This document shows, piece by piece, positions 1 to 64,000 of a stretch of 64,000 nt of DNA. The stretch is from Neoroseomonas lacus (GTDB taxonomy: Bacteria; Pseudomonadota; Alphaproteobacteria; Acetobacterales; Acetobacteraceae). How positions within the stretch are numbered: position 1 is the stretch's first letter; each line of letters starts with the position of its first letter. Under the pieces are notes generated by a model. That model had not been told where the DNA came from and ran no database searches. It saw only the letters and a list, made by a program, of their open reading frames with translations. The position numbers were made by a program, and so were the translations under genes. The stretch lies in NCBI RefSeq assembly GCF_014644535.1, contig NZ_BMKW01000002.1:335034-399033 (forward strand). The letters are read 5' to 3'.

Positions 1-573
1 GAACCGAAGGATGACGGCGACATACTGCAACGTCTTCTTGGCCACCGCCGGCGCCGACGCCCAAACGTCGCCTATGGCGTCGCGCACCGCGGCCCGGTCG
101 ATATCTGCAACGGGCGTGTCACCGATCTTCGGATAGATGTGCCGTTCCAGAGCGGAACCCCACTGCTGCGCAGTCCGCGGGCTTTTCCAGCCCGGCATCT
201 CGGCTTTGATGCATCGCTCTGCGACATGCCGGAAGGTGCGGGCGATGGCCACGTCCTCGGCCGCACGCTGATTGCGCTTCTCCTCCTTCTCAGCCCGCGC
301 CGTTCGGATCGGATCATCACCGGCCCGCGCGGCCTTTCGCGCGGCATCGGCGCGCTCCTGCGCTTCCTTCAGGCCGATATCGGGATAGCCACCGCCGAGG
401 CCCATGTCGCGGCGCCTCCCGTCGATCACGATCCTGGCGATCCAGGTCTTGGTACCGGAGGGCTTCACCACCACCAGGAGCCCCTTCCCCGCGACGACGC
501 GATAGGGCTTCTCCCGACCCTTCAGAGCATCTAGGGCCTTCACCGTCAGCGCCACGTTCCGCACTCCGGGCAT
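1..573 (-). CDS. P4-type tyrosine integrase, N-terminal half (3' truncated by window edge)
   Basis: The minus strand is open from an ATG at 573 to the window edge (191 codons). The product begins MPGVRNVALTVKALDALKG, followed by KPYRVVAGKGLLVVVKPSG and TWIARIVIDGRRRDMGLGG, the arm-type DNA-binding domain (DUF4102-like) at residues ~8-80 of P4/prophage integrases. A linker rich in Lys, Glu and Ala follows, then a SAM-like core-binding domain (TFRHVAERCIKAEMPGWKS through PKIGDTPVADIDRAAVRDA, residues ~110-170). The catalytic R-H-R-Y domain lies outside the window, so activity cannot be judged. An in-frame ATG at 624 is also possible, but 573 gives the usual distance to the arm domain. It marks the edge of a mobile element extending to the left; no tRNA is visible beside it. 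Confidence 0.85.
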   Translation of the reverse strand, partial: MPGVRNVALTVKALDALKGREKPYRVVAGKGLLVVVKPSGTKTWIARIVIDGRRRDMGLGGGYPDIGLKEAQERADAARKAARAGDDPIRTARAEKEEKRNQRAAEDVAIARTFRHVAERCIKAEMPGWKSPRTAQQWGSALERHIYPKIGDTPVADIDRAAVRDAIGDVWASAPAVAKKTLQYVAVILRF

Positions 574-941
574 GTGGGCACCGTCATCGGGGCCTTGATC
601 CGGAGCCCACAATAGTGCCCACATCAAGCCTGCGCTAGCCTGATCTGATGTGATCCGTGTTGGCGTAGAATACGGCGGATTTTCTAGCTAATACCTCAGA
701 AATCGAATCAGCCTGATCCGGTCTGATTCGCTATTTTGGTTTCTCTCGACCGCACCAGTTTTCTCCTGAGCCTCTGAATACTCTGGCGTCGTGCGTCTCA
801 TGGCCGCCCTATCGTCGCGCCGGCCAGGCGCCGCTGCGTCACATGGGTCTCGCGCTCTCCTTCGGCGAGTCTTGCCGCCGCGCCATTAAGCGTTCCGCAG
901 CAAGAACCGACGCATGATGCGGCCTCAGAGGATGAGGCTCT
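574..941. other. Intergenic region between integrase and chemoreceptor
   Basis: I see no gene in these 368 bases. The stretch 640-780 is clearly more AT-rich than its surroundings and holds an exact dyad, GAATCAG (705-711) and CTGATTC (723-729), plus related TGATC/TGAT words at 641-655 and 713-727. This could be a binding region for the integrase or its excisionase, or the promoter of the integrase; both are inference. Just before 942 the sequence GAGGATGAGG serves as ribosome binding site for the chemoreceptor. Confidence 0.5.
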
Positions 942-2234
942 ATGAAACTCCTGAACCGCAACAGCGCCAGCCAGGACCTGCGCAATGCAGCCGAATGGCT
1001 CGAAGTCCTGTCCAGCCATGCCGGCGTCGGCCTGTGGGACGCCATCCTGTACAATGGCGACGCCATGCACCCCAAGGCGCGCTGGACCTGGTCCGCCGAG
1101 TTCCGCCGCTTGGTCGGCTTTTCCTCCGTCGCTGAATTTCCCGATGTCGTGCAGTCCTGGTCCGACCGCCTGCACCCCGAGGATGTGGACGCGACCTTCG
1201 CCGCCTTTGGCCAGGCGCTGGCCACCGGCGCCGGCTATGACGTCACCTATCGCCTGAAGGTGCGCGACGGCAGCTATCGCTGGTTCCGCGCGACGGGCGG
1301 GGTGATCCTCGATGCCAACCGCACGCCGCGCCGCGCCTGTGGCAGCCTCGTCGACATCCATGACGCGCGCGAGGCGGAGGCCAGGCGCCGCAACATGACC
1401 GAAACGCTGGCGCGCCGCTTCGAAGCCGAGATCCTCGCCGCCGTGGGCGATGTCGCCGCCGCCGCCCAGCGGCTGGAACGCGATGCCGGACTGATGAACG
1501 GCTCGGCCGGGGAGGCCTCGCGCCGCGCCGGCCAGGTCGCCACCGCCTCCGAGGCCGCCGCCGCCAATGTCCAGTCCGTCACCGCCGCGACCGAGGAGGT
1601 CACCGCCTCGATTCGCGAAATCGCCCAGCAGGTGACGCGCAGCACCCAGGCAACGAGCACCGCGACCAACCAGGCGCAGCAGGCGACCCAGGTGGTGCAT
1701 GGTCTGGTCGGCGACGTACAGAAAATCGGCGATGTGGTGAAGCTGATCAGCGATATCGCCGGCCAGACCAACCTGCTCGCCCTCAACGCCACCATCGAGG
1801 CGGCCCGCGCCGGGGAAGCCGGCAAGGGCTTCGCCGTGGTCGCCTCCGAGGTGAAGACCCTGGCCGCCCAGACCGCCAAGGCGACTGAGGAGATCACCGC
1901 CCGCATCAGCGCGGTGCGCGACGCGACGGGCAATGTCTCCCTCGCGATCGACGCCGTCGCCCGCACCATAGACCAGCTCGCCGAAGCCGCAACCGCGATC
2001 GCCGCCGCGGTCGAGGAACAGGGTGCCACCACCGCCGAGATCGCCCGCAACGTCCACCAGATGGCCGGCGCCACGCAGCAGGTCGCCGGCAGCATTCAGG
2101 CGGTCAGCGGCGCGGCATCGGAAACCGGGAAGGTGTCCGGCGGCATGACCCAAGCCGCACAGGAACTGGCCCAGCAGGCGCAGACCATGCGCGCCCGCGT
2201 CGATGGCTTCCTCGGAGAGCTGCGCGCGGCCTGA
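942..2234 (+). CDS. Soluble methyl-accepting chemotaxis protein with N-terminal PAS domain
   Basis: This is a cytoplasmic chemoreceptor of 430 residues. Residues ~10-145 form a PAS_3-type sensor domain ([29 protein letters not shown], then [10 protein letters not shown]-like text and [17 protein letters not shown] at its end). Residues ~185-425 are the MCP signalling coiled coil. The hairpin tip that binds CheA/CheW is very well conserved ([20 protein letters not shown] and [15 protein letters not shown], ~271-308). No transmembrane segment or HAMP domain is visible, so the signal sensed is internal, perhaps redox state or a small ligand. A good ribosome binding site (GAGGATGAGG) precedes the ATG. 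No chemotaxis genes are adjacent, so it is an orphan receptor. Confidence 0.93.
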
Positions 2235-2298
2235 CGGCCGCCCTGCGGGACTGACGCTCCGGCGCCAAAGGCTCTATCCTCCGCGCCGGAGGTACCTG

Positions 2299-4572
2299 AT
2301 GGACGACGATTTCCGGCGCGCTGCGCTCGACTATCACCGGCTCCCGCGCCCCGGGAAGCTGGCCGTCGAGCCGACCAAGCGCATGGCAACGCAGCGCGAC
2401 CTCGGCATGGCCTACTCGCCTGGCGTCGCCGCCGCCTGCGAAGCGATCGTCGCCGACCCCGCCGCCGCCTACGACTACACCACGCGCGGCAACATGGTCG
2501 CCGTCATCACCAATGGCACGGCGGTGCTGGGCCTCGGTGCCATCGGCGCACTCGCCTCCAAGCCGGTAATGGAGGGCAAGGCGGTCCTCTTCAAGAAGTT
2601 CGCCGGCATCGATTCCATCGATATCGAGATCGAGGAACGCGACCCGGCGAAATTCATCGAGATCGTCGCCGCGCTGGAACCCTCCTTCGGCGCCATCAAT
2701 CTCGAGGACATCAAGTCCCCCGAATGCTTCATCATCGAGCGCACGTTGCGCGAGCGGATGAAGATCCCGGTCTTCCATGACGACCAGCACGGCACCGCCA
2801 TTATCGTCGCCGCCGCGGTGCGTAACGGGCTGCTGGTGCAGGGCAAGCGCCTCGAGGATGTGAAGCTGGTCAATACCGGCGGCGGCGCGGCCGCCCTCGC
2901 CTGCCTCGACCTGCTGGTCTCGATGGGGCTGAAGCAGGAGAACATCACCGTCTGCGACATCGGCGGCGTGCTCCATACCGGACGCAACGACCTCGACCCC
3001 TACCGCGCCCGCTACGCCCGCGACACCGAGGCCCGCACGCTGGAGGATGCGCTGCCGGGGGCGGACATCTTTCTCGGCCTGTCGGCGCCGCGCGTGCTCA
3101 AGCCGGAATGGTTGAAGCTGCTCGCGCCGAAGCCGCTGGTGCTCGCCCTCGCCAACCCCGAGCCGGAGATCCTGCCCGAGGCGGTGCGCGCCGCGCGGCC
3201 GGATGCGATCGTCGCGACGGGGCGCACCGACTACCCGAACCAGGTCAACAACGTCCTGTGCTTCCCCTTCATCTTCCGCGGCGCGCTGGATTGCGGCGCC
3301 ACCACGATCAATGAGGAGATGAAGATCGCCGCCGCCGATGCCATCGCGGCGCTGGCACGCGTCGAGGCCTCGGAAGTCGTCGCCGCCGCCTATGGCGGCC
3401 AGGCGCCGGTCTTCGGCCAGGACTACATCATCCCCAAGCCCTTCGACCCGCGGCTGATCCTTGAGATCGCGCCGGCCGTCGCCCGCGCGGCGATGGAATC
3501 CGGCGTGGCGACCCGCCCGATTCCCGATTTCGACGTCTATCGCCGCGAGTTGGAGCGCAACGTCTTCCGCTCCGGCAACCTGATGCGCCCGGTCTTCGAG
3601 GCCGCCCGCAAGCGCCCCCGCCGCGTCGCCTATGCCGAGGGCGAGGACGAACGCACGCTCCGCGCCGTCCAGTCCGTGGTGGATGAGGGCATCGCCGAAC
3701 CGATCCTGATCGGCCGGCACGACATCATCGCGGCGAAGGTCAAGGCGCTCGGCCTGCGCATGGCGCTGGGCGACAGCGTCCGCATTCTCGACCCGTCGCA
3801 GGATGCCGATGTCTTCGGTCCGCTCGCCGAACTCTACCGCGTCAAGGTCGGCCGCCGCGGCACGCCGCCGGACGCGGTGGACCGCCGGATGCGCACGCGC
3901 CCGGCCGTCGCCGCCTCCCTGCTGCTCGAAGCCGGGCATGTGGACGCGGCCATCTGCGGTGGCACCGGCGACTGGATGGGGCAGTGGAAGCATGTGCTCG
4001 ACGTCATCGGCAAGCGCGACGATGTCGGGCGCGTCTACGCGCTGTCCGGCGTCGTCACCCGCGCCGGCGAGCACCTGTTCGTTGTCGACACGCATCTATG
4101 CCTTGAGCCGACCGCCGAGCAGATCGCCGAAATGACGCTGCTCGCCGCCGAGCAGGTGCATGCCTTCGGCATCACGCCCAAGGTCGCGCTACTGTCGCAT
4201 TCCTCCTTCGGCGCGTCGCATGCGCCCTCGGCACGGCGGATGCGCCAGGCGCTGGCCTTGATCCGCCAGCAGAACCCCGACCTTGAAGTGGACGGGGAGA
4301 TGCACGCCGATGCCGCGCTGATCCCCGCCATCCGAAGCCGCGCCGTGCATGATGGCCGGCTGGAAGGGGCGGCGAACCTGCTGGTGATGCCGGGGATCGA
4401 CGCCGCCAACATCTCGTTCAACCTGGTGAAGGCGGCGACGGACGGGCTGCAGCTCGGCCCGCTGCTGCTGGGGATGAACAAGCCGATCCATGTGCTGGTG
4501 CCGAGCGTCACCGCGCGCGGCATCCTGAACGTCACGGCGCTCGCCGTGGCGCAGGCGAATGCGATGGCTTGA
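2299..4572 (+). CDS. maeB: NADP-dependent malic enzyme (MaeB type, with phosphotransacetylase-like C-terminus)
   Basis: It oxidatively decarboxylates malate to pyruvate with NADP+, supplying NADPH and pyruvate. The 757 residues contain the malic enzyme N-terminal domain (SPGVAAACEAI near 39-49), the NAD-binding domain with the signature HDDQHGTAIIVAAA near 160, and from ~430 a phosphotransacetylase-like domain (RRVAYAEGEDERTLRAVQSV, HADAALIPAIR) typical of bacterial MaeB, thought to be regulatory rather than catalytic. I chose the ATG at 2299 because CGGAGGTACCTG gives a Shine-Dalgarno and MDDDFRRAALDYHRLP matches the family start; a longer in-frame reading would overlap the chemoreceptor. 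It is followed by an intergenic repeat and a convergent gene. Confidence 0.96.
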   Translation: MDDDFRRAALDYHRLPRPGKLAVEPTKRMATQRDLGMAYSPGVAAACEAIVADPAAAYDYTTRGNMVAVITNGTAVLGLGAIGALASKPVMEGKAVLFKKFAGIDSIDIEIEERDPAKFIEIVAALEPSFGAINLEDIKSPECFIIERTLRERMKIPVFHDDQHGTAIIVAAAVRNGLLVQGKRLEDVKLVNTGGGAAALACLDLLVSMGLKQENITVCDIGGVLHTGRNDLDPYRARYARDTEARTLEDALPGADIFLGLSAPRVLKPEWLKLLAPKPLVLALANPEPEILPEAVRAARPDAIVATGRTDYPNQVNNVLCFPFIFRGALDCGATTINEEMKIAAADAIAALARVEASEVVAAAYGGQAPVFGQDYIIPKPFDPRLILEIAPAVARAAMESGVATRPIPDFDVYRRELERNVFRSGNLMRPVFEAARKRPRRVAYAEGEDERTLRAVQSVVDEGIAEPILIGRHDIIAAKVKALGLRMALGDSVRILDPSQDADVFGPLAELYRVKVGRRGTPPDAVDRRMRTRPAVAASLLLEAGHVDAAICGGTGDWMGQWKHVLDVIGKRDDVGRVYALSGVVTRAGEHLFVVDTHLCLEPTAEQIAEMTLLAAEQVHAFGITPKVALLSHSSFGASHAPSARRMRQALALIRQQNPDLEVDGEMHADAALIPAIRSRAVHDGRLEGAANLLVMPGIDAANISFNLVKAATDGLQLGPLLLGMNKPIHVLVPSVTARGILNVTALAVAQANAMA

Positions 4573-4577
4573 GCCGG

Positions 4578-4872
4578 ACGGAGAGGGGCGCCACCCCTCG
4601 CCGGACCTCACCCCGCCACGGGTACCCAATGACGTTGCGAAGCAACGCCAACGGGAGCCCATCGACCTAAAGGCCTCTGGACACCTCGACCTGGCGTTGG
4701 GCCCGACGGTCTGACCGAGAAGGTAGCGTCTTGCCGGGCCCGATGCCCCGCAAGACGCATGGCTCCTGGCGGGGTGAGCATCCCGCCCTGCCCTCAACAG
4801 GTATCGGTTTCCAAAGGCCGCAGGCCTTTGGTGGGGTGGCCCGGAGGGGGCCATGCCCTCTCCGGTTCCACC
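4578..4872. repeat. Bi-lobed intergenic repeat, family 1, copy A
   Basis: This copy lies between the convergent genes maeB and 4907-6424. The right lobe is well preserved: stem CCAAAGGCC-GCA-GGCCTTTGG (4811-4831), then TGGGGTGG, then CCGGAGGGGGC-CAT-GCCCTCTCCGG (4841-4865). The left lobe (4578-4680) is a degenerate inverted copy with GAGAGGGGCGCCACCCCTC, CACCCCGCCA and AAAGGCCTCTGGACACC. The same arrangement recurs at about 8.0, 12.4, 15.6 and 22.3 kb. The hairpins may end transcription of both flanking genes. Confidence 0.75.
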
Positions 4873-4906
4873 CCCCGCGCGCAAGGAGCGCCGCCTCTCC
4901 AACCCG

Positions 4907-6424
4907 TCACCGCGCCGTGGCGGTAATCCCCAGCACGCGCTGCATCTCCGCCGGGCTTGGCGGCACGGCCTGCATCTGCTCCACGCCGATCGGCTGCGGC
5001 GGCTTCAGCTGGATCTGCACCGACTGCGCCTGCCCCCGGATGAAGCTCAGCACCGCCTCGCGGATCGGGTCGAGCGCCACCGCCCCCGGCTGGCTCAACG
5101 TGCCGCCGACCATGGCGGCGAATTGCTCGCGCAGCTGCGGCTCGGGCGTGCGGGTCTGCGTCGACTGCATGGCGAGGAACCGCCCGAACAGCGAGGCATC
5201 CGCATATCCCAGCGCGGCTGAGACCAGCCGCGCCTGCGAGAAGTCGCTCGCCTGCAGGCGCTCGGCCGTCACCCCGTCCACAGTGACCGAGAAGGTCAGC
5301 GTACCGGCCTGCCGCGCCGCGATGGTGAGGTCGTTGACCTCGACCCGACCGGTGCTCGCGTCATGCACGGTCGAAGCGGAAATCTCGCCCTCGATCCCCT
5401 GGTAGCCGAACTGCGTCAGCCAGGGCGCGATCATCGGCAGCGGTTCCACCCGGATGCCCCGGGCGGCGAAGGTACCGCGGCCCGAACCATCCTCGGCGGT
5501 CAGGTCGGCCGCCATCTGAAGCTCGGAGATGCCGCCGACCGGCTGGCCGGCTCCGGTCAACTCAAGGCCCCGCATCTCGAGGCTGGAATGGCCGACCAGG
5601 CTCGGCACCCGCTCGCCGCGGATCACCGCACCGAGGATGCGCGCCGCATCCACCCCGTTCATGGCCAAGCGGGCCATGCGCACGCCGTCGACCACGCCGG
5701 CGCCGGGCTGGGCGGTCTGCAACCCTTCCATGACGAAGCGGGTCGGCTTGCCCGCCGCCCAGCCGCCCAGTTCCAGCGAGGCCAGCGTCAGCGTCGTCGT
5801 GCCGGACACCTGAAGGTTCGACAGTTGCAGGGTATCGAGGCTCACCTGTTCGGGCTGCGGCGGCCCGCCGCCCGGGTTGCGCGGCACCGTCAGCCCGGCG
5901 ACGCGCAGCATGCCGATATTGACGGTATTGCCGTCCTCGGTGGTGGCGAAGCCACGCAGCACCGCCTCGGCAACGCCATCGGCGCGCAGGCCGTTGAGCG
6001 CGACCTCGTCAATGGTGGCGCGCTTGCCGGGGCGTTCGAGCACCACGGCGGTCATGCGCACCTGCTCGCCGGCGGCGCCATCGAGCGTCTCGACCGTGGC
6101 GTAGGAGAGCCGCGTCTCCGGACCGAACAGCCCGCGCAGCCGGGTGACCGCGGCCGGCTCATTGGGCGGGATGACCTGCGGCCTGGCGATCGAGGGCGGG
6201 GGCGCCGGGGCAGGCGCCTGCACCACGGGCGGGGTGGGGCGGACCGGGTCCGGCGCCACCTGCTGCGGCGCGCCGAGCGGCGGCGGCTTGGCGGTCGGCA
6301 AGGCAGGGGCCGCGGGCGCGCCCAGCGCGGAGGGCTTTTGCGCCATCGCCGCGCCCGACAGGGCGAGCCCCGCGACCGTCGCCAGCGCCACGGCCCTGAA
6401 ACCCATGCTGCGTGCTGCGTTCAT
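4907..6424 (-). CDS. Secreted or periplasmic protein of unknown function
   Basis: I do not recognise a family with certainty. The 505-residue product starts at the ATG at 6424 with a Sec signal peptide (SMGFRAVALATVAGLALSG, cleavage after AAMAQ at ~29). Residues ~30-85 are a proline/alanine-rich linker. The remainder is rich in beta-prone text with recurring phrases such as DEVALNGLRADGVAEAV, TLQLSNLQVSG, MARLAMNGVDAARIL and LEMRGLELTGAGQPVGG, resembling the layered beta-strand pattern of AsmA-like or other envelope proteins. That resemblance is impression only. Reading this frame upstream of 6424 gives sequence antisense to the VWA gene and is not coding. It diverges from the VWA gene over a 123-bp gap, which must hold both promoters. 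Confidence 0.75.
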   Translation of the reverse strand: MNAARSMGFRAVALATVAGLALSGAAMAQKPSALGAPAAPALPTAKPPPLGAPQQVAPDPVRPTPPVVQAPAPAPPPSIARPQVIPPNEPAAVTRLRGLFGPETRLSYATVETLDGAAGEQVRMTAVVLERPGKRATIDEVALNGLRADGVAEAVLRGFATTEDGNTVNIGMLRVAGLTVPRNPGGGPPQPEQVSLDTLQLSNLQVSGTTTLTLASLELGGWAAGKPTRFVMEGLQTAQPGAGVVDGVRMARLAMNGVDAARILGAVIRGERVPSLVGHSSLEMRGLELTGAGQPVGGISELQMAADLTAEDGSGRGTFAARGIRVEPLPMIAPWLTQFGYQGIEGEISASTVHDASTGRVEVNDLTIAARQAGTLTFSVTVDGVTAERLQASDFSQARLVSAALGYADASLFGRFLAMQSTQTRTPEPQLREQFAAMVGGTLSQPGAVALDPIREAVLSFIRGQAQSVQIQLKPPQPIGVEQMQAVPPSPAEMQRVLGITATAR

Positions 6425-6547
6425 TCCCGACGCCCTTCCTGTTGCGGCGCCGCAGTAAAGCCCACGGCCCGCGATGCCGCTACCTTCGCCTGTCCCCCCT
6501 TGGCGTGGCGAGTGACGCATTTCACATGTTCGACAACGAATGCCACC

Positions 6548-7270
6548 ATGGGATGCAGCATGCCTCGCCCCCCGACGCGTCCAGGCCCGAGTGCCGAAGT
6601 CGCCGCCTTCCTCGACAAGGTGGCCCGCATGCCGGCTGTCCGCGCCGCCAGCACCAGGCCCGGCCGGCTGGTCTTCGCCGTCGATGCCACCGCCTCCCGC
6701 CAACCGGCCTGGGACCGTGCCTGCGCGCTGACCGGGGAGATGTTCCTCGCCACCCGCGACCTCGGCGGGTTGGCCGTCTCGCTGGCCTATTGGCGCGGCT
6801 TCGGCGAGTTCGCCGCCACCCCCTTCCTGACCGACGGAGCGGAGCTGGCGCGGCGGATGTCCACCGTCACCTGCCTCGGCGGCAATACCCAAATCCTGCG
6901 CGCGCTGCGCCACGCATTGGCCGAGACGCAGCATGAGAAGGTCGGCGCCCTCGTCCTGGTCGGCGATGCGGTGGAGGAGGATATCGACGCGCTGTGCCAG
7001 GCCGCCGGCGAACTCGGCCTGCGCGGCACGCCCGTGTTCTGCTTCCACGAGGGCGGCAACGCCATCGCCGGCAATGCGTTCCGCCAGATCGCCAAGGTTT
7101 CGGGCGGGGCCTATGCGCCCTTCGATTCCTCGGCGGCCGGGACGCTGCGCGACCTGTTGCGCGCCGTCGCGGTCTTCGCCGCCGGCGGGCGCAGCGCGCT
7201 GGCCCGGCTCGGCGGGCCGGCCGCCGCGCGCATCGCCGGGCAATTACCGGCCCCGAAGGCAGCCCGATGA
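6548..7270 (+). CDS. VWA (von Willebrand A-like) domain protein
   Basis: The 240-residue product is a single VWA-like domain, without signal peptide. The start of the Rossmann-like fold is GRLVFAVDATASRQPAWDRA (~36-55), where D-x-T-x-S is a plausible metal-ion-dependent adhesion site. It is followed by GNTQILRALRHALAE and KVGALVLVGDAVEEDIDAL. Its stop codon overlaps the start of the next gene (ATGA), so the two are translationally coupled; that partner carries a J-domain. The pair suggests a chaperone-type or assembly function, but the client is unknown. An in-frame ATG at 6560 is an equally good start; no clear ribosome binding site decides between them. Confidence 0.8.
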   Translation: MGCSMPRPPTRPGPSAEVAAFLDKVARMPAVRAASTRPGRLVFAVDATASRQPAWDRACALTGEMFLATRDLGGLAVSLAYWRGFGEFAATPFLTDGAELARRMSTVTCLGGNTQILRALRHALAETQHEKVGALVLVGDAVEEDIDALCQAAGELGLRGTPVFCFHEGGNAIAGNAFRQIAKVSGGAYAPFDSSAAGTLRDLLRAVAVFAAGGRSALARLGGPAAARIAGQLPAPKAAR

Positions 7271-7956
7271 CCTGGCTTGCCCTTGGCGGCCTGGCGCTGG
7301 TGGTGTTGATGATGGCGCTGAACGCCTTCGCCAACGCCCCGGTCCGCACCGTGAAGGCGGCGCTCGCCTGGATTGCCGGCGGGCTCGGCGTCGTGCTGCT
7401 CGCCGCGCTGCTGCTCAGCGGGCGCGGGTTGCAGGCGATCTGGTCCCTCGGCTTCTTCGCCCCGCTGCTGCTGCGGGCCTGGCAGTCCTGGCGGAGCGCC
7501 CGCACCTTCTCCCGTGGTGGGCAGGCCAGCCCCGGGCAGGAGACGCGGGTCGATACGGCGACGCTGGAGATGGTGTTGCACCACGACAGCGGGCGGATGA
7601 CCGGCACGGTGAAACGCGGCGCCTTCGCCGGGACCGACCTCGCCGCGTTGTCGCTGCCGGACCTGCTGGGCCTGCGCGACGATTGCACGCGGGAGGACGC
7701 GGAAAGTATACCGCTGCTCGAAGCCTGGCTCGACCGCGCGCATCCCGACTGGCGGGAGGCCGCGCCGCCGACCGCCGATGGCCCGCTCGACCGGGCGGAA
7801 GCGCTGGCCGTATTGGGGTTGGCCGAGGGCGCGACCGAGGCGGAGATCAAGGCCGCACATCGGCGCCTGATGCGCGGCGCGCATCCGGACCAGGGGGGCA
7901 GCGCCTGGCTGGCGTCGCGGTTGAACGCGGCGCGGGACCTGTTGCTGGGGGAATGA
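7267..7956 (+). CDS. Membrane-anchored J-domain (DnaJ-like) protein
   Basis: The 229-residue product has two hydrophobic segments at the N-terminus (~3-22 and ~31-50, with a further hydrophobic stretch near 60-70), a soluble middle region, and a C-terminal J-domain. The J-domain has EALAVLGLAEGATEAEIKAA, then HRRLMRGAHPDQGG containing the essential HPD tripeptide, then LNAARDLLL. The anchor followed by a C-terminal J-domain recalls the Tim14/Pam18 type. Its ATG overlaps the stop of the VWA gene by four bases. A J-domain recruits and activates a DnaK-type Hsp70; the membrane anchor implies work at the inner membrane. A family 1 repeat with hairpins follows 32 bases after the stop. Confidence 0.88.
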   Translation: MTWLALGGLALVVLMMALNAFANAPVRTVKAALAWIAGGLGVVLLAALLLSGRGLQAIWSLGFFAPLLLRAWQSWRSARTFSRGGQASPGQETRVDTATLEMVLHHDSGRMTGTVKRGAFAGTDLAALSLPDLLGLRDDCTREDAESIPLLEAWLDRAHPDWREAAPPTADGPLDRAEALAVLGLAEGATEAEIKAAHRRLMRGAHPDQGGSAWLASRLNAARDLLLGE

Positions 7957-7987
7957 GGGGAGCCGGGGGCTCATTGGCGCTGAGGTC

Positions 7988-8211
7988 GGAGGGGCGCTGC
8001 CCCTCCAAGCCACCCCGCCAAAGGCCCGAGGCCTTTGGAAACCGTTACCTGGCGCAGGGCATGACAGGCAGGACGGATACCCGAATGTACGCCCGTACCC
8101 GGCTCGGCGTTCATGAATGGGCGCACTCGTCGGGCCCAACGCCACGTATTGGTTTCCAAAGGCCCCGGGCCTTTGGTGGGGGAGGTCCGGAGGGGGCAAA
8201 GCCCTCTCCGG
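7988..8211. repeat. Bi-lobed intergenic repeat, family 1, copy B (best preserved)
   Basis: Two lobes face each other. Left lobe: GGAGGGGC-GCT-GCCCCTCC (7988-8006), CAAGCCACCCCG, then CCAAAGGCC-CGA-GGCCTTTGG (8018-8038) followed by AAACCGTTACCTGGC. Right lobe, inverted: CACGTATTGGTTT, CCAAAGGCC-CCG-GGCCTTTGG (8156-8176), TGGGGGAGGT, then CCGGAGGGGGC-AAA-GCCCTCTCCGG (8187-8211). About 117 bases of less conserved sequence separate the lobes. It sits between two genes in the same direction; the first hairpin is a plausible terminator for 6548-7956. Confidence 0.8.
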
Positions 8212-8391
8212 CTCCCACCGCCTCGCCGCGCAAGCTTCGCGCCCATGGGGCAAGGGCCCCGGCACGAGACGCCGCCATGGCTGTCCGTCGCCCGGGCTGG
8301 TAGAAGGCCCGGCGTCATTGTTGTTGCCCCGTCACTCTGGCGGACGGACAGAATTGCCGCTGCGACCATCGCTTCTTGACCCGCGGACACA

Positions 8392-9507
8392 ATGACGAAT
8401 ACCCAGGATTTCGAGATCTTCCTCGCCACGGCGCCGGGCCTGGAGCCCGTGCTGCATGACGAGGTGCGCTTCAAGGGTTTCAAGCAGCCAAAGCAGGTGC
8501 CTGGTGGCGTCACCATCAGGGGCGGCTGGCCGGTCGTCTGGCGGGCCAATCTGTGGGTGCGCGGCGCCGGGCGTGTGCTCGCCCGCATCGCCTCCTTCCG
8601 CGTGGTGCATCTCGCGCAGCTCGATGACCTGGCCCACCGCGTGCCCTGGGCCGATGTGCTGCGGCCCGATGTGCCGTTCCGTGTCGAGGCCTCCTGCGCC
8701 GGGTCGCGCATCTATCACAGCGGCGCGGCGGCGCAGCGGATCGAGACCGCGATCCGCGACACACTCGGTGCGCCGTCCTCACCTGAGGCCGCCGTCGTGG
8801 TGATGGCGCGCATCGAGAACGATCTCTGCACCATCAGCATCGATACCTCGGGCGAGCCGTTGCACAAACGCGGCTACAAGGAGGCGGTCAATGCCGCGCC
8901 GATGCGCGAGACCATGGCCTCGCTGTTCCTGCGCCAATGTGGCTTCGACGGCAGCGAGCCGGTGCTCGACCCGATGTGCGGCTCCGGCACCTTCGTCATC
9001 GAGGCGGCGGAGATCGCCGCGCGGCTCAACCCCGGCCGGGCGCGTGCGTTCGCCTTCGAACTGCTCGCCACCTTCGATGCCGAGGCCTGGCAGACGATGC
9101 GCGCGGTCAAGAGCGCCCGCGTGCCGGCATGCCGCTTCTACGGCAGCGACCGCGATGCCGGGGCGGTCGAGATGAGCCGCGCCAATGCCGCCCGCGCCGG
9201 CGTCAGCGAGTTCACCGAATTCCGCCAGGCGACGATCAGCGAGATTGTCCCGCCCGAGGGGCCGCCGGGGCTGGTCATCGCCAACCCGCCCTATGGCAAC
9301 CGGCTGGGCGACAGCAAGAAGCTCGCGCCGCTGTACCAAGCCTTCGGGCAGACGCTGATGACGCGCTTCAAGGGCTGGCGCATCGGGCTGATCGCCAATG
9401 AAGCGCGGCTGGCCCACATGACCGGCTTGCCCTTCCTGCCGAACGGGCCGCCGGTGCCGCATGGCGGACTGCGGGTTGCGCTGTACCAGACCGCGCCGCT
9501 GGCCTGA
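8392..9507 (+). CDS. THUMP-domain class I RNA methyltransferase (RlmL/YcbY N-terminal type)
   Basis: The 371-residue enzyme probably methylates a guanine N2 of 23S rRNA. It has the N-terminal ferredoxin-like and THUMP domain (FEIFLATAPGLEPVLHDEV at ~7-25, GGVTIRGGW, RVEASCAGSRIYHSGAAAQR near 105-125) and a Rossmann methyltransferase domain of the UPF0020 family from ~160 (EPVLDPMCGSGTFVIEAAE, the AdoMet site, ~195-213; FYGSDRDAGAVEMSRANA; VIANPPYGNRLGD with the N-P-P-Y catalytic motif, ~297-309). It matches the N-terminal half of E. coli RlmL and lacks the RlmK-like second half, as is usual outside gammaproteobacteria. The exact target base is inference. Confidence 0.9.
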   Translation: MTNTQDFEIFLATAPGLEPVLHDEVRFKGFKQPKQVPGGVTIRGGWPVVWRANLWVRGAGRVLARIASFRVVHLAQLDDLAHRVPWADVLRPDVPFRVEASCAGSRIYHSGAAAQRIETAIRDTLGAPSSPEAAVVVMARIENDLCTISIDTSGEPLHKRGYKEAVNAAPMRETMASLFLRQCGFDGSEPVLDPMCGSGTFVIEAAEIAARLNPGRARAFAFELLATFDAEAWQTMRAVKSARVPACRFYGSDRDAGAVEMSRANAARAGVSEFTEFRQATISEIVPPEGPPGLVIANPPYGNRLGDSKKLAPLYQAFGQTLMTRFKGWRIGLIANEARLAHMTGLPFLPNGPPVPHGGLRVALYQTAPLA

Positions 9508-9639
9508 CAGTCCTGGCGCGCCGCCTTGGCCCCGCCTCGCCGAGGGAGGCCGTCACGAAAGCCCGACAGGCCGCCGGCGGTCTCGACCTCGCCGGATCGC
9601 CGCCACGCCCTTGCCCCAACCATGGGCCAAGCTGCGCCC

Positions 9640-10056
9640 ATGCCACTCTCGCGCCGCTCCGCCATGCTCGCCTGCCTCGCTCTTACCGCCGCGCCGGCGG
9701 CCTTCGCCCAGGCCCCTTCCAACCTTTCTGGCCACTGGCGTACCGACGCCATCGGCGCGGCGCGACTGCCCGCCACGCCGCACCCGGACATCACCTTCGG
9801 CGCCGAGGGCCGCGCCTATGGCAGCAGTGGCTGCAGCCGCTTCATGGGTGGCTTCACGCTGGACGGCGCCGCGCTGCGCTTCGACCCGATCGCCGGCACC
9901 CGCATGGCCTGCGAACCGCCGGCGATGGAGGTGGAACAGCGCTTCCTCGACGCCCTGGCCGCGGTGCGCGGCTGGCGGCTCGAGGGGCCGGCGCTGCTGC
10001 TAACCGATGGCACGGGCGCCACGGTGCTGCGCCTGCTGCGCGCCGAGGCTGGATGA
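9640..10056 (+). CDS. Secreted META-domain (HslJ-like) protein
   Basis: The 138-residue product has an N-terminal Sec or Tat-like signal (PLSRRSAMLACLALTAAPAA, cleavage after FAQ) and one META/HslJ domain: NLSGHWRTDAIGAARLP, then DITFGAEGRAYGSSGCSRFM with the family G-x-x-G-C-N/S pattern, FDPIAGTRMACEPPAMEVEQ and FLDALAAVRGWRLEGPALLL. HslJ-like proteins are small envelope proteins linked to heat or novobiocin stress; the biochemical role is not settled. I chose the ATG at 9640 because it gives a normal signal peptide; upstream in-frame starts (9526, 9622) would add a long charged leader. It stands alone, 133 bases after the methyltransferase gene. Confidence 0.83.
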   Translation: MPLSRRSAMLACLALTAAPAAFAQAPSNLSGHWRTDAIGAARLPATPHPDITFGAEGRAYGSSGCSRFMGGFTLDGAALRFDPIAGTRMACEPPAMEVEQRFLDALAAVRGWRLEGPALLLTDGTGATVLRLLRAEAG

Positions 10057-10096
10057 TGCTTGATTCTCGACACTCAGTCCTGTCATAGGAAATTTT

Positions 10097-10354
10097 TCAA
10101 GACCGCGATTGCCGCGCACGCCGCTCCCGCACCACGCGCAGCGCCTCGACCAGCACCTCACGGGTGATCGCCTGGGTGCTGAACAGCGCTTCCGCCTCGG
10201 CCGGACTGGCCGCCAGGGCCGGCCGCAGCATCAAGGTCCCGTTCTCGATCCAGGCTTCGAAGTGGCGCGGATCCTTCAGCGCCGCCCGCATCGCGCGACG
10301 CAGCGTGACCTGTCCCTGGGGCGAGACCTTGAGCAGAACCGGCACGGCGGGCAT
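10097..10354 (-). CDS. Small AbrB/SpoVT-like DNA-binding protein
   Basis: The 85-residue product has an N-terminal AbrB/MazE-type swapped-hairpin pattern: VPVLLKVSPQGQVTLRRAMR followed by AALKDPRHFEAWIENGTLML, compared with the family theme KVSSKGQVTLPKAIREAL...V..DG.I.L. The C-terminal half (SPAEAEALFSTQAITREVLV) is helical and ends in an Arg-rich tail. Such proteins are usually antitoxins or transition regulators; no toxin gene is adjacent, so an orphan regulator is likely. The ATG at 10354 is preferred over the TTG two codons upstream because AAGGAG lies eight bases before it. The AT-rich gap 10355-10452 (including ATATAAGACAAAAATCCTAA) probably carries divergent promoters for this gene and the next. 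Confidence 0.7.
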   Translation of the reverse strand: MPAVPVLLKVSPQGQVTLRRAMRAALKDPRHFEAWIENGTLMLRPALAASPAEAEALFSTQAITREVLVEALRVVRERRARQSRS

Positions 10355-10452
10355 CGGCAAGTCTCCTTCCTGCGGGCGGGATATAAGACAAAAATCCTAA
10401 TTCCGTCAAGAACCGCGTCGCGGCAAGGCTTCCTTCACCAAACCCTGCCTTG

Positions 10453-11415
10453 ATGGCGCCCATGGCCACACCGTCGCGACGCGAGCCTCTGGCCGAGGTC
10501 CAGCCCTGGGACGCACAGGACAGCCTGTTGCGGCGCGTGGTCGCCTCCGGCCAGCGGCTGCTGCGCGGCTTCCAGGCGCCGGCCCTGTCCCCGGCCGTAC
10601 CGAGCACGACCGTCCCGACGACCGCCGCGACACCGGCTGCCGAGGCATCACCCCACCGGCCGGCGGCTCCTTTCAGTCGCACCATCTGGACGGACCGGCT
10701 CTGGGGCGAGGGCATGGCCATGCCGGGCGGCGCGGAGGAAGTGCTGCGTCTGGCCGCCCTGTTGCCGCTCGCGCCCGCGCATACGGTGCTGCTGGCGGGG
10801 CTCGGCGCGCAATCGGCCGGCACGGTGATCTCCGGGGCGCGCGGTTGCTTCGTCGCCGCCCATGACCTGATCGTCCCAGGCGAGGCGGCACCGCGCCGCC
10901 GCAAGCCGCCCAAGCGTGTCACCGCTGCCGACTTTTCGCCCGACGCCCCGGAATTCCGCCCCGCCTATCACCAGCACGCGTTGCTGCTCGAACCCTTCCG
11001 GCACGGTGGCGCGCCCGAACGCCTGCTGCGGGCGACCGCCTCGGCCCTGCGCGACAGCGGCGAGGTCGTGCTGCTCGACCTCGTGGCGCGCGAACCCATC
11101 ACCGAGGCGCGTTGGCTCAAGCTGGAGGACCGCCTCTCGCCGCCGGGCGAGACCGTCATGACCCGCGCCCTCGAAAAGTCTGGGTTTCGCGTCCATGTCG
11201 TCGAGGATGCCGGGGCTCGGCACCAACGGTCGGCTTTGCTCGGCTGGGCCGCGCTTCTCGAGGCGCTGCGCCATGAATCGGAACGCCCGACCCCACAGGC
11301 CGCCATTGCCCTGGTGACCGAGGCCGAGGCGTGGCTGCTCCGCCTGCGCCTGATGCAGCAAGGCCGGTTGCGGCTGCTGCGCTGGCACGCCACCATGATG
11401 CGCCGGCCAAGTTAG
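10453..11415 (+). CDS. Degenerate methyltransferase-like protein, function unknown
   Basis: The product has 320 residues. After a low-complexity Pro/Ala/Thr linker (~45-75) comes a stretch that resembles a class I methyltransferase: FSRTIWTDRLWGEGMAMPGG, then VLLAGLGAQSAGTVISGARG in the place of AdoMet motif I, then RATASALRDSGEVVLLDLVA and ALEKSGFRVHVVEDAG, resembling the late strands. The glycine motif is not a standard GxGxG, so AdoMet binding is doubtful. An Arg/Lys-rich patch (PRRRKPPKRV) lies in the middle. I do not recognise a specific family. The stop is followed by a repeat with a strong hairpin shared with the convergent gene. Confidence 0.65.
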   Translation: MAPMATPSRREPLAEVQPWDAQDSLLRRVVASGQRLLRGFQAPALSPAVPSTTVPTTAATPAAEASPHRPAAPFSRTIWTDRLWGEGMAMPGGAEEVLRLAALLPLAPAHTVLLAGLGAQSAGTVISGARGCFVAAHDLIVPGEAAPRRRKPPKRVTAADFSPDAPEFRPAYHQHALLLEPFRHGGAPERLLRATASALRDSGEVVLLDLVAREPITEARWLKLEDRLSPPGETVMTRALEKSGFRVHVVEDAGARHQRSALLGWAALLEALRHESERPTPQAAIALVTEAEAWLLRLRLMQQGRLRLLRWHATMMRRPS

Positions 11416-11540
11416 CGCCTGTTCGGATCAAGCGGCACCGGTCGCACGGCCGCCCGGCCACGCACGCCAGTGTCCTCGAATGTGTGGCAACTACCGGGCT
11501 GATCAAACGGCCTCTGAACGCGACCCGCGATCAGGCGGCT

Positions 11541-11635
11541 GGAGCGGTTTCCGTTCGCCCTGGCTCACGAAAACCGCTCCGTAGATTTGTCTTCACGAGC
11601 ATCTTCACCCGATCAGGTGATTCCACCTGATCGGG
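11541..11635. repeat. Short intergenic repeat, family 2, copy a
   Basis: The element begins with the dyad GGAGCGGTTT (11541-11550) / AAACCGCTCC (11571-11580), continues with GTAGATTTGTCTTCACGAGC and ends in a perfect 12-bp hairpin. A clearly related copy lies inverted at 25436-25530, sharing the order GAGCGGTTT-CGTTCG, CGTAGAT, GAGCATCTTCAC, hairpin. Weaker relatives lie at 14279-14351 and 18341-18454. Confidence 0.75.
11608..11635. terminator. Bidirectional terminator-like hairpin
   Basis: CCCGATCAGGTG, a four-base loop ATTC, then CACCTGATCGGG form a perfect 12-bp stem. It lies between the convergent genes ending at 11415 and 11643, eight bases from the latter stop. There is no long T-run, so it may end transcription in either direction only partly or protect the RNA ends. 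Confidence 0.65.
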
Positions 11636-11642
11636 ATCTGCC

Positions 11643-12209
11643 CTACTCCGCCGCGTCCTGCACCAGCCACGGCCAGCGCATCTTCACCACCGGGGATGAC
11701 GGCTCATAGGCCAGGCAGGTGCCGATGATGCGCGGCCTCTCCCGCACGCCGGTCACCCCCTCGCGCGCCAATTCCTTCTGCCGCCGCACCGGATACAGCG
11801 TCTGGTAGGCAACGGTGGCGATCTGGGCCAACATCTCCCGGATATGGGTGCAGCCGAGCACGCCACCCACCCGCTCCTGCACCGCCCGGTTGAAGCCCGG
11901 CCCGATCTTCAGCCCGGCCAGGCGCGCGAAATTCGGCGCTGCCTGCGGGCAGACGGCATAGGGCGTGTGGTCTGACGCCGCCTCGCAGTGATGGATCAAC
12001 AGGTCGTCGTCGATGGTCAGGCGGATCCACATGCCGTGCAGCGGTGTGCCGGGGGCGAGGTAGCCCTTCTCCTCATTGTCGAAACCATAGGCCTTGGTGT
12101 CGAGTAGATGGCCCTCGATGTCGAACAGCCCATCGGCCCGGCGATAGCCGTGCATGTCGATCTGGCGGCGATGCAGGGGCTCGCGGTCGGCAGGGGCTGA
12201 AAGAGGCAT
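11643..12209 (-). CDS. DUF2889 family protein
   Basis: The 188-residue cytoplasmic protein has no signal peptide. It matches DUF2889: HRRQIDMHGYRRADGLFDIE at the start, then DTKAYGFDNE, TPLHGMWIRLTIDDDLLIHH, GFNRAVQERVGGVLGCTHIR and EMLAQIATVAYQTLYPVRR. The invariant Gly-Cys-Thr-His near residue 124 and several conserved acidic residues are present. Function in the family is unknown. The stop is followed by the 11608-11635 hairpin; the region upstream holds a family 1 repeat. Confidence 0.85.
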   Translation of the reverse strand: MPLSAPADREPLHRRQIDMHGYRRADGLFDIEGHLLDTKAYGFDNEEKGYLAPGTPLHGMWIRLTIDDDLLIHHCEAASDHTPYAVCPQAAPNFARLAGLKIGPGFNRAVQERVGGVLGCTHIREMLAQIATVAYQTLYPVRRQKELAREGVTGVRERPRIIGTCLAYEPSSPVVKMRWPWLVQDAAE

Positions 12210-12329
12210 GGTTCGTTCCGGTCTTGCTGCGACGCATCATATTGTCGCCGCGCAAGATCGGGAAACCCGCGACTGGCCAAGCACGGCGCGGGGCAGGCAT
12301 GTCGGTGGGCGCCGGAGGCTCGACGGGCA

Positions 12330-12566
12330 CACGGAGAGCGGCGCCGCCACGCTCCGGACTTCACCCCGCCACGGGTACCCATTGGCCCAACGGCCTTTGG
12401 AAACCTCGATTTGGCGCCGGCGTCACGGGCCAACCCGGCCCGAGGAAACCGCCGGGCCCGAAAGTGGGTCCAGGCATTCATCGCGCCAACGGCGCTCGAC
12501 GCCGAAGATGGCATTCAAGAGGGCGTGGCCCGGTTGCGGGGTGGCTCGGAGGGGCGGCGCCCCTCC
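12330..12566. repeat. Bi-lobed intergenic repeat, family 1, copy C
   Basis: Left lobe remnants at 12330-12430 are GGAGAGCGGCGCCGCCACGC, CACCCCGCCACGGGTACCCA (also present in copy A) and CAACGGCCTTTGGAAACC. The right lobe at 12535-12566 is GCGGGGTGGCTC followed by the stem GGAGGGGC-GGC-GCCCCTCC. The central part is unlike the other copies. It fills most of the gap between two minus-strand genes. Confidence 0.65.
12548..12566 (-). terminator. Hairpin directly after aroK-aroB
   Basis: A perfect 8-bp stem GGAGGGGC / GCCCCTCC with loop GGC lies three bases beyond the stop of the minus-strand aroK-aroB gene. It is the outer hairpin of repeat copy C and a plausible terminator, though no T-run follows. 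Confidence 0.55.
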
Positions 12567-12569
12567 AAC

Positions 12570-14351
12570 CTACCCGACCGCCCCCTCATCCCACAGCAGC
12601 GCCGTCACGGCCTCCGCGGGCACATCCGCGCTGGTGAACACATCCCCCGGCCCGCGCAGCAGCACGAAGCGCATCCTGCCATCGCGGTTCTTCTTGTCCT
12701 TCGCCATCCGCCCCATCAGCGCCTCCACGGTGAAGCGCCGGTCGAGATCGCCGATCCGCGCCGGCAACCCGCAGGCCGTCAGATGCGCGATGACCCGCGA
12801 CGGCCATTCCTGGCTGCAATGCCCCAGCCGTGCCGAGATCGAGGCCGCCAGGCCCAGCCCGATCGCCACCGCCTCGCCATGCAGCAGCGTGCCGTCGAAC
12901 CCCGCCTCGGCCTCCAGCGCATGACCGAAGGTGTGACCGAGATTGAGCAGCGCGCGGCCGCCCTCCACACTTTCCTCGCGCTCATCCGCGGCAACCACAG
13001 CCGCCTTCAGCCGGCAGGATTCCAGCACCGCATGGGTCAGCGCGCCAATGTCGCCAGCCACCGCGGCGGCGCCATGCGTCTCGCACCAGTCCCACAGCGG
13101 CCCCTGCAACAACCCGTGCTTGGCGACCTCGGCATAGCCGGCGCGCAGTTCACGGGCGGGCAGCGTCGCCAGCGTGTCGGTATCGGCCAGCACGATGCGC
13201 GGCTGGTGGAAAGCCCCGGCGAGGTTCTTGCCCGCGCGCAGATTCACCCCCGTCTTGCCGCCGACCGAGGAATCGACTTGGGCGAGCAGCGTCGTCGGCA
13301 CCTGCACGAAGGGCACACCGCGCATCGCCACGGCGGCGGCGAAACCGGCCAAATCACCAACCACACCGCCGCCGAGCGCGACGACCGCCGTCCGCCGGTC
13401 CAGCCCGGCGCCGAGCATCTGCTCAAGCACATCCTGCAACCGCTCGAAGGCCTTGGAGCCCTCCCCGGGCGGCACGGCGATCTCGGCCAGCACGTGGAAG
13501 CCCGCCACCTCCAGGCCGGCGCGCAAGGCCGGCAGATGGATCGCGGCGACCGAGGCGTCGCTGACCACCACCACGCGCCGCGCCGGCAGCACCGGGGCAA
13601 TCAGCCCGCCGGCGCGCGCCAGCAGCCCGGGCCCGATCACCACGTCATAGGCACGGTCGCCAAGGCCCACCGGCAGGCGCTGCGGCGGCTTCGCACCCTC
13701 CACGGCGTCCTGCACGCGGCGGGTGGTCACCTCGGGGCTTTCATCGGTGCAGGTCACGGTCAGGTCGGCCTCGGCATAGAAGGGGTGGCGCGTCGTCATC
13801 AGGCGCTGCAGCACCACGGCGGGGTCGGCATTGAGGAACATCGGCCGGTGTTCGCGCCCCGCCACGCGGCGCAGCAGGGTCGGCAATTCGCATTTCAGCC
13901 AGACGGTCACGGCGCCGGAGGATTTGATCGCCGCGCGTGTCGCCGGGTCGGCGAAGGCGCCGCCGCCGGTTGCCAGCACCAGCGGCGGGCCGGCCAGCAG
14001 GCGGGTGATCACCCGGCGCTCGCCAGCGCGGAAATGGGATTCGCCGTAGCGGGCGAAAATTTCCGTGATCGGCATGCCGGCGGCCGATTCGATCTCGGTA
14101 TCCGCGTCGCGGAACGGCAGGCCGAAGCGCGCGGCGAGTCGCCGCCCGATCGCCGTCTTCCCGGCGCCAGGCATGCCAACCAGCACCACCGCCCGCTGCG
14201 GCGCGGACGGGGGCAGGACATTCGGGGGGTCTTCATCATGAAGATCGAGGGCGGAGTTGCGCGACACAGGGCCGGAGGCTAGAGCAATATCCGTTCGGAT
14301 GAAATCGTCCCAACGAATTTCGGGCCCTGAAATATCCCGATTCTTGAGCAT
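12570..14351 (-). CDS. aroKB: Bifunctional shikimate kinase / 3-dehydroquinate synthase
   Basis: One continuous frame of 593 residues joins two enzymes of the shikimate pathway. Residues ~50-215 are shikimate kinase (VVLVGMPGAGKTAIGRRLA, Walker A; FRDADTEIE; LATGGGAFADP). Residues ~225-590 are 3-dehydroquinate synthase (VVALGGGVVGDLAGFAAAVA, VPTTLLAQVDSSVGGKTGVN, LRAGYAEVAKHGLL, LLNLGHTFGHALEAE with metal-binding His). Thus steps 2 and 5 of chorismate synthesis are on one polypeptide. The first 28 residues derive from a family 2 repeat (14279-14351), so the true start may be the GTG at 14267, which begins VSRNSALDLHDED. A hairpin follows the stop. It diverges from the small gene 14409-14558. 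Confidence 0.95.
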   Translation of the reverse strand: MLKNRDISGPEIRWDDFIRTDIALASGPVSRNSALDLHDEDPPNVLPPSAPQRAVVLVGMPGAGKTAIGRRLAARFGLPFRDADTEIESAAGMPITEIFARYGESHFRAGERRVITRLLAGPPLVLATGGGAFADPATRAAIKSSGAVTVWLKCELPTLLRRVAGREHRPMFLNADPAVVLQRLMTTRHPFYAEADLTVTCTDESPEVTTRRVQDAVEGAKPPQRLPVGLGDRAYDVVIGPGLLARAGGLIAPVLPARRVVVVSDASVAAIHLPALRAGLEVAGFHVLAEIAVPPGEGSKAFERLQDVLEQMLGAGLDRRTAVVALGGGVVGDLAGFAAAVAMRGVPFVQVPTTLLAQVDSSVGGKTGVNLRAGKNLAGAFHQPRIVLADTDTLATLPARELRAGYAEVAKHGLLQGPLWDWCETHGAAAVAGDIGALTHAVLESCRLKAAVVAADEREESVEGGRALLNLGHTFGHALEAEAGFDGTLLHGEAVAIGLGLAASISARLGHCSQEWPSRVIAHLTACGLPARIGDLDRRFTVEALMGRMAKDKKNRDGRMRFVLLRGPGDVFTSADVPAEAVTALLWDEGAVG

Positions 14352-14408
14352 CTTATGTCCGTTGCCCTGGCAATCTGACGACTATCCGCAAGGGAGAAGC
14401 CGCGCCCG

Positions 14409-14558
14409 ATGTCCCGCAGCCCATTCATCCTCATCCTGCTGCTGGTCCTGGGCGCCGTTGCCGTCGGGCTGCTGGCGCTCGGTGCCTTCCCGCCGAATGT
14501 GCCCCCCGAGCCGGTTCAGCGTACCATCCCGAACGAACGGTTCCAGTCGAGCCGCTGA
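14409..14558 (+). CDS. Small single-pass membrane protein upstream of xerD
   Basis: A 49-codon frame begins with the ATG at 14409. The product starts MSRSPFILILLLVLGAVAVG and continues LLALGAFPPNVPP, giving one strongly hydrophobic segment (residues ~5-26), then a short Pro-rich, polar tail ending FQSSR. AAGGGAG lies about 14 bases upstream of the start, slightly far for a ribosome binding site. The stop is only five bases before the xerD start, so the two are likely cotranscribed. I do not know a function; codon choice and the well-formed membrane helix argue that it is real. Confidence 0.7.
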   Translation: MSRSPFILILLLVLGAVAVGLLALGAFPPNVPPEPVQRTIPNERFQSSR

Positions 14559-14563
14559 GCGCC

Positions 14564-15499
14564 ATGGCACGCCCCGACCGCGCCGTTCCGGGTGGTGGCG
14601 CGGCGGCGTCGCGCCATGTCGAGGCCTTCCTGGAAATGCTGGTCGCCGAACGTGGCGCGGCGCGCAACACGCTCGCCGCCTACCAGGCGGACCTCGATGA
14701 CTTCGCCGGCTTTACCGCAGCGCGCGGCATCGCCATCCATGCCGCCGATGCCGATGCGCTGCGCGGCTGGGTGCGGCAGCTCGCCGGCGCCGGCTATGCC
14801 GCGCGCACCCAGGCGCGGCGCGTCTCCGCGATCCGCCAATTCCACCGCTTCCTGGCGCGCGAGGGCGTCCGCCCCGACGACCCGACCGAATTGCTCGAAA
14901 GCCCGCGCCTGCCGGCCAGCCTGCCCAAGGCGCTGAGCGAGGCCGAGATGGAGTCGCTGATCGCCGCCGCTGCGGCCCTGCCTGGCCGCAAGGGCCTGGT
15001 CGCCGCCGCCGCGGTCGAGCTGCTGTACTGTTCCGGCCTGCGCGCCAGTGAATTGGTCTCGCTGCCGGCCGGTGCGCTGCGTGCCGAGGAAGGGCTGGTC
15101 GCCGTGCGCGGCAAGGGCGGCAAGGAACGCCTGGTGCCCGTCTCGGCCCGCGCGCGGGACCTCGCGCTCGCCGCCCGCACCGAGGCGGCGGAACGGGCCG
15201 GGGCGAAGGGCGCGCGCTGGCTGTTTCCCTCCCGCGCCGCCTCGGGGCATTTGACGCGGCAATCGCTCGGGCTGCTGTTGAAGGACGTGGCACTGGCGGC
15301 CGGGACCGACCCGGAGCGGGTCAGCCCGCATGTGCTGCGGCATTCCTTCGCGTCGCATCTGCTCGGGCGGGGGGCGGATCTGCGAAGCCTGCAGGTGCTG
15401 CTGGGGCATGCGGATATCGCGACTACGCAGATTTATACGAAGGTGCTGGAAGGGCGGTTGAAGGCGCTGGTGGAGGCGCATCACCCGCTGGCGAGGTGA
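14564..15499 (+). CDS. xerD: Site-specific tyrosine recombinase XerD
   Basis: With XerC it resolves chromosome dimers at dif during division. The 311-residue protein has the N-terminal core-binding domain (VEAFLEMLVAERGAARNTLA, ~19-38) and catalytic domain with all conserved residues visible: Arg in CSGLRASELVSLP (~160), Lys in GKGGKERLVPV (~186), His-x-x-Arg in SPHVLRHSFASHLL (~256-259), His in LLGHADI (~282) and the nucleophile Tyr in TTQIYTKV (~290). Assignment to XerD rather than XerC rests on HVLRHSFASHLLGRGADLRS and on the second paralogue at 29196, which is coupled to DUF484 as xerC usually is. It follows the small membrane protein by five bases. Confidence 0.92.
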   Translation: MARPDRAVPGGGAAASRHVEAFLEMLVAERGAARNTLAAYQADLDDFAGFTAARGIAIHAADADALRGWVRQLAGAGYAARTQARRVSAIRQFHRFLAREGVRPDDPTELLESPRLPASLPKALSEAEMESLIAAAAALPGRKGLVAAAAVELLYCSGLRASELVSLPAGALRAEEGLVAVRGKGGKERLVPVSARARDLALAARTEAAERAGAKGARWLFPSRAASGHLTRQSLGLLLKDVALAAGTDPERVSPHVLRHSFASHLLGRGADLRSLQVLLGHADIATTQIYTKVLEGRLKALVEAHHPLAR

Positions 15500-15510
15500 A
15501 AGAAAGGCCA

Positions 15511-15729
15511 GGAGGGGATTTGCCCCTCACGGACCCTCCCCACCAAAGGCCAAAGGGCCTCTGGACACCAAATACTTGGCATTGGGCACACGACATCCGG
15601 AGACCCGCCGTTGTGCACGGCGCGCGTGCCATCGGGCAGCCAGTCACCATAGCCCCGTGCCAACAGATGGCTTTCCCAATGACACTGTCATTTGGTGGGG
15701 TGGTTTGGTGGGGCAGAGCCCCTCCAACC
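15511..15729. repeat. Bi-lobed intergenic repeat, family 1, copy D
   Basis: Left lobe: GGAGGGGATTTGCCCCTC (15511-15528), ACCCTCCCCACC, AAAGGCCAAAGGGCCTCTGG. Right lobe: the palindrome AATGACA-C-TGTCATT (15678-15692) in the place of the CCAAAGGCC stem, then TGGTGGGGTGG and GGGGCAGAGCCCCTCC. The same palindrome occurs in copy E in the opposite orientation. The copy follows xerD by 11 bases and precedes accA. Confidence 0.75.
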
Positions 15730-15811
15730 TTCCACCCGGCCCCACCTCACGCCCTTCCCCGCACCCAGGGTCTCGCGCCCGCCCCCGAATTCCGCTAACC
15801 CCCGGCCCGCC

Positions 15812-16768
15812 ATGCGCCATTTCCTGGATTTCGAAAAACCGATCGCCGAGCTCGAGGGCAAGATCGAGGAGCTGCGTCGCACCACCGACGCCGGCGGCAT
15901 CGATGTTGCCGAGGAGGTCGGCCGGCTGCGCGACAAGGCGCAGGCCCTGCTCAAGGGCACCTATGCCAAGCTGACCCCGTGGCAGAAGGCGCAGGTCGCC
16001 CGCCACCCGGATCGCCCGCATTGTTCCGACTTCATCGCCGCGCTGATCGACGACTACACCCCGCTCGCCGGCGACCGCGCTTATGCCGATGACCAGGCGA
16101 TCATCGGCGGCATGGGCCGCTTCCGCGGCCGTGCGGTGATGGTGCTGGGCACCGAGCGCGGCAATGACACCGAAAGCCGGGTGAAGCACAATTTCGGCAT
16201 GGCGCGGCCCGAGGGCTACCGCAAGGCGCGCCGGCTGATGGAGCTGGCCGGCCGCTTCGGCCTGCCGATCCTGACCTTCGTCGACACCGCCGGCGCCTTT
16301 CCCGGCATCGATGCCGAGGCGCGCGGCCAGGCCGAGGCCATTGCGCGGTCGATCGAGGCCGGGCTCGACGCCCCGGTGCCCTTCATCGCCACCATCATCG
16401 GTGAGGGCGGGTCCGGCGGCGCCATCGCGCTCGCCGCGGCCGACCGCATCATCATGCTGGAGCACGCGATCTATTCGGTGATCAGCCCGGAAGGCTGCGC
16501 CTCCATCCTGTGGCGCGACGCCGCCCAAGCCTCCACGGCGGCCGAGGCACTCAAGCTGACCGCCGAGGATCTGCGCCGGCTGAACCTGGTCGATGCCACG
16601 GTGCCCGAACCCCTCGGCGGCGCGCATCGCGACGCGGCCGCGACGATTGCAGCACTTGGCGACAAGATCGCCGAACTGCTCGCCCCGCTGGTCGAGCTGG
16701 ATGGCGCGACGTTGCGGGCGCGGCGGCAGGAGAAGTTCCTCGAAATGGGGCGCAGCGGGAGTCTGTAG
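15812..16768 (+). CDS. accA: Acetyl-CoA carboxylase carboxyltransferase subunit alpha
   Basis: With AccD it transfers the carboxyl group from carboxybiotin to acetyl-CoA, the committed step of fatty acid synthesis. The 318 residues match AccA along the whole length: MRHFLDFEKPIAELEGKIEE at the start, LTPWQKAQVARHPDRPH (~60), ERGNDTESRVKHNFGMARPE, PILTFVDTAGAFPGIDAEAR (~150-170) and GEGGSGGAIALAAADRIIML. I chose the ATG at 15812 because MRHFLDFE is the family start; the upstream in-frame codons run through repeat copy D. No accD is beside it, as is common. Confidence 0.96.
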   Translation: MRHFLDFEKPIAELEGKIEELRRTTDAGGIDVAEEVGRLRDKAQALLKGTYAKLTPWQKAQVARHPDRPHCSDFIAALIDDYTPLAGDRAYADDQAIIGGMGRFRGRAVMVLGTERGNDTESRVKHNFGMARPEGYRKARRLMELAGRFGLPILTFVDTAGAFPGIDAEARGQAEAIARSIEAGLDAPVPFIATIIGEGGSGGAIALAAADRIIMLEHAIYSVISPEGCASILWRDAAQASTAAEALKLTAEDLRRLNLVDATVPEPLGGAHRDAAATIAALGDKIAELLAPLVELDGATLRARRQEKFLEMGRSGSL

Positions 16769-16852
16769 CCCGTGCCGCGCCGCCCCGGGACTGGCGGGGC
16801 GAATGGACGGCTGGCGGCTTGCGGGTATCCTGCCCGCCCTCAATGAGCGCCC

Positions 16853-18343
16853 ATGACCGCAGCCGCTGACCCCGACGCCATCGCCCTGCGCGACCGCTTC
16901 ATGCGCGCCTTCCCGGCGGTCGCGCTGGTCATTTTCCTCTCCGCCGTCGACCAGACCATCGTCGCGACCGCGCTGCCCGCCATCGCCGCCAGCATGGGGG
17001 GTATCGAGCGCACCTCCTGGATCCTGGTCGCCTATCTGGTGGCCGCCACCTGCGCGGCGCCGGTCTTCGGGCAATTGGGCGACGTATTCGGCCGGCGCAC
17101 CATGCTGTTCGGCGCGCTGGCGGTGTTCTTCGCCGGCTGCCTGGGCTGCGCGCTGTCAACGACGCTACCGGTGCTGGTCAGCGCGCGCATCGTGCAGGGA
17201 TTCGGCGGCGGCGCGCTGCTGACCCTCGCCCAGGCGCTGATCGGCGAGGCGGTGCCGCCGCGCGACCGTGGCCGCTACCAGGCGCGCATCGCCGGTTCCT
17301 ACGCCTTCGCCTCGGCCTTCGGGCCGGTCGCCGGCGGCTACCTGACCGAGGGCTTCGGCTGGCGCTCGGTGTTCCTGACGCTGCTGCCGCTGGCGGTGCT
17401 CTGCGCCGCGCTGGCGGTACGGCTGCCGCATGTCGAACCGGCGCGCCGGGGGGTGAGGCTGCGCTTCGACTGGAGCGGCCTCGGGCTGTTCGTGGTGATG
17501 GTGGCTTCGGCGCTGGTGGCGCTCGACCGGGCGCGACGGCTCGACCCGGCCTTGCTGCCGCTGGCTGGCGGGCTCGCCGTGCTGGCGTTGGTCGCCGGGG
17601 CGCTGCTGCTGCGGGTGGAGCGCGCGGCGCGCGACCCGCTGCTGCCGATCGCCGTCTTCGCCGAACCGTCGATCTGGCGTTCCTACGCGGTCTCGGCCTG
17701 CGTAGTGGGCGCACAGGTGGGCGTGGTCTCCTTCTTGCCGGTCTGGTTGCAGACGGTGCGCGGCCTGGCGCCGGGCCAGTCGGGGCTGATGTTGCTGGCG
17801 ATGTCAGTGGGGGGTGCCTCGGGGGCCTTCTTCGCCGGGCGGATGGTGGCGCGCAGCGGCCATGGCATGCGCTGGCCGGCCATGCTCCTGCCGGTCGGCA
17901 GCGCGATCTGGGCGGGCCTCGCCGCCTACGCGCCGGACCTGCCGCTGACCGCCTTCGTCCCGCTGCTCGCCGCTGCCTCCTTCTGTTCGGGAAGTTCCTT
18001 CCCCGTGGTGCAGGTCACGGTTCAGACGGCGGCGGGGCGCGAGAGGCTTGGCGCCGCCTCGGCCGGGGTCGCCTTCTCGCGCAGTATCGGCGCGGCGACG
18101 GGCACGGCGCTGATCGCCGCCATCGTTTTCGCTGCCATCAGCCTGTCCGGCCCGGGGACGGCGCCGGCCTTCCAACGTCTGGTGGCGGAGGGCTCGGGCT
18201 TCGTCGCCGCGATGGGGCCGGAAGCGGCGGCCGTGCTGCGCACCGAGTTGGCCGAGGCGTTCCGCATGCTGTTCGTCTGCGCCGCGGTGCTGACGGCGGC
18301 CGGTGCGGTCTTTGCCCGGCGCGTGCCATTGCAGCGGTTCTAG
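16853..18343 (+). CDS. MFS drug exporter, DHA2 (14-helix, EmrB/QacA) family
   Basis: The 496-residue integral membrane protein has about 14 hydrophobic helices. Family motifs are visible: motif D1 at helix 1 (LSAVDQTIVATALPAIAASM, ~30-49), motif A in loop 2-3 (GQLGDVFGRRTMLFGALAVF, ~77-96), motif B in helix 4 (ARIVQGFGGGALLTL) and motif C-like text in helix 5 (GSYAFASAFGPVAGGYLTEG). It should export drugs or other amphiphilic compounds by proton antiport. No adjacent membrane-fusion protein or regulator is seen. A family 2 repeat begins at its stop codon. Confidence 0.92.
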   Translation: MTAAADPDAIALRDRFMRAFPAVALVIFLSAVDQTIVATALPAIAASMGGIERTSWILVAYLVAATCAAPVFGQLGDVFGRRTMLFGALAVFFAGCLGCALSTTLPVLVSARIVQGFGGGALLTLAQALIGEAVPPRDRGRYQARIAGSYAFASAFGPVAGGYLTEGFGWRSVFLTLLPLAVLCAALAVRLPHVEPARRGVRLRFDWSGLGLFVVMVASALVALDRARRLDPALLPLAGGLAVLALVAGALLLRVERAARDPLLPIAVFAEPSIWRSYAVSACVVGAQVGVVSFLPVWLQTVRGLAPGQSGLMLLAMSVGGASGAFFAGRMVARSGHGMRWPAMLLPVGSAIWAGLAAYAPDLPLTAFVPLLAAASFCSGSSFPVVQVTVQTAAGRERLGAASAGVAFSRSIGAATGTALIAAIVFAAISLSGPGTAPAFQRLVAEGSGFVAAMGPEAAAVLRTELAEAFRMLFVCAAVLTAAGAVFARRVPLQRF

Positions 18344-18454
18344 AGCGGCTTCCAATCAGCCTGCACCGGGTCGCATCCGACCGGATCCGGGATGACCGGC
18401 CTGGCGGGGGTGCGGGCCGGGGTGCCGCATCCGCCGGGTCGGAAACCGCTTCTA
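18341..18454. repeat. Short intergenic repeat, family 2, copy d (diverged)
   Basis: The gap between the exporter and proC is bounded by TAGAGCGGCTTCC (18341-18353, overlapping the stop) and the inverse GGAAACCGCTTCTA (18441-18454), an imperfect long-range dyad. Between them are shorter dyads (for example around GGATCCGG). It resembles the outer arms of copy a. Confidence 0.5.
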
Positions 18455-18487
18455 GCCGCCGGCCATCGACGCTCCTAGGGTATTGCC

Positions 18488-19300
18488 ATGAACGAGACCC
18501 TCCCTGACCTCCTTCTGATCGGCTGTGGCAAGATGGGCGGCGCCATGCTGTCCGGCTGGCTCGAACGCGGCCTGTCGCGCGCCGTGGTGGTGGAGCCGTA
18601 CGCGCCGGCCGCCGAGGCCTTCGCCGGGCGCGCCACCATCGTGCCGGACGCCGCCTCGATCCCCGCCGATTTCCGCCCCGCCGCGGTGATCCTCGCGATC
18701 AAGCCGCAGGAAGCGCCGGCCACGCTGCCCGCCTTCGCCCGCTTCGCGACCGGGGAGACACTGTTCGTCTCGATCATGGCCGGGCGCTCGGTCGCCTCGA
18801 TGCGTGCCGCGCTCGGTGCGCAGGCAGCGGTGGTGCGCGCCATGCCGAACACCCCCGCCGCGGTGCGCCAGGGTTTCACCGCCGCCTTCCCCGCCGCCGG
18901 CGTGACGGAAAACCAGAAGGCCCTGGCCGATGCCCTGCTCCAGGCGGTGGGCGAGGTCGCCTGGGTCACCGAGGAGGACCAGATCAACCCGGTCACCGCC
19001 GTCTCGGGTGGTGGCCCGGCCTATGTCTTCCTGCTCGCCGAGGTGATGGAGAAGGCAGCGATCGAACAGGGCCTGCCGCCCGACCTCGCCCGGCGCATGG
19101 CGCGTGCGACCGTCGCCGGGTCCGGCGCGCTGCTCGCCGCCAGCACGCAGGATGCGGCGGACCTCCGCAAGGCCGTGACCAGCCCCAAGGGCACCACCGA
19201 ACGCGCGCTCGCGGTGCTCATGGAGCCCGATGCTTGGCCGGCGGCGATGTCGAAGGCGATCCAGGCCGCGACCGATCGCGCCCGCGAACTGGCGGGTTGA
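18488..19300 (+). CDS. proC: Pyrroline-5-carboxylate reductase
   Basis: It reduces pyrroline-5-carboxylate to proline with NAD(P)H, the last step of proline synthesis. The 270 residues show the N-terminal Rossmann fold (LLLIGCGKMGGAMLSGWLER, ~9-28), the AIKPQEAPATLP region, RAMPNTPAAVRQG, and the dimerisation/catalytic domain with NPVTAVSGGGPAYVFLLAEV (~161-180) and LRKAVTSPKGTTERALAVL, which contains the family signature. It is followed 25 bases later by a TetR-like regulator in the same direction; a shared transcript is possible. Confidence 0.95.
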   Translation: MNETLPDLLLIGCGKMGGAMLSGWLERGLSRAVVVEPYAPAAEAFAGRATIVPDAASIPADFRPAAVILAIKPQEAPATLPAFARFATGETLFVSIMAGRSVASMRAALGAQAAVVRAMPNTPAAVRQGFTAAFPAAGVTENQKALADALLQAVGEVAWVTEEDQINPVTAVSGGGPAYVFLLAEVMEKAAIEQGLPPDLARRMARATVAGSGALLAASTQDAADLRKAVTSPKGTTERALAVLMEPDAWPAAMSKAIQAATDRARELAG

Positions 19301-19325
19301 CCCCGTCACCCCATATGCTGCCCCC

Positions 19326-19934
19326 ATGAGCGAGACCGAAGACGACACCGTGATCGCGGCGCTGTGGCGCGTCATCGCGGCGCATGGATGGTGCGGCCTG
19401 ACCATGGGGCGCCTCGCGGCGGAGGCCGGCCTGCCGTTGTCGCTTCTGCGCGAACGCTTCCCCAGCCGGCTCGACCTGCTGGTGCTGCACGGCCGCGTGG
19501 TGGACCGGGCCGTGCTGGCCGGCACCATCCCCGGCCAGGGAGGCCTCGCGCGTGACCGGCTGTTCGACGTGCTGATGCGGCGGCTCGATGCCATGCAGTC
19601 GCATCGCACCGGCATCCTGCGCTTCCTGCGCGATGTGCCGCGCGACCCGGGGCTTGCCGCGCTGCTCGCCCCGCACTTGGCGCTGTCAATGCGCTGGATG
19701 CTGGATGCGGCCGAGGTCGAGGCCGATGCCGGGCTACGGCGCCTGCTGGCCCTTGGGCTGGTCGGCGTCTGGGGCGGTACGGTGCGCGCCTGGGCCGAGG
19801 ATGACAGCGAGGATCTCGGCCACAGCATGGCCGCGCTCGACCGCCTGCTGGACCGTGCGGGGCAGGTCGCGCGGACCTTCCGGCTGTTGCCCGCCGAGGC
19901 GGCGCCGGCGGCGGAGGCCCCGGCCGAGGCCTGA
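19326..19934 (+). CDS. TetR-like transcriptional regulator (COQ9-like C-terminus possible)
   Basis: The 202-residue protein has an N-terminal helix-turn-helix of TetR type: VIAALWRVIAAHGWCGLTMG then RLAAEAGLPLSLLRERFPSR (~10-50), with the conserved L-x-x-R-F-P in place of the usual Y-x-Y-F. The remaining helical domain (MRRLDAMQSHRTGILRFLRD, RRLLALGLVGVWGGTVRAWA) resembles COQ9/TetR-like proteins. The DNA target is unknown; the phasin gene downstream (167 bases away) is a candidate by position only. The ATG at 19326 is chosen because it starts shortly before the first helix. Confidence 0.75.
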   Translation: MSETEDDTVIAALWRVIAAHGWCGLTMGRLAAEAGLPLSLLRERFPSRLDLLVLHGRVVDRAVLAGTIPGQGGLARDRLFDVLMRRLDAMQSHRTGILRFLRDVPRDPGLAALLAPHLALSMRWMLDAAEVEADAGLRRLLALGLVGVWGGTVRAWAEDDSEDLGHSMAALDRLLDRAGQVARTFRLLPAEAAPAAEAPAEA

Positions 19935-20101
19935 CCCGCCACGTGCCACGGGGCGCATCCGCGTCGGCGGCCTCAAGCCTTCGGGCCGCGCCCGTCCGAC
20001 CGTGCAGGGCGTCATGGCCTGGAATGCATGACACATGCCGTTCATGATGCAGTGCGGCGAAATTGGGTCTAGGCTGTCTCCGCAACGCGCGGGAGCAGGC
20101 G

Positions 20102-20530
20102 ATGTCTGACAAATTCGGTTTCAAGCCCGATTTCGACATGATGAAGACGCTCGGGGAGTTCCGCATGCCGGCGCTGCCCAACATGGAAGCGCTGGCGGCC
20201 GCCCAGCGACGCAATATCGAGGCGCTGTCCACCGCCAACCGCGTCGCGCTGGAAGGCGCGCAGGCGGTCGCGCGGCGGCACATGGAGATCATGCAGAACT
20301 CGGTCACCGAGATGACCGAGATGATGAAGGCCTTCTCCACCGCCGATGCCCCGCAGGACAAGGCGTCCAAGCAGGCCGAGATCGCCAAGCTCACCTATGA
20401 GAAGGCGGTGGGCAACCTGCAGGAGATCGCCGACCTCATCCAGAAGTCGAACGCCGAGGCGCTCTCCGTGCTGAACAAGCGCTTCGCCGAGGCGATGGAT
20501 GAGGTGAAGGGCCTCGTCACAAAGGGCTGA
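20102..20530 (+). CDS. Phasin family protein
   Basis: The 142-residue protein matches the phasin family, which coats polyhydroxyalkanoate granules. Helical, Ala-rich text includes MEALAAAQRRNIEALSTANR (~28-47) followed by GAQAVARRHMEIMQNSVTEM, then DKASKQAEIAKLTYEKAVGN and LIQKSNAEALSVLNKRFAEA. A ribosome binding site (GGGAGCAGG) precedes the ATG at 20102. No polymerase or depolymerase gene is in the window, so the link to polyester storage rests on the family alone. Confidence 0.88.
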   Translation: MSDKFGFKPDFDMMKTLGEFRMPALPNMEALAAAQRRNIEALSTANRVALEGAQAVARRHMEIMQNSVTEMTEMMKAFSTADAPQDKASKQAEIAKLTYEKAVGNLQEIADLIQKSNAEALSVLNKRFAEAMDEVKGLVTKG

Positions 20531-20744
20531 ATGCCCGGCCGGCATGTGCAGCACGGCGCGTGCCGGCAGCGTCATGGCAGCCATTTCGGGTCGGGCATCG
20601 CCGCCGGTACGGCGGCGCCTATCCGCACGGCAGCTGTCCTACCGGTCGGGCACTGGCCCAGTGCCGCGGCCGACAAGGCGCCCCTGCGCGTCATTGCGGC
20701 GCCAGCCGTCGCCGCTGCGCTCGATGCGCCCGGTGCTGCGGCCC

Positions 20745-20764
20745 GAGGAATCATGAGGAATCAT
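20745..20764. repeat. Perfect 10-bp tandem duplication that truncates the repeat protein
   Basis: GAGGAATCAT occurs twice in direct succession (20745-20754, 20755-20764). On the coding (minus) strand this is ATGATTCCTC twice, and the second unit shifts the frame so that Y-D-S-S is followed by a stop. Removing one unit restores [10 protein letters not shown]-type repeat text in frame down to a stop at 20639. Confidence 0.85.
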
Positions 20765-21095
20765 ACAGCCGCGCACGATCCCCCGACCATTCCGTGCGCC
20801 CCACCGAACGCCCCGATGAATCATAGTGGCGCAGCGTATCGCCGCGCTGTTCGCTGCGGCCCTGCGACCGGCCGGCCGCGTCGTAGCGGCGCGTGGTGTC
20901 GCGCCGCGTCTCGGTCCGTCCGGTGAGCCGGCCCGCGGCGTCGTATTGCCGCTGGGTTCCCTGCCCTTCGGCCCGGCCAACGGAACGGCCCGACGAGTCG
21001 TATTGCCGGCCCACCTGCGCCGCGACGCCGCCCGGCGCGGTGACCAGCGCGGCCAGCACCAGGAAATAGGCGAAGCGGTTGATGGTGGCGGGCAT
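20751..21095 (-). CDS. Secreted tandem-repeat protein, truncated by frameshift
   Basis: The 114-residue product has a Sec signal peptide ([20 protein letters not shown], cleavage after AAQ near 27) and then four repeats of about 20 residues, each starting Y-D-S/A-S/A-G-R and ending in a short charged segment ([76 protein letters not shown]). It stops just inside a fifth repeat. Beyond the stop the next frame carries on the same pattern (SSGRSTGRIERSGDGWRRND) to a stop at 20639, so the ancestral protein had about 148 residues. The repeats resemble RHS/YD-like or protease-resistant envelope repeats, but no function is known. Convergent with the phasin gene. Confidence 0.8.
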
Positions 21096-21236
21096 GAAGG
21101 GTCCTCCGTCCCAACAAAGTCGCGTCAGGCTGCGGCGGAGATATGGCCATCTGATTTACACAATCGCGTCACGTTGCTACCAACCGCCCGCCCTTCTGCC
21201 ACCGTCGCCTCCGCGGCGCCCGGAGCCCCCCCGGCC

Positions 21237-22169
21237 ATGAAAATTGTCGCCTGCAACAGCAACCGGCCGCTGGCCGAGGCGGTCGCCGCCGCCTGCGGAA
21301 TACCGCTGACCAACGCCTCGGTCCGCCGTTTCGCCGATATGGAGGTGTTCGTGGAGATCCACGAGAACATCCGCGGCGAGGATGTCTTCGTGGTGCAGTC
21401 CACCAGCTACCCGGCGAATGACAACCTGCTCGAACTGCTGATCACCCTTGATGCGCTGAAGCGGTCCTCCGCGCGGCGCATCACGGCGGTGATCCCGTAT
21501 TTTGGCTATGCCCGGCAGGATCGGAAATCCGGTCCCCGCACGCCGATCAGCGCCAAGCTGGTGGCCAACCTGATCACCGCCGCGGGCGCCAACCGCGTGC
21601 TGACGATGGATCTGCACGCCGCGCAGATCCAGGGCTTCTTCGACATCCCGGTCGACAACCTCTTTGCCGCGCCGCTGTTCTCGCGCGACATCCAGGAACG
21701 CTACGCCGGCCGCGAATTGATGATCGTCTCGCCCGACGTCGGCGGCGTGGTGCGTGCGCGCGCGATCGCGGCACGGCTTGGCGTCGATCTTGCCATCATC
21801 GACAAGCGGCGCCCGCGCGCCGGCGTGTCGGAAGTGATGAACGTGATCGGCGAGGTCGAAGGCCGCCACTGCCTGCTGGTCGATGACATCGTCGATTCCG
21901 GCGGTACGCTGTGCAACGCCGCCGAGGCGCTGCTGAAGAACGGCGCGCAGTCGGTCGGCGTCTATGTGACGCATGGCGTCTTCTCGGGCGGCGCCGTCGC
22001 GCGGATCGGCGCCGCACCGATTGAGATGATGACGGTGACCGACTCGATCCAGGCGACCGAGGCGGTGCGCGTCTCGCGCAACCTGCGCCAGCTCACCATC
22101 GCGCCGCTGCTCGCCGAGGCGATGAAGCGGATCAGCGAGGAATCGTCGGTCTCGTCGCTGTTCAACTGA
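21237..22169 (+). CDS. prs: Ribose-phosphate pyrophosphokinase (PRPP synthase)
   Basis: It makes PRPP from ribose-5-phosphate and ATP for nucleotide, histidine and tryptophan synthesis. The 310 residues match class I enzymes: [60 protein letters not shown] (~85-104, ATP-binding flexible loop), [16 protein letters not shown], and the PRPP-binding loop [20 protein letters not shown] (~213-232). The ATG at 21237 fits the family start; upstream in-frame codons run antisense to the repeat protein. A very strong hairpin follows the stop. Confidence 0.95.
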
Positions 22170-22207
22170 GCCGGATCGGCGGGCGCCGCTTCTGCGTGCC
22201 GCAACAA

Positions 22208-22236
22208 GGTTTGGAGGGGCTCTGCCCCTCCAAACC
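22208..22236 (+). terminator. Terminator-like hairpin after prs
   Basis: GGTTTGGAGGGGC, loop TCT, GCCCCTCCAAACC make a perfect 13-bp stem 39 bases after the prs stop. It is the outer hairpin of repeat copy E. There is no T-run. Confidence 0.65.
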
Positions 22237-22425
22237 ACCCCGCGAAATGACAGTGTCATTTAGAATGCCATGTTTGGCACGGGCATCATCGGCATGCTGC
22301 CCCCGCGTCGCACGCACCCTGCGCCAAGGCATTGATGCCGAGCATCAGGTATTGGTGTCCCGACGCCCATAGGCCTTTGATGGGGAGAGCCCGAGAGCGG
22401 CAAAGCCCATCTCGTCCGGGCAGCC
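22208..22425. repeat. Bi-lobed intergenic repeat, family 1, copy E
   Basis: Left lobe: the 13-bp stem at 22208-22236, CACCCCGCG, and the palindrome AAATGACA-G-TGTCATTT (22245-22261), as in copy D but inverted. Right lobe (22345-22425): CAGGTATTGGTGTCC, CCATAGGCCTTTGATGGGGA, and a degraded hairpin AGAGCGGCAAAGCCCATCTC. It fills the gap between prs and the methyltransferase gene. Confidence 0.72.
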
Positions 22426-22450
22426 TCCATCACCCCATCCCACGCGCGCC

Positions 22451-23050
22451 ATGAACCCAGCCGACACCATCATCGACCTCTACACCCGCCACGGCCTCGC
22501 CTGGGTTGCCATGCGCGGCACCGCGGCCGCCGAAGGCGCCTGGCCTGCCCGCTTCATGGCCCTGCTGCCACCGGGCGGAACTGTGCTCGACCTCGGCTGC
22601 GGCGGTGGCGAGCCGATCGCCGGCACGCTGGTCCGCGCCGGCCACCCGGTCACCGGCCTCGATGCCTCCCCGCCGCTGCTCGCCCTCGCGCGCGAACGCC
22701 ACCCGGCACAGCAATGGATCCTCGGCGACATGCGCGAACTCGCGCTCGGCCGGACCTTCGACGGGCTGGTCGCCTGGGACAGTTTCTTCCACCTCGACCA
22801 TGACGCGCAGCGCGCCATGTTCCCCCGCTTCGCCGCCCATGCCGCGCCGCGCGCCGCGCTGATGTTCACCTCGGGCCCGTCGCATGGCATCGCGCTGGGA
22901 AGCTTCGCCGACGAGACGTTGTTTCATGCGAGCCTCGACCCGGCGGAATACCGCGCCCTACTGGCCGCGCAGGGATTCGCCGTGATGGATCATGTGCCCG
23001 AGGACCCGTCCTGTGGCGGCCGCACCGTATGGCTCGCCCAGCGCGGATGA
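22451..23050 (+). CDS. Class I SAM-dependent methyltransferase
   Basis: The 199-residue protein has the full Rossmann methyltransferase core: motif I VLDLGCGGGEPIAGTLVRAG (~46-65), motif II VTGLDASPPLLALARER, motif III WILGDMRELALGRTFDGLVA and motif IV WDSFFHLDHDAQRAMF. The C-terminal part (MFTSGPSHGIALGSFADETL, SLDPAEYRALLAAQGFAVMD) is typical of small-molecule methyltransferases. The substrate cannot be told. It lies 74 bases upstream of the GST operon in the same direction. Confidence 0.88.
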   Translation: MNPADTIIDLYTRHGLAWVAMRGTAAAEGAWPARFMALLPPGGTVLDLGCGGGEPIAGTLVRAGHPVTGLDASPPLLALARERHPAQQWILGDMRELALGRTFDGLVAWDSFFHLDHDAQRAMFPRFAAHAAPRAALMFTSGPSHGIALGSFADETLFHASLDPAEYRALLAAQGFAVMDHVPEDPSCGGRTVWLAQRG

Positions 23051-23124
23051 CCGCCTTGCCAAGCCTTCCCAGCGGCCCGATCTTCCCGCCGGGCCGCCTT
23101 GCGCGGATACGGAAGGAACACGGC

Positions 23125-23742
23125 ATGAAGCTCTACTATTCACCCGGCGCCTGCTCGATCGGCATCCATGTACTGCTCGAGGAGATCGGCGCGCCGTATG
23201 AGGCCGTGCTGGTCAACCTGCGCGAGGGCGCGCAGTTCAAGCCGGAATTCACCGGCGTCAACCCGAAGTCGAAGGTCCCAACCCTCGAACGCGACGATGG
23301 TTCGGTGATGACCGAATACCCCGCCATCGCCTTCTGGCTCGCCTCCCGCTTCCCGACCGCGGGGCTGATGCCGGCAGGGATGGACGCCCAGGCGCGGGCC
23401 CTGGAATGCGCTGACTACTGTGTCGCGACGATGCACATGCAGGGCTTCTCCCGTATGTTCCGCCCGTCCAACTTCGCCCCCTCCGAAGCCGATGCCGAGG
23501 CGGTGAAGGCACGCGGCGCCGAGATCTTCTCCAAGGGCCTGGCGCTGATGGACAAGGCGCTGGAGGGCAAGGAATGGCTCGCCGGCACCTATTCCTTCGC
23601 CGACAGCGCGCTGTTCTATGTCTCCTTCTGGTGGAACGGCCGCATGGGCAAGGAATTGCCGGCCAATGTCGCGGCGCACTTCGCGCGCATGAAGGCGCGG
23701 CCCGCCGTGCAGCGCGTGCTGGCGGCCGAAGGCCTGGCGTGA
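23125..23742 (+). CDS. Glutathione S-transferase family protein
   Basis: The 205-residue protein has a thioredoxin-like N-terminal domain beginning MKLYYSPGACSIGIHVLLEE, with Ser/Cys near residue 9-11 in the catalytic position of beta-class enzymes, NPKSKVPTLERDDGSVMTEY (cis-Pro and E-S/T-like glutathione contact, ~50-70) and a helical C-terminal domain with WLAGTYSFADSALFYVSFWW (the conserved D-x-x-L/F N-capping motif). AAGGAACACGGC precedes the ATG at 23125. Its stop overlaps the next start (GTGA), so it is the first gene of a four-gene overlapping operon to 25359. Confidence 0.9.
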   Translation: MKLYYSPGACSIGIHVLLEEIGAPYEAVLVNLREGAQFKPEFTGVNPKSKVPTLERDDGSVMTEYPAIAFWLASRFPTAGLMPAGMDAQARALECADYCVATMHMQGFSRMFRPSNFAPSEADAEAVKARGAEIFSKGLALMDKALEGKEWLAGTYSFADSALFYVSFWWNGRMGKELPANVAAHFARMKARPAVQRVLAAEGLA

Positions 23743-24137
23743 ACGACACGCCCTTCGCGATCATCGGCCATCCCGGCCCCGGTGAGCGCCGCCCCTTCAG
23801 CCGGGCGACGCGCGCCGGTGGCCTGGTGTTCGTGTCGGGGCATTCCGCTCCGCACGACCCGGCCACCGGCATCGACCGCGGTGCAACCGCCGCCGAGCAG
23901 ACGCGCAACGCCCTAGCTATGGTGGACAGCATCCTGCGCGAAGCGGGCAGCAGCCTCGACCGCGCCGTGCAGGTGACCATGCTGATCACCGACCCGGCCG
24001 ACTATGCCGAGTGCAACGCCGAATATGTGACGCATTTCCCGAACGGCCTGCCAGCGCGCCACACCGCGCGTTTCGGCGTGCCGACCGAGGCGAAGGTCGC
24101 CTTCGCCTGCATCGCCCTAGCCGGAGACGCGTCATGA
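23739..24137 (+). CDS. RidA family (YjgF/YER057c/UK114) protein
   Basis: The 132-residue protein starts with a GTG that overlaps the stop of the GST gene. RidA-type proteins hydrolyse reactive enamine/imine intermediates or act as related deaminases. Visible family text: PFSRATRAGGLVFVSGHSAP (~19-38), NALAMVDSILREAGSSLDRA, VQVTMLITDPADYAECNAEY and the final PARHTARFGVPTEAKVAFAC. In this last part the usual catalytic Arg of P-A-R-x-x lies at ~112. The internal position in a GST operon suggests a detoxification role; the substrate is unknown. Confidence 0.88.
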   Translation: MNDTPFAIIGHPGPGERRPFSRATRAGGLVFVSGHSAPHDPATGIDRGATAAEQTRNALAMVDSILREAGSSLDRAVQVTMLITDPADYAECNAEYVTHFPNGLPARHTARFGVPTEAKVAFACIALAGDAS

Positions 24138-24781
24138 CCAGGCCGATCCTGTGGACCTCGACCCACACCAGCGGGACCATCGTGCACCAGATGGCCGCGG
24201 CCTCCGGGCTCGACATCGACGTGCGCTTCATCAGCCTGCGCCAAGGCGAGCACAAGACGGCCGACTACCTTGCCATCAACCCGAAGGGCGAGGTCGCGGC
24301 CCTGCAATTGCCCGGTGCCGGCGTGACCATCACCGAAATCCCCGCCATGGCGCTGTGGCTCGCCGAGGCCGCCCCGGCGTCGGGCCTGCTGCCCATCGAC
24401 CCGCTCGGCCGGGCGAAGGGCATGGAATGGCTCGCCTGGTGCCATTTCCGCATGGCCAATACCTTCACCCTCGCCTTCCAGGCCAAGCGCCTGACCGGCG
24501 GGGATGAAGCCGCCGCCGCCGCATTGCGCGCCACCGCCACGACCCGCGCGCGCGCGGCGCTGGTCTTCGCCGAGGCGCAGCTCGCCAAACAGTCGAATGG
24601 CACGATCCTCGGCACGACGCAGGTGAGTGCGGCCGACATCTTCCTCGCCGCGATACTGCGTTTCGCGGGCTTCCTCGCCGTGCCGACGGATGACCTCACC
24701 CACCTCACCGCCCTCGGCACCAAGGTCGCCGCCGTGCCCGCCATTGCCGCCGCCATCGCGCGGGAACAGGAGATCGGATGA
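24134..24781 (+). CDS. Second glutathione S-transferase family protein
   Basis: The 215-residue protein begins at an ATG that overlaps the RidA stop (ATGA). The N-terminal thioredoxin-like domain is ILWTSTHTSGTIVHQMAAAS (~5-24), with SLRQGEHKTADYLAINPKGE and the Pro replaced region VAALQLPGAGVTITEIPAMA. The cis-Pro expected before the beta-3 strand (usually K-V-P) is not obvious, so glutathione binding may be altered. The C-terminal domain includes GTILGTTQVSAADIFLAAIL with the conserved Asp. It differs clearly from the GST at 23125 and is not a recent duplicate. Confidence 0.83.
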   Translation: MTRPILWTSTHTSGTIVHQMAAASGLDIDVRFISLRQGEHKTADYLAINPKGEVAALQLPGAGVTITEIPAMALWLAEAAPASGLLPIDPLGRAKGMEWLAWCHFRMANTFTLAFQAKRLTGGDEAAAAALRATATTRARAALVFAEAQLAKQSNGTILGTTQVSAADIFLAAILRFAGFLAVPTDDLTHLTALGTKVAAVPAIAAAIAREQEIG

Positions 24782-25359
24782 CCCTCGTGCTGAACCCCAT
24801 TCCCTTCTGGTTTCTCCGCCACGGGGAGACCGACTGGAACGCCGAGGGCCGCAGCCAGGGCCGCACCGACATCCCGCTGAACACGGTGGGGCTGGCGCAG
24901 GCGCGGCGCGCGGCGCTGGCGATGGTCGATCGCGACATCACCACCATCGTGGCCTCGCCGCTGTCGCGCGCGTTGCGCACCGCGGAGATCGTGGCCGAGG
25001 CGCTGAACCTGCCGGTCGGTACGGATGCCGAGTTGCAGGAAGTCTGCTTCGGCACTGAGGAAGGCAAGCCGATGGGCGACTGGTACGACGACTGGGTCGC
25101 CGGCACCTATACGCCGGACGGTGCCGAGACCTTCAACGGCCTGCATGACCGCGCGGTCGCGGCGATCAACCGTGCCACCGCGTTGCCCGGGCCGGTGCTT
25201 GTGGTGGCGCATGGCGCGCTGTTCCGGGCGCTGCGCCGCGCGCTGGGCCACGCGCCGAATGTGCGCACGCCGAACGCGCTGCCGACCCTCTGCGCGCCGC
25301 CGGCGAGCGGGAAGGTGTGGGACATCAGCCCGGTGACCTTGCCGCATCTGCCGGCCTGA
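24778..25359 (+). CDS. Histidine phosphatase family protein (phosphoglycerate mutase-like)
   Basis: The 193-residue protein has the phosphohistidine signature FWFLRHGETDWNAEGRSQGR (~10-29) with catalytic His in R-H-G-E, the second core sequence VASPLSRALRTAEIVAEALN, the acid region VCFGTEEGKPMGDWYDDW and the C-terminal LVVAHGALFRALRRALG with the second catalytic His. It may act on a phosphorylated small molecule; a cofactor-dependent mutase role is less likely for an enzyme of this size and context. The ATG overlaps the GST stop, closing the operon 23125-25359. A short hairpin follows. Confidence 0.88.
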   Translation: MTLVLNPIPFWFLRHGETDWNAEGRSQGRTDIPLNTVGLAQARRAALAMVDRDITTIVASPLSRALRTAEIVAEALNLPVGTDAELQEVCFGTEEGKPMGDWYDDWVAGTYTPDGAETFNGLHDRAVAAINRATALPGPVLVVAHGALFRALRRALGHAPNVRTPNALPTLCAPPASGKVWDISPVTLPHLPA

Positions 25360-25399
25360 CTGTTGGTCCCAGGCTTCCCTGCTCATCCTCTGCACACAG

Positions 25400-25416
25400 A
25401 AGGGGCTTTGCCCCTC
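25400..25416 (+). terminator. Short hairpin after the GST operon (family 1 fragment)
   Basis: AGGGGC, TTT, GCCCCT (25401-25415) with flanking A and C form the outer hairpin of a family 1 repeat without its other parts. It lies 42 bases after the operon stop. Confidence 0.5.
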
Positions 25417-25435
25417 TCTGGTTCCTGGAGCAGAT

Positions 25436-25530
25436 CGCGCCTGACCGGAGTCAGTCAGGCGCGTGAAGATGCTCGATCAAACAATGGCGTAGATCGTTTT
25501 GCCTGGGCGCAGTCGAACGCAAACCGCTCT
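25436..25530. repeat. Short intergenic repeat, family 2, copy b (inverted)
   Basis: Read on the minus strand it runs AGAGCGGTTTGCGTTCGACT, then GATCTACGCCATTGTTTGAT, CGAGCATCTTCACG and a perfect 10-bp hairpin CGCGCCTGAC / GTCAGGCGCG (25436-25445, 25454-25463) with an 8-base loop. This is the same order of parts as copy a at 11541-11635. It lies between the convergent phosphatase gene and priA. Confidence 0.75.
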
Positions 25531-25569
25531 CACCGCCGCACCATGGGTCGCCCCGCCAACTTTTTGGCA

Positions 25570-27792
25570 TCATAGGAACCCCACCGGGTCCACATCCACC
25601 TGCACCCGGACGCTACCGGGCACGCTGACCTTGGCGAGCCAAGCCTCCAGCAGCGGCTGCACCGCGATGTCCCGCCGCGTCTTCAACAACAGGCGTCGCC
25701 GATGCCGTCCGCGCAGGATGGCCAGCGGTGCGGGCGCGGGGCCGAGCACCTCGATGCCCTCCCCGCCCGGCGCCGCCAGGCCAAGGTCGCGCGCCGTGCG
25801 GTCGGCGGCGCGTTCATCCTCCGCGCTGACGATCAGCGCGGCGAGGCGGCCGAAGGGCGGCCAGTGGCCGGGGCGACGGTCATCCGCCTCGGCCGCCATG
25901 AAGGCGTCGAGGTCGCCTGAGACCAGCGCCTGCATCACCGGATGCTCCGGCGCGAAGGACTGTAGCAGGACATGGCCGCGATGCTCCTCCCGCCCGGCCC
26001 GGCCGGCCACCTGGTGCAGCAGTTGCACCGTGCGCTCGGCCGCGCGCAGGTCGCCACCGGCGAGGCCGAGATCGGCATCGACCACGCCGACCAGCGTCAG
26101 ATGCGGGAAATGCCAGCCCTTGGCGACGATCTGGGTGCCGATGATCAGGTCCACCTCGCGTCGCTGGATGGATTGCGCGGCGGCGGCGGCGGCGGCGGGG
26201 CCGGGGATGGTGTCGGACGCCATGACCAGCCGCCGCGCCTCAGGCCACAGGGCGGCGGCTTCCTCCAGCACGCGCTCCACACCCGGGCCGATCGGCACGG
26301 TGGAGTGGGCGGCGCCGCATTCGGGGCAGGCCTCGGGCGGGGCCTCGACATGGCCGCAATGGTGGCATTGCAGGCGACGCTGGGCGCGGTGTTCGACCAG
26401 CCAGGCGGTGCAGTTCGGGCAGCGCATGCGGTGGCCGCAGGCGCGGCACAGCGTCATCGGCGCATAGCCGCGGCGGTTCAGGAACAGCATCGCCTGTTCG
26501 CCGCGCGCCAGGGTTTCCGTCACCGCCGCGACCAAGGGCGGGCTGAGGAACCGGCCGCGTTCGGGTGGCGTGCGGCGCAGGTCGATCAGTGCGACATCAG
26601 GCATCTCCGCCCCGCCGTGGCGCGCCGGCAGGTGGACGGTGGCGTAGCGGCCGGTGGCGGCATTGGTCGTGCTCTCCAGCGAGGGGGTGGCACTCGCCAG
26701 CACGCAGGTGGCCGAGGACAGCCGCGCGCGCACCACCGCCATGTCGCGGGCGTGATAGACGACGCCTTCCTCCTGCTTGAAGGCGGTCTCGTGCTCCTCA
26801 TCCACAACGATCAGGCCGAGATCGGGGAATGGCAGGAACAAGGCCGAACGGGCGCCGACCAGCACCGGGGCCTCGCCTTCCGCCACGGCACGCCAGGTCT
26901 CGCGCCGGGTGCGGGAAGTCAGCTCGGAATGCCACAGCGCCGGGGCCACGCCGAAGCGGGCACGGAAACGGTCGAGCCATTGCGATGACAGGGCGATTTC
27001 CGGCAGCAGCACCAGGGCCTGGCGGCCTTGCGCCAGGCAGGCGGCGACGGCCTCGAAATACACCTCGGTCTTGCCCGACCCGGTGACGCCGGTCAGCAGC
27101 GTGGTCGAGAAGGCGTGGCGGCCGACCGCCTCGCGCAGGGTGGCCGCGGCGGCCGCCTGTTCGGGGCCGAGCGCCGGGCCAGGATGGGCCGGGTCGGGGG
27201 TGGCGAAGACGCGCCGATGGGGCAGCAGGGCGGGTTCGATCAGCCCGGCATCGGCCATGCCGCGCAGGATGGCGGGGGTGACGCCGGCGGCCTCGGCGAT
27301 CTCGCCGCCCGCGCGTGGGACGCCATCGGCCACCGCATCGAGGACGCGCCGACGCGGCGGGGTCACGCGCGCGCCCTCGGGCGGGTGCGGCGCGCGACGC
27401 CAGCCGGCCTGCGGGGCGCGCGCTTCCAGGGCGGAGGGCGCGCTCATGGCCATGCGCAGCACGGCGCCGGGCGGGCTGAGCGTATAGGCCGCGACCCAGG
27501 CGACGAAGCGGCGCAGCGTCTCGGTCATCGGCGGTGCGTCGAGCACCTGCTCCACGCCGCGCAGCCGGGATTCGGGCAGGCTGGGGTCGGGCGTGCCGTC
27601 CCACACCACGCCGATCGCCTGGCGCCGGCCGAGCGGAACCACGACGAACGACCCGAGCGGAACAGGTGGCCCGGCCGGCGCGCGGTAATCATATGCATCG
27701 GCAAGTGGCAGCGGCAGCAGGACACGCAGCCGTACCGTGAACGGAACAAGCTCTATTTTGTCTTCATGCTGCTCCTTTTTTGCATGCATCAT
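25570..27792 (-). CDS. priA: Primosomal protein N' (PriA helicase)
   Basis: It restarts stalled replication forks by loading the primosome. The 740 residues contain the N-terminal DNA-binding domain ([36 protein letters not shown]), Walker [21 protein letters not shown] (~229-248), the DEAH-type box [20 protein letters not shown] (~325-344), and zinc-binding cysteines in [13 protein letters not shown] and [18 protein letters not shown] (~446-490), followed by helicase motifs V and VI ([36 protein letters not shown]). The start is uncertain: no ATG, GTG or TTG lies between the ATGs at 27792/27789 and the conserved domain, so I keep 27792. It diverges from fsa. Confidence 0.96.
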
Positions 27793-27865
27793 GAGTTACA
27801 CTGTGATCCCGAACACGGTCTTCGTTTCACGGATGCCGCAATCTGCCGTTGGAAGGTCTCCAAGC

Positions 27866-28522
27866 ATGAAGTTCTTCGTCGATACCGCCGAGGTTGCCGA
27901 CATACGGTCGCTTGCCGAGGCAGGCCTCGTCGATGGTGTCACGACGAACCCGTCGCTGATCGCGAAGTCCGGCCGCGACATGAAGACCGTCGTCGCCGAG
28001 ATCTGTGCCATCACGCCCGGGCCCGTCAGCGCCGAAGTGACCGCGACCGATGCCGCCGGCATGCTCGCCGAAGGCCGCGTGCTGCGTGCCATCGCCCCCA
28101 ATGTCTGCGTGAAGGTGCCGTTGACCGAAGCCGGCCTCGTCGCCTGCCGCACGTTGTCGGGCGAGGGTGCCATGGTCAACGTCACGCTCTGCTTCAGTGC
28201 CGCACAGGCGCTGCTGGCCGCCAAGGCGGGTGCCACCTTCATCTCTCCTTTCGTCGGCCGGCTCGATGACATCGCAACCGACGGGATGCGGCTGATCGCG
28301 GACATCGTCCAGATCTACCGCAACTACCCCGCGTTGAAGACCGAGGTTCTGGTCGCCTCGGTGCGCCACCCGATCCATCTGATCGAATCGGCGAAGCTCG
28401 GTGCCCATGTCGCAACCCTTCCGCCTTCCGTCATCCGGATGCTGCTGAAGCACCCGCTGACCGATCGCGGCCTGGAGGCCTTCCTGGCCGACTGGAACAA
28501 GACGGGTCAATCCATCCTATGA
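27866..28522 (+). CDS. fsa: Transaldolase / fructose-6-phosphate aldolase family protein
   Basis: The 218-residue protein belongs to the small transaldolase group (FSA/TalC): [36 protein letters not shown] (~21-36), [20 protein letters not shown] with the Schiff-base Lys (~86), [39 protein letters not shown] and [18 protein letters not shown]. Whether it is a true transaldolase or a fructose-6-phosphate aldolase cannot be decided by eye. GGAAGG precedes the ATG at 27866. Its stop overlaps the DUF484 start (ATGA), so a carbon-metabolism gene is coupled to xerC. Confidence 0.92.
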
Positions 28523-29199
28523 GACGCTCCCTCCGCGCCACGGCTGTCCCGATACCGGAACTCCAGGCGGAGGAGGTAGAGGCCTTCCTGCGGGCCCATC
28601 CCGGATTCCTCACGGAACGGCCGGATATCTACCGCGTACTGCTGCCACCACGGCGCGTGCACGGTGAATCGCTCGCCGACCATATGGCGGCGATGCTTGC
28701 CGCCGAACGCAATCGCGTGCGGGCGGTGGAGGCGGAGGTGCATTCGGCACTGGAAGCCGGGCGCGCCGGGGCCGGGCTGACGGTGCGGGTGCGCCTCGCA
28801 GTGCTGGCACTGATGCGCGCCTCTGATGTGATGGAAGCGGTGACACACGAGATCCCGGCGCTGCTCGGGGTCGAGACCTGCACCCTGGCATCCGAACCCG
28901 CCTCGGGCCCCGGCGCCCTGCCGGCGGGCGTGTTGCGTCTGCCGCGTGGCGCGGTGGCGCGGCTGGTCGGCCATGGCCGCGACGCGGTGGTGCGCAGCGC
29001 GCCGACCGATCTCGACCTGCTACATGCCGAGGCCGCGCCGCTCGTGGTGCGCGACGCGCTGGCCCGGGTGCCGCTGCCGATCGGGCCGCCGACGCTGATC
29101 GCGGTCGGCGCGCGCGACCCCGCCGCGCTGCCGTCGCGGCAGACTGTTGCGGTGCTTGCCTTCCTCGGGCGTGCCGTGGCTGCCGCGCTGTCGCGGTGA
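28519..29199 (+). CDS. DUF484 family protein
   Basis: The 226-residue protein matches DUF484, a GAF-like family usually next to xerC. The N-terminal part [20 protein letters not shown] (~14-33) with [20 protein letters not shown] is the family hallmark, followed by a coiled-coil helix ([20 protein letters not shown]) and a GAF-like domain ([40 protein letters not shown]). Function is unknown; the constant link to xerC suggests a role near chromosome dimer resolution or cell division. It overlaps fsa before it and xerC after it by four bases each. Confidence 0.88.
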
Positions 29200-30128
29200 C
29201 CGGCGACCAGGCACGCAGCGCCTGGCTCGACTGGCTGGCGCGTGAACGCCGGGCGAGCGTCAATACGCTCGAAGCCTATGGCCATGACGCCGCCGAATTC
29301 CTTGGATTCCTGACCCGTCATCTGGGGGGGGAGGTCGACCTCGCCGCCCTCGGCGCGCTGCGCCCGGCCGATCTGCGGGCTTTCCTCGCCGAGCGGGCGA
29401 TGCAGGGGGATTCCACCGCCACGCGGGCGCGACGGCTGGCGGCGATCCGCGGTTTCCTGCGATTCCTGACCCGGCATCACGGCATGACGGCGCTGCCGCT
29501 CGGCGCGATCCGCGGGCCGCGGCCGAAGCCGCCCATCCCGCGCGCGCTAACGCCCGACCAGGCGCGCGCGGTCGCACGGGATGCCGGCGAGGCCTATGCG
29601 CTCGGGCACCACGAGAAGCCCGAGATGCAGGCGGCGCGGGACACGGCGCTGTTCGCCCTGCTGTATGGCGCCGGGCTGCGCATTGCCGAGGCACTGTCGC
29701 TCAACTTGCGCGACGCGCCGCTGCCGGGGCAGGATTCGGCGCTGCGTGTCATCGGCAAGGGATCGAAAGAAAGGCTGGTGCCGGTGCTGCCCGCGGTGCG
29801 TGCGGCGATCGCGCTGTATCTGCGCCAACGCGGGCCGGGTGGGCCGGATGAGGCGCTGTTCCTCGGCGCGCGCGGCAAGCGCTTGGATGCGGCGGTAGCG
29901 CAGAAGGCGCTGCGCGATTTCCGTCGCCTCGCCGGCCTGCCGGAGCATGCGACGCCGCATGCGCTGCGGCATTCCTTCGCGACGCATCTGCTGGGGGCAG
30001 GGGCGGATCTGCGCGCCATCCAGGAACTTCTCGGCCATGCCAGCCTGTCCACCACGCAGCGCTACACGGCGGTGGATGCGGCAGGGCTGCTGGCGACGTG
30101 GAAGAAGGCGCATCCGCGGGCCGGGTGA
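29196..30128 (+). CDS. xerC: Site-specific tyrosine recombinase XerC
   Basis: This is the partner of XerD at dif. The 310-residue protein starts with a GTG overlapping the DUF484 stop (GTGA). The core-binding domain is WLDWLARERRASVNTLEAYG (~9-28). Catalytic residues are Arg in YGAGLRIAEALSLN (~160), Lys in IGKGSKERLVPV (~190), His-x-x-Arg in TPHALRHSFATHLLG (~253-256), His in LLGHASLST (~279) and Tyr in TTQRYTAVD (~289). The order fsa, DUF484, xerC with overlaps indicates one transcript. Confidence 0.93.
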   Translation: MTGDQARSAWLDWLARERRASVNTLEAYGHDAAEFLGFLTRHLGGEVDLAALGALRPADLRAFLAERAMQGDSTATRARRLAAIRGFLRFLTRHHGMTALPLGAIRGPRPKPPIPRALTPDQARAVARDAGEAYALGHHEKPEMQAARDTALFALLYGAGLRIAEALSLNLRDAPLPGQDSALRVIGKGSKERLVPVLPAVRAAIALYLRQRGPGGPDEALFLGARGKRLDAAVAQKALRDFRRLAGLPEHATPHALRHSFATHLLGAGADLRAIQELLGHASLSTTQRYTAVDAAGLLATWKKAHPRAG

Positions 30129-30321
30129 CCGCGTCGTGGGTCGATGTGGCGGTCGCCTCGGGTCGGATGGCATGGATCAGGTCGTCGTTGTGGCGCGCGA
30201 TTCAGCCCTTCGGCGCCGTCGCGCCTGCGGCCATCGCGCTCTATCGCGACGCTATCGCCTCATGCACCATGACAGTTCAGTGAAGCGCCCAACCCGAGGC
30301 GCGCGGCAGGAGGGTGACGCG

Positions 30322-31800
30322 ATGTTCGAAGCCGCCGAGCTCGACCACAAGGTAGCCAAGGCCGACTACAAGCGGGAGGAGGCCGACCTCCGCCGCACCC
30401 TGTTGGACGCGCAGCGCGCCTTGGGCGAACAGCGACGCTTTCCGGTGCTGATCCTGATCGCCGGCGTCGAGGGGGCGGGCAAGAGCGAGACGGTTCATCT
30501 GCTGAATGAATGGCTCGATCCGCGCTTCATCGAGGTGACCGGCTTCGCCCTACCGACAGAGGAGGAGGCCGCCCATCCGCCAATGTGGCGCTTCTGGCGC
30601 GCGCTGCCGGCCAAGGGGCGCATCGGCGTGTTCTTCGGCGCCTGGCAGACCATGCCGATCCTCGAACGCGTGCTCGGCAAGCTCGGCGCCGGCGGCTTCG
30701 CGGCGCGGATGGAGGAGATCATGCGCCTGGAACGCATGCTCGCCGCCGAGGGCGTGCTGCTGATCAAATACTGGTTCCATCTGTCCAAGACGCAGCAGAA
30801 GAAGCGCATCAAGGCGCTGGAGAAGCGGCGCGAGACGTCGTGGAAGGTCAGCCGCTACGACCACGCGCTGTTCGAGCACTACGATGAGTTCATCGCGGTC
30901 TGCGAACCCTTCCTGCGCGAGACCTCGACCGGCGAGGCGCCCTGGACCGTCGTGCCGGCAGCCGATGACCGGTACCGCGCGCTGTTCGTCGGGCGGCATC
31001 TGCTGGGGGCGCTGCAGGCGCGCCTGGCCACGACGACGGCGCCGGCCGTGCCTCCAGCCTCCACCACGCCCGTGCCGGACAAGGTGAACATCATCCGTTC
31101 GCTCACATTGAAGCAGCCGATGACGCGCGAGCAGTATGACGACGCGCTGGTCGAGGCGCAGGGCAGGCTCGCGCGCGCCACGCGGCACAAGCGCTATGGC
31201 GACATCAGCGTCATCGCTGTGTTCGAGGGCAATGACGCCGCCGGCAAGGGCGGCGCCATCCGCCGGCTCGGCGCGGCGCTGGATCCGCGCGCCTATCGCA
31301 TCGTGCCGGTCGCCGCCCCCACCGAGGAAGAGCGCGCGCAGCCCTATCTCTGGCGTTTCTGGCGGCATGCGCCGCGGCCTGGCCGGCTGACGGTGTTCGA
31401 CCGGTCCTGGTATGGGCGCGTGCTGGTCGAACGCGTCGAGGGGTTCGCCGCCGAGCATGACTGGCGCCGCGCCTATGGCGAGATCAATGATTTCGAGGAA
31501 CAGCTCGCCGGCCACGGCGTGGTGATAGCGAAGTTCTGGCTCGCCATCAGCAAGGATGAACAGCACCGCCGCTTCAAGGAACGCGAGGCGACGCCGTTCA
31601 AGCAGCACAAAATCACCGCCGAGGATTGGCGCAACCGCGAGAAGTGGGATGCCTACGAGGCGGCGGTGTGCGAGATGGTCGAACGCACCTCGACCGGGAT
31701 GGCGCCCTGGACGCTGGTCGAGGCGGACAACAAGCTGCACGCGCGCGTGAAGGTGATCTCGACCCTGGCGGACCGCGTGGAGGCGGCGCTGCGGCGGTAG
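30322..31800 (+). CDS. pap: Polyphosphate:AMP phosphotransferase (two-domain PPK2)
   Basis: It phosphorylates AMP to ADP with polyphosphate. The 492-residue protein is a tandem of two PPK2 domains. The first (residues ~1-230) has LIAGVEGAGKSETVHLLNEW in the Walker A position (~46-65), FALPTEEEAAHPPMWRFWRA and KYWFHLSKTQQKKRIKALEK. The second (~255-490) has AVFEGNDAAGKGGAIRRLGA (~300-319), VAAPTEEERAQPYLWRFWRH, VFDRSWYGRVLVERVEGF with the D-R-S-W-Y lid motif, and KFWLAISKDEQHRRFKERE. The second domain keeps the canonical residues and is probably the catalytic one. GGAGGGTGACGCG precedes the chosen ATG at 30322. Confidence 0.93.
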   Translation: MFEAAELDHKVAKADYKREEADLRRTLLDAQRALGEQRRFPVLILIAGVEGAGKSETVHLLNEWLDPRFIEVTGFALPTEEEAAHPPMWRFWRALPAKGRIGVFFGAWQTMPILERVLGKLGAGGFAARMEEIMRLERMLAAEGVLLIKYWFHLSKTQQKKRIKALEKRRETSWKVSRYDHALFEHYDEFIAVCEPFLRETSTGEAPWTVVPAADDRYRALFVGRHLLGALQARLATTTAPAVPPASTTPVPDKVNIIRSLTLKQPMTREQYDDALVEAQGRLARATRHKRYGDISVIAVFEGNDAAGKGGAIRRLGAALDPRAYRIVPVAAPTEEERAQPYLWRFWRHAPRPGRLTVFDRSWYGRVLVERVEGFAAEHDWRRAYGEINDFEEQLAGHGVVIAKFWLAISKDEQHRRFKEREATPFKQHKITAEDWRNREKWDAYEAAVCEMVERTSTGMAPWTLVEADNKLHARVKVISTLADRVEAALRR

Positions 31801-31807
31801 GCGGCGT

Positions 31808-32503
31808 TCAGGCGAGGGCGGCGGCGCGCCGGGCGCGGTTCGCCGCGTCATGCGCGGCACGGATCGGCGCGGCGAGGCGGCGCCCGCGCGTTGCCGCCAG
31901 CACGATGGCGACCGCCGTGCCCAGCGACACGCGATGGCCGACCGAGACATAGAGCGGCTTCGCCCCGCGCCGGCTGCGCAGCGCCGTACCGATGCGCTCG
32001 CCCTTCCACAGCAGCGGGGCGGTGTCGCCGGGCTCGGGGCCGGGCTCGCCGACGCCCACGAGCAATGACTTCGCCACGCCGATGGTCGGCACGCCGAGCA
32101 CCAGGCCGAGGTGGCAGGCGAGGCCGAGGCCGCGCGGATGTGCCATGCCCTGGCCGTCCACCAGCATGACATCGGGCTTCGTCGCGAGCCGCGACCAGGC
32201 GGCGACCAACGACGGCACCTCGCGGAAGCCGAGATAGCCCGGCACGTACGGAAAGTCGGCGATGCGGGTCTCGGTCGCGGTCGCCAGCGCCGCATCGGTC
32301 GTGGCATCGAGGGTGACCAGGGCCGCATGCACGCGCTTCGTCGGATCGAAGCGCGTGTTGGAGACATCGGCACCGCCAAGGCAGGCGAGGTTGAGTGGCA
32401 GATCATCCGTGGTGATGAGGTGCGCGGCCATCTCCCCCTGGGCGGCGCGCGCCTCGGCGATGTCGCGCGGGTGCAGCCAGTGAAACGGGGTCTGCGGCCT
32501 CAT
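31808..32503 (-). CDS. nfi: Endonuclease V
   Basis: It cuts DNA one base 3' of deaminated adenine (inosine). The 231 residues show the EndoV core: NLACLGGADVSNTRFDPTKR with the first catalytic Asp (~46), GYLGFREVPSLVAAW with the conserved F-R-E-x-P wedge (~93-107), PDVMLVDGQGMAHPRGLGLA with the second Asp (~118) and PTIGVAKSLLVG with the conserved Lys (~148). The alternative ATG at 32515 would add MLRP. It is convergent with pap, with seven bases between stops. Confidence 0.93.
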   Translation of the reverse strand: MRPQTPFHWLHPRDIAEARAAQGEMAAHLITTDDLPLNLACLGGADVSNTRFDPTKRVHAALVTLDATTDAALATATETRIADFPYVPGYLGFREVPSLVAAWSRLATKPDVMLVDGQGMAHPRGLGLACHLGLVLGVPTIGVAKSLLVGVGEPGPEPGDTAPLLWKGERIGTALRSRRGAKPLYVSVGHRVSLGTAVAIVLAATRGRRLAAPIRAAHDAANRARRAAALA

Positions 32504-32597
32504 GGGCCGGAGCATCGCATGATTCGGCAGGCGGCGGTGAAACGGCCCGCCGCCCCCCGGAAACGGGACACGCCCGGCCACCCGATCACCTGTAGTC

Positions 32598-33548
32598 TTA
32601 TCGTGCCGTTTCGCCGCGCATGGCCGGGACCAGCAGGCCGACATTGTTGCGGAACATCGCCTCATAGGTGGTGGCCGGGCCGCTCGGCAGTGACAGCGCA
32701 TCGGAGAACAGCCGGCCGCCGAGATGGACGCCGGCCTCTGCGGCAACACGGCGGATCATCGCCGGGCTCGTCATGTTCTCGAGGAAAATGGCGGTGACGT
32801 GTTCGGCGCGGATCTGGCGGATCAGCCGGGCGACCTCAGCGGCGGAAGGTTCCGATTCCGTCGAGACGCCCTGCGGCGCTGCGAACTCGACGCCATAGGC
32901 GGCGGCAAAATAGCCGAAGGCGTCATGGCTGGTGACGACGCGGCGGCGGTCCTCGGGGACAGTGGCGATCTGCTCGCGCACCCAGGCGTCGAGCACGGCG
33001 AGGCGGGCGGCGTAGGCCTCGGCGCGCTGGCGGTAGAACGCTTCTCCGGCCGGGTCGGCGGCGATCAACCCGGCAGCGATGTTGCGAACATAGACCTGGC
33101 CGAGGCGCAGATCCTGCCAGGCATGCGGGTCGAGCACGCGATGCGGGCCGGTGCCGCGCGGCTGGGCGCGTCCGGTGCCGCGGGCATGGCCGTGGTCGTC
33201 GTCATCCGCGTCCATGGTGCGCGGCGTGATGCCGTCGGTCGCCGTCACCAGCGGGCCGCGGTAGCCGGCCGCGCCAACCATGCGGTCCATCCAGCCATCG
33301 AAGCCGAGGCCGTTGCGCAGCACCAGCCTTGCCTGGCGCAGCGCGACGACATCGGAAGGCCGGGGCTGGAAGCCATGCGCATCGACATCCGGCCCGACAA
33401 TGACGCGCAGGCTGATCCGCTCGCCGCCGACCTGCGCCACCATGTCGCCGAGGATGGAGAAGGAGGCGACGACGGGCAGCGTCGTCTGCGCCGCGGCGAT
33501 GCGCGCGGCGAACAGCGCCGGCAAGGCGAGAAGGGAGCGACGGTTCAC
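32598..33548 (-). CDS. znuA: Zinc ABC transporter substrate-binding protein (ZnuA-like)
   Basis: This periplasmic receptor has 316 residues. The GTG start at 33548 gives VNRRSLLALPALFAARIAAA, an N-terminal signal with cleavage after AAAQ. Metal ligands are visible: His in VDAHGFQPRPSD (~60), His in VLDPHAWQDLRLG (~143), His in VVTSHDAFGYFAAAYGVEF (~206) and an acidic residue near the end. A loop with DADDDDHGHARG (~113-124) is the His/Asp-rich segment typical of zinc receptors. The ATG at 33581 is less likely because it lies inside the Zur box. The permease and ATPase are not adjacent. Regulation by Zur is strongly suggested by the box 14 bases upstream. Confidence 0.88.
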   Translation of the reverse strand: MNRRSLLALPALFAARIAAAQTTLPVVASFSILGDMVAQVGGERISLRVIVGPDVDAHGFQPRPSDVVALRQARLVLRNGLGFDGWMDRMVGAAGYRGPLVTATDGITPRTMDADDDDHGHARGTGRAQPRGTGPHRVLDPHAWQDLRLGQVYVRNIAAGLIAADPAGEAFYRQRAEAYAARLAVLDAWVREQIATVPEDRRRVVTSHDAFGYFAAAYGVEFAAPQGVSTESEPSAAEVARLIRQIRAEHVTAIFLENMTSPAMIRRVAAEAGVHLGGRLFSDALSLPSGPATTYEAMFRNNVGLLVPAMRGETAR

Positions 33549-33561
33549 GGCAGATAATCCT

Positions 33562-33584
33562 GAAATGTTATACCATAACATTGC
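33562..33584. promoter_or_regulatory. Zur box
   Basis: GAAATGTTATA-C-CATAACATTGC is a near-perfect dyad (AATGTTATA / ... ATAACATT) that matches the known proteobacterial Zur consensus GAAATGTTATANTATAACATTTC in about 20 of 23 positions by eye. It lies 14 bases upstream of the znuA-like start, where bound Zur would block transcription when zinc is plentiful. Confidence 0.85.
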
Positions 33585-33625
33585 CATTGCGCCGGAAACT
33601 CCGCAAGAGTCGTGCCTGCCTGGCG

Positions 33626-34381
33626 TCAGCCCTTGCGGAACAGTCGCTTCAACCAGCCGACAATACCGCCGCCCGTCGTGGAGTCGCGGCGACGATGCGT
33701 CGCATGGGGGCGGCGCGCCGGTGGCGGCAGCGCGCTGGCGACGGTGTGCCGGCCGGCATCCTTGGCCGCGACCAGGCGGCGTTCCAGCGCGATGACATGC
33801 CCGACCGCCTCGGGCGGGGAGAGCATGGTGAGTTCGGCTGCCGTGGCTTCGGCATCCTCCCATGCTTCGGCGCGGCGCAGCGCGTCGATGATGCGTACGG
33901 TCTGTTCGGCATCGAGCGGCGGGCCGCTGCGCCACAGGGCGATGGCTTCCTGCCGCCAGAGATGGGCGAGGTCGGCCTTGCCGGCATCATCGGCGACCCA
34001 GGCGGCGTGCAGGGTGGCCTCGGCGGCGGCGTGCAGCGCGCCGGTTTCCTCGAGCACATGGGCCCAGGCGAGGAAACGCCGCGCCAGTGGTGGGTGGCCG
34101 GCATCGAGGATCAGCGCGCGGAACGGGGCGGCCGAGACCGCCGCGGCGGCACCCGGATGCGCGCGGGCGATCGACGGCGCGGTGTAGTGGCAATGCGGGC
34201 ATTGCTGCAGCCAGCGCGCCATGGTCGAGCGCACCGGCTCGCCCGGGCGCAGGTCGAGGTCGGGCGCCTGCTCGGGCGGCGGCGGGCGGAAGGGGGATTG
34301 CCGGCTCTCGCGTCCGCAAACGCCGCAGACGACCTGGCCTGCGGTGGCGGAACGGGGCTGGGCGGAGGACGACGCGGCCAT
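33626..34381 (-). CDS. DUF2225-like zinc-ribbon protein
   Basis: The 251-residue soluble protein has two Cys pairs: VVCGVCGRESRQSPF (~17-31) and WLQQCPHCHYTAPSIARAH (~57-75), a split zinc ribbon of the DUF2225 type, with RPGEPVRSTMARWL between. The rest is TPR-like helical text (RRFLAWAHVLEETGALHAAA, DAEQTVRIIDALRRAEAWED) and a basic tail ending GWLKRLFRKG. Function is unknown. The znuA-like gene lies downstream in the same direction (78 bases from stop to start) with its own Zur box between them. Confidence 0.72.
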   Translation of the reverse strand: MAASSSAQPRSATAGQVVCGVCGRESRQSPFRPPPPEQAPDLDLRPGEPVRSTMARWLQQCPHCHYTAPSIARAHPGAAAAVSAAPFRALILDAGHPPLARRFLAWAHVLEETGALHAAAEATLHAAWVADDAGKADLAHLWRQEAIALWRSGPPLDAEQTVRIIDALRRAEAWEDAEATAAELTMLSPPEAVGHVIALERRLVAAKDAGRHTVASALPPPARRPHATHRRRDSTTGGGIVGWLKRLFRKG

Positions 34382-34552
34382 GGAATAGTCATCTTAGACC
34401 AATTCGCGCGGCGCCGGTATCGGGTTGCGCGTGCCCGTCGCGATCTGAGGCATCGCCGTATGCCGTCACGGTTTCGCGAGACGATCGATTCACGCTGGTG
34501 GCGGCCCTTCCACAACCGCTGCACCATTGCAGTGCGGCTCAGGCTTGGGCAC

Positions 34553-35509
34553 ATGGTGTCCATGCCCCGCGGCGACCTATTCCCCGATATCGCGCCCTAC
34601 GAAACCGGCTTGCTACCGCTGTCGGGGGGGCACGTCATGTATTGGGAGCAGGTCGGCAATCCGCGCGGCCAGCCGGTGCTGTTCCTGCATGGCGGTCCGG
34701 GCGCCGGGGCCGGGGCGGTGCATCGGCGTTTCTTTGACCCGGGGCATTGGCGCGTCATCATCTTCGACCAACGCGGTGCCGGGCGGTCGCGCCCGCTGGG
34801 CGAATTGCGCGACAATACGACGCCGCATCTGGTCTCGGACATCGAGATGCTGCGCCGCTTCCTCGGCATCGAGCGCTGGCTGCTGTTCGGCGGCTCCTGG
34901 GGGTCCACCCTGGCCTTGGCCTATGCGCAGGAGCACCCGGAACGGGTGGTGGGCTGCGTGCTGCGCGGCGTCTTCCTCGGGCGCCAGGCGGAGGTGGAGT
35001 GGTTCCTCCATGGGCTGAAGCGCGTCTTCCCCGATGCCTGGGCGTTGTTCGTCGAGCATCTGCCGGAGGCCGAGCGCGGCGACGTGCTGGGCAATTACCT
35101 GAAGCGGCTCTGCCACCCGGACCCGGCGGTGCATCTGCCGGCGGCGCGCGCCTGGAGCCAGTATGAGGGGTCATGCTCGACCCTGCTGCCCTCCCCCGAC
35201 ACCGTGGCGAGTTTCGCACAGGACCGCACCGCGCTGGGGCTGGCGCGGATCGAGGCGCATTACTTCGCGCATGACCTGTTCTTGCCGGAAGAAGGGCTGC
35301 TCGGGCGCATCGGCCGGCTGACCAATATCCCGGCCGAGATCGTGCAGGGGCGCTACGACATGGTCTGCCCGCCGGAGACGGCCTTCGAACTGGCGGCAGC
35401 CTGGCCGGGGGCACGGCTGACGGTGGTGCCCGATGCGGGGCATTCGGCGCTGGAGCCGGGCGTGCGGACGGCACTGGTGGGCGCGGTGGATCGGTTCCGG
35501 CGGCGTTAG
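34553..35509 (+). CDS. pip: Proline iminopeptidase
   Basis: It removes N-terminal proline from peptides. The 318-residue alpha/beta hydrolase has DLFPDIAPYETGLLPLSGGH near the start, the oxyanion region LFLHGGPGAGAGAVHRRFFD (~43-62), RVIIFDQRGAGRSRPLGELR, the nucleophile elbow WLLFGGSWGSTLALAYAQEH with Ser (~117), the acid Asp in GRYDMVCPPETAFEL (~270) and the His in VPDAGHSALEPG (~298), all as in S33 peptidases. ATG at 34562 is an equally good start. tRNA-Arg and the left end of the island follow 26 bases after the stop. Confidence 0.94.
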   Translation: MVSMPRGDLFPDIAPYETGLLPLSGGHVMYWEQVGNPRGQPVLFLHGGPGAGAGAVHRRFFDPGHWRVIIFDQRGAGRSRPLGELRDNTTPHLVSDIEMLRRFLGIERWLLFGGSWGSTLALAYAQEHPERVVGCVLRGVFLGRQAEVEWFLHGLKRVFPDAWALFVEHLPEAERGDVLGNYLKRLCHPDPAVHLPAARAWSQYEGSCSTLLPSPDTVASFAQDRTALGLARIEAHYFAHDLFLPEEGLLGRIGRLTNIPAEIVQGRYDMVCPPETAFELAAAWPGARLTVVPDAGHSALEPGVRTALVGAVDRFRRR

Positions 35510-35535
35510 TCGCGTGGTATAGGGCGCGGCGGTGG

Positions 35536-35612
35536 GTCCCCGTAGCTCAGCAGGATAGAGCACAGGATTCCTAATCCTGGGGCCGTGAGTTCGAATCTCG
35601 CCGGGGACACCA
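35536..35612 (+). tRNA. tRNA-Arg (anticodon CCU)
   Basis: The 77 bases fold as a complete tRNA: acceptor stem GTCCCCG (35536-35542) with CGGGGAC (35602-35608), D-arm with GCTC/GAGC, anticodon stem CAGGA/TCCTG with loop TTCCTAA, anticodon CCT at 35570-35572, T-arm with TTCGAAT, discriminator A and encoded CCA (35610-35612). It reads AGG codons. Its 3' half is repeated at 55695-55740, marking it as an integration site. Confidence 0.96.
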
Positions 35613-35613
35613 C
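35568..35613 (+). repeat. Left attachment repeat (attL) of the island
   Basis: These 46 bases run from the first base of the tRNA anticodon loop through the CCA end plus one base. They match 55695-55740 in 44 of 46 positions; the only differences are GG (35604-35605) against AA. Confidence 0.9.
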
Positions 35614-35941
35614 AGATTTCTTGGGTTTCAGCCCAACCGCCCGCCCCTGCCCTGAAGCACGCCGACCACTGCGGACTTATCTGCGAGCCCCTGCCCAGGG
35701 CGGGCGAATGACTGGCGCACCGCGAGGATCACCAGCGGTCAGGAACAGGACGAACAGCATAAGCTGTTGTTTTTGTTGAAACATTCAGCGACCGACCGCG
35801 CCGCGAAATACCTGCGGTAGCCAACCCGCCGGGAAGGACCCGCCACCACATCTAGGCCGAATGTCGCCCAGCACCATTTCCGGATCACTCGGTGCAATCC
35901 GAGCCTCAGCCTCGCTTACCGTGCGGAGCGCGACCGGAACG
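35614..35941. other. Gene-free left end of the island
   Basis: I see no convincing gene in these 328 bases. This is where an integrase would be expected in a tRNA-targeted island. There are AT-rich patches (for example 35755-35780, AAGCTGTTGTTTTTGTTGAA) not found in nearby core gaps. It is also the 3' flank of the minus-strand operon 35942-42966; no strong hairpin stands out. Confidence 0.6.
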
Positions 35942-36730
35942 TCAAATCGTTACCTCCCGTGTCGCTTCAGATATCTTCCAGGGCATGAGCTTGCGTTCGG
36001 CGATGCGCACCATCGCGTTTAGCGAAAACGCCAGCATCATGATGGCGATAAGGGCGGCGAAGACCCCGGCGGTGTCGAACTGACCGGAGGCACTGGCCAG
36101 TACGAAGCCGAGCCCCCGATTGGCGGCGATCAACTCGCCTACGATCGCGCCGATCAGCGCATAGGGGACCGAGATCCGCAGCCCGGCGAAGACCCAGGTA
36201 ATGGCCGATGGCAGCACGATTTTCCCGAGGACGTGACGCTCATTCGCTCCCATCAGGCGGACGATGGTCACGAGCTCCCGGCTGACGCTGCGCACGCCTG
36301 TGAAGGTATTGAGGAAGACGAGAAAGAACACCACAGTCGCGGTCAGCACGATTTTCATTGACATGCCGATACCGATCCACAGCACGAACAGCGGCGCGAG
36401 AGCAATCTTTGGCAGGCTGTAGAAGGCCAGGATGAACGGTTGCAGCAGGTCCGCCAGGAAGGTGCTCCGGCCCAGCAGCACCCCGGCCGCGATACCGATG
36501 GTGCCGCCGATGATGAAGCCCGCGAAGGCCTCGCTCGCGGTAACCGCGGCATGGAAGAACAGATCGCCGCTGACGATCAGCCGCCGAAAGGCAGCAAGGA
36601 TGGCGCTTGGCTTGCTGACGAAGAACTCGGCAATCAGCCGACCTGAGGCGAGCTCCCAGGCGACCAGGATCGCCATTGCCAGAATCAACCGGTAGACGAC
36701 CATGCGCGTTGGGGTGATCTCGGAGGTCAT
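35942..36730 (-). CDS. ABC transporter permease, SsuC/TauC-like
   Basis: This is the inner membrane channel of a nitrate/sulfonate/taurine-type importer. The 262 residues contain about six transmembrane helices and the EAA loop for contact with the ATPase: RELVTIVRLMGANERHVLGK then IVLPSAITWVFAGLRISVPY (~155-200). The ATG at 36730 (MTSEITPTRM) is preceded by GGGAGAG and overlaps the ATPase stop by four bases. It is the last gene of the operon that starts at 42966. Which compound is taken up cannot be told from the permease. Confidence 0.92.
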   Translation of the reverse strand: MTSEITPTRMVVYRLILAMAILVAWELASGRLIAEFFVSKPSAILAAFRRLIVSGDLFFHAAVTASEAFAGFIIGGTIGIAAGVLLGRSTFLADLLQPFILAFYSLPKIALAPLFVLWIGIGMSMKIVLTATVVFFLVFLNTFTGVRSVSRELVTIVRLMGANERHVLGKIVLPSAITWVFAGLRISVPYALIGAIVGELIAANRGLGFVLASASGQFDTAGVFAALIAIMMLAFSLNAMVRIAERKLMPWKISEATREVTI

Positions 36731-37521
36731 GAACTCTCTCCCCTCGTCTGGGTGAGCATCGGGGTGATCATGTCCCACAGCTCAGCCGCGAGCGCGACAT
36801 AGCGGCCATCGTGACGGAGCCGCAGCAGGTCGCGGTCGCGTGGCAGCGGCGAATCGAGGACCGCGCGGATCGTTCCCGGACGGCCGGAGAAGACGACACA
36901 GCGATCGCACAGCGCCGCCGCCTCATCGAGGTCATGCGTCACGAACAGCACGGTCTTGTTCAGCTGCCGGCTCAGCCGCAGAAGCTCGATCTGCATGTTC
37001 AGCCGCAGCTGCGCGTCGAGCGCCGCGAAGGGCTCGTCAAGCAGAAGGGTCTCGGGATCATAGGCCAGCAGCCGTGCCAGCGCCGCCCGCTTGCGCATGC
37101 CGCCCGAGAGTTGCGAAGGATAGGATTTCTCGAAGCCGGCCAGACCGACAAGCTCCATCAAGGCGGCCACCCTGTCGCGCATCTCGCCACGCGGCCGACC
37201 ATGGATCTCGAGCGGCACCTGGATGTTCGCCGCGACGGTACGCCAAGGCAGCAGGTGGTCGCTCTGCGTCATGTAGCCCGTGCGCAGATTGACGCCCGTC
37301 ACCGGGCCGCCGTCGTACTGCACGGTGCCGCTGCTTGGGGCAAACAGACCCGCCGTCATGTTCAGCAGGGTGGATTTTCCGCAGCCGGAAGGTCCAACTA
37401 ACGTCACGAACTCACCGCGCCGGACGTCGAGATCGATACTGCGCACCGCCTCAACAACCCGGTCGCCGACAGTGAAGGTCTTGCCGACGCCGCGGAACGC
37501 AATGAGCGCTTCCGCCGTCAT
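36727..37521 (-). CDS. ABC transporter ATP-binding protein, SsuB/TauB-like
   Basis: The 264-residue ATPase has Walker A FVTLVGPSGCGKSTLLNMTA (~38-57), Q-loop TGYMTQSDHLLPWRTVAANI (~81-100), signature SQLSGGMRKRAALARLL (~137-153), Walker B PETLLLDEPFAALDAQLRLN and the H-loop LFVTHDLDEAAALCDR. The form SGGMRKR and LPWRTV is typical of nitrate/sulfonate/taurine systems. The start overlaps the stop of the receptor gene (ATGA), and its own stop overlaps the permease start. Confidence 0.94.
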   Translation of the reverse strand: MTAEALIAFRGVGKTFTVGDRVVEAVRSIDLDVRRGEFVTLVGPSGCGKSTLLNMTAGLFAPSSGTVQYDGGPVTGVNLRTGYMTQSDHLLPWRTVAANIQVPLEIHGRPRGEMRDRVAALMELVGLAGFEKSYPSQLSGGMRKRAALARLLAYDPETLLLDEPFAALDAQLRLNMQIELLRLSRQLNKTVLFVTHDLDEAAALCDRCVVFSGRPGTIRAVLDSPLPRDRDLLRLRHDGRYVALAAELWDMITPMLTQTRGESS

Positions 37522-38558
37522 GTCTGCTGGAGCGCTGCCGCGGCGTAGTCGTTCGTCCACGCGGAGCGCGTCGCCTGGGCATCCAACGGCTCGGGCTGGG
37601 TCTCGTTCACGAAGGCGACGATACGGTCGATCATTGCCGGCTCGACCGCCACGCTGTGGGGATATGCAGGGATAGCGTTGCGCCAGACCTCGTCGAACAG
37701 GCCCTTGTCGGTCCGCGAATGCCAGCCGTTCCAGACCGCCTCCCGGGCGCGCATGCCTTCCTCGGCGTTGTGGACGGCCGTCATGGCGCGCTGTTGCGCG
37801 CGCAGGAACCGGATCGCGACCTCGCGATTGCGCGTCAACCAGGATTCCCGCGCAATGACGCCGATGTAGACGAATCCGTCGAGCTGCGGGACCTCGCCGC
37901 GGCCGGCCCAGATCAGTGGCTGCGCGCCGTGATTGCGCACCGCATCCTCCCCGGTCGGCGGCGGGATCACGAAGCCGTCGATGCGGCCGCGCGACATGGC
38001 CGCCAACATGTTCGCTCCGTCCGGGATGGCGGTGATGGTCAATTCGCGATCCGGGTTGATGCCGGCCTGCTTGCACAGGAAGCGCACGAGCTGGTCCGCT
38101 CCACCGCCCACGGAGGAGACGGCGAGTGTCATGCCGCGCAGCGCGCGCAACCGGTCCTGGTAGGTGCTCTGCGCGGTGATGCCCTGCTTGCGCGCCCAGT
38201 CGCCGGACATGGTGATGTTGTCGACGTATTGCACGACAGCCGGGGCGATCATCATCACGTCGCTGCCGCGTGCCCGTGCCCGGAACGCCGATGCCGGCGC
38301 GCCGATGTTGAACTGCGCGTCGCCGCCGGCGACCGCGGCCAGCGAGCGCGCGCCACCATTGGCCCGCACGATATCGACCTCGAGGTCCTGCGCGCCGAAG
38401 TAGCCGAGCGCCTGGGCAGTCAGCGTCACCCAGAACAGCATGTCGAAGCTGGACATCACGACGGTCAGCTTGTCCTTGGCGAAGGCGAGCCGGGCCGGCG
38501 CGCCGAGCCCCGCGGCCGTTCCAATACTCAATGCGCGGCGGGTGATGCGTGTCGTCAT
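37518..38558 (-). CDS. ABC transporter substrate-binding protein, NMT1/SsuA-like
   Basis: The 346-residue receptor begins with a Tat-like signal (TTRITRRALSIGTAAGLGAP, cleavage after LAFA). Family text: KLTVVMSSFDMLFWVTLTAQ, ALGYFGAQDLEVDIVRANGG, the switch region LAAVAGGDAQFNIGAPASAF (~73-92), LRGMTLAVSSVGGGADQLVR and MLAAMSRGRIDGFVIPPPTG. These are as in receptors for sulfonates, thiamine precursors (NMT1/THI5) or aromatic acids. The ligand is not predictable. The gene follows the HpcH aldolase by 13 bases. Confidence 0.9.
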   Translation of the reverse strand: MTTRITRRALSIGTAAGLGAPARLAFAKDKLTVVMSSFDMLFWVTLTAQALGYFGAQDLEVDIVRANGGARSLAAVAGGDAQFNIGAPASAFRARARGSDVMMIAPAVVQYVDNITMSGDWARKQGITAQSTYQDRLRALRGMTLAVSSVGGGADQLVRFLCKQAGINPDRELTITAIPDGANMLAAMSRGRIDGFVIPPPTGEDAVRNHGAQPLIWAGRGEVPQLDGFVYIGVIARESWLTRNREVAIRFLRAQQRAMTAVHNAEEGMRAREAVWNGWHSRTDKGLFDEVWRNAIPAYPHSVAVEPAMIDRIVAFVNETQPEPLDAQATRSAWTNDYAAAALQQT

Positions 38559-38571
38559 GTCCTGTCCTCCC

Positions 38572-39342
38572 TTACGCCTTCAGGCGCTTCATGGCGGCAG
38601 CGAAGCCCTCCTGGAGCACTTCGACATCGCTGGAATAGGCGAGCAGCAGCGCTCCGGCCTCCTTCCATTGCCGCACCTGCTCGGGGCTGAAGCACAGCAT
38701 GGCGCAGGTCTTGCTGTGCCGGCGTGCGGCATCGAGGATCAGGTTGCGCTTCTCGTCGATCATCCGCGCCTGGTCCGGCGTGCCGAAGACGCCCAGATCC
38801 TGCGCGAGGTCTGCCGGGCCCAAGGTCAGTGCGTCGATGCCGTCCATGGCAGCGATCGCATCGAGGTCTGCGAAGGCAGCCCCGGTCTCGAACATCACCG
38901 TGACATGGACCTGTTCGTTGGCGAAGGCACGGCGTTCGGCTACCGGCATGTTGCGATATTCGGTCATCGCGCTCAGGCCGCCATTGCCGCGCAGACCGCG
39001 CGGGGCGTAGCGCGACGCCGCCACGATTTCCCGCGCATGGGCGGCCGATTCCACCTGCGGGCAATGGATGTTCCAGACCCCGACATCGAGCAGCCGCGTG
39101 ATCCATTCCCGGTTGGCGCGCGGTGGGCGCACCGCGATCGGGAAGTCGAGCGCGCGGGCCATCGCCGCCATGTCGGCGATCGTCTCGATGGACATCGCCG
39201 CATGTTCCATGTCAATCCGAGCGAAATCGACGCCGGAAGCCTTCAGCAACATCAGCAAGGACGGGTTGCGCACCATGGTCACCCAGGTGCCGATCTGCAC
39301 TTCGCCGCGCGCAAGCGCCGCGCCCATTCGATTGGCTAGCAT
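38572..39342 (-). CDS. HpcH/HpaI-family aldolase (class II, pyruvate-type)
   Basis: The 256-residue enzyme should cleave 4-hydroxy-2-oxo acids (or a related aldol) to pyruvate and an aldehyde with a divalent metal. Visible: GEVQIGTWVTMVRNPSLLML, the base His in RIDMEHAAMSIETIADMAA (~45), substrate Arg in PIAVRPPRANREWITRLLDV (~70), metal ligand Glu in VTVMFETGAAFADLDAIAAM (~150) and Asp in DALTLGPADLAQDLG (~176). AGGAG lies six bases before the ATG. It sits between the Bug receptor gene and the ABC genes in the operon, which suggests that import and cleavage serve one substrate. Confidence 0.9.
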   Translation of the reverse strand: MLANRMGAALARGEVQIGTWVTMVRNPSLLMLLKASGVDFARIDMEHAAMSIETIADMAAMARALDFPIAVRPPRANREWITRLLDVGVWNIHCPQVESAAHAREIVAASRYAPRGLRGNGGLSAMTEYRNMPVAERRAFANEQVHVTVMFETGAAFADLDAIAAMDGIDALTLGPADLAQDLGVFGTPDQARMIDEKRNLILDAARRHSKTCAMLCFSPEQVRQWKEAGALLLAYSSDVEVLQEGFAAAMKRLKA

Positions 39343-39351
39343 GGTGTTCTC

Positions 39352-40317
39352 CTATTCCGCCCGGATATTCGCCCGGCGCGCGACCTCACCCCAGCGCCGC
39401 GTCTCGGCGGCGACGAAAGCGGCCACTTCGTCAGGCGTCAGGGCACGCGTGGTGATACCGAGCTCGGCGAAGCGCGAGGCCACCTCGGGCATCTGCAGCA
39501 CCGCGTTCACCTCCCGATTGAGTCGTTCGATGATGGGTCGCGGCGTTCCGGCCGGCGCAAACAGCACTCCCCACGTCAATGATTCGAACCCGGGCAGCGT
39601 CTCCGCGATGGTGGGTGCGTCCGGCGCGATGGCGACGCGCGCGGGGCTCGCCACACCAAGCAGCTTCATCGTTCCGGCGCGCACATGCGGCAGGCCGGAG
39701 GAGATGTTGTCGAAGGCCATCTGGACGTTACCCGCCATCAGCTCGGTCATGAGCTGACCGGAGGAGCGATAGGGCACATGCTCCGCCGTCGTGCCGGTGA
39801 GTTGGGTGAACAGCGCGCCGGCCAGATGGATCGAGGTTCCGACGCCGGAGGAGGCATAGTTGAACTGCCCCGGATGCGCGCGCATCTGAGCCACCAGCTC
39901 CGCTACGCTATTGGCCGTTGAGGAAGCCGGCACGAACAGCGCATTCGGCTGCAGGCTGATCAGCGCGATCGGTGCGAAGTCCCGCAGATTGTCATAGGGC
40001 ATGCGCGCATAGACCGCGTTATTGATCGCATGGCTGCTGATCGTGCCGACGCAGAGCGTGTAGCCGTCCGGCGGCGCCTTCGCACAGGCATCGCTGCCGA
40101 CATTGCCGCCGGCGCCGGCGCGGTTTTCCACCACCCAGGGCTGGCCCAGACGCTGGGCCAGCGGCGCGCCAACAATGCGCGCGGTGAGGTCGGTCGTGCC
40201 ACCAGCGCCGAAGGGCACGATGACGCGGATCGGCCGCGACGGCCAGGCGTCCTGCGCCGCGACAGAGGCGGTGACAGCCCACGCGGCCGTGAGACCGATC
40301 AGGATACGACGGAACAT
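39352..40317 (-). CDS. Bug-family (TctC-like) solute receptor 1
   Basis: This is a periplasmic binding protein of 321 residues, of the Bordetella uptake gene family, which binds carboxylates. It has a Sec signal (RILIGLTAAWAVTASVAAQ), the ligand loop RPIRVIVPFGAGGTTDLTAR (~29-48), VVENRAGAGGNVGSDACAKA, the water-bridge region NYASSGVGTSIHLAGALFTQ (~155-174) and EHVPYRSSGQLMTELMAGNV. True TctC works with the TctA and TctB membrane proteins; none is in the window. Spacing is 9 bases to the aldolase and 13 to the preceding receptor gene. Confidence 0.93.
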   Translation of the reverse strand: MFRRILIGLTAAWAVTASVAAQDAWPSRPIRVIVPFGAGGTTDLTARIVGAPLAQRLGQPWVVENRAGAGGNVGSDACAKAPPDGYTLCVGTISSHAINNAVYARMPYDNLRDFAPIALISLQPNALFVPASSTANSVAELVAQMRAHPGQFNYASSGVGTSIHLAGALFTQLTGTTAEHVPYRSSGQLMTELMAGNVQMAFDNISSGLPHVRAGTMKLLGVASPARVAIAPDAPTIAETLPGFESLTWGVLFAPAGTPRPIIERLNREVNAVLQMPEVASRFAELGITTRALTPDEVAAFVAAETRRWGEVARRANIRAE

Positions 40318-40330
40318 CGGCCAGCCTCCA

Positions 40331-41293
40331 TCAACGTGGCGGAGCCTCGCGCTCGGCGCCGATCGCCCGCGCGGTCTCCTCCCATTTGCTCACCTCGCTC
40401 GACATGAAGCGCGTCGCTTCCTCGGGTGAGCATGTCCAGATCGTCGTGCCGAGGCTGTCGTGCCTCGCCACGATGTCGGGGCGGTGCAGCAGCGCCATCG
40501 CATCCGACTGGATCCGCCCGATCACCTCGGGCGGCGTGCCGGCCGGGGCCATCAGGATGCCCCAGACGGTACTGGTGAAGCCGGGCAGGATGGTCTCGCC
40601 CACGGTCGGGATCTCGAGCGCCTGCGATGCGCGACCCGCACCGCACGTCGCGAGCATCTTCATGCGGCCCGCGCGCACATGCGGCAGCGTCGGCGTGACG
40701 GTGTCGAGCATCGCGTTCACGCGCCCGGCGATCAGGTCCGGATGACCCTGCGTGGACCCGCGATAGGGTACGCGCGTCATCTGCAGCCCCGCCTGGTGGC
40801 AGAGCAGTTCCATGCCGAGGGCCCCGAAGGTCGCGTAGCTCGTCTGGCCGGGCCTCGCCTTCACATACGCCACGAACTCCGAGGCGCTGTTCGGCGGGAA
40901 GTCGGGAGCGACGATCAGCGCCTGCGGCGTCTGCGACGTCGTCGTGATGTAGGCGATGTCCCGCATCGTGTCGTAGGGCGTGCGGTACAGTGCCGGGCTG
41001 ATGGAATGCGCCGTGCCGGCGAGGCACAGCGTTGTTCCGTCCGGCGTGGCGCGCGCCATCGCCTCGGCGCCGATCATGCCGTTGGCGCCGGGGCGGTTCT
41101 CGACCGTCACCGCCTGGCCCCAGATCGGGGTCAGATGTTCCGCAAGCAGGCGTGCGGTGATGTCCGATACCCCGCCGGGCGGATATGGGACGATGATGCG
41201 TACCGGCCGCATCGGGCGACCCGACTGGGCCCAGGCGGATCCGGCACCGAGTAGCAACGCTGGCGTGGCGAGCAGGCTTCGTCGTGCGACCAT
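40331..41293 (-). CDS. Bug-family (TctC-like) solute receptor 2
   Basis: The 320-residue receptor has signal ARRSLLATPALLLGAGSAWA with cleavage after AWAQ. The ligand loop is RPVRIIVPYPPGGVSDITAR, and the second loop YATFGALGMELLCHQAGL lacks the usual S-x-G-x-G-T, so ligand contacts differ from receptors 1 and 3. An unusual Glu/Arg-rich tail (ERE then APPR) ends the protein. It lies 14 bases after the RraA-type aldolase gene. Confidence 0.92.
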   Translation of the reverse strand: MVARRSLLATPALLLGAGSAWAQSGRPMRPVRIIVPYPPGGVSDITARLLAEHLTPIWGQAVTVENRPGANGMIGAEAMARATPDGTTLCLAGTAHSISPALYRTPYDTMRDIAYITTTSQTPQALIVAPDFPPNSASEFVAYVKARPGQTSYATFGALGMELLCHQAGLQMTRVPYRGSTQGHPDLIAGRVNAMLDTVTPTLPHVRAGRMKMLATCGAGRASQALEIPTVGETILPGFTSTVWGILMAPAGTPPEVIGRIQSDAMALLHRPDIVARHDSLGTTIWTCSPEEATRFMSSEVSKWEETARAIGAEREAPPR

Positions 41294-41307
41294 GTCCCGC
41301 TTCCTCC

Positions 41308-41967
41308 TCAGCCGCCTTTGGCGAGGCGCGCCGCCTCGCCAATACCCTTGCCGGCACGCACATGCTCGAAGATCCGCTGATCCATCGCCTCGGCCTTCTC
41401 GGCGCGCTCGAAGACTTCCATCAGTCGGGCGCGCGGGATGCAGACGACGCCGGTACTGTCACCGACCAGGATGTCGCCGGGATTCACCGTCACACCTTCC
41501 AGCTTGATCGGGACCTGCGTCACGGCGGTGCGCACGCGGGTGCGGCCGCTGACCGGCACGGCGTGCTTCACGAAGAGGTCCATGCCGCTGTCGATGATCT
41601 CGCCGAGGTCGCGCACGCCGCCATCGATCACGATGCCGGCGATGCCGCGCAGCTTCGCCGCCGTCGCCGCCGCCCCGCCCATCATCGAGACATGGGCGCC
41701 ACCGGCATCGATCGCGATCACCTCGCCCGGCGCGGCGTTGTCCACATAGGCGGGTATGTCGAATTCCTCCGGCGCAAAGGTGCCGAGCGCACCGACCGCG
41801 ACATTCACTGTGAAGGCCGGTCCGGCGAATTTGCGGTCCGCCGCGACGGGGCGGATCGGCGGCACCACCAACCCTTCGATGCCGAGCGCATCGAGTGCGC
41901 CGCCCACCGTGCTCGGACCGATCTCGCGCAGGCGGGCGCAGATGGCGGACATGTCAGTCGCGTTCAT
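41308..41967 (-). CDS. RraA-family class II aldolase (4-hydroxy-4-methyl-2-oxoglutarate/oxaloacetate type)
   Basis: The 219 residues match the RraA/dimethylmenaquinone methyltransferase-like family. Members with the catalytic pair Arg-Asp cleave 4-carboxy-4-hydroxy-2-oxoadipate or 4-hydroxy-4-methyl-2-oxoglutarate to pyruvate; true RNase E regulators lack it. Here the pair is present in GIVIDGGVRDLGEIIDSG (~115-116). Also seen: PSTVGGALDALGIEGLV, DNAAPGEVIAIDAGGAHVSM and NPGDILVGDSTGVVCIPRAR. It is therefore more likely an aldolase or oxaloacetate decarboxylase than a ribonuclease inhibitor. It lies between two Bug receptor genes in the operon. Confidence 0.88.
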   Translation of the reverse strand: MNATDMSAICARLREIGPSTVGGALDALGIEGLVVPPIRPVAADRKFAGPAFTVNVAVGALGTFAPEEFDIPAYVDNAAPGEVIAIDAGGAHVSMMGGAAATAAKLRGIAGIVIDGGVRDLGEIIDSGMDLFVKHAVPVSGRTRVRTAVTQVPIKLEGVTVNPGDILVGDSTGVVCIPRARLMEVFERAEKAEAMDQRIFEHVRAGKGIGEAARLAKGG

Positions 41968-41988
41968 GCTGTATCGTTTCCTTGGCGG

Positions 41989-42966
41989 TCACTGAGGTTC
42001 GATGCGCGCCAGCCGCACCAGGTCGCCCCAGCGCCTGGTCTCGCTGCGTATGAAGTCGGCATAGGCTTCAGGGGAGTCGGAGAGGGACACCTCGAAGCCG
42101 AGCGCTGCGTAGGTGCGCCGCACCTCCTCCGTGTCGTAGCGGGCGCGCAGCGCATCGAAGAGGCGACGGATGATTGCCAGATCGGTGCCGGCCGGCGCGG
42201 CCATGCCCTGCCAGGGCACAAGCTGGAAGCCGGGCAGCCCGGCCTCGGTCAGCGTCGGCAGGTCGGGGGCGAGCGGCGTGCGTGCTGCCGCGGTGACGCC
42301 GAGACCGATCGCGCCGCCCGAACGGATATGCGGCAGCGCATTGGCCGGGTCGGCAAAGGTGAAGGAGAGCTGCCCGCCCAGCAGGTCTGTCACCTGCGGC
42401 GGGATCGAGCGGTACTGCACGCCGAGCGCTTCGAACTGTCCGTCATGCGTCAGCATCACCGCCGCGATCTGCGACGAGCTGCCTGAATAGCCGTAGGTCA
42501 GCTTGCCGGGATTGGCGCGGCCATACGCCACCAGTTGCTGCACGTTGCGCACCGGCAGGGAGGGATGGCTGAGCAGCACCAGCGGCCCAGTCGCGAGGTT
42601 AGACACCGGCGCGAAATCCGCCACCGGATCGTATGGCAGGTTGCGGAAAAGCGCAGTGTTCGCCGCGTGGGTCGAATTGGTGACGACGAGCAGCGTGTAG
42701 CCATCGGGCCGCGACCGGGCGACGGCCTGGGCACCGATGATGCCGCCGGCGCCGGTGCGATTCTCGACGACGACCTGGCCGCCGATCGCCTCGGAAATCG
42801 CGCGCGCCGCCTGACGGCCGACCACGTCCGTGGAACTGCCCGCGGCGAAAGGCACGATCAGGGTGATGGGTCGGCTGGGATAGGCTTGCGCCGTCGCGAT
42901 GCGGGGCAAGCTCAGCAGCGTGGCAGCACCCCCCAGCAACGCCCGGCGGGACGGTCGAATGGACAT
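41989..42966 (-). CDS. Bug-family (TctC-like) solute receptor 3, first gene of the eight-gene operon
   Basis: The 325-residue receptor carries a Tat-like signal (PSRRALLGGAATLLSLPRIA). The ligand loop is RPITLIVPFAAGSSTDVVGR, second loop TYGYSGSSSQIAAVMLTHDG, then PPQVTDLLGGQLSFTFADPA. As first gene of 42966-35942 (gaps of 9-21 bases or four-base overlaps throughout) it is preceded by the 124-bp divergent promoter region shared with the LysR gene. Confidence 0.92.
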   Translation of the reverse strand: MSIRPSRRALLGGAATLLSLPRIATAQAYPSRPITLIVPFAAGSSTDVVGRQAARAISEAIGGQVVVENRTGAGGIIGAQAVARSRPDGYTLLVVTNSTHAANTALFRNLPYDPVADFAPVSNLATGPLVLLSHPSLPVRNVQQLVAYGRANPGKLTYGYSGSSSQIAAVMLTHDGQFEALGVQYRSIPPQVTDLLGGQLSFTFADPANALPHIRSGGAIGLGVTAAARTPLAPDLPTLTEAGLPGFQLVPWQGMAAPAGTDLAIIRRLFDALRARYDTEEVRRTYAALGFEVSLSDSPEAYADFIRSETRRWGDLVRLARIEPQ

Positions 42967-43059
42967 CGGCGTTTCCTCGCCGCCCGATCTGAGAACCCTG
43001 TTCCGGATCCTTCATGGCGGCGACGTCATCTAAGGAGCAGCTCGACTGTTCGACAAATC

Positions 43060-43081
43060 GGAAGATTCAAAGCATTCTTCC
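43060..43081. promoter_or_regulatory. Candidate LysR operator in the divergent promoter
   Basis: GGAAGA-N10-TCTTCC is an exact dyad ending nine bases before the LysR-gene start, in the gap shared with the Bug receptor 3 operon. The overlapping TTCGACAAATCGGAA (43050-43064) also has dyad character. LysR-type regulators bind such interrupted dyads between divergent genes; which one is bound is inference. Confidence 0.5.
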
Positions 43082-43090
43082 ATTTCGCTT

Positions 43091-44032
43091 ATGAGTCCGA
43101 CGCTCCGCCAGTTCGCCGCCTTCCTCAAGGTCGCCCGCCTCGGCTCCTTCGCCCGCGCGGCGGAAGCCCTCGGCATGTCCCAGCCCGCACTCAGCCAGGC
43201 GATATCGCAGATGGAGGGCACGCTGGACGCGCGGCTGTTCGACCGCACGACGCGCTCGGTTCGGCTGACGCGGGAAGGCGCGCTGCTGGTACCGCATGCG
43301 GAGGCCATCCTCGCCAGCGTCGAGGACGCGGTCGGCGCCGTGCGACGGCAGGGCGCTACGCTGCGGCCCAGGATCTCGGTCGGGACGCTGCCGTCGCATG
43401 CGACGATCTTCCTTGCCGATATCCTCCGCCTGTTCCGGCTGCGCTATCCGGCCGCCGAGGTTGCCGTGACCGATGGCACCTCGGACGTGCTCTATGCCGG
43501 CATTGAATCGGGCCAGATCGACCTTGCCCTCGCCAGCCGCCTGCGAGAGCGGGACACGGTGCGCTTTCGCCCACTGTTTCGCGAGCGCTTCGCCCTGGTG
43601 CTGCCGCGCAGCCACCCGCTCGCACGCCAGGCTGCCGTGAACTGGAACGACGCCCTCGCGCACGACTTCATCGCCTTCCCCACCGGCAGCGCCGGTTATG
43701 AGGCGCTGCACGATGGGCTGGAGCGGGCAAACCTGGCGTTGCGCCCGGTCATGACGCTGGCGCAGTCGGCGACGGTGCTGAAGATGGTCGAGGCCGGCGT
43801 CGGCGTGACAGCATTGCCGATGCTCGGTGGCCCAAAGCCTGACCATCCGAACCTGACGATGCGGCCCTTGGCCGACCCTGTCATCGAGCGCGAGGTGGGC
43901 ATTCTGCAATCCTCGGCGTTTGTGCCTACGGCCGGCATGCGGGTCTTCGAGGAAATCATGTGCGCCTGCATCAGGCATTGCGAATTGCCGGGCATTGCTG
44001 CGACCACCGCCACGCAACGAAGGCACCGATAG
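43091..44032 (+). CDS. LysR-family transcriptional regulator
   Basis: The 313-residue protein has the N-terminal winged helix (SPTLRQFAAFLKVARLGSFA, then RAAEALGMSQPALSQAISQM and LDARLFDRTTRSVRLTREG, ~2-65) and a periplasmic-binding-protein-like effector domain (~92-300; PRISVGTLPSHATIFLADIL). Divergent from the operon 42966-35942, it is the obvious candidate regulator of that operon, usually activating in response to the pathway substrate and repressing itself. The 248 bases after its stop contain no gene I can support. Confidence 0.94.
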   Translation: MSPTLRQFAAFLKVARLGSFARAAEALGMSQPALSQAISQMEGTLDARLFDRTTRSVRLTREGALLVPHAEAILASVEDAVGAVRRQGATLRPRISVGTLPSHATIFLADILRLFRLRYPAAEVAVTDGTSDVLYAGIESGQIDLALASRLRERDTVRFRPLFRERFALVLPRSHPLARQAAVNWNDALAHDFIAFPTGSAGYEALHDGLERANLALRPVMTLAQSATVLKMVEAGVGVTALPMLGGPKPDHPNLTMRPLADPVIEREVGILQSSAFVPTAGMRVFEEIMCACIRHCELPGIAATTATQRRHR

Positions 44033-44280
44033 CATCGCCGGACGCCGCCGTGATCGGCGACGATGCATCGGGCACCTTCGCGTCGCCTATCGAGCCGTAC
44101 GCATGTACCGACGTGGTGGGGGCAGCCAGGTCGGTTCAGCAGGTAGGTGCGCAATGCGTGCGGCGCGCCTTTCTCCACAAGCGAGCGAGTCGCCGGCGAC
44201 GTCGATCTGTGGTGAGGTCGCCGAGGGTCAAGGTCGAGTTATAGGATCAGCCTGCCACACCTACGTTGGAAGAAGGCAGG

Positions 44281-45462
44281 TCATTGCGATTGCGGGAGCG
44301 TTGGCTGGCTCTCGCGTTCAATCGCGTTCAGCACTTCCGTGGTGTGTTCCCCAAGTGCGGGTGGGCTGCGTACCGGGCCTTCGCGCGCCACATCGCGCCA
44401 AGGCATGCCCGCCGTACGGATGCGGTTGCCGGAACCCGGGGGATACTCCACCTCGACAAGCATCCCGCGTTCGACAAGTTGCGGCAGCGCGAGCGTCTCG
44501 GCGAGCGTGTTGATCGGTTCGACAGGAATGCCCGCGGCGTCGAACACCGCGATCCAATGCGTTGCCGGGCGTGTCATCAATATTGCCTCGACTGCCGGCA
44601 CCAGAGTCGCGCGGTTGCGGTTGCGGGAGGGCTGATCTTCGTATCGCCGATCGGCAGTGAGTGGGGCAAAGTCGGGCAGCGCCACAAGGCCCGTCCAGTT
44701 CTTCTCGTTGGTGACAGCGATGACGATTTCGCGGTCGGCAGTGCGGAAGCTCTCGTAAGGTGCCATCAGCGGATGCGCATTGCCCCAGCGGCTCGGCACC
44801 TTGCCGCTCATGCCCCAGGCGGCCACCGACTGGCCCATCAGCGCGACCAACCCGTCGAGCATGCTGATGTCGAGATAGCGACCCTCGCCCGTGCGTCCTC
44901 GTTCCATCAGCGCGCCGAGGATTGCGATGGCCGCAGACAACCCGCCCATCGTGTCGGCCACCGGCGCGGCGGCCTTCATTGGGCGGCCATCGGCCTCACC
45001 AGTCTGCGCCATCAGGCCGCCTACCGCCTGAACCATGAGGTCGACCGCCGGACGTGACGCCATCGGCCCGGTCTGCCCATAACCGCTGATCGAGCAGTAG
45101 ATGACGTCGGGTCGGACGACCCGCACCGCGTTGTAGTCCACACCGAAGCGCCGGACCGTGCCGGGCCGAAAATTCTCCACGAAGATGTCGCAACTGCGCG
45201 CCAGGTCGAGGCACGCCTGTCGACCTTCGGTCGTGCGCAGGTCGATGGCCACCGACTTCTTGTTGCGGTTGTAGCCGATCAGTGTCGGCCCGGCGTCTCC
45301 GGCGAAGGGAGGTCCCCAGAAGCGTGTCTCGTCGCCCACGCCGGGGACCTCCACCTTGAGCACTTCGGCGCCGAGATCGCCCAGGACCATGGTCGCGAGC
45401 GGCCCTGCCAGGGCGCGCGTCGTGTCGAGAACGCGGATGCCCGCGAGAGGGCCCCCGCTCAT
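44281..45462 (-). CDS. CaiB/BaiF family (family III) CoA-transferase
   Basis: It moves CoA from a donor ester to a carboxylic acid. The 393 residues show GPLAGIRVLDTTRALAGPLA (~3-22), the CoA-binding NRNKKSVAIDLRTTEGRQAC, DIFVENFRPGTVRRFGVDY, SISGYGQTGPMASRPAVDLM and the catalytic Asp in PVADTMGGLSAAIAILGALM (~170). It is the last gene of the operon from 48132; the start overlaps the DUF35 stop (ATGA). It would create the CoA ester on which the thiolase-like/DUF35 pair acts. The acid is unknown. Confidence 0.93.
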   Translation of the reverse strand: MSGGPLAGIRVLDTTRALAGPLATMVLGDLGAEVLKVEVPGVGDETRFWGPPFAGDAGPTLIGYNRNKKSVAIDLRTTEGRQACLDLARSCDIFVENFRPGTVRRFGVDYNAVRVVRPDVIYCSISGYGQTGPMASRPAVDLMVQAVGGLMAQTGEADGRPMKAAAPVADTMGGLSAAIAILGALMERGRTGEGRYLDISMLDGLVALMGQSVAAWGMSGKVPSRWGNAHPLMAPYESFRTADREIVIAVTNEKNWTGLVALPDFAPLTADRRYEDQPSRNRNRATLVPAVEAILMTRPATHWIAVFDAAGIPVEPINTLAETLALPQLVERGMLVEVEYPPGSGNRIRTAGMPWRDVAREGPVRSPPALGEHTTEVLNAIERESQPTLPQSQ

Positions 45463-45920
45463 GCCGCGCCCACGACGAACACCGGCAGCAGCTGACCGAG
45501 TTCCAACACACGGAAATCCACCGTCACAGGTGCGTCGATGGCTATCGGCTCCGGCTCGGCGATCAGCCGTGTGAAGAGGTGCACCCCTTCCTCCAGCGCC
45601 ACGATCCCGACGGTGTAAGGCGTGGAACCCGCGAAGTCGCCGCTCGGCGCGCGATGCACCTCGCTGTAGCTGTAGACATGCCCCCGGCCCGAGGCAGTGC
45701 GCCAGGCCAGGTCAGCAGAGCCGCAATCGGTGCAGACAATGCGCTTCGGATGAAAGCACTTGTCGCAGGCTGGGCAGTATTTCAACACCAGCTCGCCGTG
45801 CTGCACGGCATCCCAGAACCCGACCGTCTCTGGCGACGGTTGATAGAGACCGATGAACCAGTCGCCGGCCCGTAGCGGCACGCCGCGTGACCAATCGACT
45901 TTTTGTGGCGCGAAGCTCAT
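45459..45920 (-). CDS. DUF35 protein: zinc ribbon plus OB-fold acyl-CoA-binding subunit
   Basis: The 153-residue protein has an N-terminal helix, a zinc ribbon (LKYCPACDKCFHPKRIVCTDCGS, four Cys, ~47-70; quoted here in part: CPACDKCF and CTDCGS) and an OB-fold (GRGHVYSYSEVHRAPSGDFA, TPYTVGIVALEEGVHLFTRL). DUF35 proteins pair with thiolase-like partners: ChsH2 with Ltp2 in steroid side-chain cleavage is the known case. It is encoded between the thiolase-like and CoA-transferase genes with four-base overlaps on both sides, which supports a physical complex. Confidence 0.9.
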   Translation of the reverse strand: MSFAPQKVDWSRGVPLRAGDWFIGLYQPSPETVGFWDAVQHGELVLKYCPACDKCFHPKRIVCTDCGSADLAWRTASGRGHVYSYSEVHRAPSGDFAGSTPYTVGIVALEEGVHLFTRLIAEPEPIAIDAPVTVDFRVLELGQLLPVFVVGAA

Positions 45921-47146
45921 CGCGTGGGCTCCCGAGTGAGGATGACGACGGAATGGCAGGCCATTGGACCGCCATGGCCGTGCACGATGCCGGCCTCGAC
46001 GCCGGGCACCTGGCGGCCTTCGGCGCGGCCATGGATCTGGTCCACCACCTCCTGGAGGTTATAGAGGCCCTGGGCGACCTGGCCGAAGGACAGGTAGCCG
46101 CCCATGGTGTTGAAGGGCAGTCCGCCGTCGAACGCGATGCCGCCATCCGCCGCGAACCGCCCGCCCTCACCGAAGGGGCAGAAGCCGAGTTCTTCGAGTA
46201 TCATGAGGTTGGCGAAGGAAAATGGTGCCGAGCTTTGCGCGATATGCATGTCATGCGCGCTGAGGCCCGACATGGCATAGGCCTGCTTCGCGGCAAGCGC
46301 GGTCCCGGTGCGGACAAGGTTTGGGCCGTCCTCAAGAGGCGCGAACCCCCAGCTGCCCATGCGTTCGCCGACCCATTCATGGGTGCTGCATTGGCCAAAG
46401 CCCGCGAGCCACGTCGCCTCGGCGTGGCGGCCGCCACGGGCAATGTCCGCGCGCGTCAGCACGATCGCCGTCGCGATGCCGCCCGGATACCACACAGCGC
46501 AGTCGAGCATACGCAGCGGCGAGGCGATCATGCGCGAGGCGAGAACATCCTCGATGGTGATCGGCCCCTTGTGGCGCATCGCAGCATACGGGTGTTGCAG
46601 CGCCCAGTGCCGGTTTTCGACCGACACATGGGCACACATCTCGGGCGTGGTCCCGGTCTCATGCATGTAGCGGCAGGCGAACTGAGCGTAGATGGAGGGT
46701 GTCGAGGGACCGTAGGGCGCTTCGAACTGCAGGTCGCCCTCCCAGGCGGCATTGGAACCGACCTGGTCCATCCACAGGCCGCTCGCCTCGTTCGTCACGC
46801 AGAGTGCGTAGTCGATGACCCCGGCATGCAGGGCGAGCGCCGCAAGTTGCAGCGTACCCAGCGCGCCGCCTCCGTGTGCCGTGACCTCGGTATTGAACGT
46901 AGGACCGATCTTCAGCTCGTTGAGCAGGGCCTGATTGTATTGCAGCACCATGTAGGATTGCGGCGTGCGGCCGGTGAACAGCGCGCCGACCTCGGCACGG
47001 GTGATACCGGCGGCAGCCATGGCGCGCCGAGCGGCGATGGCACCGAGTTGAAGCGGGGTCTTCGGCCCGTCCGGATCGTCGCGTTGGCCGAGTGCCCGGC
47101 CCATGCCAACGATGGCTGTCGCGCTGCCGATGGTGGTCGTAGCCAT
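45917..47146 (-). CDS. Thiolase-like protein lacking the catalytic cysteine (probable Ltp2-type retro-aldolase)
   Basis: The 409-residue protein has the overall thiolase fold (TAIVGMGRALGQRDDPDGPK at the start, LQLAALALHAGVIDYALCVT, FNTMGGYLSFGQVAQGLYNL and GIVHGHGGPMACHSVVILTR at the end). At the nucleophile position, where thiolases read A-C-A-S-G, it has TEVTAHGGGALGT, so Cys is absent; the later G-H-P and C-x-G motifs are also replaced (SFGQ, GHGGP). Such proteins (Ltp2) cleave beta-hydroxyacyl-CoA by retro-aldol reaction with a DUF35 subunit, exactly the neighbour here. ATG at 47146 is chosen; a TTG at 47155 overlaps the preceding stop. Confidence 0.85.
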   Translation of the reverse strand: MATTTIGSATAIVGMGRALGQRDDPDGPKTPLQLGAIAARRAMAAAGITRAEVGALFTGRTPQSYMVLQYNQALLNELKIGPTFNTEVTAHGGGALGTLQLAALALHAGVIDYALCVTNEASGLWMDQVGSNAAWEGDLQFEAPYGPSTPSIYAQFACRYMHETGTTPEMCAHVSVENRHWALQHPYAAMRHKGPITIEDVLASRMIASPLRMLDCAVWYPGGIATAIVLTRADIARGGRHAEATWLAGFGQCSTHEWVGERMGSWGFAPLEDGPNLVRTGTALAAKQAYAMSGLSAHDMHIAQSSAPFSFANLMILEELGFCPFGEGGRFAADGGIAFDGGLPFNTMGGYLSFGQVAQGLYNLQEVVDQIHGRAEGRQVPGVEAGIVHGHGGPMACHSVVILTREPTR

Positions 47147-47151
47147 GCGCG

Positions 47152-48132
47152 TCAATCCACCCGCGCGCCGGAGGCCGTGATGACCTCACGGTACCGCGCA
47201 ATCTCGGCCTGCGTGAAATCAGCGAGCACCAGTGGGCCGGCGAACCATGGCTCGGTGCCGGTGGCGGCGAGTGCGGCGCGCAGGTCTGGATCGGCGAGCA
47301 CTCGCTCCGTGGCGGCGCTCAGCGTTGCCACCGCGGCCTGCGGCGTGCCGGCTGGGCCGAACAGGGCGAACCAGGGGATCACAACGAAATTCGAATAGCC
47401 TGCCTCGATCATGGTTGGCAGGTCGGGCAGCCAGGCCGGCCGTGTCTCACCGGTGGTGGCGAGCGCCCGCAGCCGTCCTGCATCGATATGCGGCTTCAGT
47501 GGCTGATAGGGATAGAACATCAGCTGTGTGCGCCCAGCGAGCAACTCGGTGAAGACCTGCCCGCTGCTCGCATAGGGCACATGGACGATGTCGATCGCCG
47601 CTTGGCTACGCAGCGCCTCCCCCGAGAGATGCGCCGAGGTGCCACTGCCTGTGGAAGCGAAGTTGAGCTCGCCCGGACGCGCCTTCGCGAGCGCGACGAG
47701 TTCGGCCACCGAGCGCACCGGCAGGTCGGGATTCACGACCAGCACCATGGGCTGGGCGGCGATGCGGGCGATCGGCGTGAAGTCGGTCTGCGGATTGTAC
47801 GGCAGCGAACGATAGAGGCTGACATTGATGGCGTTCGTCTGGCTGCCGGCGAAGCCCAGCGTGTAGCCATCCGGCGTGGCGCGCGCGACGGCTTCTGCGC
47901 CGACGATGCCGCCTGCGCCGGCGCGGTTCTCCACCACCATGCGTTGGCCGAGCACATCGGAGAACCGTGGCGTGAGCGTGCGCGCCAGCAGGTCCGTGGC
48001 GGTGCCAGGTGCATAGGGTACCACCAGACGGATCGGGCGGTTCGGAAAAGGCTCGGTTGTCTGCGCCCACGCCGAGGGAGCGAGCACGGGTGACACGAGC
48101 CACGCGCTGAGCGCGATGCGGCGAGAGAACAT
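47152..48132 (-). CDS. Bug-family (TctC-like) solute receptor 4
   Basis: The 326-residue receptor has a signal peptide (FSRRIALSAWLVSPVLAPSA, cleavage after AWAQ), ligand loop RPIRLVVPYAPGTATDLLAR (with A-P-G-T instead of the usual G-G), FASTGSGTSAHLSGEALRSQ and DIVHVPYASSGQVFTELLAG. It leads the operon 48132-44281 with the thiolase-like, DUF35 and CoA-transferase genes; the stop lies five bases before the thiolase-like ATG. Divergent from the IclR gene. Confidence 0.93.
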   Translation of the reverse strand: MFSRRIALSAWLVSPVLAPSAWAQTTEPFPNRPIRLVVPYAPGTATDLLARTLTPRFSDVLGQRMVVENRAGAGGIVGAEAVARATPDGYTLGFAGSQTNAINVSLYRSLPYNPQTDFTPIARIAAQPMVLVVNPDLPVRSVAELVALAKARPGELNFASTGSGTSAHLSGEALRSQAAIDIVHVPYASSGQVFTELLAGRTQLMFYPYQPLKPHIDAGRLRALATTGETRPAWLPDLPTMIEAGYSNFVVIPWFALFGPAGTPQAAVATLSAATERVLADPDLRAALAATGTEPWFAGPLVLADFTQAEIARYREVITASGARVD

Positions 48133-48203
48133 TGAACGTCTCCTGCGCCGTTGTTGGAGCCCCCCCCTGCGGCGCTGGCGCTGCGTCCGGGAGCGATGTA
48201 AAC

Positions 48204-48218
48204 TTCCGCATTCCGGAA
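48204..48218. promoter_or_regulatory. Candidate IclR operator
   Basis: TTCCG-CATTC-CGGAA is a perfect dyad in the 87-bp gap between the divergent Bug receptor 4 and IclR genes, ending one base before the IclR ATG; a further half-site CCGGAAG follows at 48232-48238. IclR-type regulators commonly bind short dyads of this kind over their own promoter. Assignment is by position. Confidence 0.5.
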
Positions 48219-48219
48219 G

Positions 48220-49062
48220 ATGATCCGCTTACCGGAAGAAGCCTGCAAGGAGAACACACCCCTGTCAACGCGCTTTGGCGGGCTTGAGCCCGACCTCGTC
48301 CAGTCTTTGGCAAAGGGCCTTGCCGCCATCGAGGCCTTCGATGTCGAGCATCCGCGCATGACGTTGAGCGAAGTGGCGCGTCGCATCGGCGTGACGCCCG
48401 GCTCAGCGCAGCGGATCCTGCGTACCCTCGACCGGCTCGGCTATGTCGGGTGCGCGGACGGGCACTACTCGCTGCGGCCGCGCACGCTTCAGCTTGGCTA
48501 TTCCTACCTCGCCTCGCTGCCGGCGGTGGCGATCGCCCAGCCGTTACTGACGGCAACCACCGGCGCGACCGGGGAGACGGCCTATGTGGCGGTGCTGGAC
48601 GGGATGGATGTGGTCTATGTTGCGCGGGCCACGGGTCGGCATCTGCGGCGCGACTATATGTCGGTCGGTACGCGCATGCCTGCGCACGCAACCTCGCCCG
48701 GCAAGGTACTGCTCGCGGGAATGCCGCATGGGGATCGGCGCGCTATGCTGGCGGGGCGGAAACTGCAGCGTCTGACCCCCTGTACCGTCACGGATGTCGA
48801 GGAACTGCTGCGGCAGATCGCGATGGTGGCCGAACGTGGCTACGCGCTGAACGACCAGGAGACCATCATGGGGCTGCGCTCCCTCGCCGTACCGGTGACG
48901 GTGGGCGGACGCGTCGTCGCCGCGCTCGGCACCAGCACCGAGGTTTCCCGGAATTCAGTGTCTGAGATGGAGGCACATTTCCTGCCGCGCCTGCGCGAGA
49001 CGGCCGTGTCTCTCGCGCAGGCGCTGAAGGCTCGCGACGCCGACAGCCTGCAAGGACGGTGA
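48220..49062 (+). CDS. IclR-family transcriptional regulator
   Basis: The 280-residue protein has the N-terminal winged helix (VQSLAKGLAAIEAFDVEHPR, MTLSEVARRIGVTPGSAQRI, LRTLDRLGYVGCADGHYSLR, ~27-90) and the IclR effector domain (AYVAVLDGMDVVYVARATGR, SVGTRMPAHATSPGKVLLAG, ERGYALNDQETIMGLRSLAV, ALGTSTEVSRNSV). By form it is close to the PcaR/PobR group that controls aromatic acid degradation. The ATG at 48220 touches the candidate operator; AAGGAG at 48247-48252 lacks a normal start codon downstream, leaving the true start somewhat open. It should control the divergent operon 48132-44281. Confidence 0.93.
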   Translation: MIRLPEEACKENTPLSTRFGGLEPDLVQSLAKGLAAIEAFDVEHPRMTLSEVARRIGVTPGSAQRILRTLDRLGYVGCADGHYSLRPRTLQLGYSYLASLPAVAIAQPLLTATTGATGETAYVAVLDGMDVVYVARATGRHLRRDYMSVGTRMPAHATSPGKVLLAGMPHGDRRAMLAGRKLQRLTPCTVTDVEELLRQIAMVAERGYALNDQETIMGLRSLAVPVTVGGRVVAALGTSTEVSRNSVSEMEAHFLPRLRETAVSLAQALKARDADSLQGR

Positions 49063-49120
49063 TGCGCGGGCACGCGAGCGAAGACCGACGCGCCGCGTCC
49101 CGGCTTCTGTCGTGCCGCGC

Positions 49121-50041
49121 TCAGGCGTGCGAGTACATGGCCCGACCGGGCACGTCCATTGGCACCTGCATCACCGACCCGGTATGCGCCTCCAGGATGA
49201 ACAGCGTGCGGCGGTCTGGGCCGCCGTACGCAACGTTGGTGACGTACATGCCGGTGCAGGACCGAATGCGCAGGAGGGGTTCTCCATTGGGCGAGAACTG
49301 CCAGACGATGCCGTTGCGTGCGTGCACGACGATCAGGTTGCCGGCCTCGTCCAGCGCCATGCCGTCCGGCCCGAGCCCGCCGCTCAATTGGATGAACAAT
49401 TCGATCTGACGCGACGTGTAACCGCCCGCGACAGGGAAGCGCCACACGGCGTTCCCCCGCGTCACGCCGAGCAGCAGATGCGTTCCTGCCTGATCCAGCA
49501 CCAGGCCGTTGGGCGTTGGTACGTTGTCCACCAGCAATTCCAGGATCGCGCCGTCCGGCGAGGCGCGAAACACGCGGCCGGTCGGATCGCCGAGATGGCT
49601 CCGGCCGGGATCCGTGACATAGAGCGATCCATCCGGTCCGAAGAACAGATCGTTGAGGCCGCGGAAACGCTCGAAGTTCGGCCGCGTGGCGAAGGGGCGA
49701 ACGACGCGCTCCACCGGGTCCATCACCATGATCCCATGCTCGCGATCGGCCAGGAAGATGCGCCCGTCCCGGTGGATCTTTAAGCCATTCGGCTCGCCAT
49801 CATACTGCGCGGCCAGCGTCCAGCATCGGTCACGATCGATGCGGAAGATGCGGCCATGCGGGATGTCGACGCACCAGAGCTGCCCCTCACGATCGAAGGC
49901 GGGACCCTCGAGGAAGGAATGTACGGGGCCCATCGCCGCGGGGCGCGTCCGTGCCCAAAGGCTCGGCGGCCCCTTCCAGTGCAGCGCGTCGGGCAGGGCT
50001 GTGTAGAGCTCGGCACGGACTTCGCGCGGTGGGGCATACAT
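49121..50041 (-). CDS. SMP-30/gluconolactonase family protein 1
   Basis: The 306-residue cytoplasmic six-bladed beta-propeller hydrolyses sugar or other lactones using one divalent metal. Expected metal ligands are visible: Glu in VHSFLEGPAFDREG (~39), Asn in VPTPNGLVLDQAG (~182) and Asp in GLGPDGMALDEAGN (~235); LYVTDPGRSHLGDPTGRVF is another blade signature. GGAGGAAG precedes the ATG. A TTGA-N4-TCAA site lies 70 bases upstream. It is about the same length and layout as the second copy at 51319, but clearly diverged. Confidence 0.9.
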   Translation of the reverse strand: MYAPPREVRAELYTALPDALHWKGPPSLWARTRPAAMGPVHSFLEGPAFDREGQLWCVDIPHGRIFRIDRDRCWTLAAQYDGEPNGLKIHRDGRIFLADREHGIMVMDPVERVVRPFATRPNFERFRGLNDLFFGPDGSLYVTDPGRSHLGDPTGRVFRASPDGAILELLVDNVPTPNGLVLDQAGTHLLLGVTRGNAVWRFPVAGGYTSRQIELFIQLSGGLGPDGMALDEAGNLIVVHARNGIVWQFSPNGEPLLRIRSCTGMYVTNVAYGGPDRRTLFILEAHTGSVMQVPMDVPGRAMYSHA

Positions 50042-50110
50042 GCGGTTGCTTCCTCCGATGACGGCGAGCCTTGGGCGGTGGGTTCGCCGCCCTGAGGGTA
50101 TTGAATTAGA

Positions 50111-50122
50111 TTGATCAGTCAA
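50111..50122. promoter_or_regulatory. TTGA-N4-TCAA operator, copy 1
   Basis: TTGATCAGTCAA, 70 bases upstream of SMP-30 protein 1 (minus strand). It is one of four sites with the same architecture in the MarR module. Confidence 0.65.
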
Positions 50123-50286
50123 CTTCATGCCGATCATTGGCACGGTGCTGCGACGATGCCAGCAGTCCGCAATCGCTGCGATCTCGATATCGCCGTGAAG
50201 CGCGCATATAATGAAACGGCGGGTGATCCGTGCTCGAAAGCCTCGGACAGCCACCGCCAGCAGACCACAACCTGTCGCGATATGTG

Positions 50287-50298
50287 TTGACACATCAA
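50287..50298. promoter_or_regulatory. TTGA-N4-TCAA operator, copy 2
   Basis: TTGACACATCAA, extended to GTTGA-CACA-TCAAC (50286-50299), 84 bases upstream of Bug receptor 5. Confidence 0.65.
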
Positions 50299-50381
50299 CG
50301 ACACGATGATGTCGTTCCCGGGTCCAGGATAATCCCCCCGCGCTGACAATGGCGCGGAACGTCGCGTGCAGGAGGAAACAT

Positions 50382-51332
50382 ATGATCCGCATCGTCAGCG
50401 CGGTCGCTGCGTGTTGTCTCGTCGCCACCTCGGCCCGAGCGGAGTTTCCCGACCGCCCGATCCGCATCATCGTCCCCACCGCACCCGGCGGCAGTTCCGA
50501 TATCGTCACGCGCATCATCGCGGAGGCGGCGACACCGTTCCTGGGTCAGCGAGTGGTGGTGGAAAGCCGGCCTGGTGGGAACGGGAATGTCGGCATGGAT
50601 GCCGTCGCGAAATCGGCGCCGGATGGCTACACGCTCGGCAACTGTGCGATCGGCACCTGCACGGTGAACCCGTTCCTCTACCGCATGCCCTACGACATCC
50701 GCACCGAGATCCAGCCGGTGTTCTGGGCGGTCAGCCTGACCAACGCGCTAGCCGTCAACGCCCGCCTGCCGGTGCGCAACGTGGAGGAGTTCATCGCCCT
50801 CGCACGCACGCGGACGCTCTTCTACGGCTCTTCCGGCATCGGCAGCCTGCATCACATGTCGGCGGAACTGCTGGGACCGCAGCTCGGCGTGCGCTTTGAA
50901 CACGTGCCCTATCGCGGCGCCGGCCCGGCGATGCAGGATCTCATGGGCGGCCGCATCGACTTCATGATCGAGAACATCTCGACCGTGGTGGGTCCAGCGC
51001 GCGACGGCGCCATCCGCCCGCTCGCCGTCACTGGCCCGACGCGCAGCGAGGCCGCACCCGACCTGCCGAGCTTCACGGAACTCGGCTATCGCGACATGGT
51101 GGTGCTCGCCTGGTTCGGCTTCGTCGGTCCGGCCCATATGCCGCCGGCGGTCGTCGCCACGCTGAACAGCGCCTTCAACCGGGCCCTGCAGACCGAAATG
51201 GTGCAGACGCGCTTCCGCGAAATGAGTCTGGTGGCGGAGGGCGGCTCCCCCGAGCGCTTCCAGCAGCATATCGATAGCGAGCTGGCGCGCTGGGAGAGGA
51301 TCGTCCGCGAGCGCGGCATTAGGGCGGAGTGA
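50382..51332 (+). CDS. Bug-family (TctC-like) solute receptor 5
   Basis: The 316-residue receptor has signal MIRIVSAVAACCLVATSARA, ligand loop RPIRIIVPTAPGGSSDIVTR, VVESRPGGNGNVGMDAVAKS, second loop FYGSSGIGSLHHMSAELLGP and EHVPYRGAGPAMQDLMGGRI. The strong AGGAGG before the ATG at 50382 decides the start over a GTG/ATG upstream at 50349. Its 3' end overlaps the convergent second SMP-30 gene by 14 bases. Confidence 0.93.
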   Translation: MIRIVSAVAACCLVATSARAEFPDRPIRIIVPTAPGGSSDIVTRIIAEAATPFLGQRVVVESRPGGNGNVGMDAVAKSAPDGYTLGNCAIGTCTVNPFLYRMPYDIRTEIQPVFWAVSLTNALAVNARLPVRNVEEFIALARTRTLFYGSSGIGSLHHMSAELLGPQLGVRFEHVPYRGAGPAMQDLMGGRIDFMIENISTVVGPARDGAIRPLAVTGPTRSEAAPDLPSFTELGYRDMVVLAWFGFVGPAHMPPAVVATLNSAFNRALQTEMVQTRFREMSLVAEGGSPERFQQHIDSELARWERIVRERGIRAE

Positions 51333-52257
51333 CGGGATCCGCCCCAAGGAAATCCAGGTCGGCGCGGTACACCGCGCCTTCCTGCGCCTCCAGGATATAG
51401 AGCGCGCCGCCATCCGGGCTGAAGGCGCAGGCGGTGGTCCAGGCGCCGCCCGGCGTCCTGATGCGGCAGAGCAAATCGCCCAGTGCATCGAAAACATAGG
51501 CGCGCCCGGCCTGCGACTGCGCCACCGCAACGCGGCCCCTGTTGTCGATGGACAGCCCGTCCGGCCCGTTGCCGCCGGACAGATGCGCGAAGGTGCTCAC
51601 CATCGGGAAGACCGGATCGGGCGCATCCGCGAGCAGCCGCCAGATGCAGTTGGCGCGCGTCACCGAGACGAAGACCTGCCGTCCGCTCGCGTCCAGCGCC
51701 ACGCTGTTGGGATAGGGGATGTTAGCGAGCACGATCTCGGGGCCGGCCGCCCCGCGCCGCAGCCGCATCAACCGCCCCGTCGGATCGGATGGGCTGCTGC
51801 GACCGGGGTCGGTGAACCAGAGATCGCCGTTCGGCGCCACAGCGACGTCGCTCAAAGCGCGAAAATTCTCGAAGTTCACGCCGCTACAGATCACGTCCAT
51901 GGTGCCGCGCGCGGGGTCGAGCCGCATCAGCCCACCGCGGCGATCAGTCACCACCAGGCGGCCATCGCCGAGATGCGCCAGGCAATGTGGGTTGCCGTCA
52001 TAGGCATGTGCGACGGTCCAGCCGCCGTCGGGGTCGATGCAGAAGATGCGGCCATAAGGAATATCGACCAGCCAGAGATTGCCATCGGCATCGAAGGACG
52101 GGCCTTCGAGGAAGGAATGCATGCTCAGGCCGGGGCGATTCATTCGCGCCCATTCGCTGGGCTCGCCGGTATGGCGCAGTGCGTCGGGTAGGCGGGCCCA
52201 ACACGCCGCCTCCACGTCGAAGGGCTGCTCCAGGCGGGTGACGCGCTGGCCCGTCAT
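51319..52257 (-). CDS. SMP-30/gluconolactonase family protein 2
   Basis: The 312-residue beta-propeller lactonase has likely metal ligands Glu in MHSFLEGPSFDADGN (~50), Asn in IPYPNSVALDASG (~193) and Asp in GNGPDGLSIDNRG (~245). Blade text LWFTDPGRSSPSDPTGRLM corresponds to that of protein 1. It is probably transcribed with the HpcH aldolase upstream (19 bases between stop of the aldolase and its start). Two diverged lactonases in one module suggest two related lactones or stereoisomers. Confidence 0.9.
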   Translation of the reverse strand: MTGQRVTRLEQPFDVEAACWARLPDALRHTGEPSEWARMNRPGLSMHSFLEGPSFDADGNLWLVDIPYGRIFCIDPDGGWTVAHAYDGNPHCLAHLGDGRLVVTDRRGGLMRLDPARGTMDVICSGVNFENFRALSDVAVAPNGDLWFTDPGRSSPSDPTGRLMRLRRGAAGPEIVLANIPYPNSVALDASGRQVFVSVTRANCIWRLLADAPDPVFPMVSTFAHLSGGNGPDGLSIDNRGRVAVAQSQAGRAYVFDALGDLLCRIRTPGGAWTTACAFSPDGGALYILEAQEGAVYRADLDFLGADPVTPP

Positions 52258-52276
52258 CGCCCGACGCTCCGTACCG

Positions 52277-53056
52277 TCACGGCCTGACCTCGGGGTGCAA
52301 CTCCTTCACCACCGCCTGCAGCCGCGTCGCCAGGATGTAGACGGCGTTGAGGCACAGCGCTGTGGCGCCGGCGGCACGGATCGCGGGGATGTCGGCGGCG
52401 GTCTGAATCGTTGTCGCCAGCGCCGGCCCTTCAGCGGCCAGCACCTTGCGGTGGATGGTGTCCAGCGCCGCCACCACGTCTGGATGCTTCGGATTGCCGA
52501 TGCGGCCGAGCGAGGCCGACAGGTCGGACGGCCCTACGAAGATCGCATCCACGCCCGGCACGCGGGCGATTGCATCTACTTCCGGGATCGTCGCCGCATC
52601 CTCAATCATCAGTACGATGCTGGTCTGCTGGGCCTGGGACGAGAGATAGTCGGCCGGCCGGACCATGCCGTGCATGGCGGCGCGCGTTCGGCTGCTGATG
52701 CCGCGCTCGCCGAGTGGCGAGTAGAGAGCGTGCTTCACGATCTCCCGCGCCTGGTCGGCATTGCGGACATGCGGCACCTGCACGCCGGCCGCGCCCATCT
52801 CCAACACGCCGAGGATGTGGAACTCCGATGCGGAAGGCACGCGCACCAGCGCTGGGATGCCGGCGACATCCGCGGCGCGGATCATGTGCACCATTGTCTC
52901 AGGTGAGATGGTGCCATGCTCCGCATCGATGATCACGTAATCGAAGCCGGCGTAGCCGATCATCTCCACCATGTCAGGCGAGGGCATGCTGCAGAAGCAG
53001 GCGAACATTGGCTCGCGGGCGCGCAGTTTGGCCTTCAGCGTGGCGCGCTGGCTCAT
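52277..53056 (-). CDS. HpcH/HpaI-family aldolase 2
   Basis: The 259-residue class II aldolase, second in the island, has MIGYAGFDYVIIDAEHGTIS with the base His (~47), Arg in IPALVRVPSASEFHILGVLE (~72), metal ligands Glu in IVLMIEDAATIPEVDAIARV (~148) and Asp in DAIFVGPSDLSASLGRIGNP (~174). It differs in length and in many positions from the copy at 38572, so the two are old paralogues with possibly different substrates. Upstream (94 bases from the start) lies a TTGA-N4-TCAA site. Start at the ATG 53056 (MSQRATLKAKL). Confidence 0.9.
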   Translation of the reverse strand: MSQRATLKAKLRAREPMFACFCSMPSPDMVEMIGYAGFDYVIIDAEHGTISPETMVHMIRAADVAGIPALVRVPSASEFHILGVLEMGAAGVQVPHVRNADQAREIVKHALYSPLGERGISSRTRAAMHGMVRPADYLSSQAQQTSIVLMIEDAATIPEVDAIARVPGVDAIFVGPSDLSASLGRIGNPKHPDVVAALDTIHRKVLAAEGPALATTIQTAADIPAIRAAGATALCLNAVYILATRLQAVVKELHPEVRP

Positions 53057-53149
53057 GGCGTTGCGCTCGGAGGGGCGGTGATCACTCGCGGCTGGCGTCG
53101 AAGCATTCCTTGATCCTCCCGAAAGGACCGGAACGCTAGGTCCATACCA

Positions 53150-53161
53150 TTGACTCGTCAA
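53150..53161. promoter_or_regulatory. TTGA-N4-TCAA operator, copy 3
   Basis: TTGACTCGTCAA, extended to ATTGA-CTCG-TCAAT (53149-53162), 94 bases upstream of HpcH aldolase 2 (minus strand) and in the gap it shares with the dioxygenase gene. Confidence 0.65.
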
Positions 53162-53240
53162 TCATATGCAGCTTGGCATTGATCGTTCTCTAGCCAACTA
53201 TCTTCTTCCCTGCTTGCTCTCCCATCGAGCCACATGTTAG

Positions 53241-53252
53241 TTGATCGATCAC
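53241..53252. promoter_or_regulatory. TTGA-N4-TCA(C) operator, copy 4
   Basis: TTGATCGATCAC contains the perfect palindrome TGATCGATCA (53242-53251) and lies 40 bases upstream of the TauD-like gene. It differs from the other three only in the last base. Confidence 0.55.
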
Positions 53253-53291
53253 CTAATTTGGCCGTTCGGCCAATCCTCGGGAGGAAGAAGC

Positions 53292-54185
53292 ATGAGTGCC
53301 ACTGACATCGCCATCCGCGTCACGCCGCTGCATCCCCTCTTTGGTGCGGAAGTTGCTGGCGTCGACCTCGCCCGCCCGCTGCCCGACGCGGTGTTCGAGG
53401 ACATTCGGCAGGCCTTCAACGAGCACCAGGTGCTGGTGTTTCGCGGCCAGGCCCTGGACGACGAGAGCCAGATCGCCTTCAGCCGCCGCTTCGGCCCGCT
53501 GGAGAAGACTGAGCCGCACGCCGCCAACAACTACACGCCGTCACACGTCGCGGTGATCACCAACGTGGACGAGAACGGCCAGATCATGCAGCTGACCGAC
53601 AAGCGCGTGATCCTGCGAACCCGCAACGAGCAGTGGCACAGCGACAGCTCCTACAAGCCGGTCTCGGCCATGGCCTCGTTGCTGTCGGGCCGTGAGGTGC
53701 CGCCGATCGAGGGTGACACCGAATTCGCGACCATGCGCGGCGCCTACGAAGCGTTGCCGGAAGCCCGGCGCCGGCAGATCGACGACCTGATCGGGATCCA
53801 CCAAGTGGAGACCTCAATGAAGAGTGTCGATGCGGACATGTTCAAGCGCGAGGCGAAGCGCCCGCTCGCACCGGTGCAACATCCGTTGGTGCGTCGCAAT
53901 CCGGTGAACGGGCGCAAGTCACTGTTCGTTGGCGCGCATGCTGGCGGCATTGTCGGCATGCCGGAGGAGGAGGCACGCGCCCTGCTGGCCGAACTGATGG
54001 CGCACTGCACACAGCCGCAATTCGTCCACACCCATCATTGGCGGCAGGGCGACCTCGTCATGTGGGACAACCGCTGCACGCTGCATCGCGCGACGACCTT
54101 CGACAAGGCAAAGTACCGACGCACCCTGCATCGCACGACGGTCGCCGGTCTGCCCGAGGCCGAAGGGGCGCAGACCGCGGGCTAG
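53292..54185 (+). CDS. TauD/TfdA-family Fe(II)/2-oxoglutarate dioxygenase
   Basis: The 297-residue oxygenase hydroxylates its substrate while decarboxylating 2-oxoglutarate. Iron ligands are visible: His-x-Asp in RNEQWHSDSSYKPVSAMASL (~117-119) and the distal His in WDNRCTLHRATTFD (~262), with the 2-oxoglutarate Arg in YRRTLHRTTVAG (~277). The N-terminal text (TPLHPLFGAEVAGVDLARPL, VLVFRGQALDDESQIAFSRR) is typical of TfdA-like enzymes that open ether, ester or sulfonate compounds. GGGAGGAAG precedes the ATG. Its last four bases overlap the end of the convergent MarR gene. Confidence 0.93.
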   Translation: MSATDIAIRVTPLHPLFGAEVAGVDLARPLPDAVFEDIRQAFNEHQVLVFRGQALDDESQIAFSRRFGPLEKTEPHAANNYTPSHVAVITNVDENGQIMQLTDKRVILRTRNEQWHSDSSYKPVSAMASLLSGREVPPIEGDTEFATMRGAYEALPEARRRQIDDLIGIHQVETSMKSVDADMFKREAKRPLAPVQHPLVRRNPVNGRKSLFVGAHAGGIVGMPEEEARALLAELMAHCTQPQFVHTHHWRQGDLVMWDNRCTLHRATTFDKAKYRRTLHRTTVAGLPEAEGAQTAG

Positions 54186-54703
54186 CCCTTCCGGCGGCGG
54201 GGCTCGGCCGGCGGCTGCCGGTCCTCCAACTCCGCCGCCTCATCCGCCCGCAGCGATTCCGACGCGACGAAAAGGCGGTCGAGCATTTCGTTCAGCTGCT
54301 TGCGCTCGCGTGCCGTGATGCAGCCCAGCACACGAGCCTGCCGCGACTGGCGCCGCTGGGCGAGTTTCTCCACCACATCCTGCCCGACCGCGGTGAGGGT
54401 CCAAACGCGCTTGCGGTGGTCCTTGGAGTCGACGGTGTCGGCAACGTAGCCGCGCTTGACCAGCCGTTGCATCACCCGGCTGACGAGTGCCTTGTCCATG
54501 GCCGCAATCTCGACCACCTCGCTCGACGCCAGCGGCGCATTGTCCGAGATCACCCACAGTACGCGCATCTCGGGCACGCCGAGAGCGAAGCGCGGCACGT
54601 AGTAGTTCGTGGAGGCCTTGAACAGCGAACGGGCCAGCCGATGAATCCGGTATAGCGTCGAATCCTGAATCTTGTGACGTCCGCCTGTGGAAGTCTCGCT
54701 CAT
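54182..54703 (-). CDS. MarR-family transcriptional regulator
   Basis: The 173-residue protein has the MarR winged helix: YVPRFALGVPEMRVLWVISD, SSEVVEIAAMDKALVSRVMQ (recognition helix region) and RLVKRGYVADTVDSKDHRKR (wing with D-x-x-D-x-R), ~37-105, between dimerisation helices. It ends in a charged Glu/Arg/Pro-rich tail. Located at the end of the third island module, convergent with the dioxygenase gene, it is the likely reader of the TTGA-N4-TCAA sites; MarR proteins often bind such TTG/CAA dyads. No copy of the site is seen before its own start. Confidence 0.9.
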   Translation of the reverse strand: MSETSTGGRHKIQDSTLYRIHRLARSLFKASTNYYVPRFALGVPEMRVLWVISDNAPLASSEVVEIAAMDKALVSRVMQRLVKRGYVADTVDSKDHRKRVWTLTAVGQDVVEKLAQRRQSRQARVLGCITARERKQLNEMLDRLFVASESLRADEAAELEDRQPPAEPRRRKG

Positions 54704-54918
54704 GGCCTCTCCGAACGGCGCGTCCCAGCAGCCGCGTTTGCGTTTCCAAGCCGGGGGTGGATCAGCGCGAGGGTACCCGGATCCCGATTGCAAGGCTTGC
54801 TGGCCGTTATCGCTGATGAATCGGCGGCTTTCCAGCACAGAGCGGGCATTCAGTGATCGCGTCGGAGCGGAACGGGCGCGATGCGAGTCTCCACCCTTTC
54901 GAACCCCTCCTTGGCTAA

Positions 54919-55446
54919 GAGCCCATCCGGGAAGAAGTTGAATCCGTTGAACTGGATGCAATTCGCTGTCCCCCTGGACGATTCGCGGTAGCTGACGGAT
55001 GGGATGGACAGCGCAACATCGGCGCGGCGGATCGGCGGGGGGTTGCGCTACCCCTCTGACCTGACCGACGACGTATGGGCGTTGGTGGCGCCGCTGATCC
55101 GCCCTGCGAAGCGCGGTGGCAGGCGGCGCACCGTGGATGTGCGCGGGGTGCTGAACGCGGTATTCTACGTGCTCACCAGCGGCTGCCAGTGGCAGGCGCT
55201 GCCCACGGATCTGCCACCGAAATGCACGGTGTGGGATTGCTTCTCCCGATGGGAATGGGAAGGTACCATCGAGCGCATCAATCATGTTCTCGCTGTCGCG
55301 GTGCGCGAGCAGGCCGGGCGCGAAGCCAGCCCGACGACAGCGATCATCGACAGCCAGACGGCGAAGACGGCGCAAAAGCGGCTCTACGGTGGACCCGTCC
55401 GCCTACGATGTGGGCAAGCATGAATCAGAACTACCCGGATGGGCTC
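54919..55446 (+). mobile_element. IS5-family (IS427-like) element, internally deleted
   Basis: Perfect 13-bp inverted ends GAGCCCATCCGGG (54919-54931) and CCCGGATGGGCTC (55434-55446) enclose 528 bases holding the first half of a transposase gene. Intact relatives are about 800-900 bases, so the second half including the rest of the catalytic region has been deleted while both ends remain. The immediate flanks (TAA, TCA) do not form an identical target duplication. It sits 250 bases inside the right end of the island. Confidence 0.8.
55004..55420 (+). pseudogene. Truncated IS5-type transposase
   Basis: From the ATG at 55004 the frame reads RYPSDLTDDVWALVAPLIRP, KRGGRRRTVDVRGVLNAVFY, SGCQWQALPTDLPPKCTVWD and ends with ASPTTAIIDSQTAKTAQKR, the N-terminal half of IS427-type transposases with the first catalytic Asp (I-I-D-S-Q). 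The continuation is in the +1 frame after CAAAAG (PSAYDVGKHE), which may be the natural frameshift site of this IS group or a mutation. The sequence then runs into the right inverted repeat, so the rest is lost. Confidence 0.8.
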
Positions 55447-55694
55447 TCAGATCTTTGAGTGAAGATCTTCAGTGGTATGGTGACACAGCCAGATCCCTGT
55501 TTCCGCCCCGACGCACCCTCGCCACGAGCTTAGGATTTCCTCCAAGCCAGCGCGACGACGTCGCGCGCGGACTCATCCGGAAGGGGGCATTGTGAGGGTG
55601 CATGGCGATAACCAGCGACACTATGCCGGCCAACCACTTGATTTCAAAGACTATGGTCGACGGGTGTCGGAACGTGACGGCGGCTAGCAGTCTG

Positions 55695-55740
55695 TTCCTA
55701 ATCCTGGGGCCGTGAGTTCGAATCTCGCCGAAGACACCAC
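55695..55740 (+). repeat. Right attachment repeat (attR): 3' fragment of tRNA-Arg(CCU)
   Basis: The 46 bases are a displaced tRNA 3' half (anticodon loop to CCA plus one base). Compared with 35568-35613 they have AA instead of GG at 55731-55732, which would break the acceptor stem; no 5' half precedes it, so it is not a functional tRNA. The 245 bases from here to hppA contain no gene I can support. Confidence 0.9.
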
Positions 55741-55985
55741 CTTTTCTGCGGCTCGGCCCGGCCATGGGCCTCGCAGCGGCAACGATCACGATGCCTTGCG
55801 GCGTCCTGCCGCACGGTACTGACCCTGCTCATCATCGTTTTCCCGCCTATTTCACTCCGCGCTTGCGGCCAAAGCGCCAGGTGCCGTTGCACGCCCTCCC
55901 CTTCCGCCTCTAGCCTTCCTTCCGGCCTGCGAAAGATGGGCCCGGGCGGCAAAGCGCCGCGGCATTCGAAGGGGGAGTCCGAAAT

Positions 55986-58109
<2,124 letters not shown>

Positions 58110-58118
58110 GCCTGAACA

Positions 58119-58141
58119 CCGGAGGGGCCAAGCCCCTCCGG
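58119..58141 (+). terminator. Hairpin after hppA
   Basis: CCGGAGGGGC, loop CAA, GCCCCTCCGG form a perfect 10-bp stem nine bases after the hppA stop. It has the same core as the outer hairpins of the family 1 repeats but stands alone. Confidence 0.65.
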
Positions 58142-58281
58142 ACCGGCCTGTCTGTGGCGCAGCGGGCCTTGCCGGACCCGGATATTGTCGCGCCCCTTCA
58201 TAACCTTTGCGTCAATCGCGGTGGCAGGTCGCTGAGTGGCGGACCATCCTCTGGTCTCTCAGCAGCAGATCGGACAGCCGC

Positions 58282-59925
58282 ATGAATTCCCTGACCACCC
58301 GCGAGCACCAGATGTTCCCCGTGCTCGACGCCGCGCAGATCGAGATCGCCCGGCGCTTCGCCAGCGGCCCGGCCCGGCACTTCGCGGCGCATGAGGCGCT
58401 CTATGCCATCGGCGAGCAGGACGCGCCGGCCTGGTTCGTGCTGGACGGCACCATCGACATCGTCCGCCGCGACGGGCTGAATCCCGAGGTCCCGATCACC
58501 ACGCACCGGGTTGGCCAGTTCAGCGGCGAGGTCAACCAACTCGCCGGCCGCCCCTCGATCGCGGCCGGCCGCGCCGGGCCCGAGGGATGCCTCGCCCTGC
58601 CCTTCGACGCGGCGCATCTGCGCGCCCTGATGGTCGGTTCGGCCGAGTTGGGCGAGGTCGTGATGCGGGCGCTCATCCTGCGCCGCGTTGGCCTGATCGA
58701 GGTAGGCGGTGCGGGCACGATCCTGATCGGGCTGCCGGACAGCCCGGACATCCTGCGGCTGCAAGGCTTCCTGACGCGCAGTGGCTTCCCTCATCTTGTG
58801 CTCGATGCGGCTCGCGATTCCGAGGGTCGGGCGCTGGTCGAACGACTCGGGGTGCTGCCCGACGAATTGCCCCTGGTCGTCTGCCCGGGCGGCGCGCTGC
58901 TGCGCAACCCGAACGACGCCGAACTCGCCGGCTGCCTCGGCATGACACCCGCACTGGACCCAACGGTAGTCTATGATGTCGCGATCGTCGGTGCGGGGCC
59001 GGCGGGCCTTGCCGCCGCCGTCTACGCCGCATCGGAGGGACTGTCGGTCATCGTGCTTGATCAGCACGCGACGGGCGGGCAGGCAGGCGCTTCGGCCAGG
59101 ATTGAGAACTACCTCGGCTTTCCCACCGGGATTTCGGGCCACGCCTTGGCTGCCCGCGCCGTCAACCAAGCGGTCAAATTTGGTGCCGAAATCCTCATCC
59201 CGGTCACGGTCGAAAACCTTGCCTGTGCGGACGACCGGCTGACCCTGACGCTGTCCGGCGACCGCCAGGTGCGGGCGCGCAGTGTCGTGGTCGCCTCCGG
59301 CGCTCGCTATCGGCGACCCGCCATTCCCAACCTGGCGACCTTCGAAGGCGCAGGCGTCTCCTACTGGGCGTCGCCCATCGAGGCACGCATTTGCAGCGGC
59401 GAGGAGGTCGCCCTGGTCGGCGGTGGCAATTCGGCAGGCCAGGCCGTGGTGTTCCTCGCCCCCCATGTCAAACGGCTTCACCTGATTGTCCGGCGCGATC
59501 TCGCGGAGACGATGTCCCGCTATCTGGTCGACCGGATCGCCGCCCAGCCCAATGTCGAGATCCATGTCGGCGCCGAGATCACGCGGCTGGAAGGCGATCG
59601 CGCGTCAGGTCTGTCCTTTGTCACCATCATGAATCATGCGCGTGGGACGGTGCAGCGCCGCGCTCTGCGCCACATCTTCTTGTTCATCGGCGCCGACCCC
59701 AATGCTGAATGGCTGGGAGGTCGCGCGGCCACCGACGCCAAGGGTTTCGTCGTCACCGGCCAGGGCGCCCTGCCGCTGGAGACGACCATGCCGGGGGTCT
59801 TCGCTATCGGCGATGTGCGGGCCGGTTCGACGAAGCGCGTCGCGGCCGCGGTCGGTGAGGGCGCGGCGGTCGTCGCGCAGATCCACGCCATGATCGCGAC
59901 CCGGGCCGCCAAGCGGACGGCATGA
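58282..59925 (+). CDS. FAD-dependent oxidoreductase with N-terminal cNMP-type domain
   Basis: The 547-residue protein joins a cyclic-nucleotide-binding-like domain (~15-130; FAAHEALYAIGEQDAPAWFV, VGQFSGEVNQLAGRPSIAAG), a short thioredoxin-like linker region (~140-225; GTILIGLPDSPDILRLQGFL) and a thioredoxin-reductase-like flavoprotein (~230-540). The flavoprotein has FAD motif VAIVGAGPAGLAAAVYAASE (~233), IENYLGFPTGISGHALAARA, NADPH motif VALVGGGNSAGQAVVFLAPH (~376) and PGVFAIGDVRAGSTKRVAAA. The redox CxxC of thioredoxin reductase is missing: the place reads EARICSGEEVAL. It therefore does not reduce thioredoxin in the standard way. The cNMP-type domain may control it; ligand unknown. Confidence 0.88.
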   Translation: MNSLTTREHQMFPVLDAAQIEIARRFASGPARHFAAHEALYAIGEQDAPAWFVLDGTIDIVRRDGLNPEVPITTHRVGQFSGEVNQLAGRPSIAAGRAGPEGCLALPFDAAHLRALMVGSAELGEVVMRALILRRVGLIEVGGAGTILIGLPDSPDILRLQGFLTRSGFPHLVLDAARDSEGRALVERLGVLPDELPLVVCPGGALLRNPNDAELAGCLGMTPALDPTVVYDVAIVGAGPAGLAAAVYAASEGLSVIVLDQHATGGQAGASARIENYLGFPTGISGHALAARAVNQAVKFGAEILIPVTVENLACADDRLTLTLSGDRQVRARSVVVASGARYRRPAIPNLATFEGAGVSYWASPIEARICSGEEVALVGGGNSAGQAVVFLAPHVKRLHLIVRRDLAETMSRYLVDRIAAQPNVEIHVGAEITRLEGDRASGLSFVTIMNHARGTVQRRALRHIFLFIGADPNAEWLGGRAATDAKGFVVTGQGALPLETTMPGVFAIGDVRAGSTKRVAAAVGEGAAVVAQIHAMIATRAAKRTA

Positions 59926-60005
59926 CACTTTCCTGACAGCACACCACGACGCCGCCCGCCTGTTAGGATGCGAGCAAATTCCCTCCTGGCCGGCGAGTCC
60001 TCGTT

Positions 60006-60722
60006 TTGCGCTTCGTTGAAACCGTTCACCTGCTGCCCGTCCTGGACAGCATCTTCAGCCTGTTCGTCGCCTTCGTCCTGGGGACGCTGATCGGTGTCGA
60101 ACGGCAATTCCGCCAGCGCAGTGCCGGGCTGCGCACCAATACGCTGGTCGCCGTGGGCGCCGCCGCCTTCGTCGATATCGCCCAGCGGCTGGCTGGCGAT
60201 GCCGAAGCAGTGCGCGTGATCTCGTATGTCGTCTCCGGCATCGGCTTCCTCGGCGCCGGTGTCATCATGAAGGACGGGCTGAATGTACGCGGCCTGAACA
60301 CCGCGGCGACGTTGTGGTGTTCGGCGGCGGTCGGCGCCGCCGCCGGGTCGGACTTGGCGGTGGAGGCAGTGCTGATCACCGTCTTCGTCCTGGCCGGCAA
60401 TACGCTGCTGCGGCCGGTGGTGACCTGGATCGAACGCATCCCGGTCAATGACGCGACCACCGAAGCGCGCATCGAGGTGCGCGTGACCACCGAGCCGGCC
60501 AGCCTGCCCAGGGTGCGCCGCCACCTGATCGATCGCCTGCAGGCAGCGCATTACCCGGTCGCGGATATCGAGGTGACCGAACACAGCGACGGCACGACAG
60601 AGGTCACCGCCGTATTGGTCAGCACTACGGTGGTGACGGTGGAGATCGAAGGGGTGATGCGCGAGCTCGCCGGCCATCCGGGTATCAGCCACGCCACATG
60701 GGAGAGCAGCACGTTGGAATGA
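60006..60722 (+). CDS. MgtC/SapB family membrane protein
   Basis: The 238-residue protein has about four to five transmembrane helices in the N-terminal part with the MgtC core LGTLIGVERQFRQRSAGLRT (~25-44), NTLVAVGAAAFVDIAQRLAG, VSGIGFLGAGVIMKDGLNVR and GLNTAATLWCSAAVGAAAG (~98-116). The C-terminal domain (~155-235) is soluble and ACT-like (RVRRHLIDRLQAAHYPVADI). MgtC-type proteins affect magnesium limitation survival and ATP synthase; this role is by family only. The start is the TTG at 60006; no ATG gives the conserved N-terminus. Confidence 0.85.
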   Translation: MRFVETVHLLPVLDSIFSLFVAFVLGTLIGVERQFRQRSAGLRTNTLVAVGAAAFVDIAQRLAGDAEAVRVISYVVSGIGFLGAGVIMKDGLNVRGLNTAATLWCSAAVGAAAGSDLAVEAVLITVFVLAGNTLLRPVVTWIERIPVNDATTEARIEVRVTTEPASLPRVRRHLIDRLQAAHYPVADIEVTEHSDGTTEVTAVLVSTTVVTVEIEGVMRELAGHPGISHATWESSTLE

Positions 60723-60830
60723 CGCGCCCTTCGCAGCGGCCTTGCGCAGGCGCTGGCCGATCGGCCGTGGCCGCTGGGCGGGTTTGGCGGGCGGGCACCC
60801 TACGCCGCTTTCACCGAAAGGGGACTTGCG

Positions 60831-62924
60831 TTGAGCCGCCCCAGACCCTTCATGCACTCCATGTTGCGCCTGCTCGCCCTCCTCGCCACCGTGATGGCCT
60901 TCACCCCCGCGGCGCGGGCGGTCGAAAGCACCCCTGTCCGGTCCCCGCGCGCCACCGTCACGCTGATGGCCGACCAGGCGGCGATCGCCCCAGGCCAGGC
61001 CTTCCGCGTCGCGCTGCGGCAGCGCCTCGCGCCAGGCTGGCATACCTACTGGATCAATCCGGGCGATGCCGGGCAACCGCCGGAAGTGACCTTCGCGCTG
61101 CCTGAGGGTGCCACCGCGGGCACCATGCGCTTCCCGGCGCCGCAACGTATCCCCTTCGGCCCGCTGGTGAATTTCGGCTATGAGGGTGAGGCGGTCTTCA
61201 CCATCCCGGTCATCGCATCCACGTCGCTGCGCCCAGGTGATACCTTCACCCTGACCGCCGACGCGACCTGGCTGGTCTGCGAACAGGTCTGCATTCCGGA
61301 GGAAGGCGCCTTCCGCCTCGACATCCCCGTCGAGGTCACGCCGCGCCCCGACCCGGTGACCGGCCCGGCCTTCATCGCCGCCGAGGCCGCCGAACCGCGC
61401 GCCGGCCCCTTCGCCGCGCGCGCCGGTTTCGACGGGCTGCAAGGCGCGGTGGAACTCGCCGGTCCGCTGATCACTGCCAATGCGGTACGCGAGGCGTTCT
61501 TCTTCCCGCTGGAGGTCAACCTCCTCGACAATGCCGCGCCACAGCCGCTGACGCTGCGCGACGGCACGCTGCGCCTCGGCCTGACGCGGGCGCGGGCGGA
61601 TGCGCTGCCGGCCAGCATCGAGGGCGTCGTCGCCATCACGGATGCCGCGGGGGTACGCGGGGCCTATCTGGTCTCGGCCGCGCCGGGGCCGGTGCCTGCG
61701 GCGGGCGGGCTGCCGTTGTGGCAGGCGGTGCTGTTCGCCGCGCTGGGCGGGCTGATCCTCAACCTGATGCCCTGTGTCTTCCCGATCCTCGCCATGAAGG
61801 CGGTGGCGCTGGCGCGGCTTTCGGGGCAGGCGCGCGCCGCCGTGCGGGCGCATGCGGGCTCCTATACGGCCGGGGTGGTGCTGTCGTTCCTCGCCCTAGG
61901 CGGGGTGATGATCGGGCTGCGCGCGGCCGGCGGCGTGGCCGGTTGGGGCTTCCAATTCACGTCGCCGGTCTTCGTGGGCGCGATGGCTTGGCTGATGCTC
62001 GCGGTCGGGTTGAACCTGTCGGGCGTCTATGCGGTGGGTGGGCCGGCCGCGGCCGGTGGGGCGCTGGCGGCCAAGGGTGGGCATGCCGGGTCGTTCTTCA
62101 CCGGGGCGCTGGCGGTGCTGGTCGCCACGCCCTGCACCGCGCCCTTCATGGCGGCGGCGATCGGCGCGGCACTGGGGCTCGGCGCGGTCGAGGCACTGGC
62201 CGTCTTCGGCGCCATGGGGCTCGGGATGGCGCTGCCCTATGCGCTGCTGGGCCTCGCGCCTGGGCTGGCGCGGGCGCTGCCGAAGCCGGGGGTGTGGATG
62301 GACCGGCTGAAGCAGGGCCTCGCCTTCCCGATGTATGGCGCGGCCGCCTGGCTGGTCTGGGTGCTGGCGGAACAGGCCGGGCCGTCGGCGGTGCTGCTGG
62401 TGCTGATGGGGGCCGTGCTGATCGGCTTCGCTGCCTGGGCGGTCGGGCTGGCGCAGGGGTCCGGTGGGCGGCTGGGGCGGCTGGCTGGCGGTGTCGCCTT
62501 GCTCGGCGCGCTGGCGCTGCTGCCGGTGCTACATGCCGCCCCGGCGCCGGCGCAGGCCGCCGAAGCGGCGGGCGGAGAAGCGTGGTCCGAGGCCCGCCTC
62601 GCCGAGTTGCGGGCCGAGGGTCGCCCGGTCTTCGTCAACCTGACCGCGGCCTGGTGCATCACCTGCAAGGTCAATGAACGTCTCGCACTATCGAGCGCTG
62701 GGGTACGGCAGGCCTTCGAGCAGCGCGGCATCACCACCCTGGTCGGCGACTGGACGCGAGGTGACCCGGCGATCACCGCCATGCTGCGCGCGCATGGGCG
62801 CGACGGGGTGCCGCTGTACCTGTTCTACCCGGCGGGCGCGACGGCGCCGCGCATCCTGCCGCAGATCCTCACCGAGGGGATCGTGCTGGACGCGCTCAAC
62901 GCATCAGGTGCGGCGGGATCGTAA
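60831..62924 (+). CDS. DsbD/ScsB-like thiol:disulfide interchange protein
   Basis: The 697-residue inner membrane protein passes electrons from cytoplasmic thioredoxin to the periplasm. It has a signal peptide (MLRLLALLATVMAFTPAARA), an N-terminal periplasmic domain with a Cys pair in LVCEQVCIPEEGAF (~148-153), a transmembrane domain with paired Cys in NLMPCVFPILAMKAVALARL (~314) and VLVATPCTAPFMAAAIGAAL (~433), and a C-terminal thioredoxin domain with TAAWCITCKVNERLALSSAG (~606-609). The layout fits the ScsB/DsbD family. The TTG at 60831 is preceded by AAGGGGAC; ATG at 60852 is the alternative. Its end overlaps the convergent GNAT gene. Confidence 0.92.
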   Translation: MSRPRPFMHSMLRLLALLATVMAFTPAARAVESTPVRSPRATVTLMADQAAIAPGQAFRVALRQRLAPGWHTYWINPGDAGQPPEVTFALPEGATAGTMRFPAPQRIPFGPLVNFGYEGEAVFTIPVIASTSLRPGDTFTLTADATWLVCEQVCIPEEGAFRLDIPVEVTPRPDPVTGPAFIAAEAAEPRAGPFAARAGFDGLQGAVELAGPLITANAVREAFFFPLEVNLLDNAAPQPLTLRDGTLRLGLTRARADALPASIEGVVAITDAAGVRGAYLVSAAPGPVPAAGGLPLWQAVLFAALGGLILNLMPCVFPILAMKAVALARLSGQARAAVRAHAGSYTAGVVLSFLALGGVMIGLRAAGGVAGWGFQFTSPVFVGAMAWLMLAVGLNLSGVYAVGGPAAAGGALAAKGGHAGSFFTGALAVLVATPCTAPFMAAAIGAALGLGAVEALAVFGAMGLGMALPYALLGLAPGLARALPKPGVWMDRLKQGLAFPMYGAAAWLVWVLAEQAGPSAVLLVLMGAVLIGFAAWAVGLAQGSGGRLGRLAGGVALLGALALLPVLHAAPAPAQAAEAAGGEAWSEARLAELRAEGRPVFVNLTAAWCITCKVNERLALSSAGVRQAFEQRGITTLVGDWTRGDPAITAMLRAHGRDGVPLYLFYPAGATAPRILPQILTEGIVLDALNASGAAGS

Positions 62925-63465
62925 GGCCGAGGCGGGTCGGCACCGGCCAGATTTCACGCACGGTGCGTAGCCGCTGGAAGCCAGCCGAGACATAGGCCGG
63001 CAGCGCGCGGGGATGGTCGGCGGTGCAGGTATTCACCGTGATCGCCGGCCGGCCGGCGGCCCAGGCGGTGTCTATAGCGTGGCGTAGGAAGGCACGGCCC
63101 AGCCCGCTGCCGATCGCCCAGGGCATCAGCCCGAAATAGGCCAGGTTGACGGAATGCGGATGGCGCCGGTCGAGTTCGTAGAACCCCGCCGGCTCGCCAT
63201 CCTTCATCAGCACATGGATCGACACGGCCGGCAGCGACAGCAGCGCGGCGAGGTCGGCATCCGAGGCAGTGCGGCGCATCCACCACAGCCAGGGCTCGCC
63301 CACCGTGTCGTAGAGGTAGCGGTAGAAGGGCACCGAACAGTGGCGCGCCTGCTCGACCCGCACGTCGGGCGGCAGCGGCCGCACCGGGTCGGTCGGCCGG
63401 GATTCCATGCGCAGGAAGGTGACGTCGACCATCACCTCCTGAACCGCATTCATCGTTGCCGCCAT
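62896..63465 (-). CDS. GNAT-family N-acetyltransferase
   Basis: The 189-residue protein has the GNAT core: [20 protein letters not shown] (~81-100), [20 protein letters not shown] with the acetyl-CoA loop (Q/R-x-x-G-x-G/A here as I-G-S-G-L-G, ~103-122), [20 protein letters not shown] and [20 protein letters not shown]. The substrate is unknown. Its last 29 bases overlap the 3' end of the DsbD-like gene on the other strand. Confidence 0.85.
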
Positions 63466-63581
63466 GGCGCGGGCCCCTCCTGGTGGCGCGAGTCTCGCGG
63501 AGGCGATGGGGGGCGGTCAACAGCGGTCGCTGACCCTGGGGCCAGGCCCCCCGCACATGCGGCCCAGCCGCCGAACCGCGA

Positions 63582-64000
<419 letters not shown>

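Follow-up and report, generated by a model that had tools for sequence, protein, structure and literature searches.

Two kinds of described system lie close to the locus analysed here: genomic islands that sit in tRNA genes, and decayed mobile elements that have retained their attachment sites. In the portion of the Islander report available to us (PMC4383910), three crossover subsites are distinguished, the anticodon loop among them, and 2,083 islands fall into the anticodon-loop class. The excerpted text on CIMEs (PMC7563491) defines them as decayed ICEs or IMEs and states that they move by accretion and mobilization. Literature searches on tRNA-Arg CCU genomic islands or integrases in alphaproteobacteria, and on a group I intron at the tRNA-Arg anticodon as an integration site, found no reports; a search on Roseomonas genomic islands and integrases found none on this subject, judged by its listing. 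The window, a 64,000-nucleotide stretch of Neoroseomonas lacus DNA, holds a block of genes at 35613–55694 which we consider, with a probability of roughly two in three, to be a decayed and probably composite tRNA-associated island of known kind, outwardly resembling a cis-mobilizable element.

An intact tRNA-Arg(CCU) gene, detected by ARAGORN and Rfam, lies at 35536–35612 on the plus strand and would be the attachment site. Sequence comparison places the near copy of a 46-bp repeat within it, on the same strand, at 35568–35613, from two bases before the anticodon in the anticodon loop to one base beyond the encoded CCA at the 3′ end. The far copy, at 55695–55740 (plus strand), begins 20,127 bp downstream of the near one, has the same orientation, and is identical to it at 44 of 46 positions: 36 exact bases are followed by two mismatches and 8 exact bases. 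An exact match of 36 bases is far longer than chance would produce. A search of G000, the genome to which the window belongs (6.4 Mb, 73 contigs), with the 77-bp tRNA gene gave six matches, namely the gene itself, the far copy (96%) and four others at 75–81%, and the far copy is the sole high-identity partial copy of the tRNA in the 6.4-Mb genome. The locus thus combines an intact tRNA gene with a displaced fragment of its 3′ part in the same orientation, just as the preliminary description had it.

Three congeneric genomes carry copies of the tRNA 3′ part with 98–100% identity, at 23 kb from the tRNA in G021, at 11 kb in G017, and on a contig other than that of the tRNA in G006. On the inner side of each copy there is an inward-reading gene for a protein that combines Arm-DNA-bind_3 and Phage_integrase domains; its start lies ~180 bp from the copy in G021, ~180 bp in G017 and ~157 bp in G006 (the ORF starts are mechanical calls). 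The far copies begin at tRNA position 32 in G021, 28 in G017 and 32 in G006, vs. 33 in the window. Since the three integrases are mutually only 25–27% identical, highly divergent integrases have picked the same site. The most plausible reading of the 46-bp repeat is a footprint left by an integrase that is missing, and this attachment-site reading is well supported by the sequence comparison, because in all three congeners the far tRNA copy has a tyrosine integrase ~160–180 bp inside it; the tyrosine-integrase footprint suggested earlier for this tRNA 3′ part gains support from the same genomes. Further partial copies of the tRNA 3′ part were seen at G028:C291:1356-1401 and G028:C343:3334-3375 (93% and 95%) and may mark more islands.

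Pfam scans of 20 ORFs between the repeats turned up no integrase. The three sister integrases, used as tblastn queries, revealed no remnant between the repeats or near either end of the block and matched only two recombinases to the left of the tRNA. By both searches the island ends lack an integrase, as had been claimed, and the integrase gene that Islander expects between the tRNA and its fragment is absent. The two tyrosine recombinases of the window (14564–15499 and 29196–30128) have an N-terminal SAM-like domain, and we take them to be XerC/XerD. A recombinase also lies ~6–10 kb upstream of the same tRNA in G003, G004, G014 and G016, which fits a core gene; this count is among the matches listed, which include 5 of the 12 Phage_integrase matches in G000 and do not extend to G020–G034.

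The 244 bp directly inside the far repeat (55451–55694) correspond to the slot occupied by the integrase in the sister islands; they hold no recognised gene, and tblastn detected no integrase remnant there. Next to them, in the same slot, lies an IS5-family element at ~54915–55450 on the plus strand, identified with NF033580 and by alignment to L150, L151 and L152. Its right end is defined by a 34-base match to L150 alone and its inverted ends were read by eye. The IS remnant reported earlier at the right end is thus real, but it has kept both ends and lost its middle: the NF033580 profile covers positions 1–111 of 258, ~0.4 kb of the transposase is deleted, and the copy in G004 (L150) shows the window's element to be short of ~0.41 kb in the middle. 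It is possible that the IS5-family element removed the integrase.

The cargo reads as three modules with separate regulators (LysR, IclR and MarR). All 20 ORFs scanned could be named by Pfam as transport, catabolic or regulatory, which upholds the view that no other kind of gene lies between the repeats; the gene calls themselves are mechanical. At the left end, 35613–35941 contains no recognised gene and has no match in the other loci compared, and the slightly larger interval 35605–35945 is likewise devoid of homology to any of them. Module 1 (35942–44032, Pfam) encodes, all on the minus strand, an ABC permease, an ABC ATPase, an NMT1-like binding protein, an HpcH/HpaI-type aldolase, two TctC proteins, an RraA-like aldolase and a further TctC, followed by a LysR regulator on the plus strand. 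Module 2 (44281–49062, Pfam) consists of a CoA-transferase III, a ChsH2-type OB/zinc-ribbon protein, a thiolase-like protein and a TctC (all minus), with an IclR regulator (plus). Module 3 (49121–54703, from Pfam matches and listed start codons) comprises an SGL/NHL protein (minus), a TctC (plus), a second SGL/NHL protein (minus), an HpcH/HpaI-type aldolase (minus), a TauD-type dioxygenase (plus) and a MarR regulator (minus), the start of which is uncertain. As to substrates, none of ten cargo proteins reached an NCBIfam equivalog cut-off. A partial paralogue of module 3 exists in the same genome at G000:C22:3670-5351 (L153, L204), with the series aldolase-SGL-TctC at 48%, 69% and 54–56%.

The composition of the block departs weakly from that of its contig, C2. 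The GC content is 66.5% vs. a mean of 68.9% (sd 1.6) for 232 other overlapping 20-kb segments of C2, 26 of which are as low. The dinucleotide distance is 36.5 vs. 28.8 (sd 11.8), with 61/232 segments as high, and the tetranucleotide distance is 0.121 vs. 0.093, with 34/232 as high.

The distribution of the cargo was followed with one marker per module in 98 relatives, 34 of the same genus (G001–G034) and 64 others. The limits were strict: E 1e-80 for the thiolase (module 2), 1e-70 for the NMT1-like protein (module 1) and 1e-60 for the aldolase (module 3), with at most 18, 21 and 24 candidates scored per genome, respectively, and not every candidate in every genome. Within these limits the thiolase matches in one of the 98 relatives (G039), and the NMT1-like protein and the aldolase in 0/98 each; none of the three has a close match in the 34 congeners, as expected of an island missing from close relatives. 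The block is likewise found in 0/17 congener tRNA loci within the stretches compared. In a wider family sample, with the best five candidates per genome scored, the NMT1-like protein matches in one of 396 genomes, G332. This genome has module 1 complete, with all nine genes in identical order, in two copies (L212 on C5 and L214 on C30), which are 90% DNA-identical to each other. Their proteins are 77–90% identical to those of the window for eight genes and 59–60% for LysR. All five genes of module 2 occur in Humitalea rosea and Roseomonas sp. AR75 (56–80%), and at L098 and L100 the module stands without modules 1 and 3. A Bradyrhizobiaceae MAG has the thiolase, OB protein and CoA-transferase together, with an IclR gene 4 kb off and a TctC only 36% identical, and in a MAG labelled Bordetella parapertussis just the three module 2 enzymes match (52–64%). 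No second module was found beside module 1 or module 2 homologues elsewhere, in flanks of up to ~10–20 kb. Module 3 as a unit was not found elsewhere in searches that scored five or, for the aldolase marker, at most 24 candidates per genome. On plasmids, the module 2 marker was met only at 41%, in two Paracoccus plasmids, and the module 1 marker had no match at E 1e-60.

These data bear on the way in which the block was put together. The preliminary description had the whole 20-kb block come once, as a single integrase-bearing island that lost just its integrase. We regard this as unlikely: one repeat pair does bracket all three modules, no intact module boundary element was seen between them, and the markers of all three are jointly missing from the 34 congeners, but module 1 stands apart from the other two in both of its G332 copies, as does module 2 in other genera, namely in Humitalea rosea and Roseomonas sp. 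AR75 (flanks to ~10–20 kb in each case). Stepwise gathering is probably the better account, because modules 1 and 2 each occur elsewhere without the others; the argument comes from these two modules, not from module 3.

The flanks of the block differ in what they retain of the usual gene order. On the left, pip precedes the tRNA in 17/17 congener tRNA loci and adjoins it in all 20 same-genus loci among 29 relative tRNA loci tested; in the nine loci of other genera, eight are without pip and one (G037) has a partial 81% match ~1 kb upstream. The right flank of the tRNA varies. One type is common to G010, G021, G022 and G031, and in G031 it starts 98 bp past the tRNA; a second is common to G001, G003, G004, G011 and G016, and other genomes have neither or a short piece only. 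In G019 (L082), proteins recognised by eye as ribosomal lie directly to the right of the tRNA; in G012 (L080), the contig stops with the final tRNA base.

To the right of the block, hppA (55986–58109, plus strand, Pfam) encodes an H+-pyrophosphatase. The earlier statement that core genes resume at hppA holds insofar as hppA is a core gene, but it is not a usual neighbour of tRNA-Arg(CCU). None of the 17 congener loci (right flanks of 0 to ~18 kb) has hppA, or an island gene above 46% protein identity, beside the tRNA, and the proposed search for pip, tRNA-Arg(CCU) and hppA in direct succession gave a negative answer in these stretches. That series was also rejected as an ancestral order: in the three genomes listed with both on one contig, tRNA and hppA are ~792 kb (G010), 200 kb (G022) and 378 kb (G004) apart. 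In 28/28 loci compared within the genus, the gene directly upstream of hppA is ppa (PF00719); 6 of the 34 congeners yielded no such locus. At this position ppa is missing in the window's genome and in G058 of another genus. In G000, ppa lies on contig C20 (26803–27330), away from the contig ends, so the ppa-hppA pair is split. The flank of the G010/G021/G022/G031 type is found in G000 on contig C17 from 63652, again away from the contig ends, and its first 5–7 kb have no close match in G000.

At ~55882, 141 bp past the far repeat, the sequence becomes homologous to the region upstream of hppA, and the rearrangement junction lies in these 141 bp (55741–55881, by sequence comparison) or at their edge. 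Given that ppa and the usual right flank of the tRNA are on other contigs, the right edge of the island borders on a rearrangement, in a genome that is heavily shuffled throughout. This rearrangement was considered as something special to the island and rejected as such: C2 compared with 332 kb of G022 breaks up into many scattered blocks in both orientations, and the junction is one breakpoint among many. In a 73-contig draft an assembly error is possible, and a single misjoin at the hppA junction is unlikely in view of three altered internal junctions. An alternative is that the 46-bp repeat is itself a by-product of chromosomal rearrangement or duplication rather than of integration. The rearranged right junction and the scrambled state of C2 relative to G022 speak for it, but the boundaries of the repeat nearly equal those in G021, G017 and G006, where an integrase lies shortly inside the far copy, and we hold the idea to be extremely improbable.

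Taken in order, the favoured account of a decayed composite island would run as follows. A mobile element would have inserted by site-specific recombination at the part of tRNA-Arg(CCU) from the anticodon loop to the 3′ end; its own copy would have rebuilt the tRNA, and the displaced original would have become the far repeat. Loss of the integrase, which by analogy with the sister islands would have lain close to the inner side of the far repeat, would have followed, and an IS5-type element may have inserted in its slot and then itself decayed. Three separately regulated uptake-and-catabolism modules would have been gathered at the hot spot, probably stepwise, and hppA would afterwards have come to lie beside the far end through a chromosomal rearrangement.

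In six genomes of other genera (G056, G042, G047, G054, G043 and G051), tRNA-Arg(CCU) matches in two halves that lie within 300 bp, with the break at the anticodon loop. The inserts of the first four (L205, L206, L207 and L208) all match the Rfam group I intron at a relaxed limit, with 35.8–47.9 bits, and none reaches the gathering score of 50 bits. Separately, 5′ halves of tRNA-Arg(CCU) were noticed in G016 and G048. A more general proposal would make the anticodon-loop site a genus-wide dock for several highly divergent integrases, any of which could still mobilise the block as its passenger; in sister genera the docking sequence would be broken by a group I intron at the same point. We think this quite unlikely. 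That intron and attachment site overlap in sister genera is a testable side question. The locus also illustrates that carbon-uptake modules can collect in one species at a tRNA hot spot where a sister island carries defence-type genes, and that the observation that core genes resume at a given point can mislead, since the apparent right boundary is here a later rearrangement.

The sister islands of G021, G017 and G006 are among the closest known systems. They sit in the same tRNA as the block, and the boundaries of their repeats are almost identical to those of the block, but they retain an integrase, which the block lacks. Six proteins of the G021 island scanned with Pfam include Mrr, TIR, deaminase and Prim-Pol types, in contrast to the catabolic cargo in the window; overall, genes of integrase, Mrr, SRAP, DNA polymerase III alpha, TIR, deaminase and Prim-Pol type were noted in this 23-kb island (L083, L084). 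Compared with the Islander tRNA islands that have an anticodon-loop (“A”) crossover, as they appear in the available portion of PMC4383910, the block is alike in its intact tRNA, its displaced 3′ fragment of the same orientation and a repeat starting in the anticodon loop; the integrase gene which that text requires is missing, so that the block falls outside Islander's strict definition. No phage structural, relaxase or conjugation gene was matched by Pfam in the 20 ORFs, which sets the block apart from a prophage, ICE or IME. One could still see in it a cis- or trans-mobilizable element, with both attachment sites kept and movable by an outside integrase. In favour are the presence of both repeats, the use of the tRNA-Arg(CCU) site by at least three divergent integrases of the genus, and the streptococcal CIMEs of like anatomy described in the excerpted text of PMC7563491; against this stand the two mismatches in the far repeat and the same lack of relaxase, conjugation and phage genes, which leaves conjugative descent putative, and such mobility seems very improbable. 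The decayed island favoured here differs from CIMEs, as that text presents them, in that no trace of conjugative descent was found in its 20 ORFs by Pfam, and it agrees with them in retaining attachment sites, in lacking genes for recombination and mobilization, and in consisting of cargo genes only.
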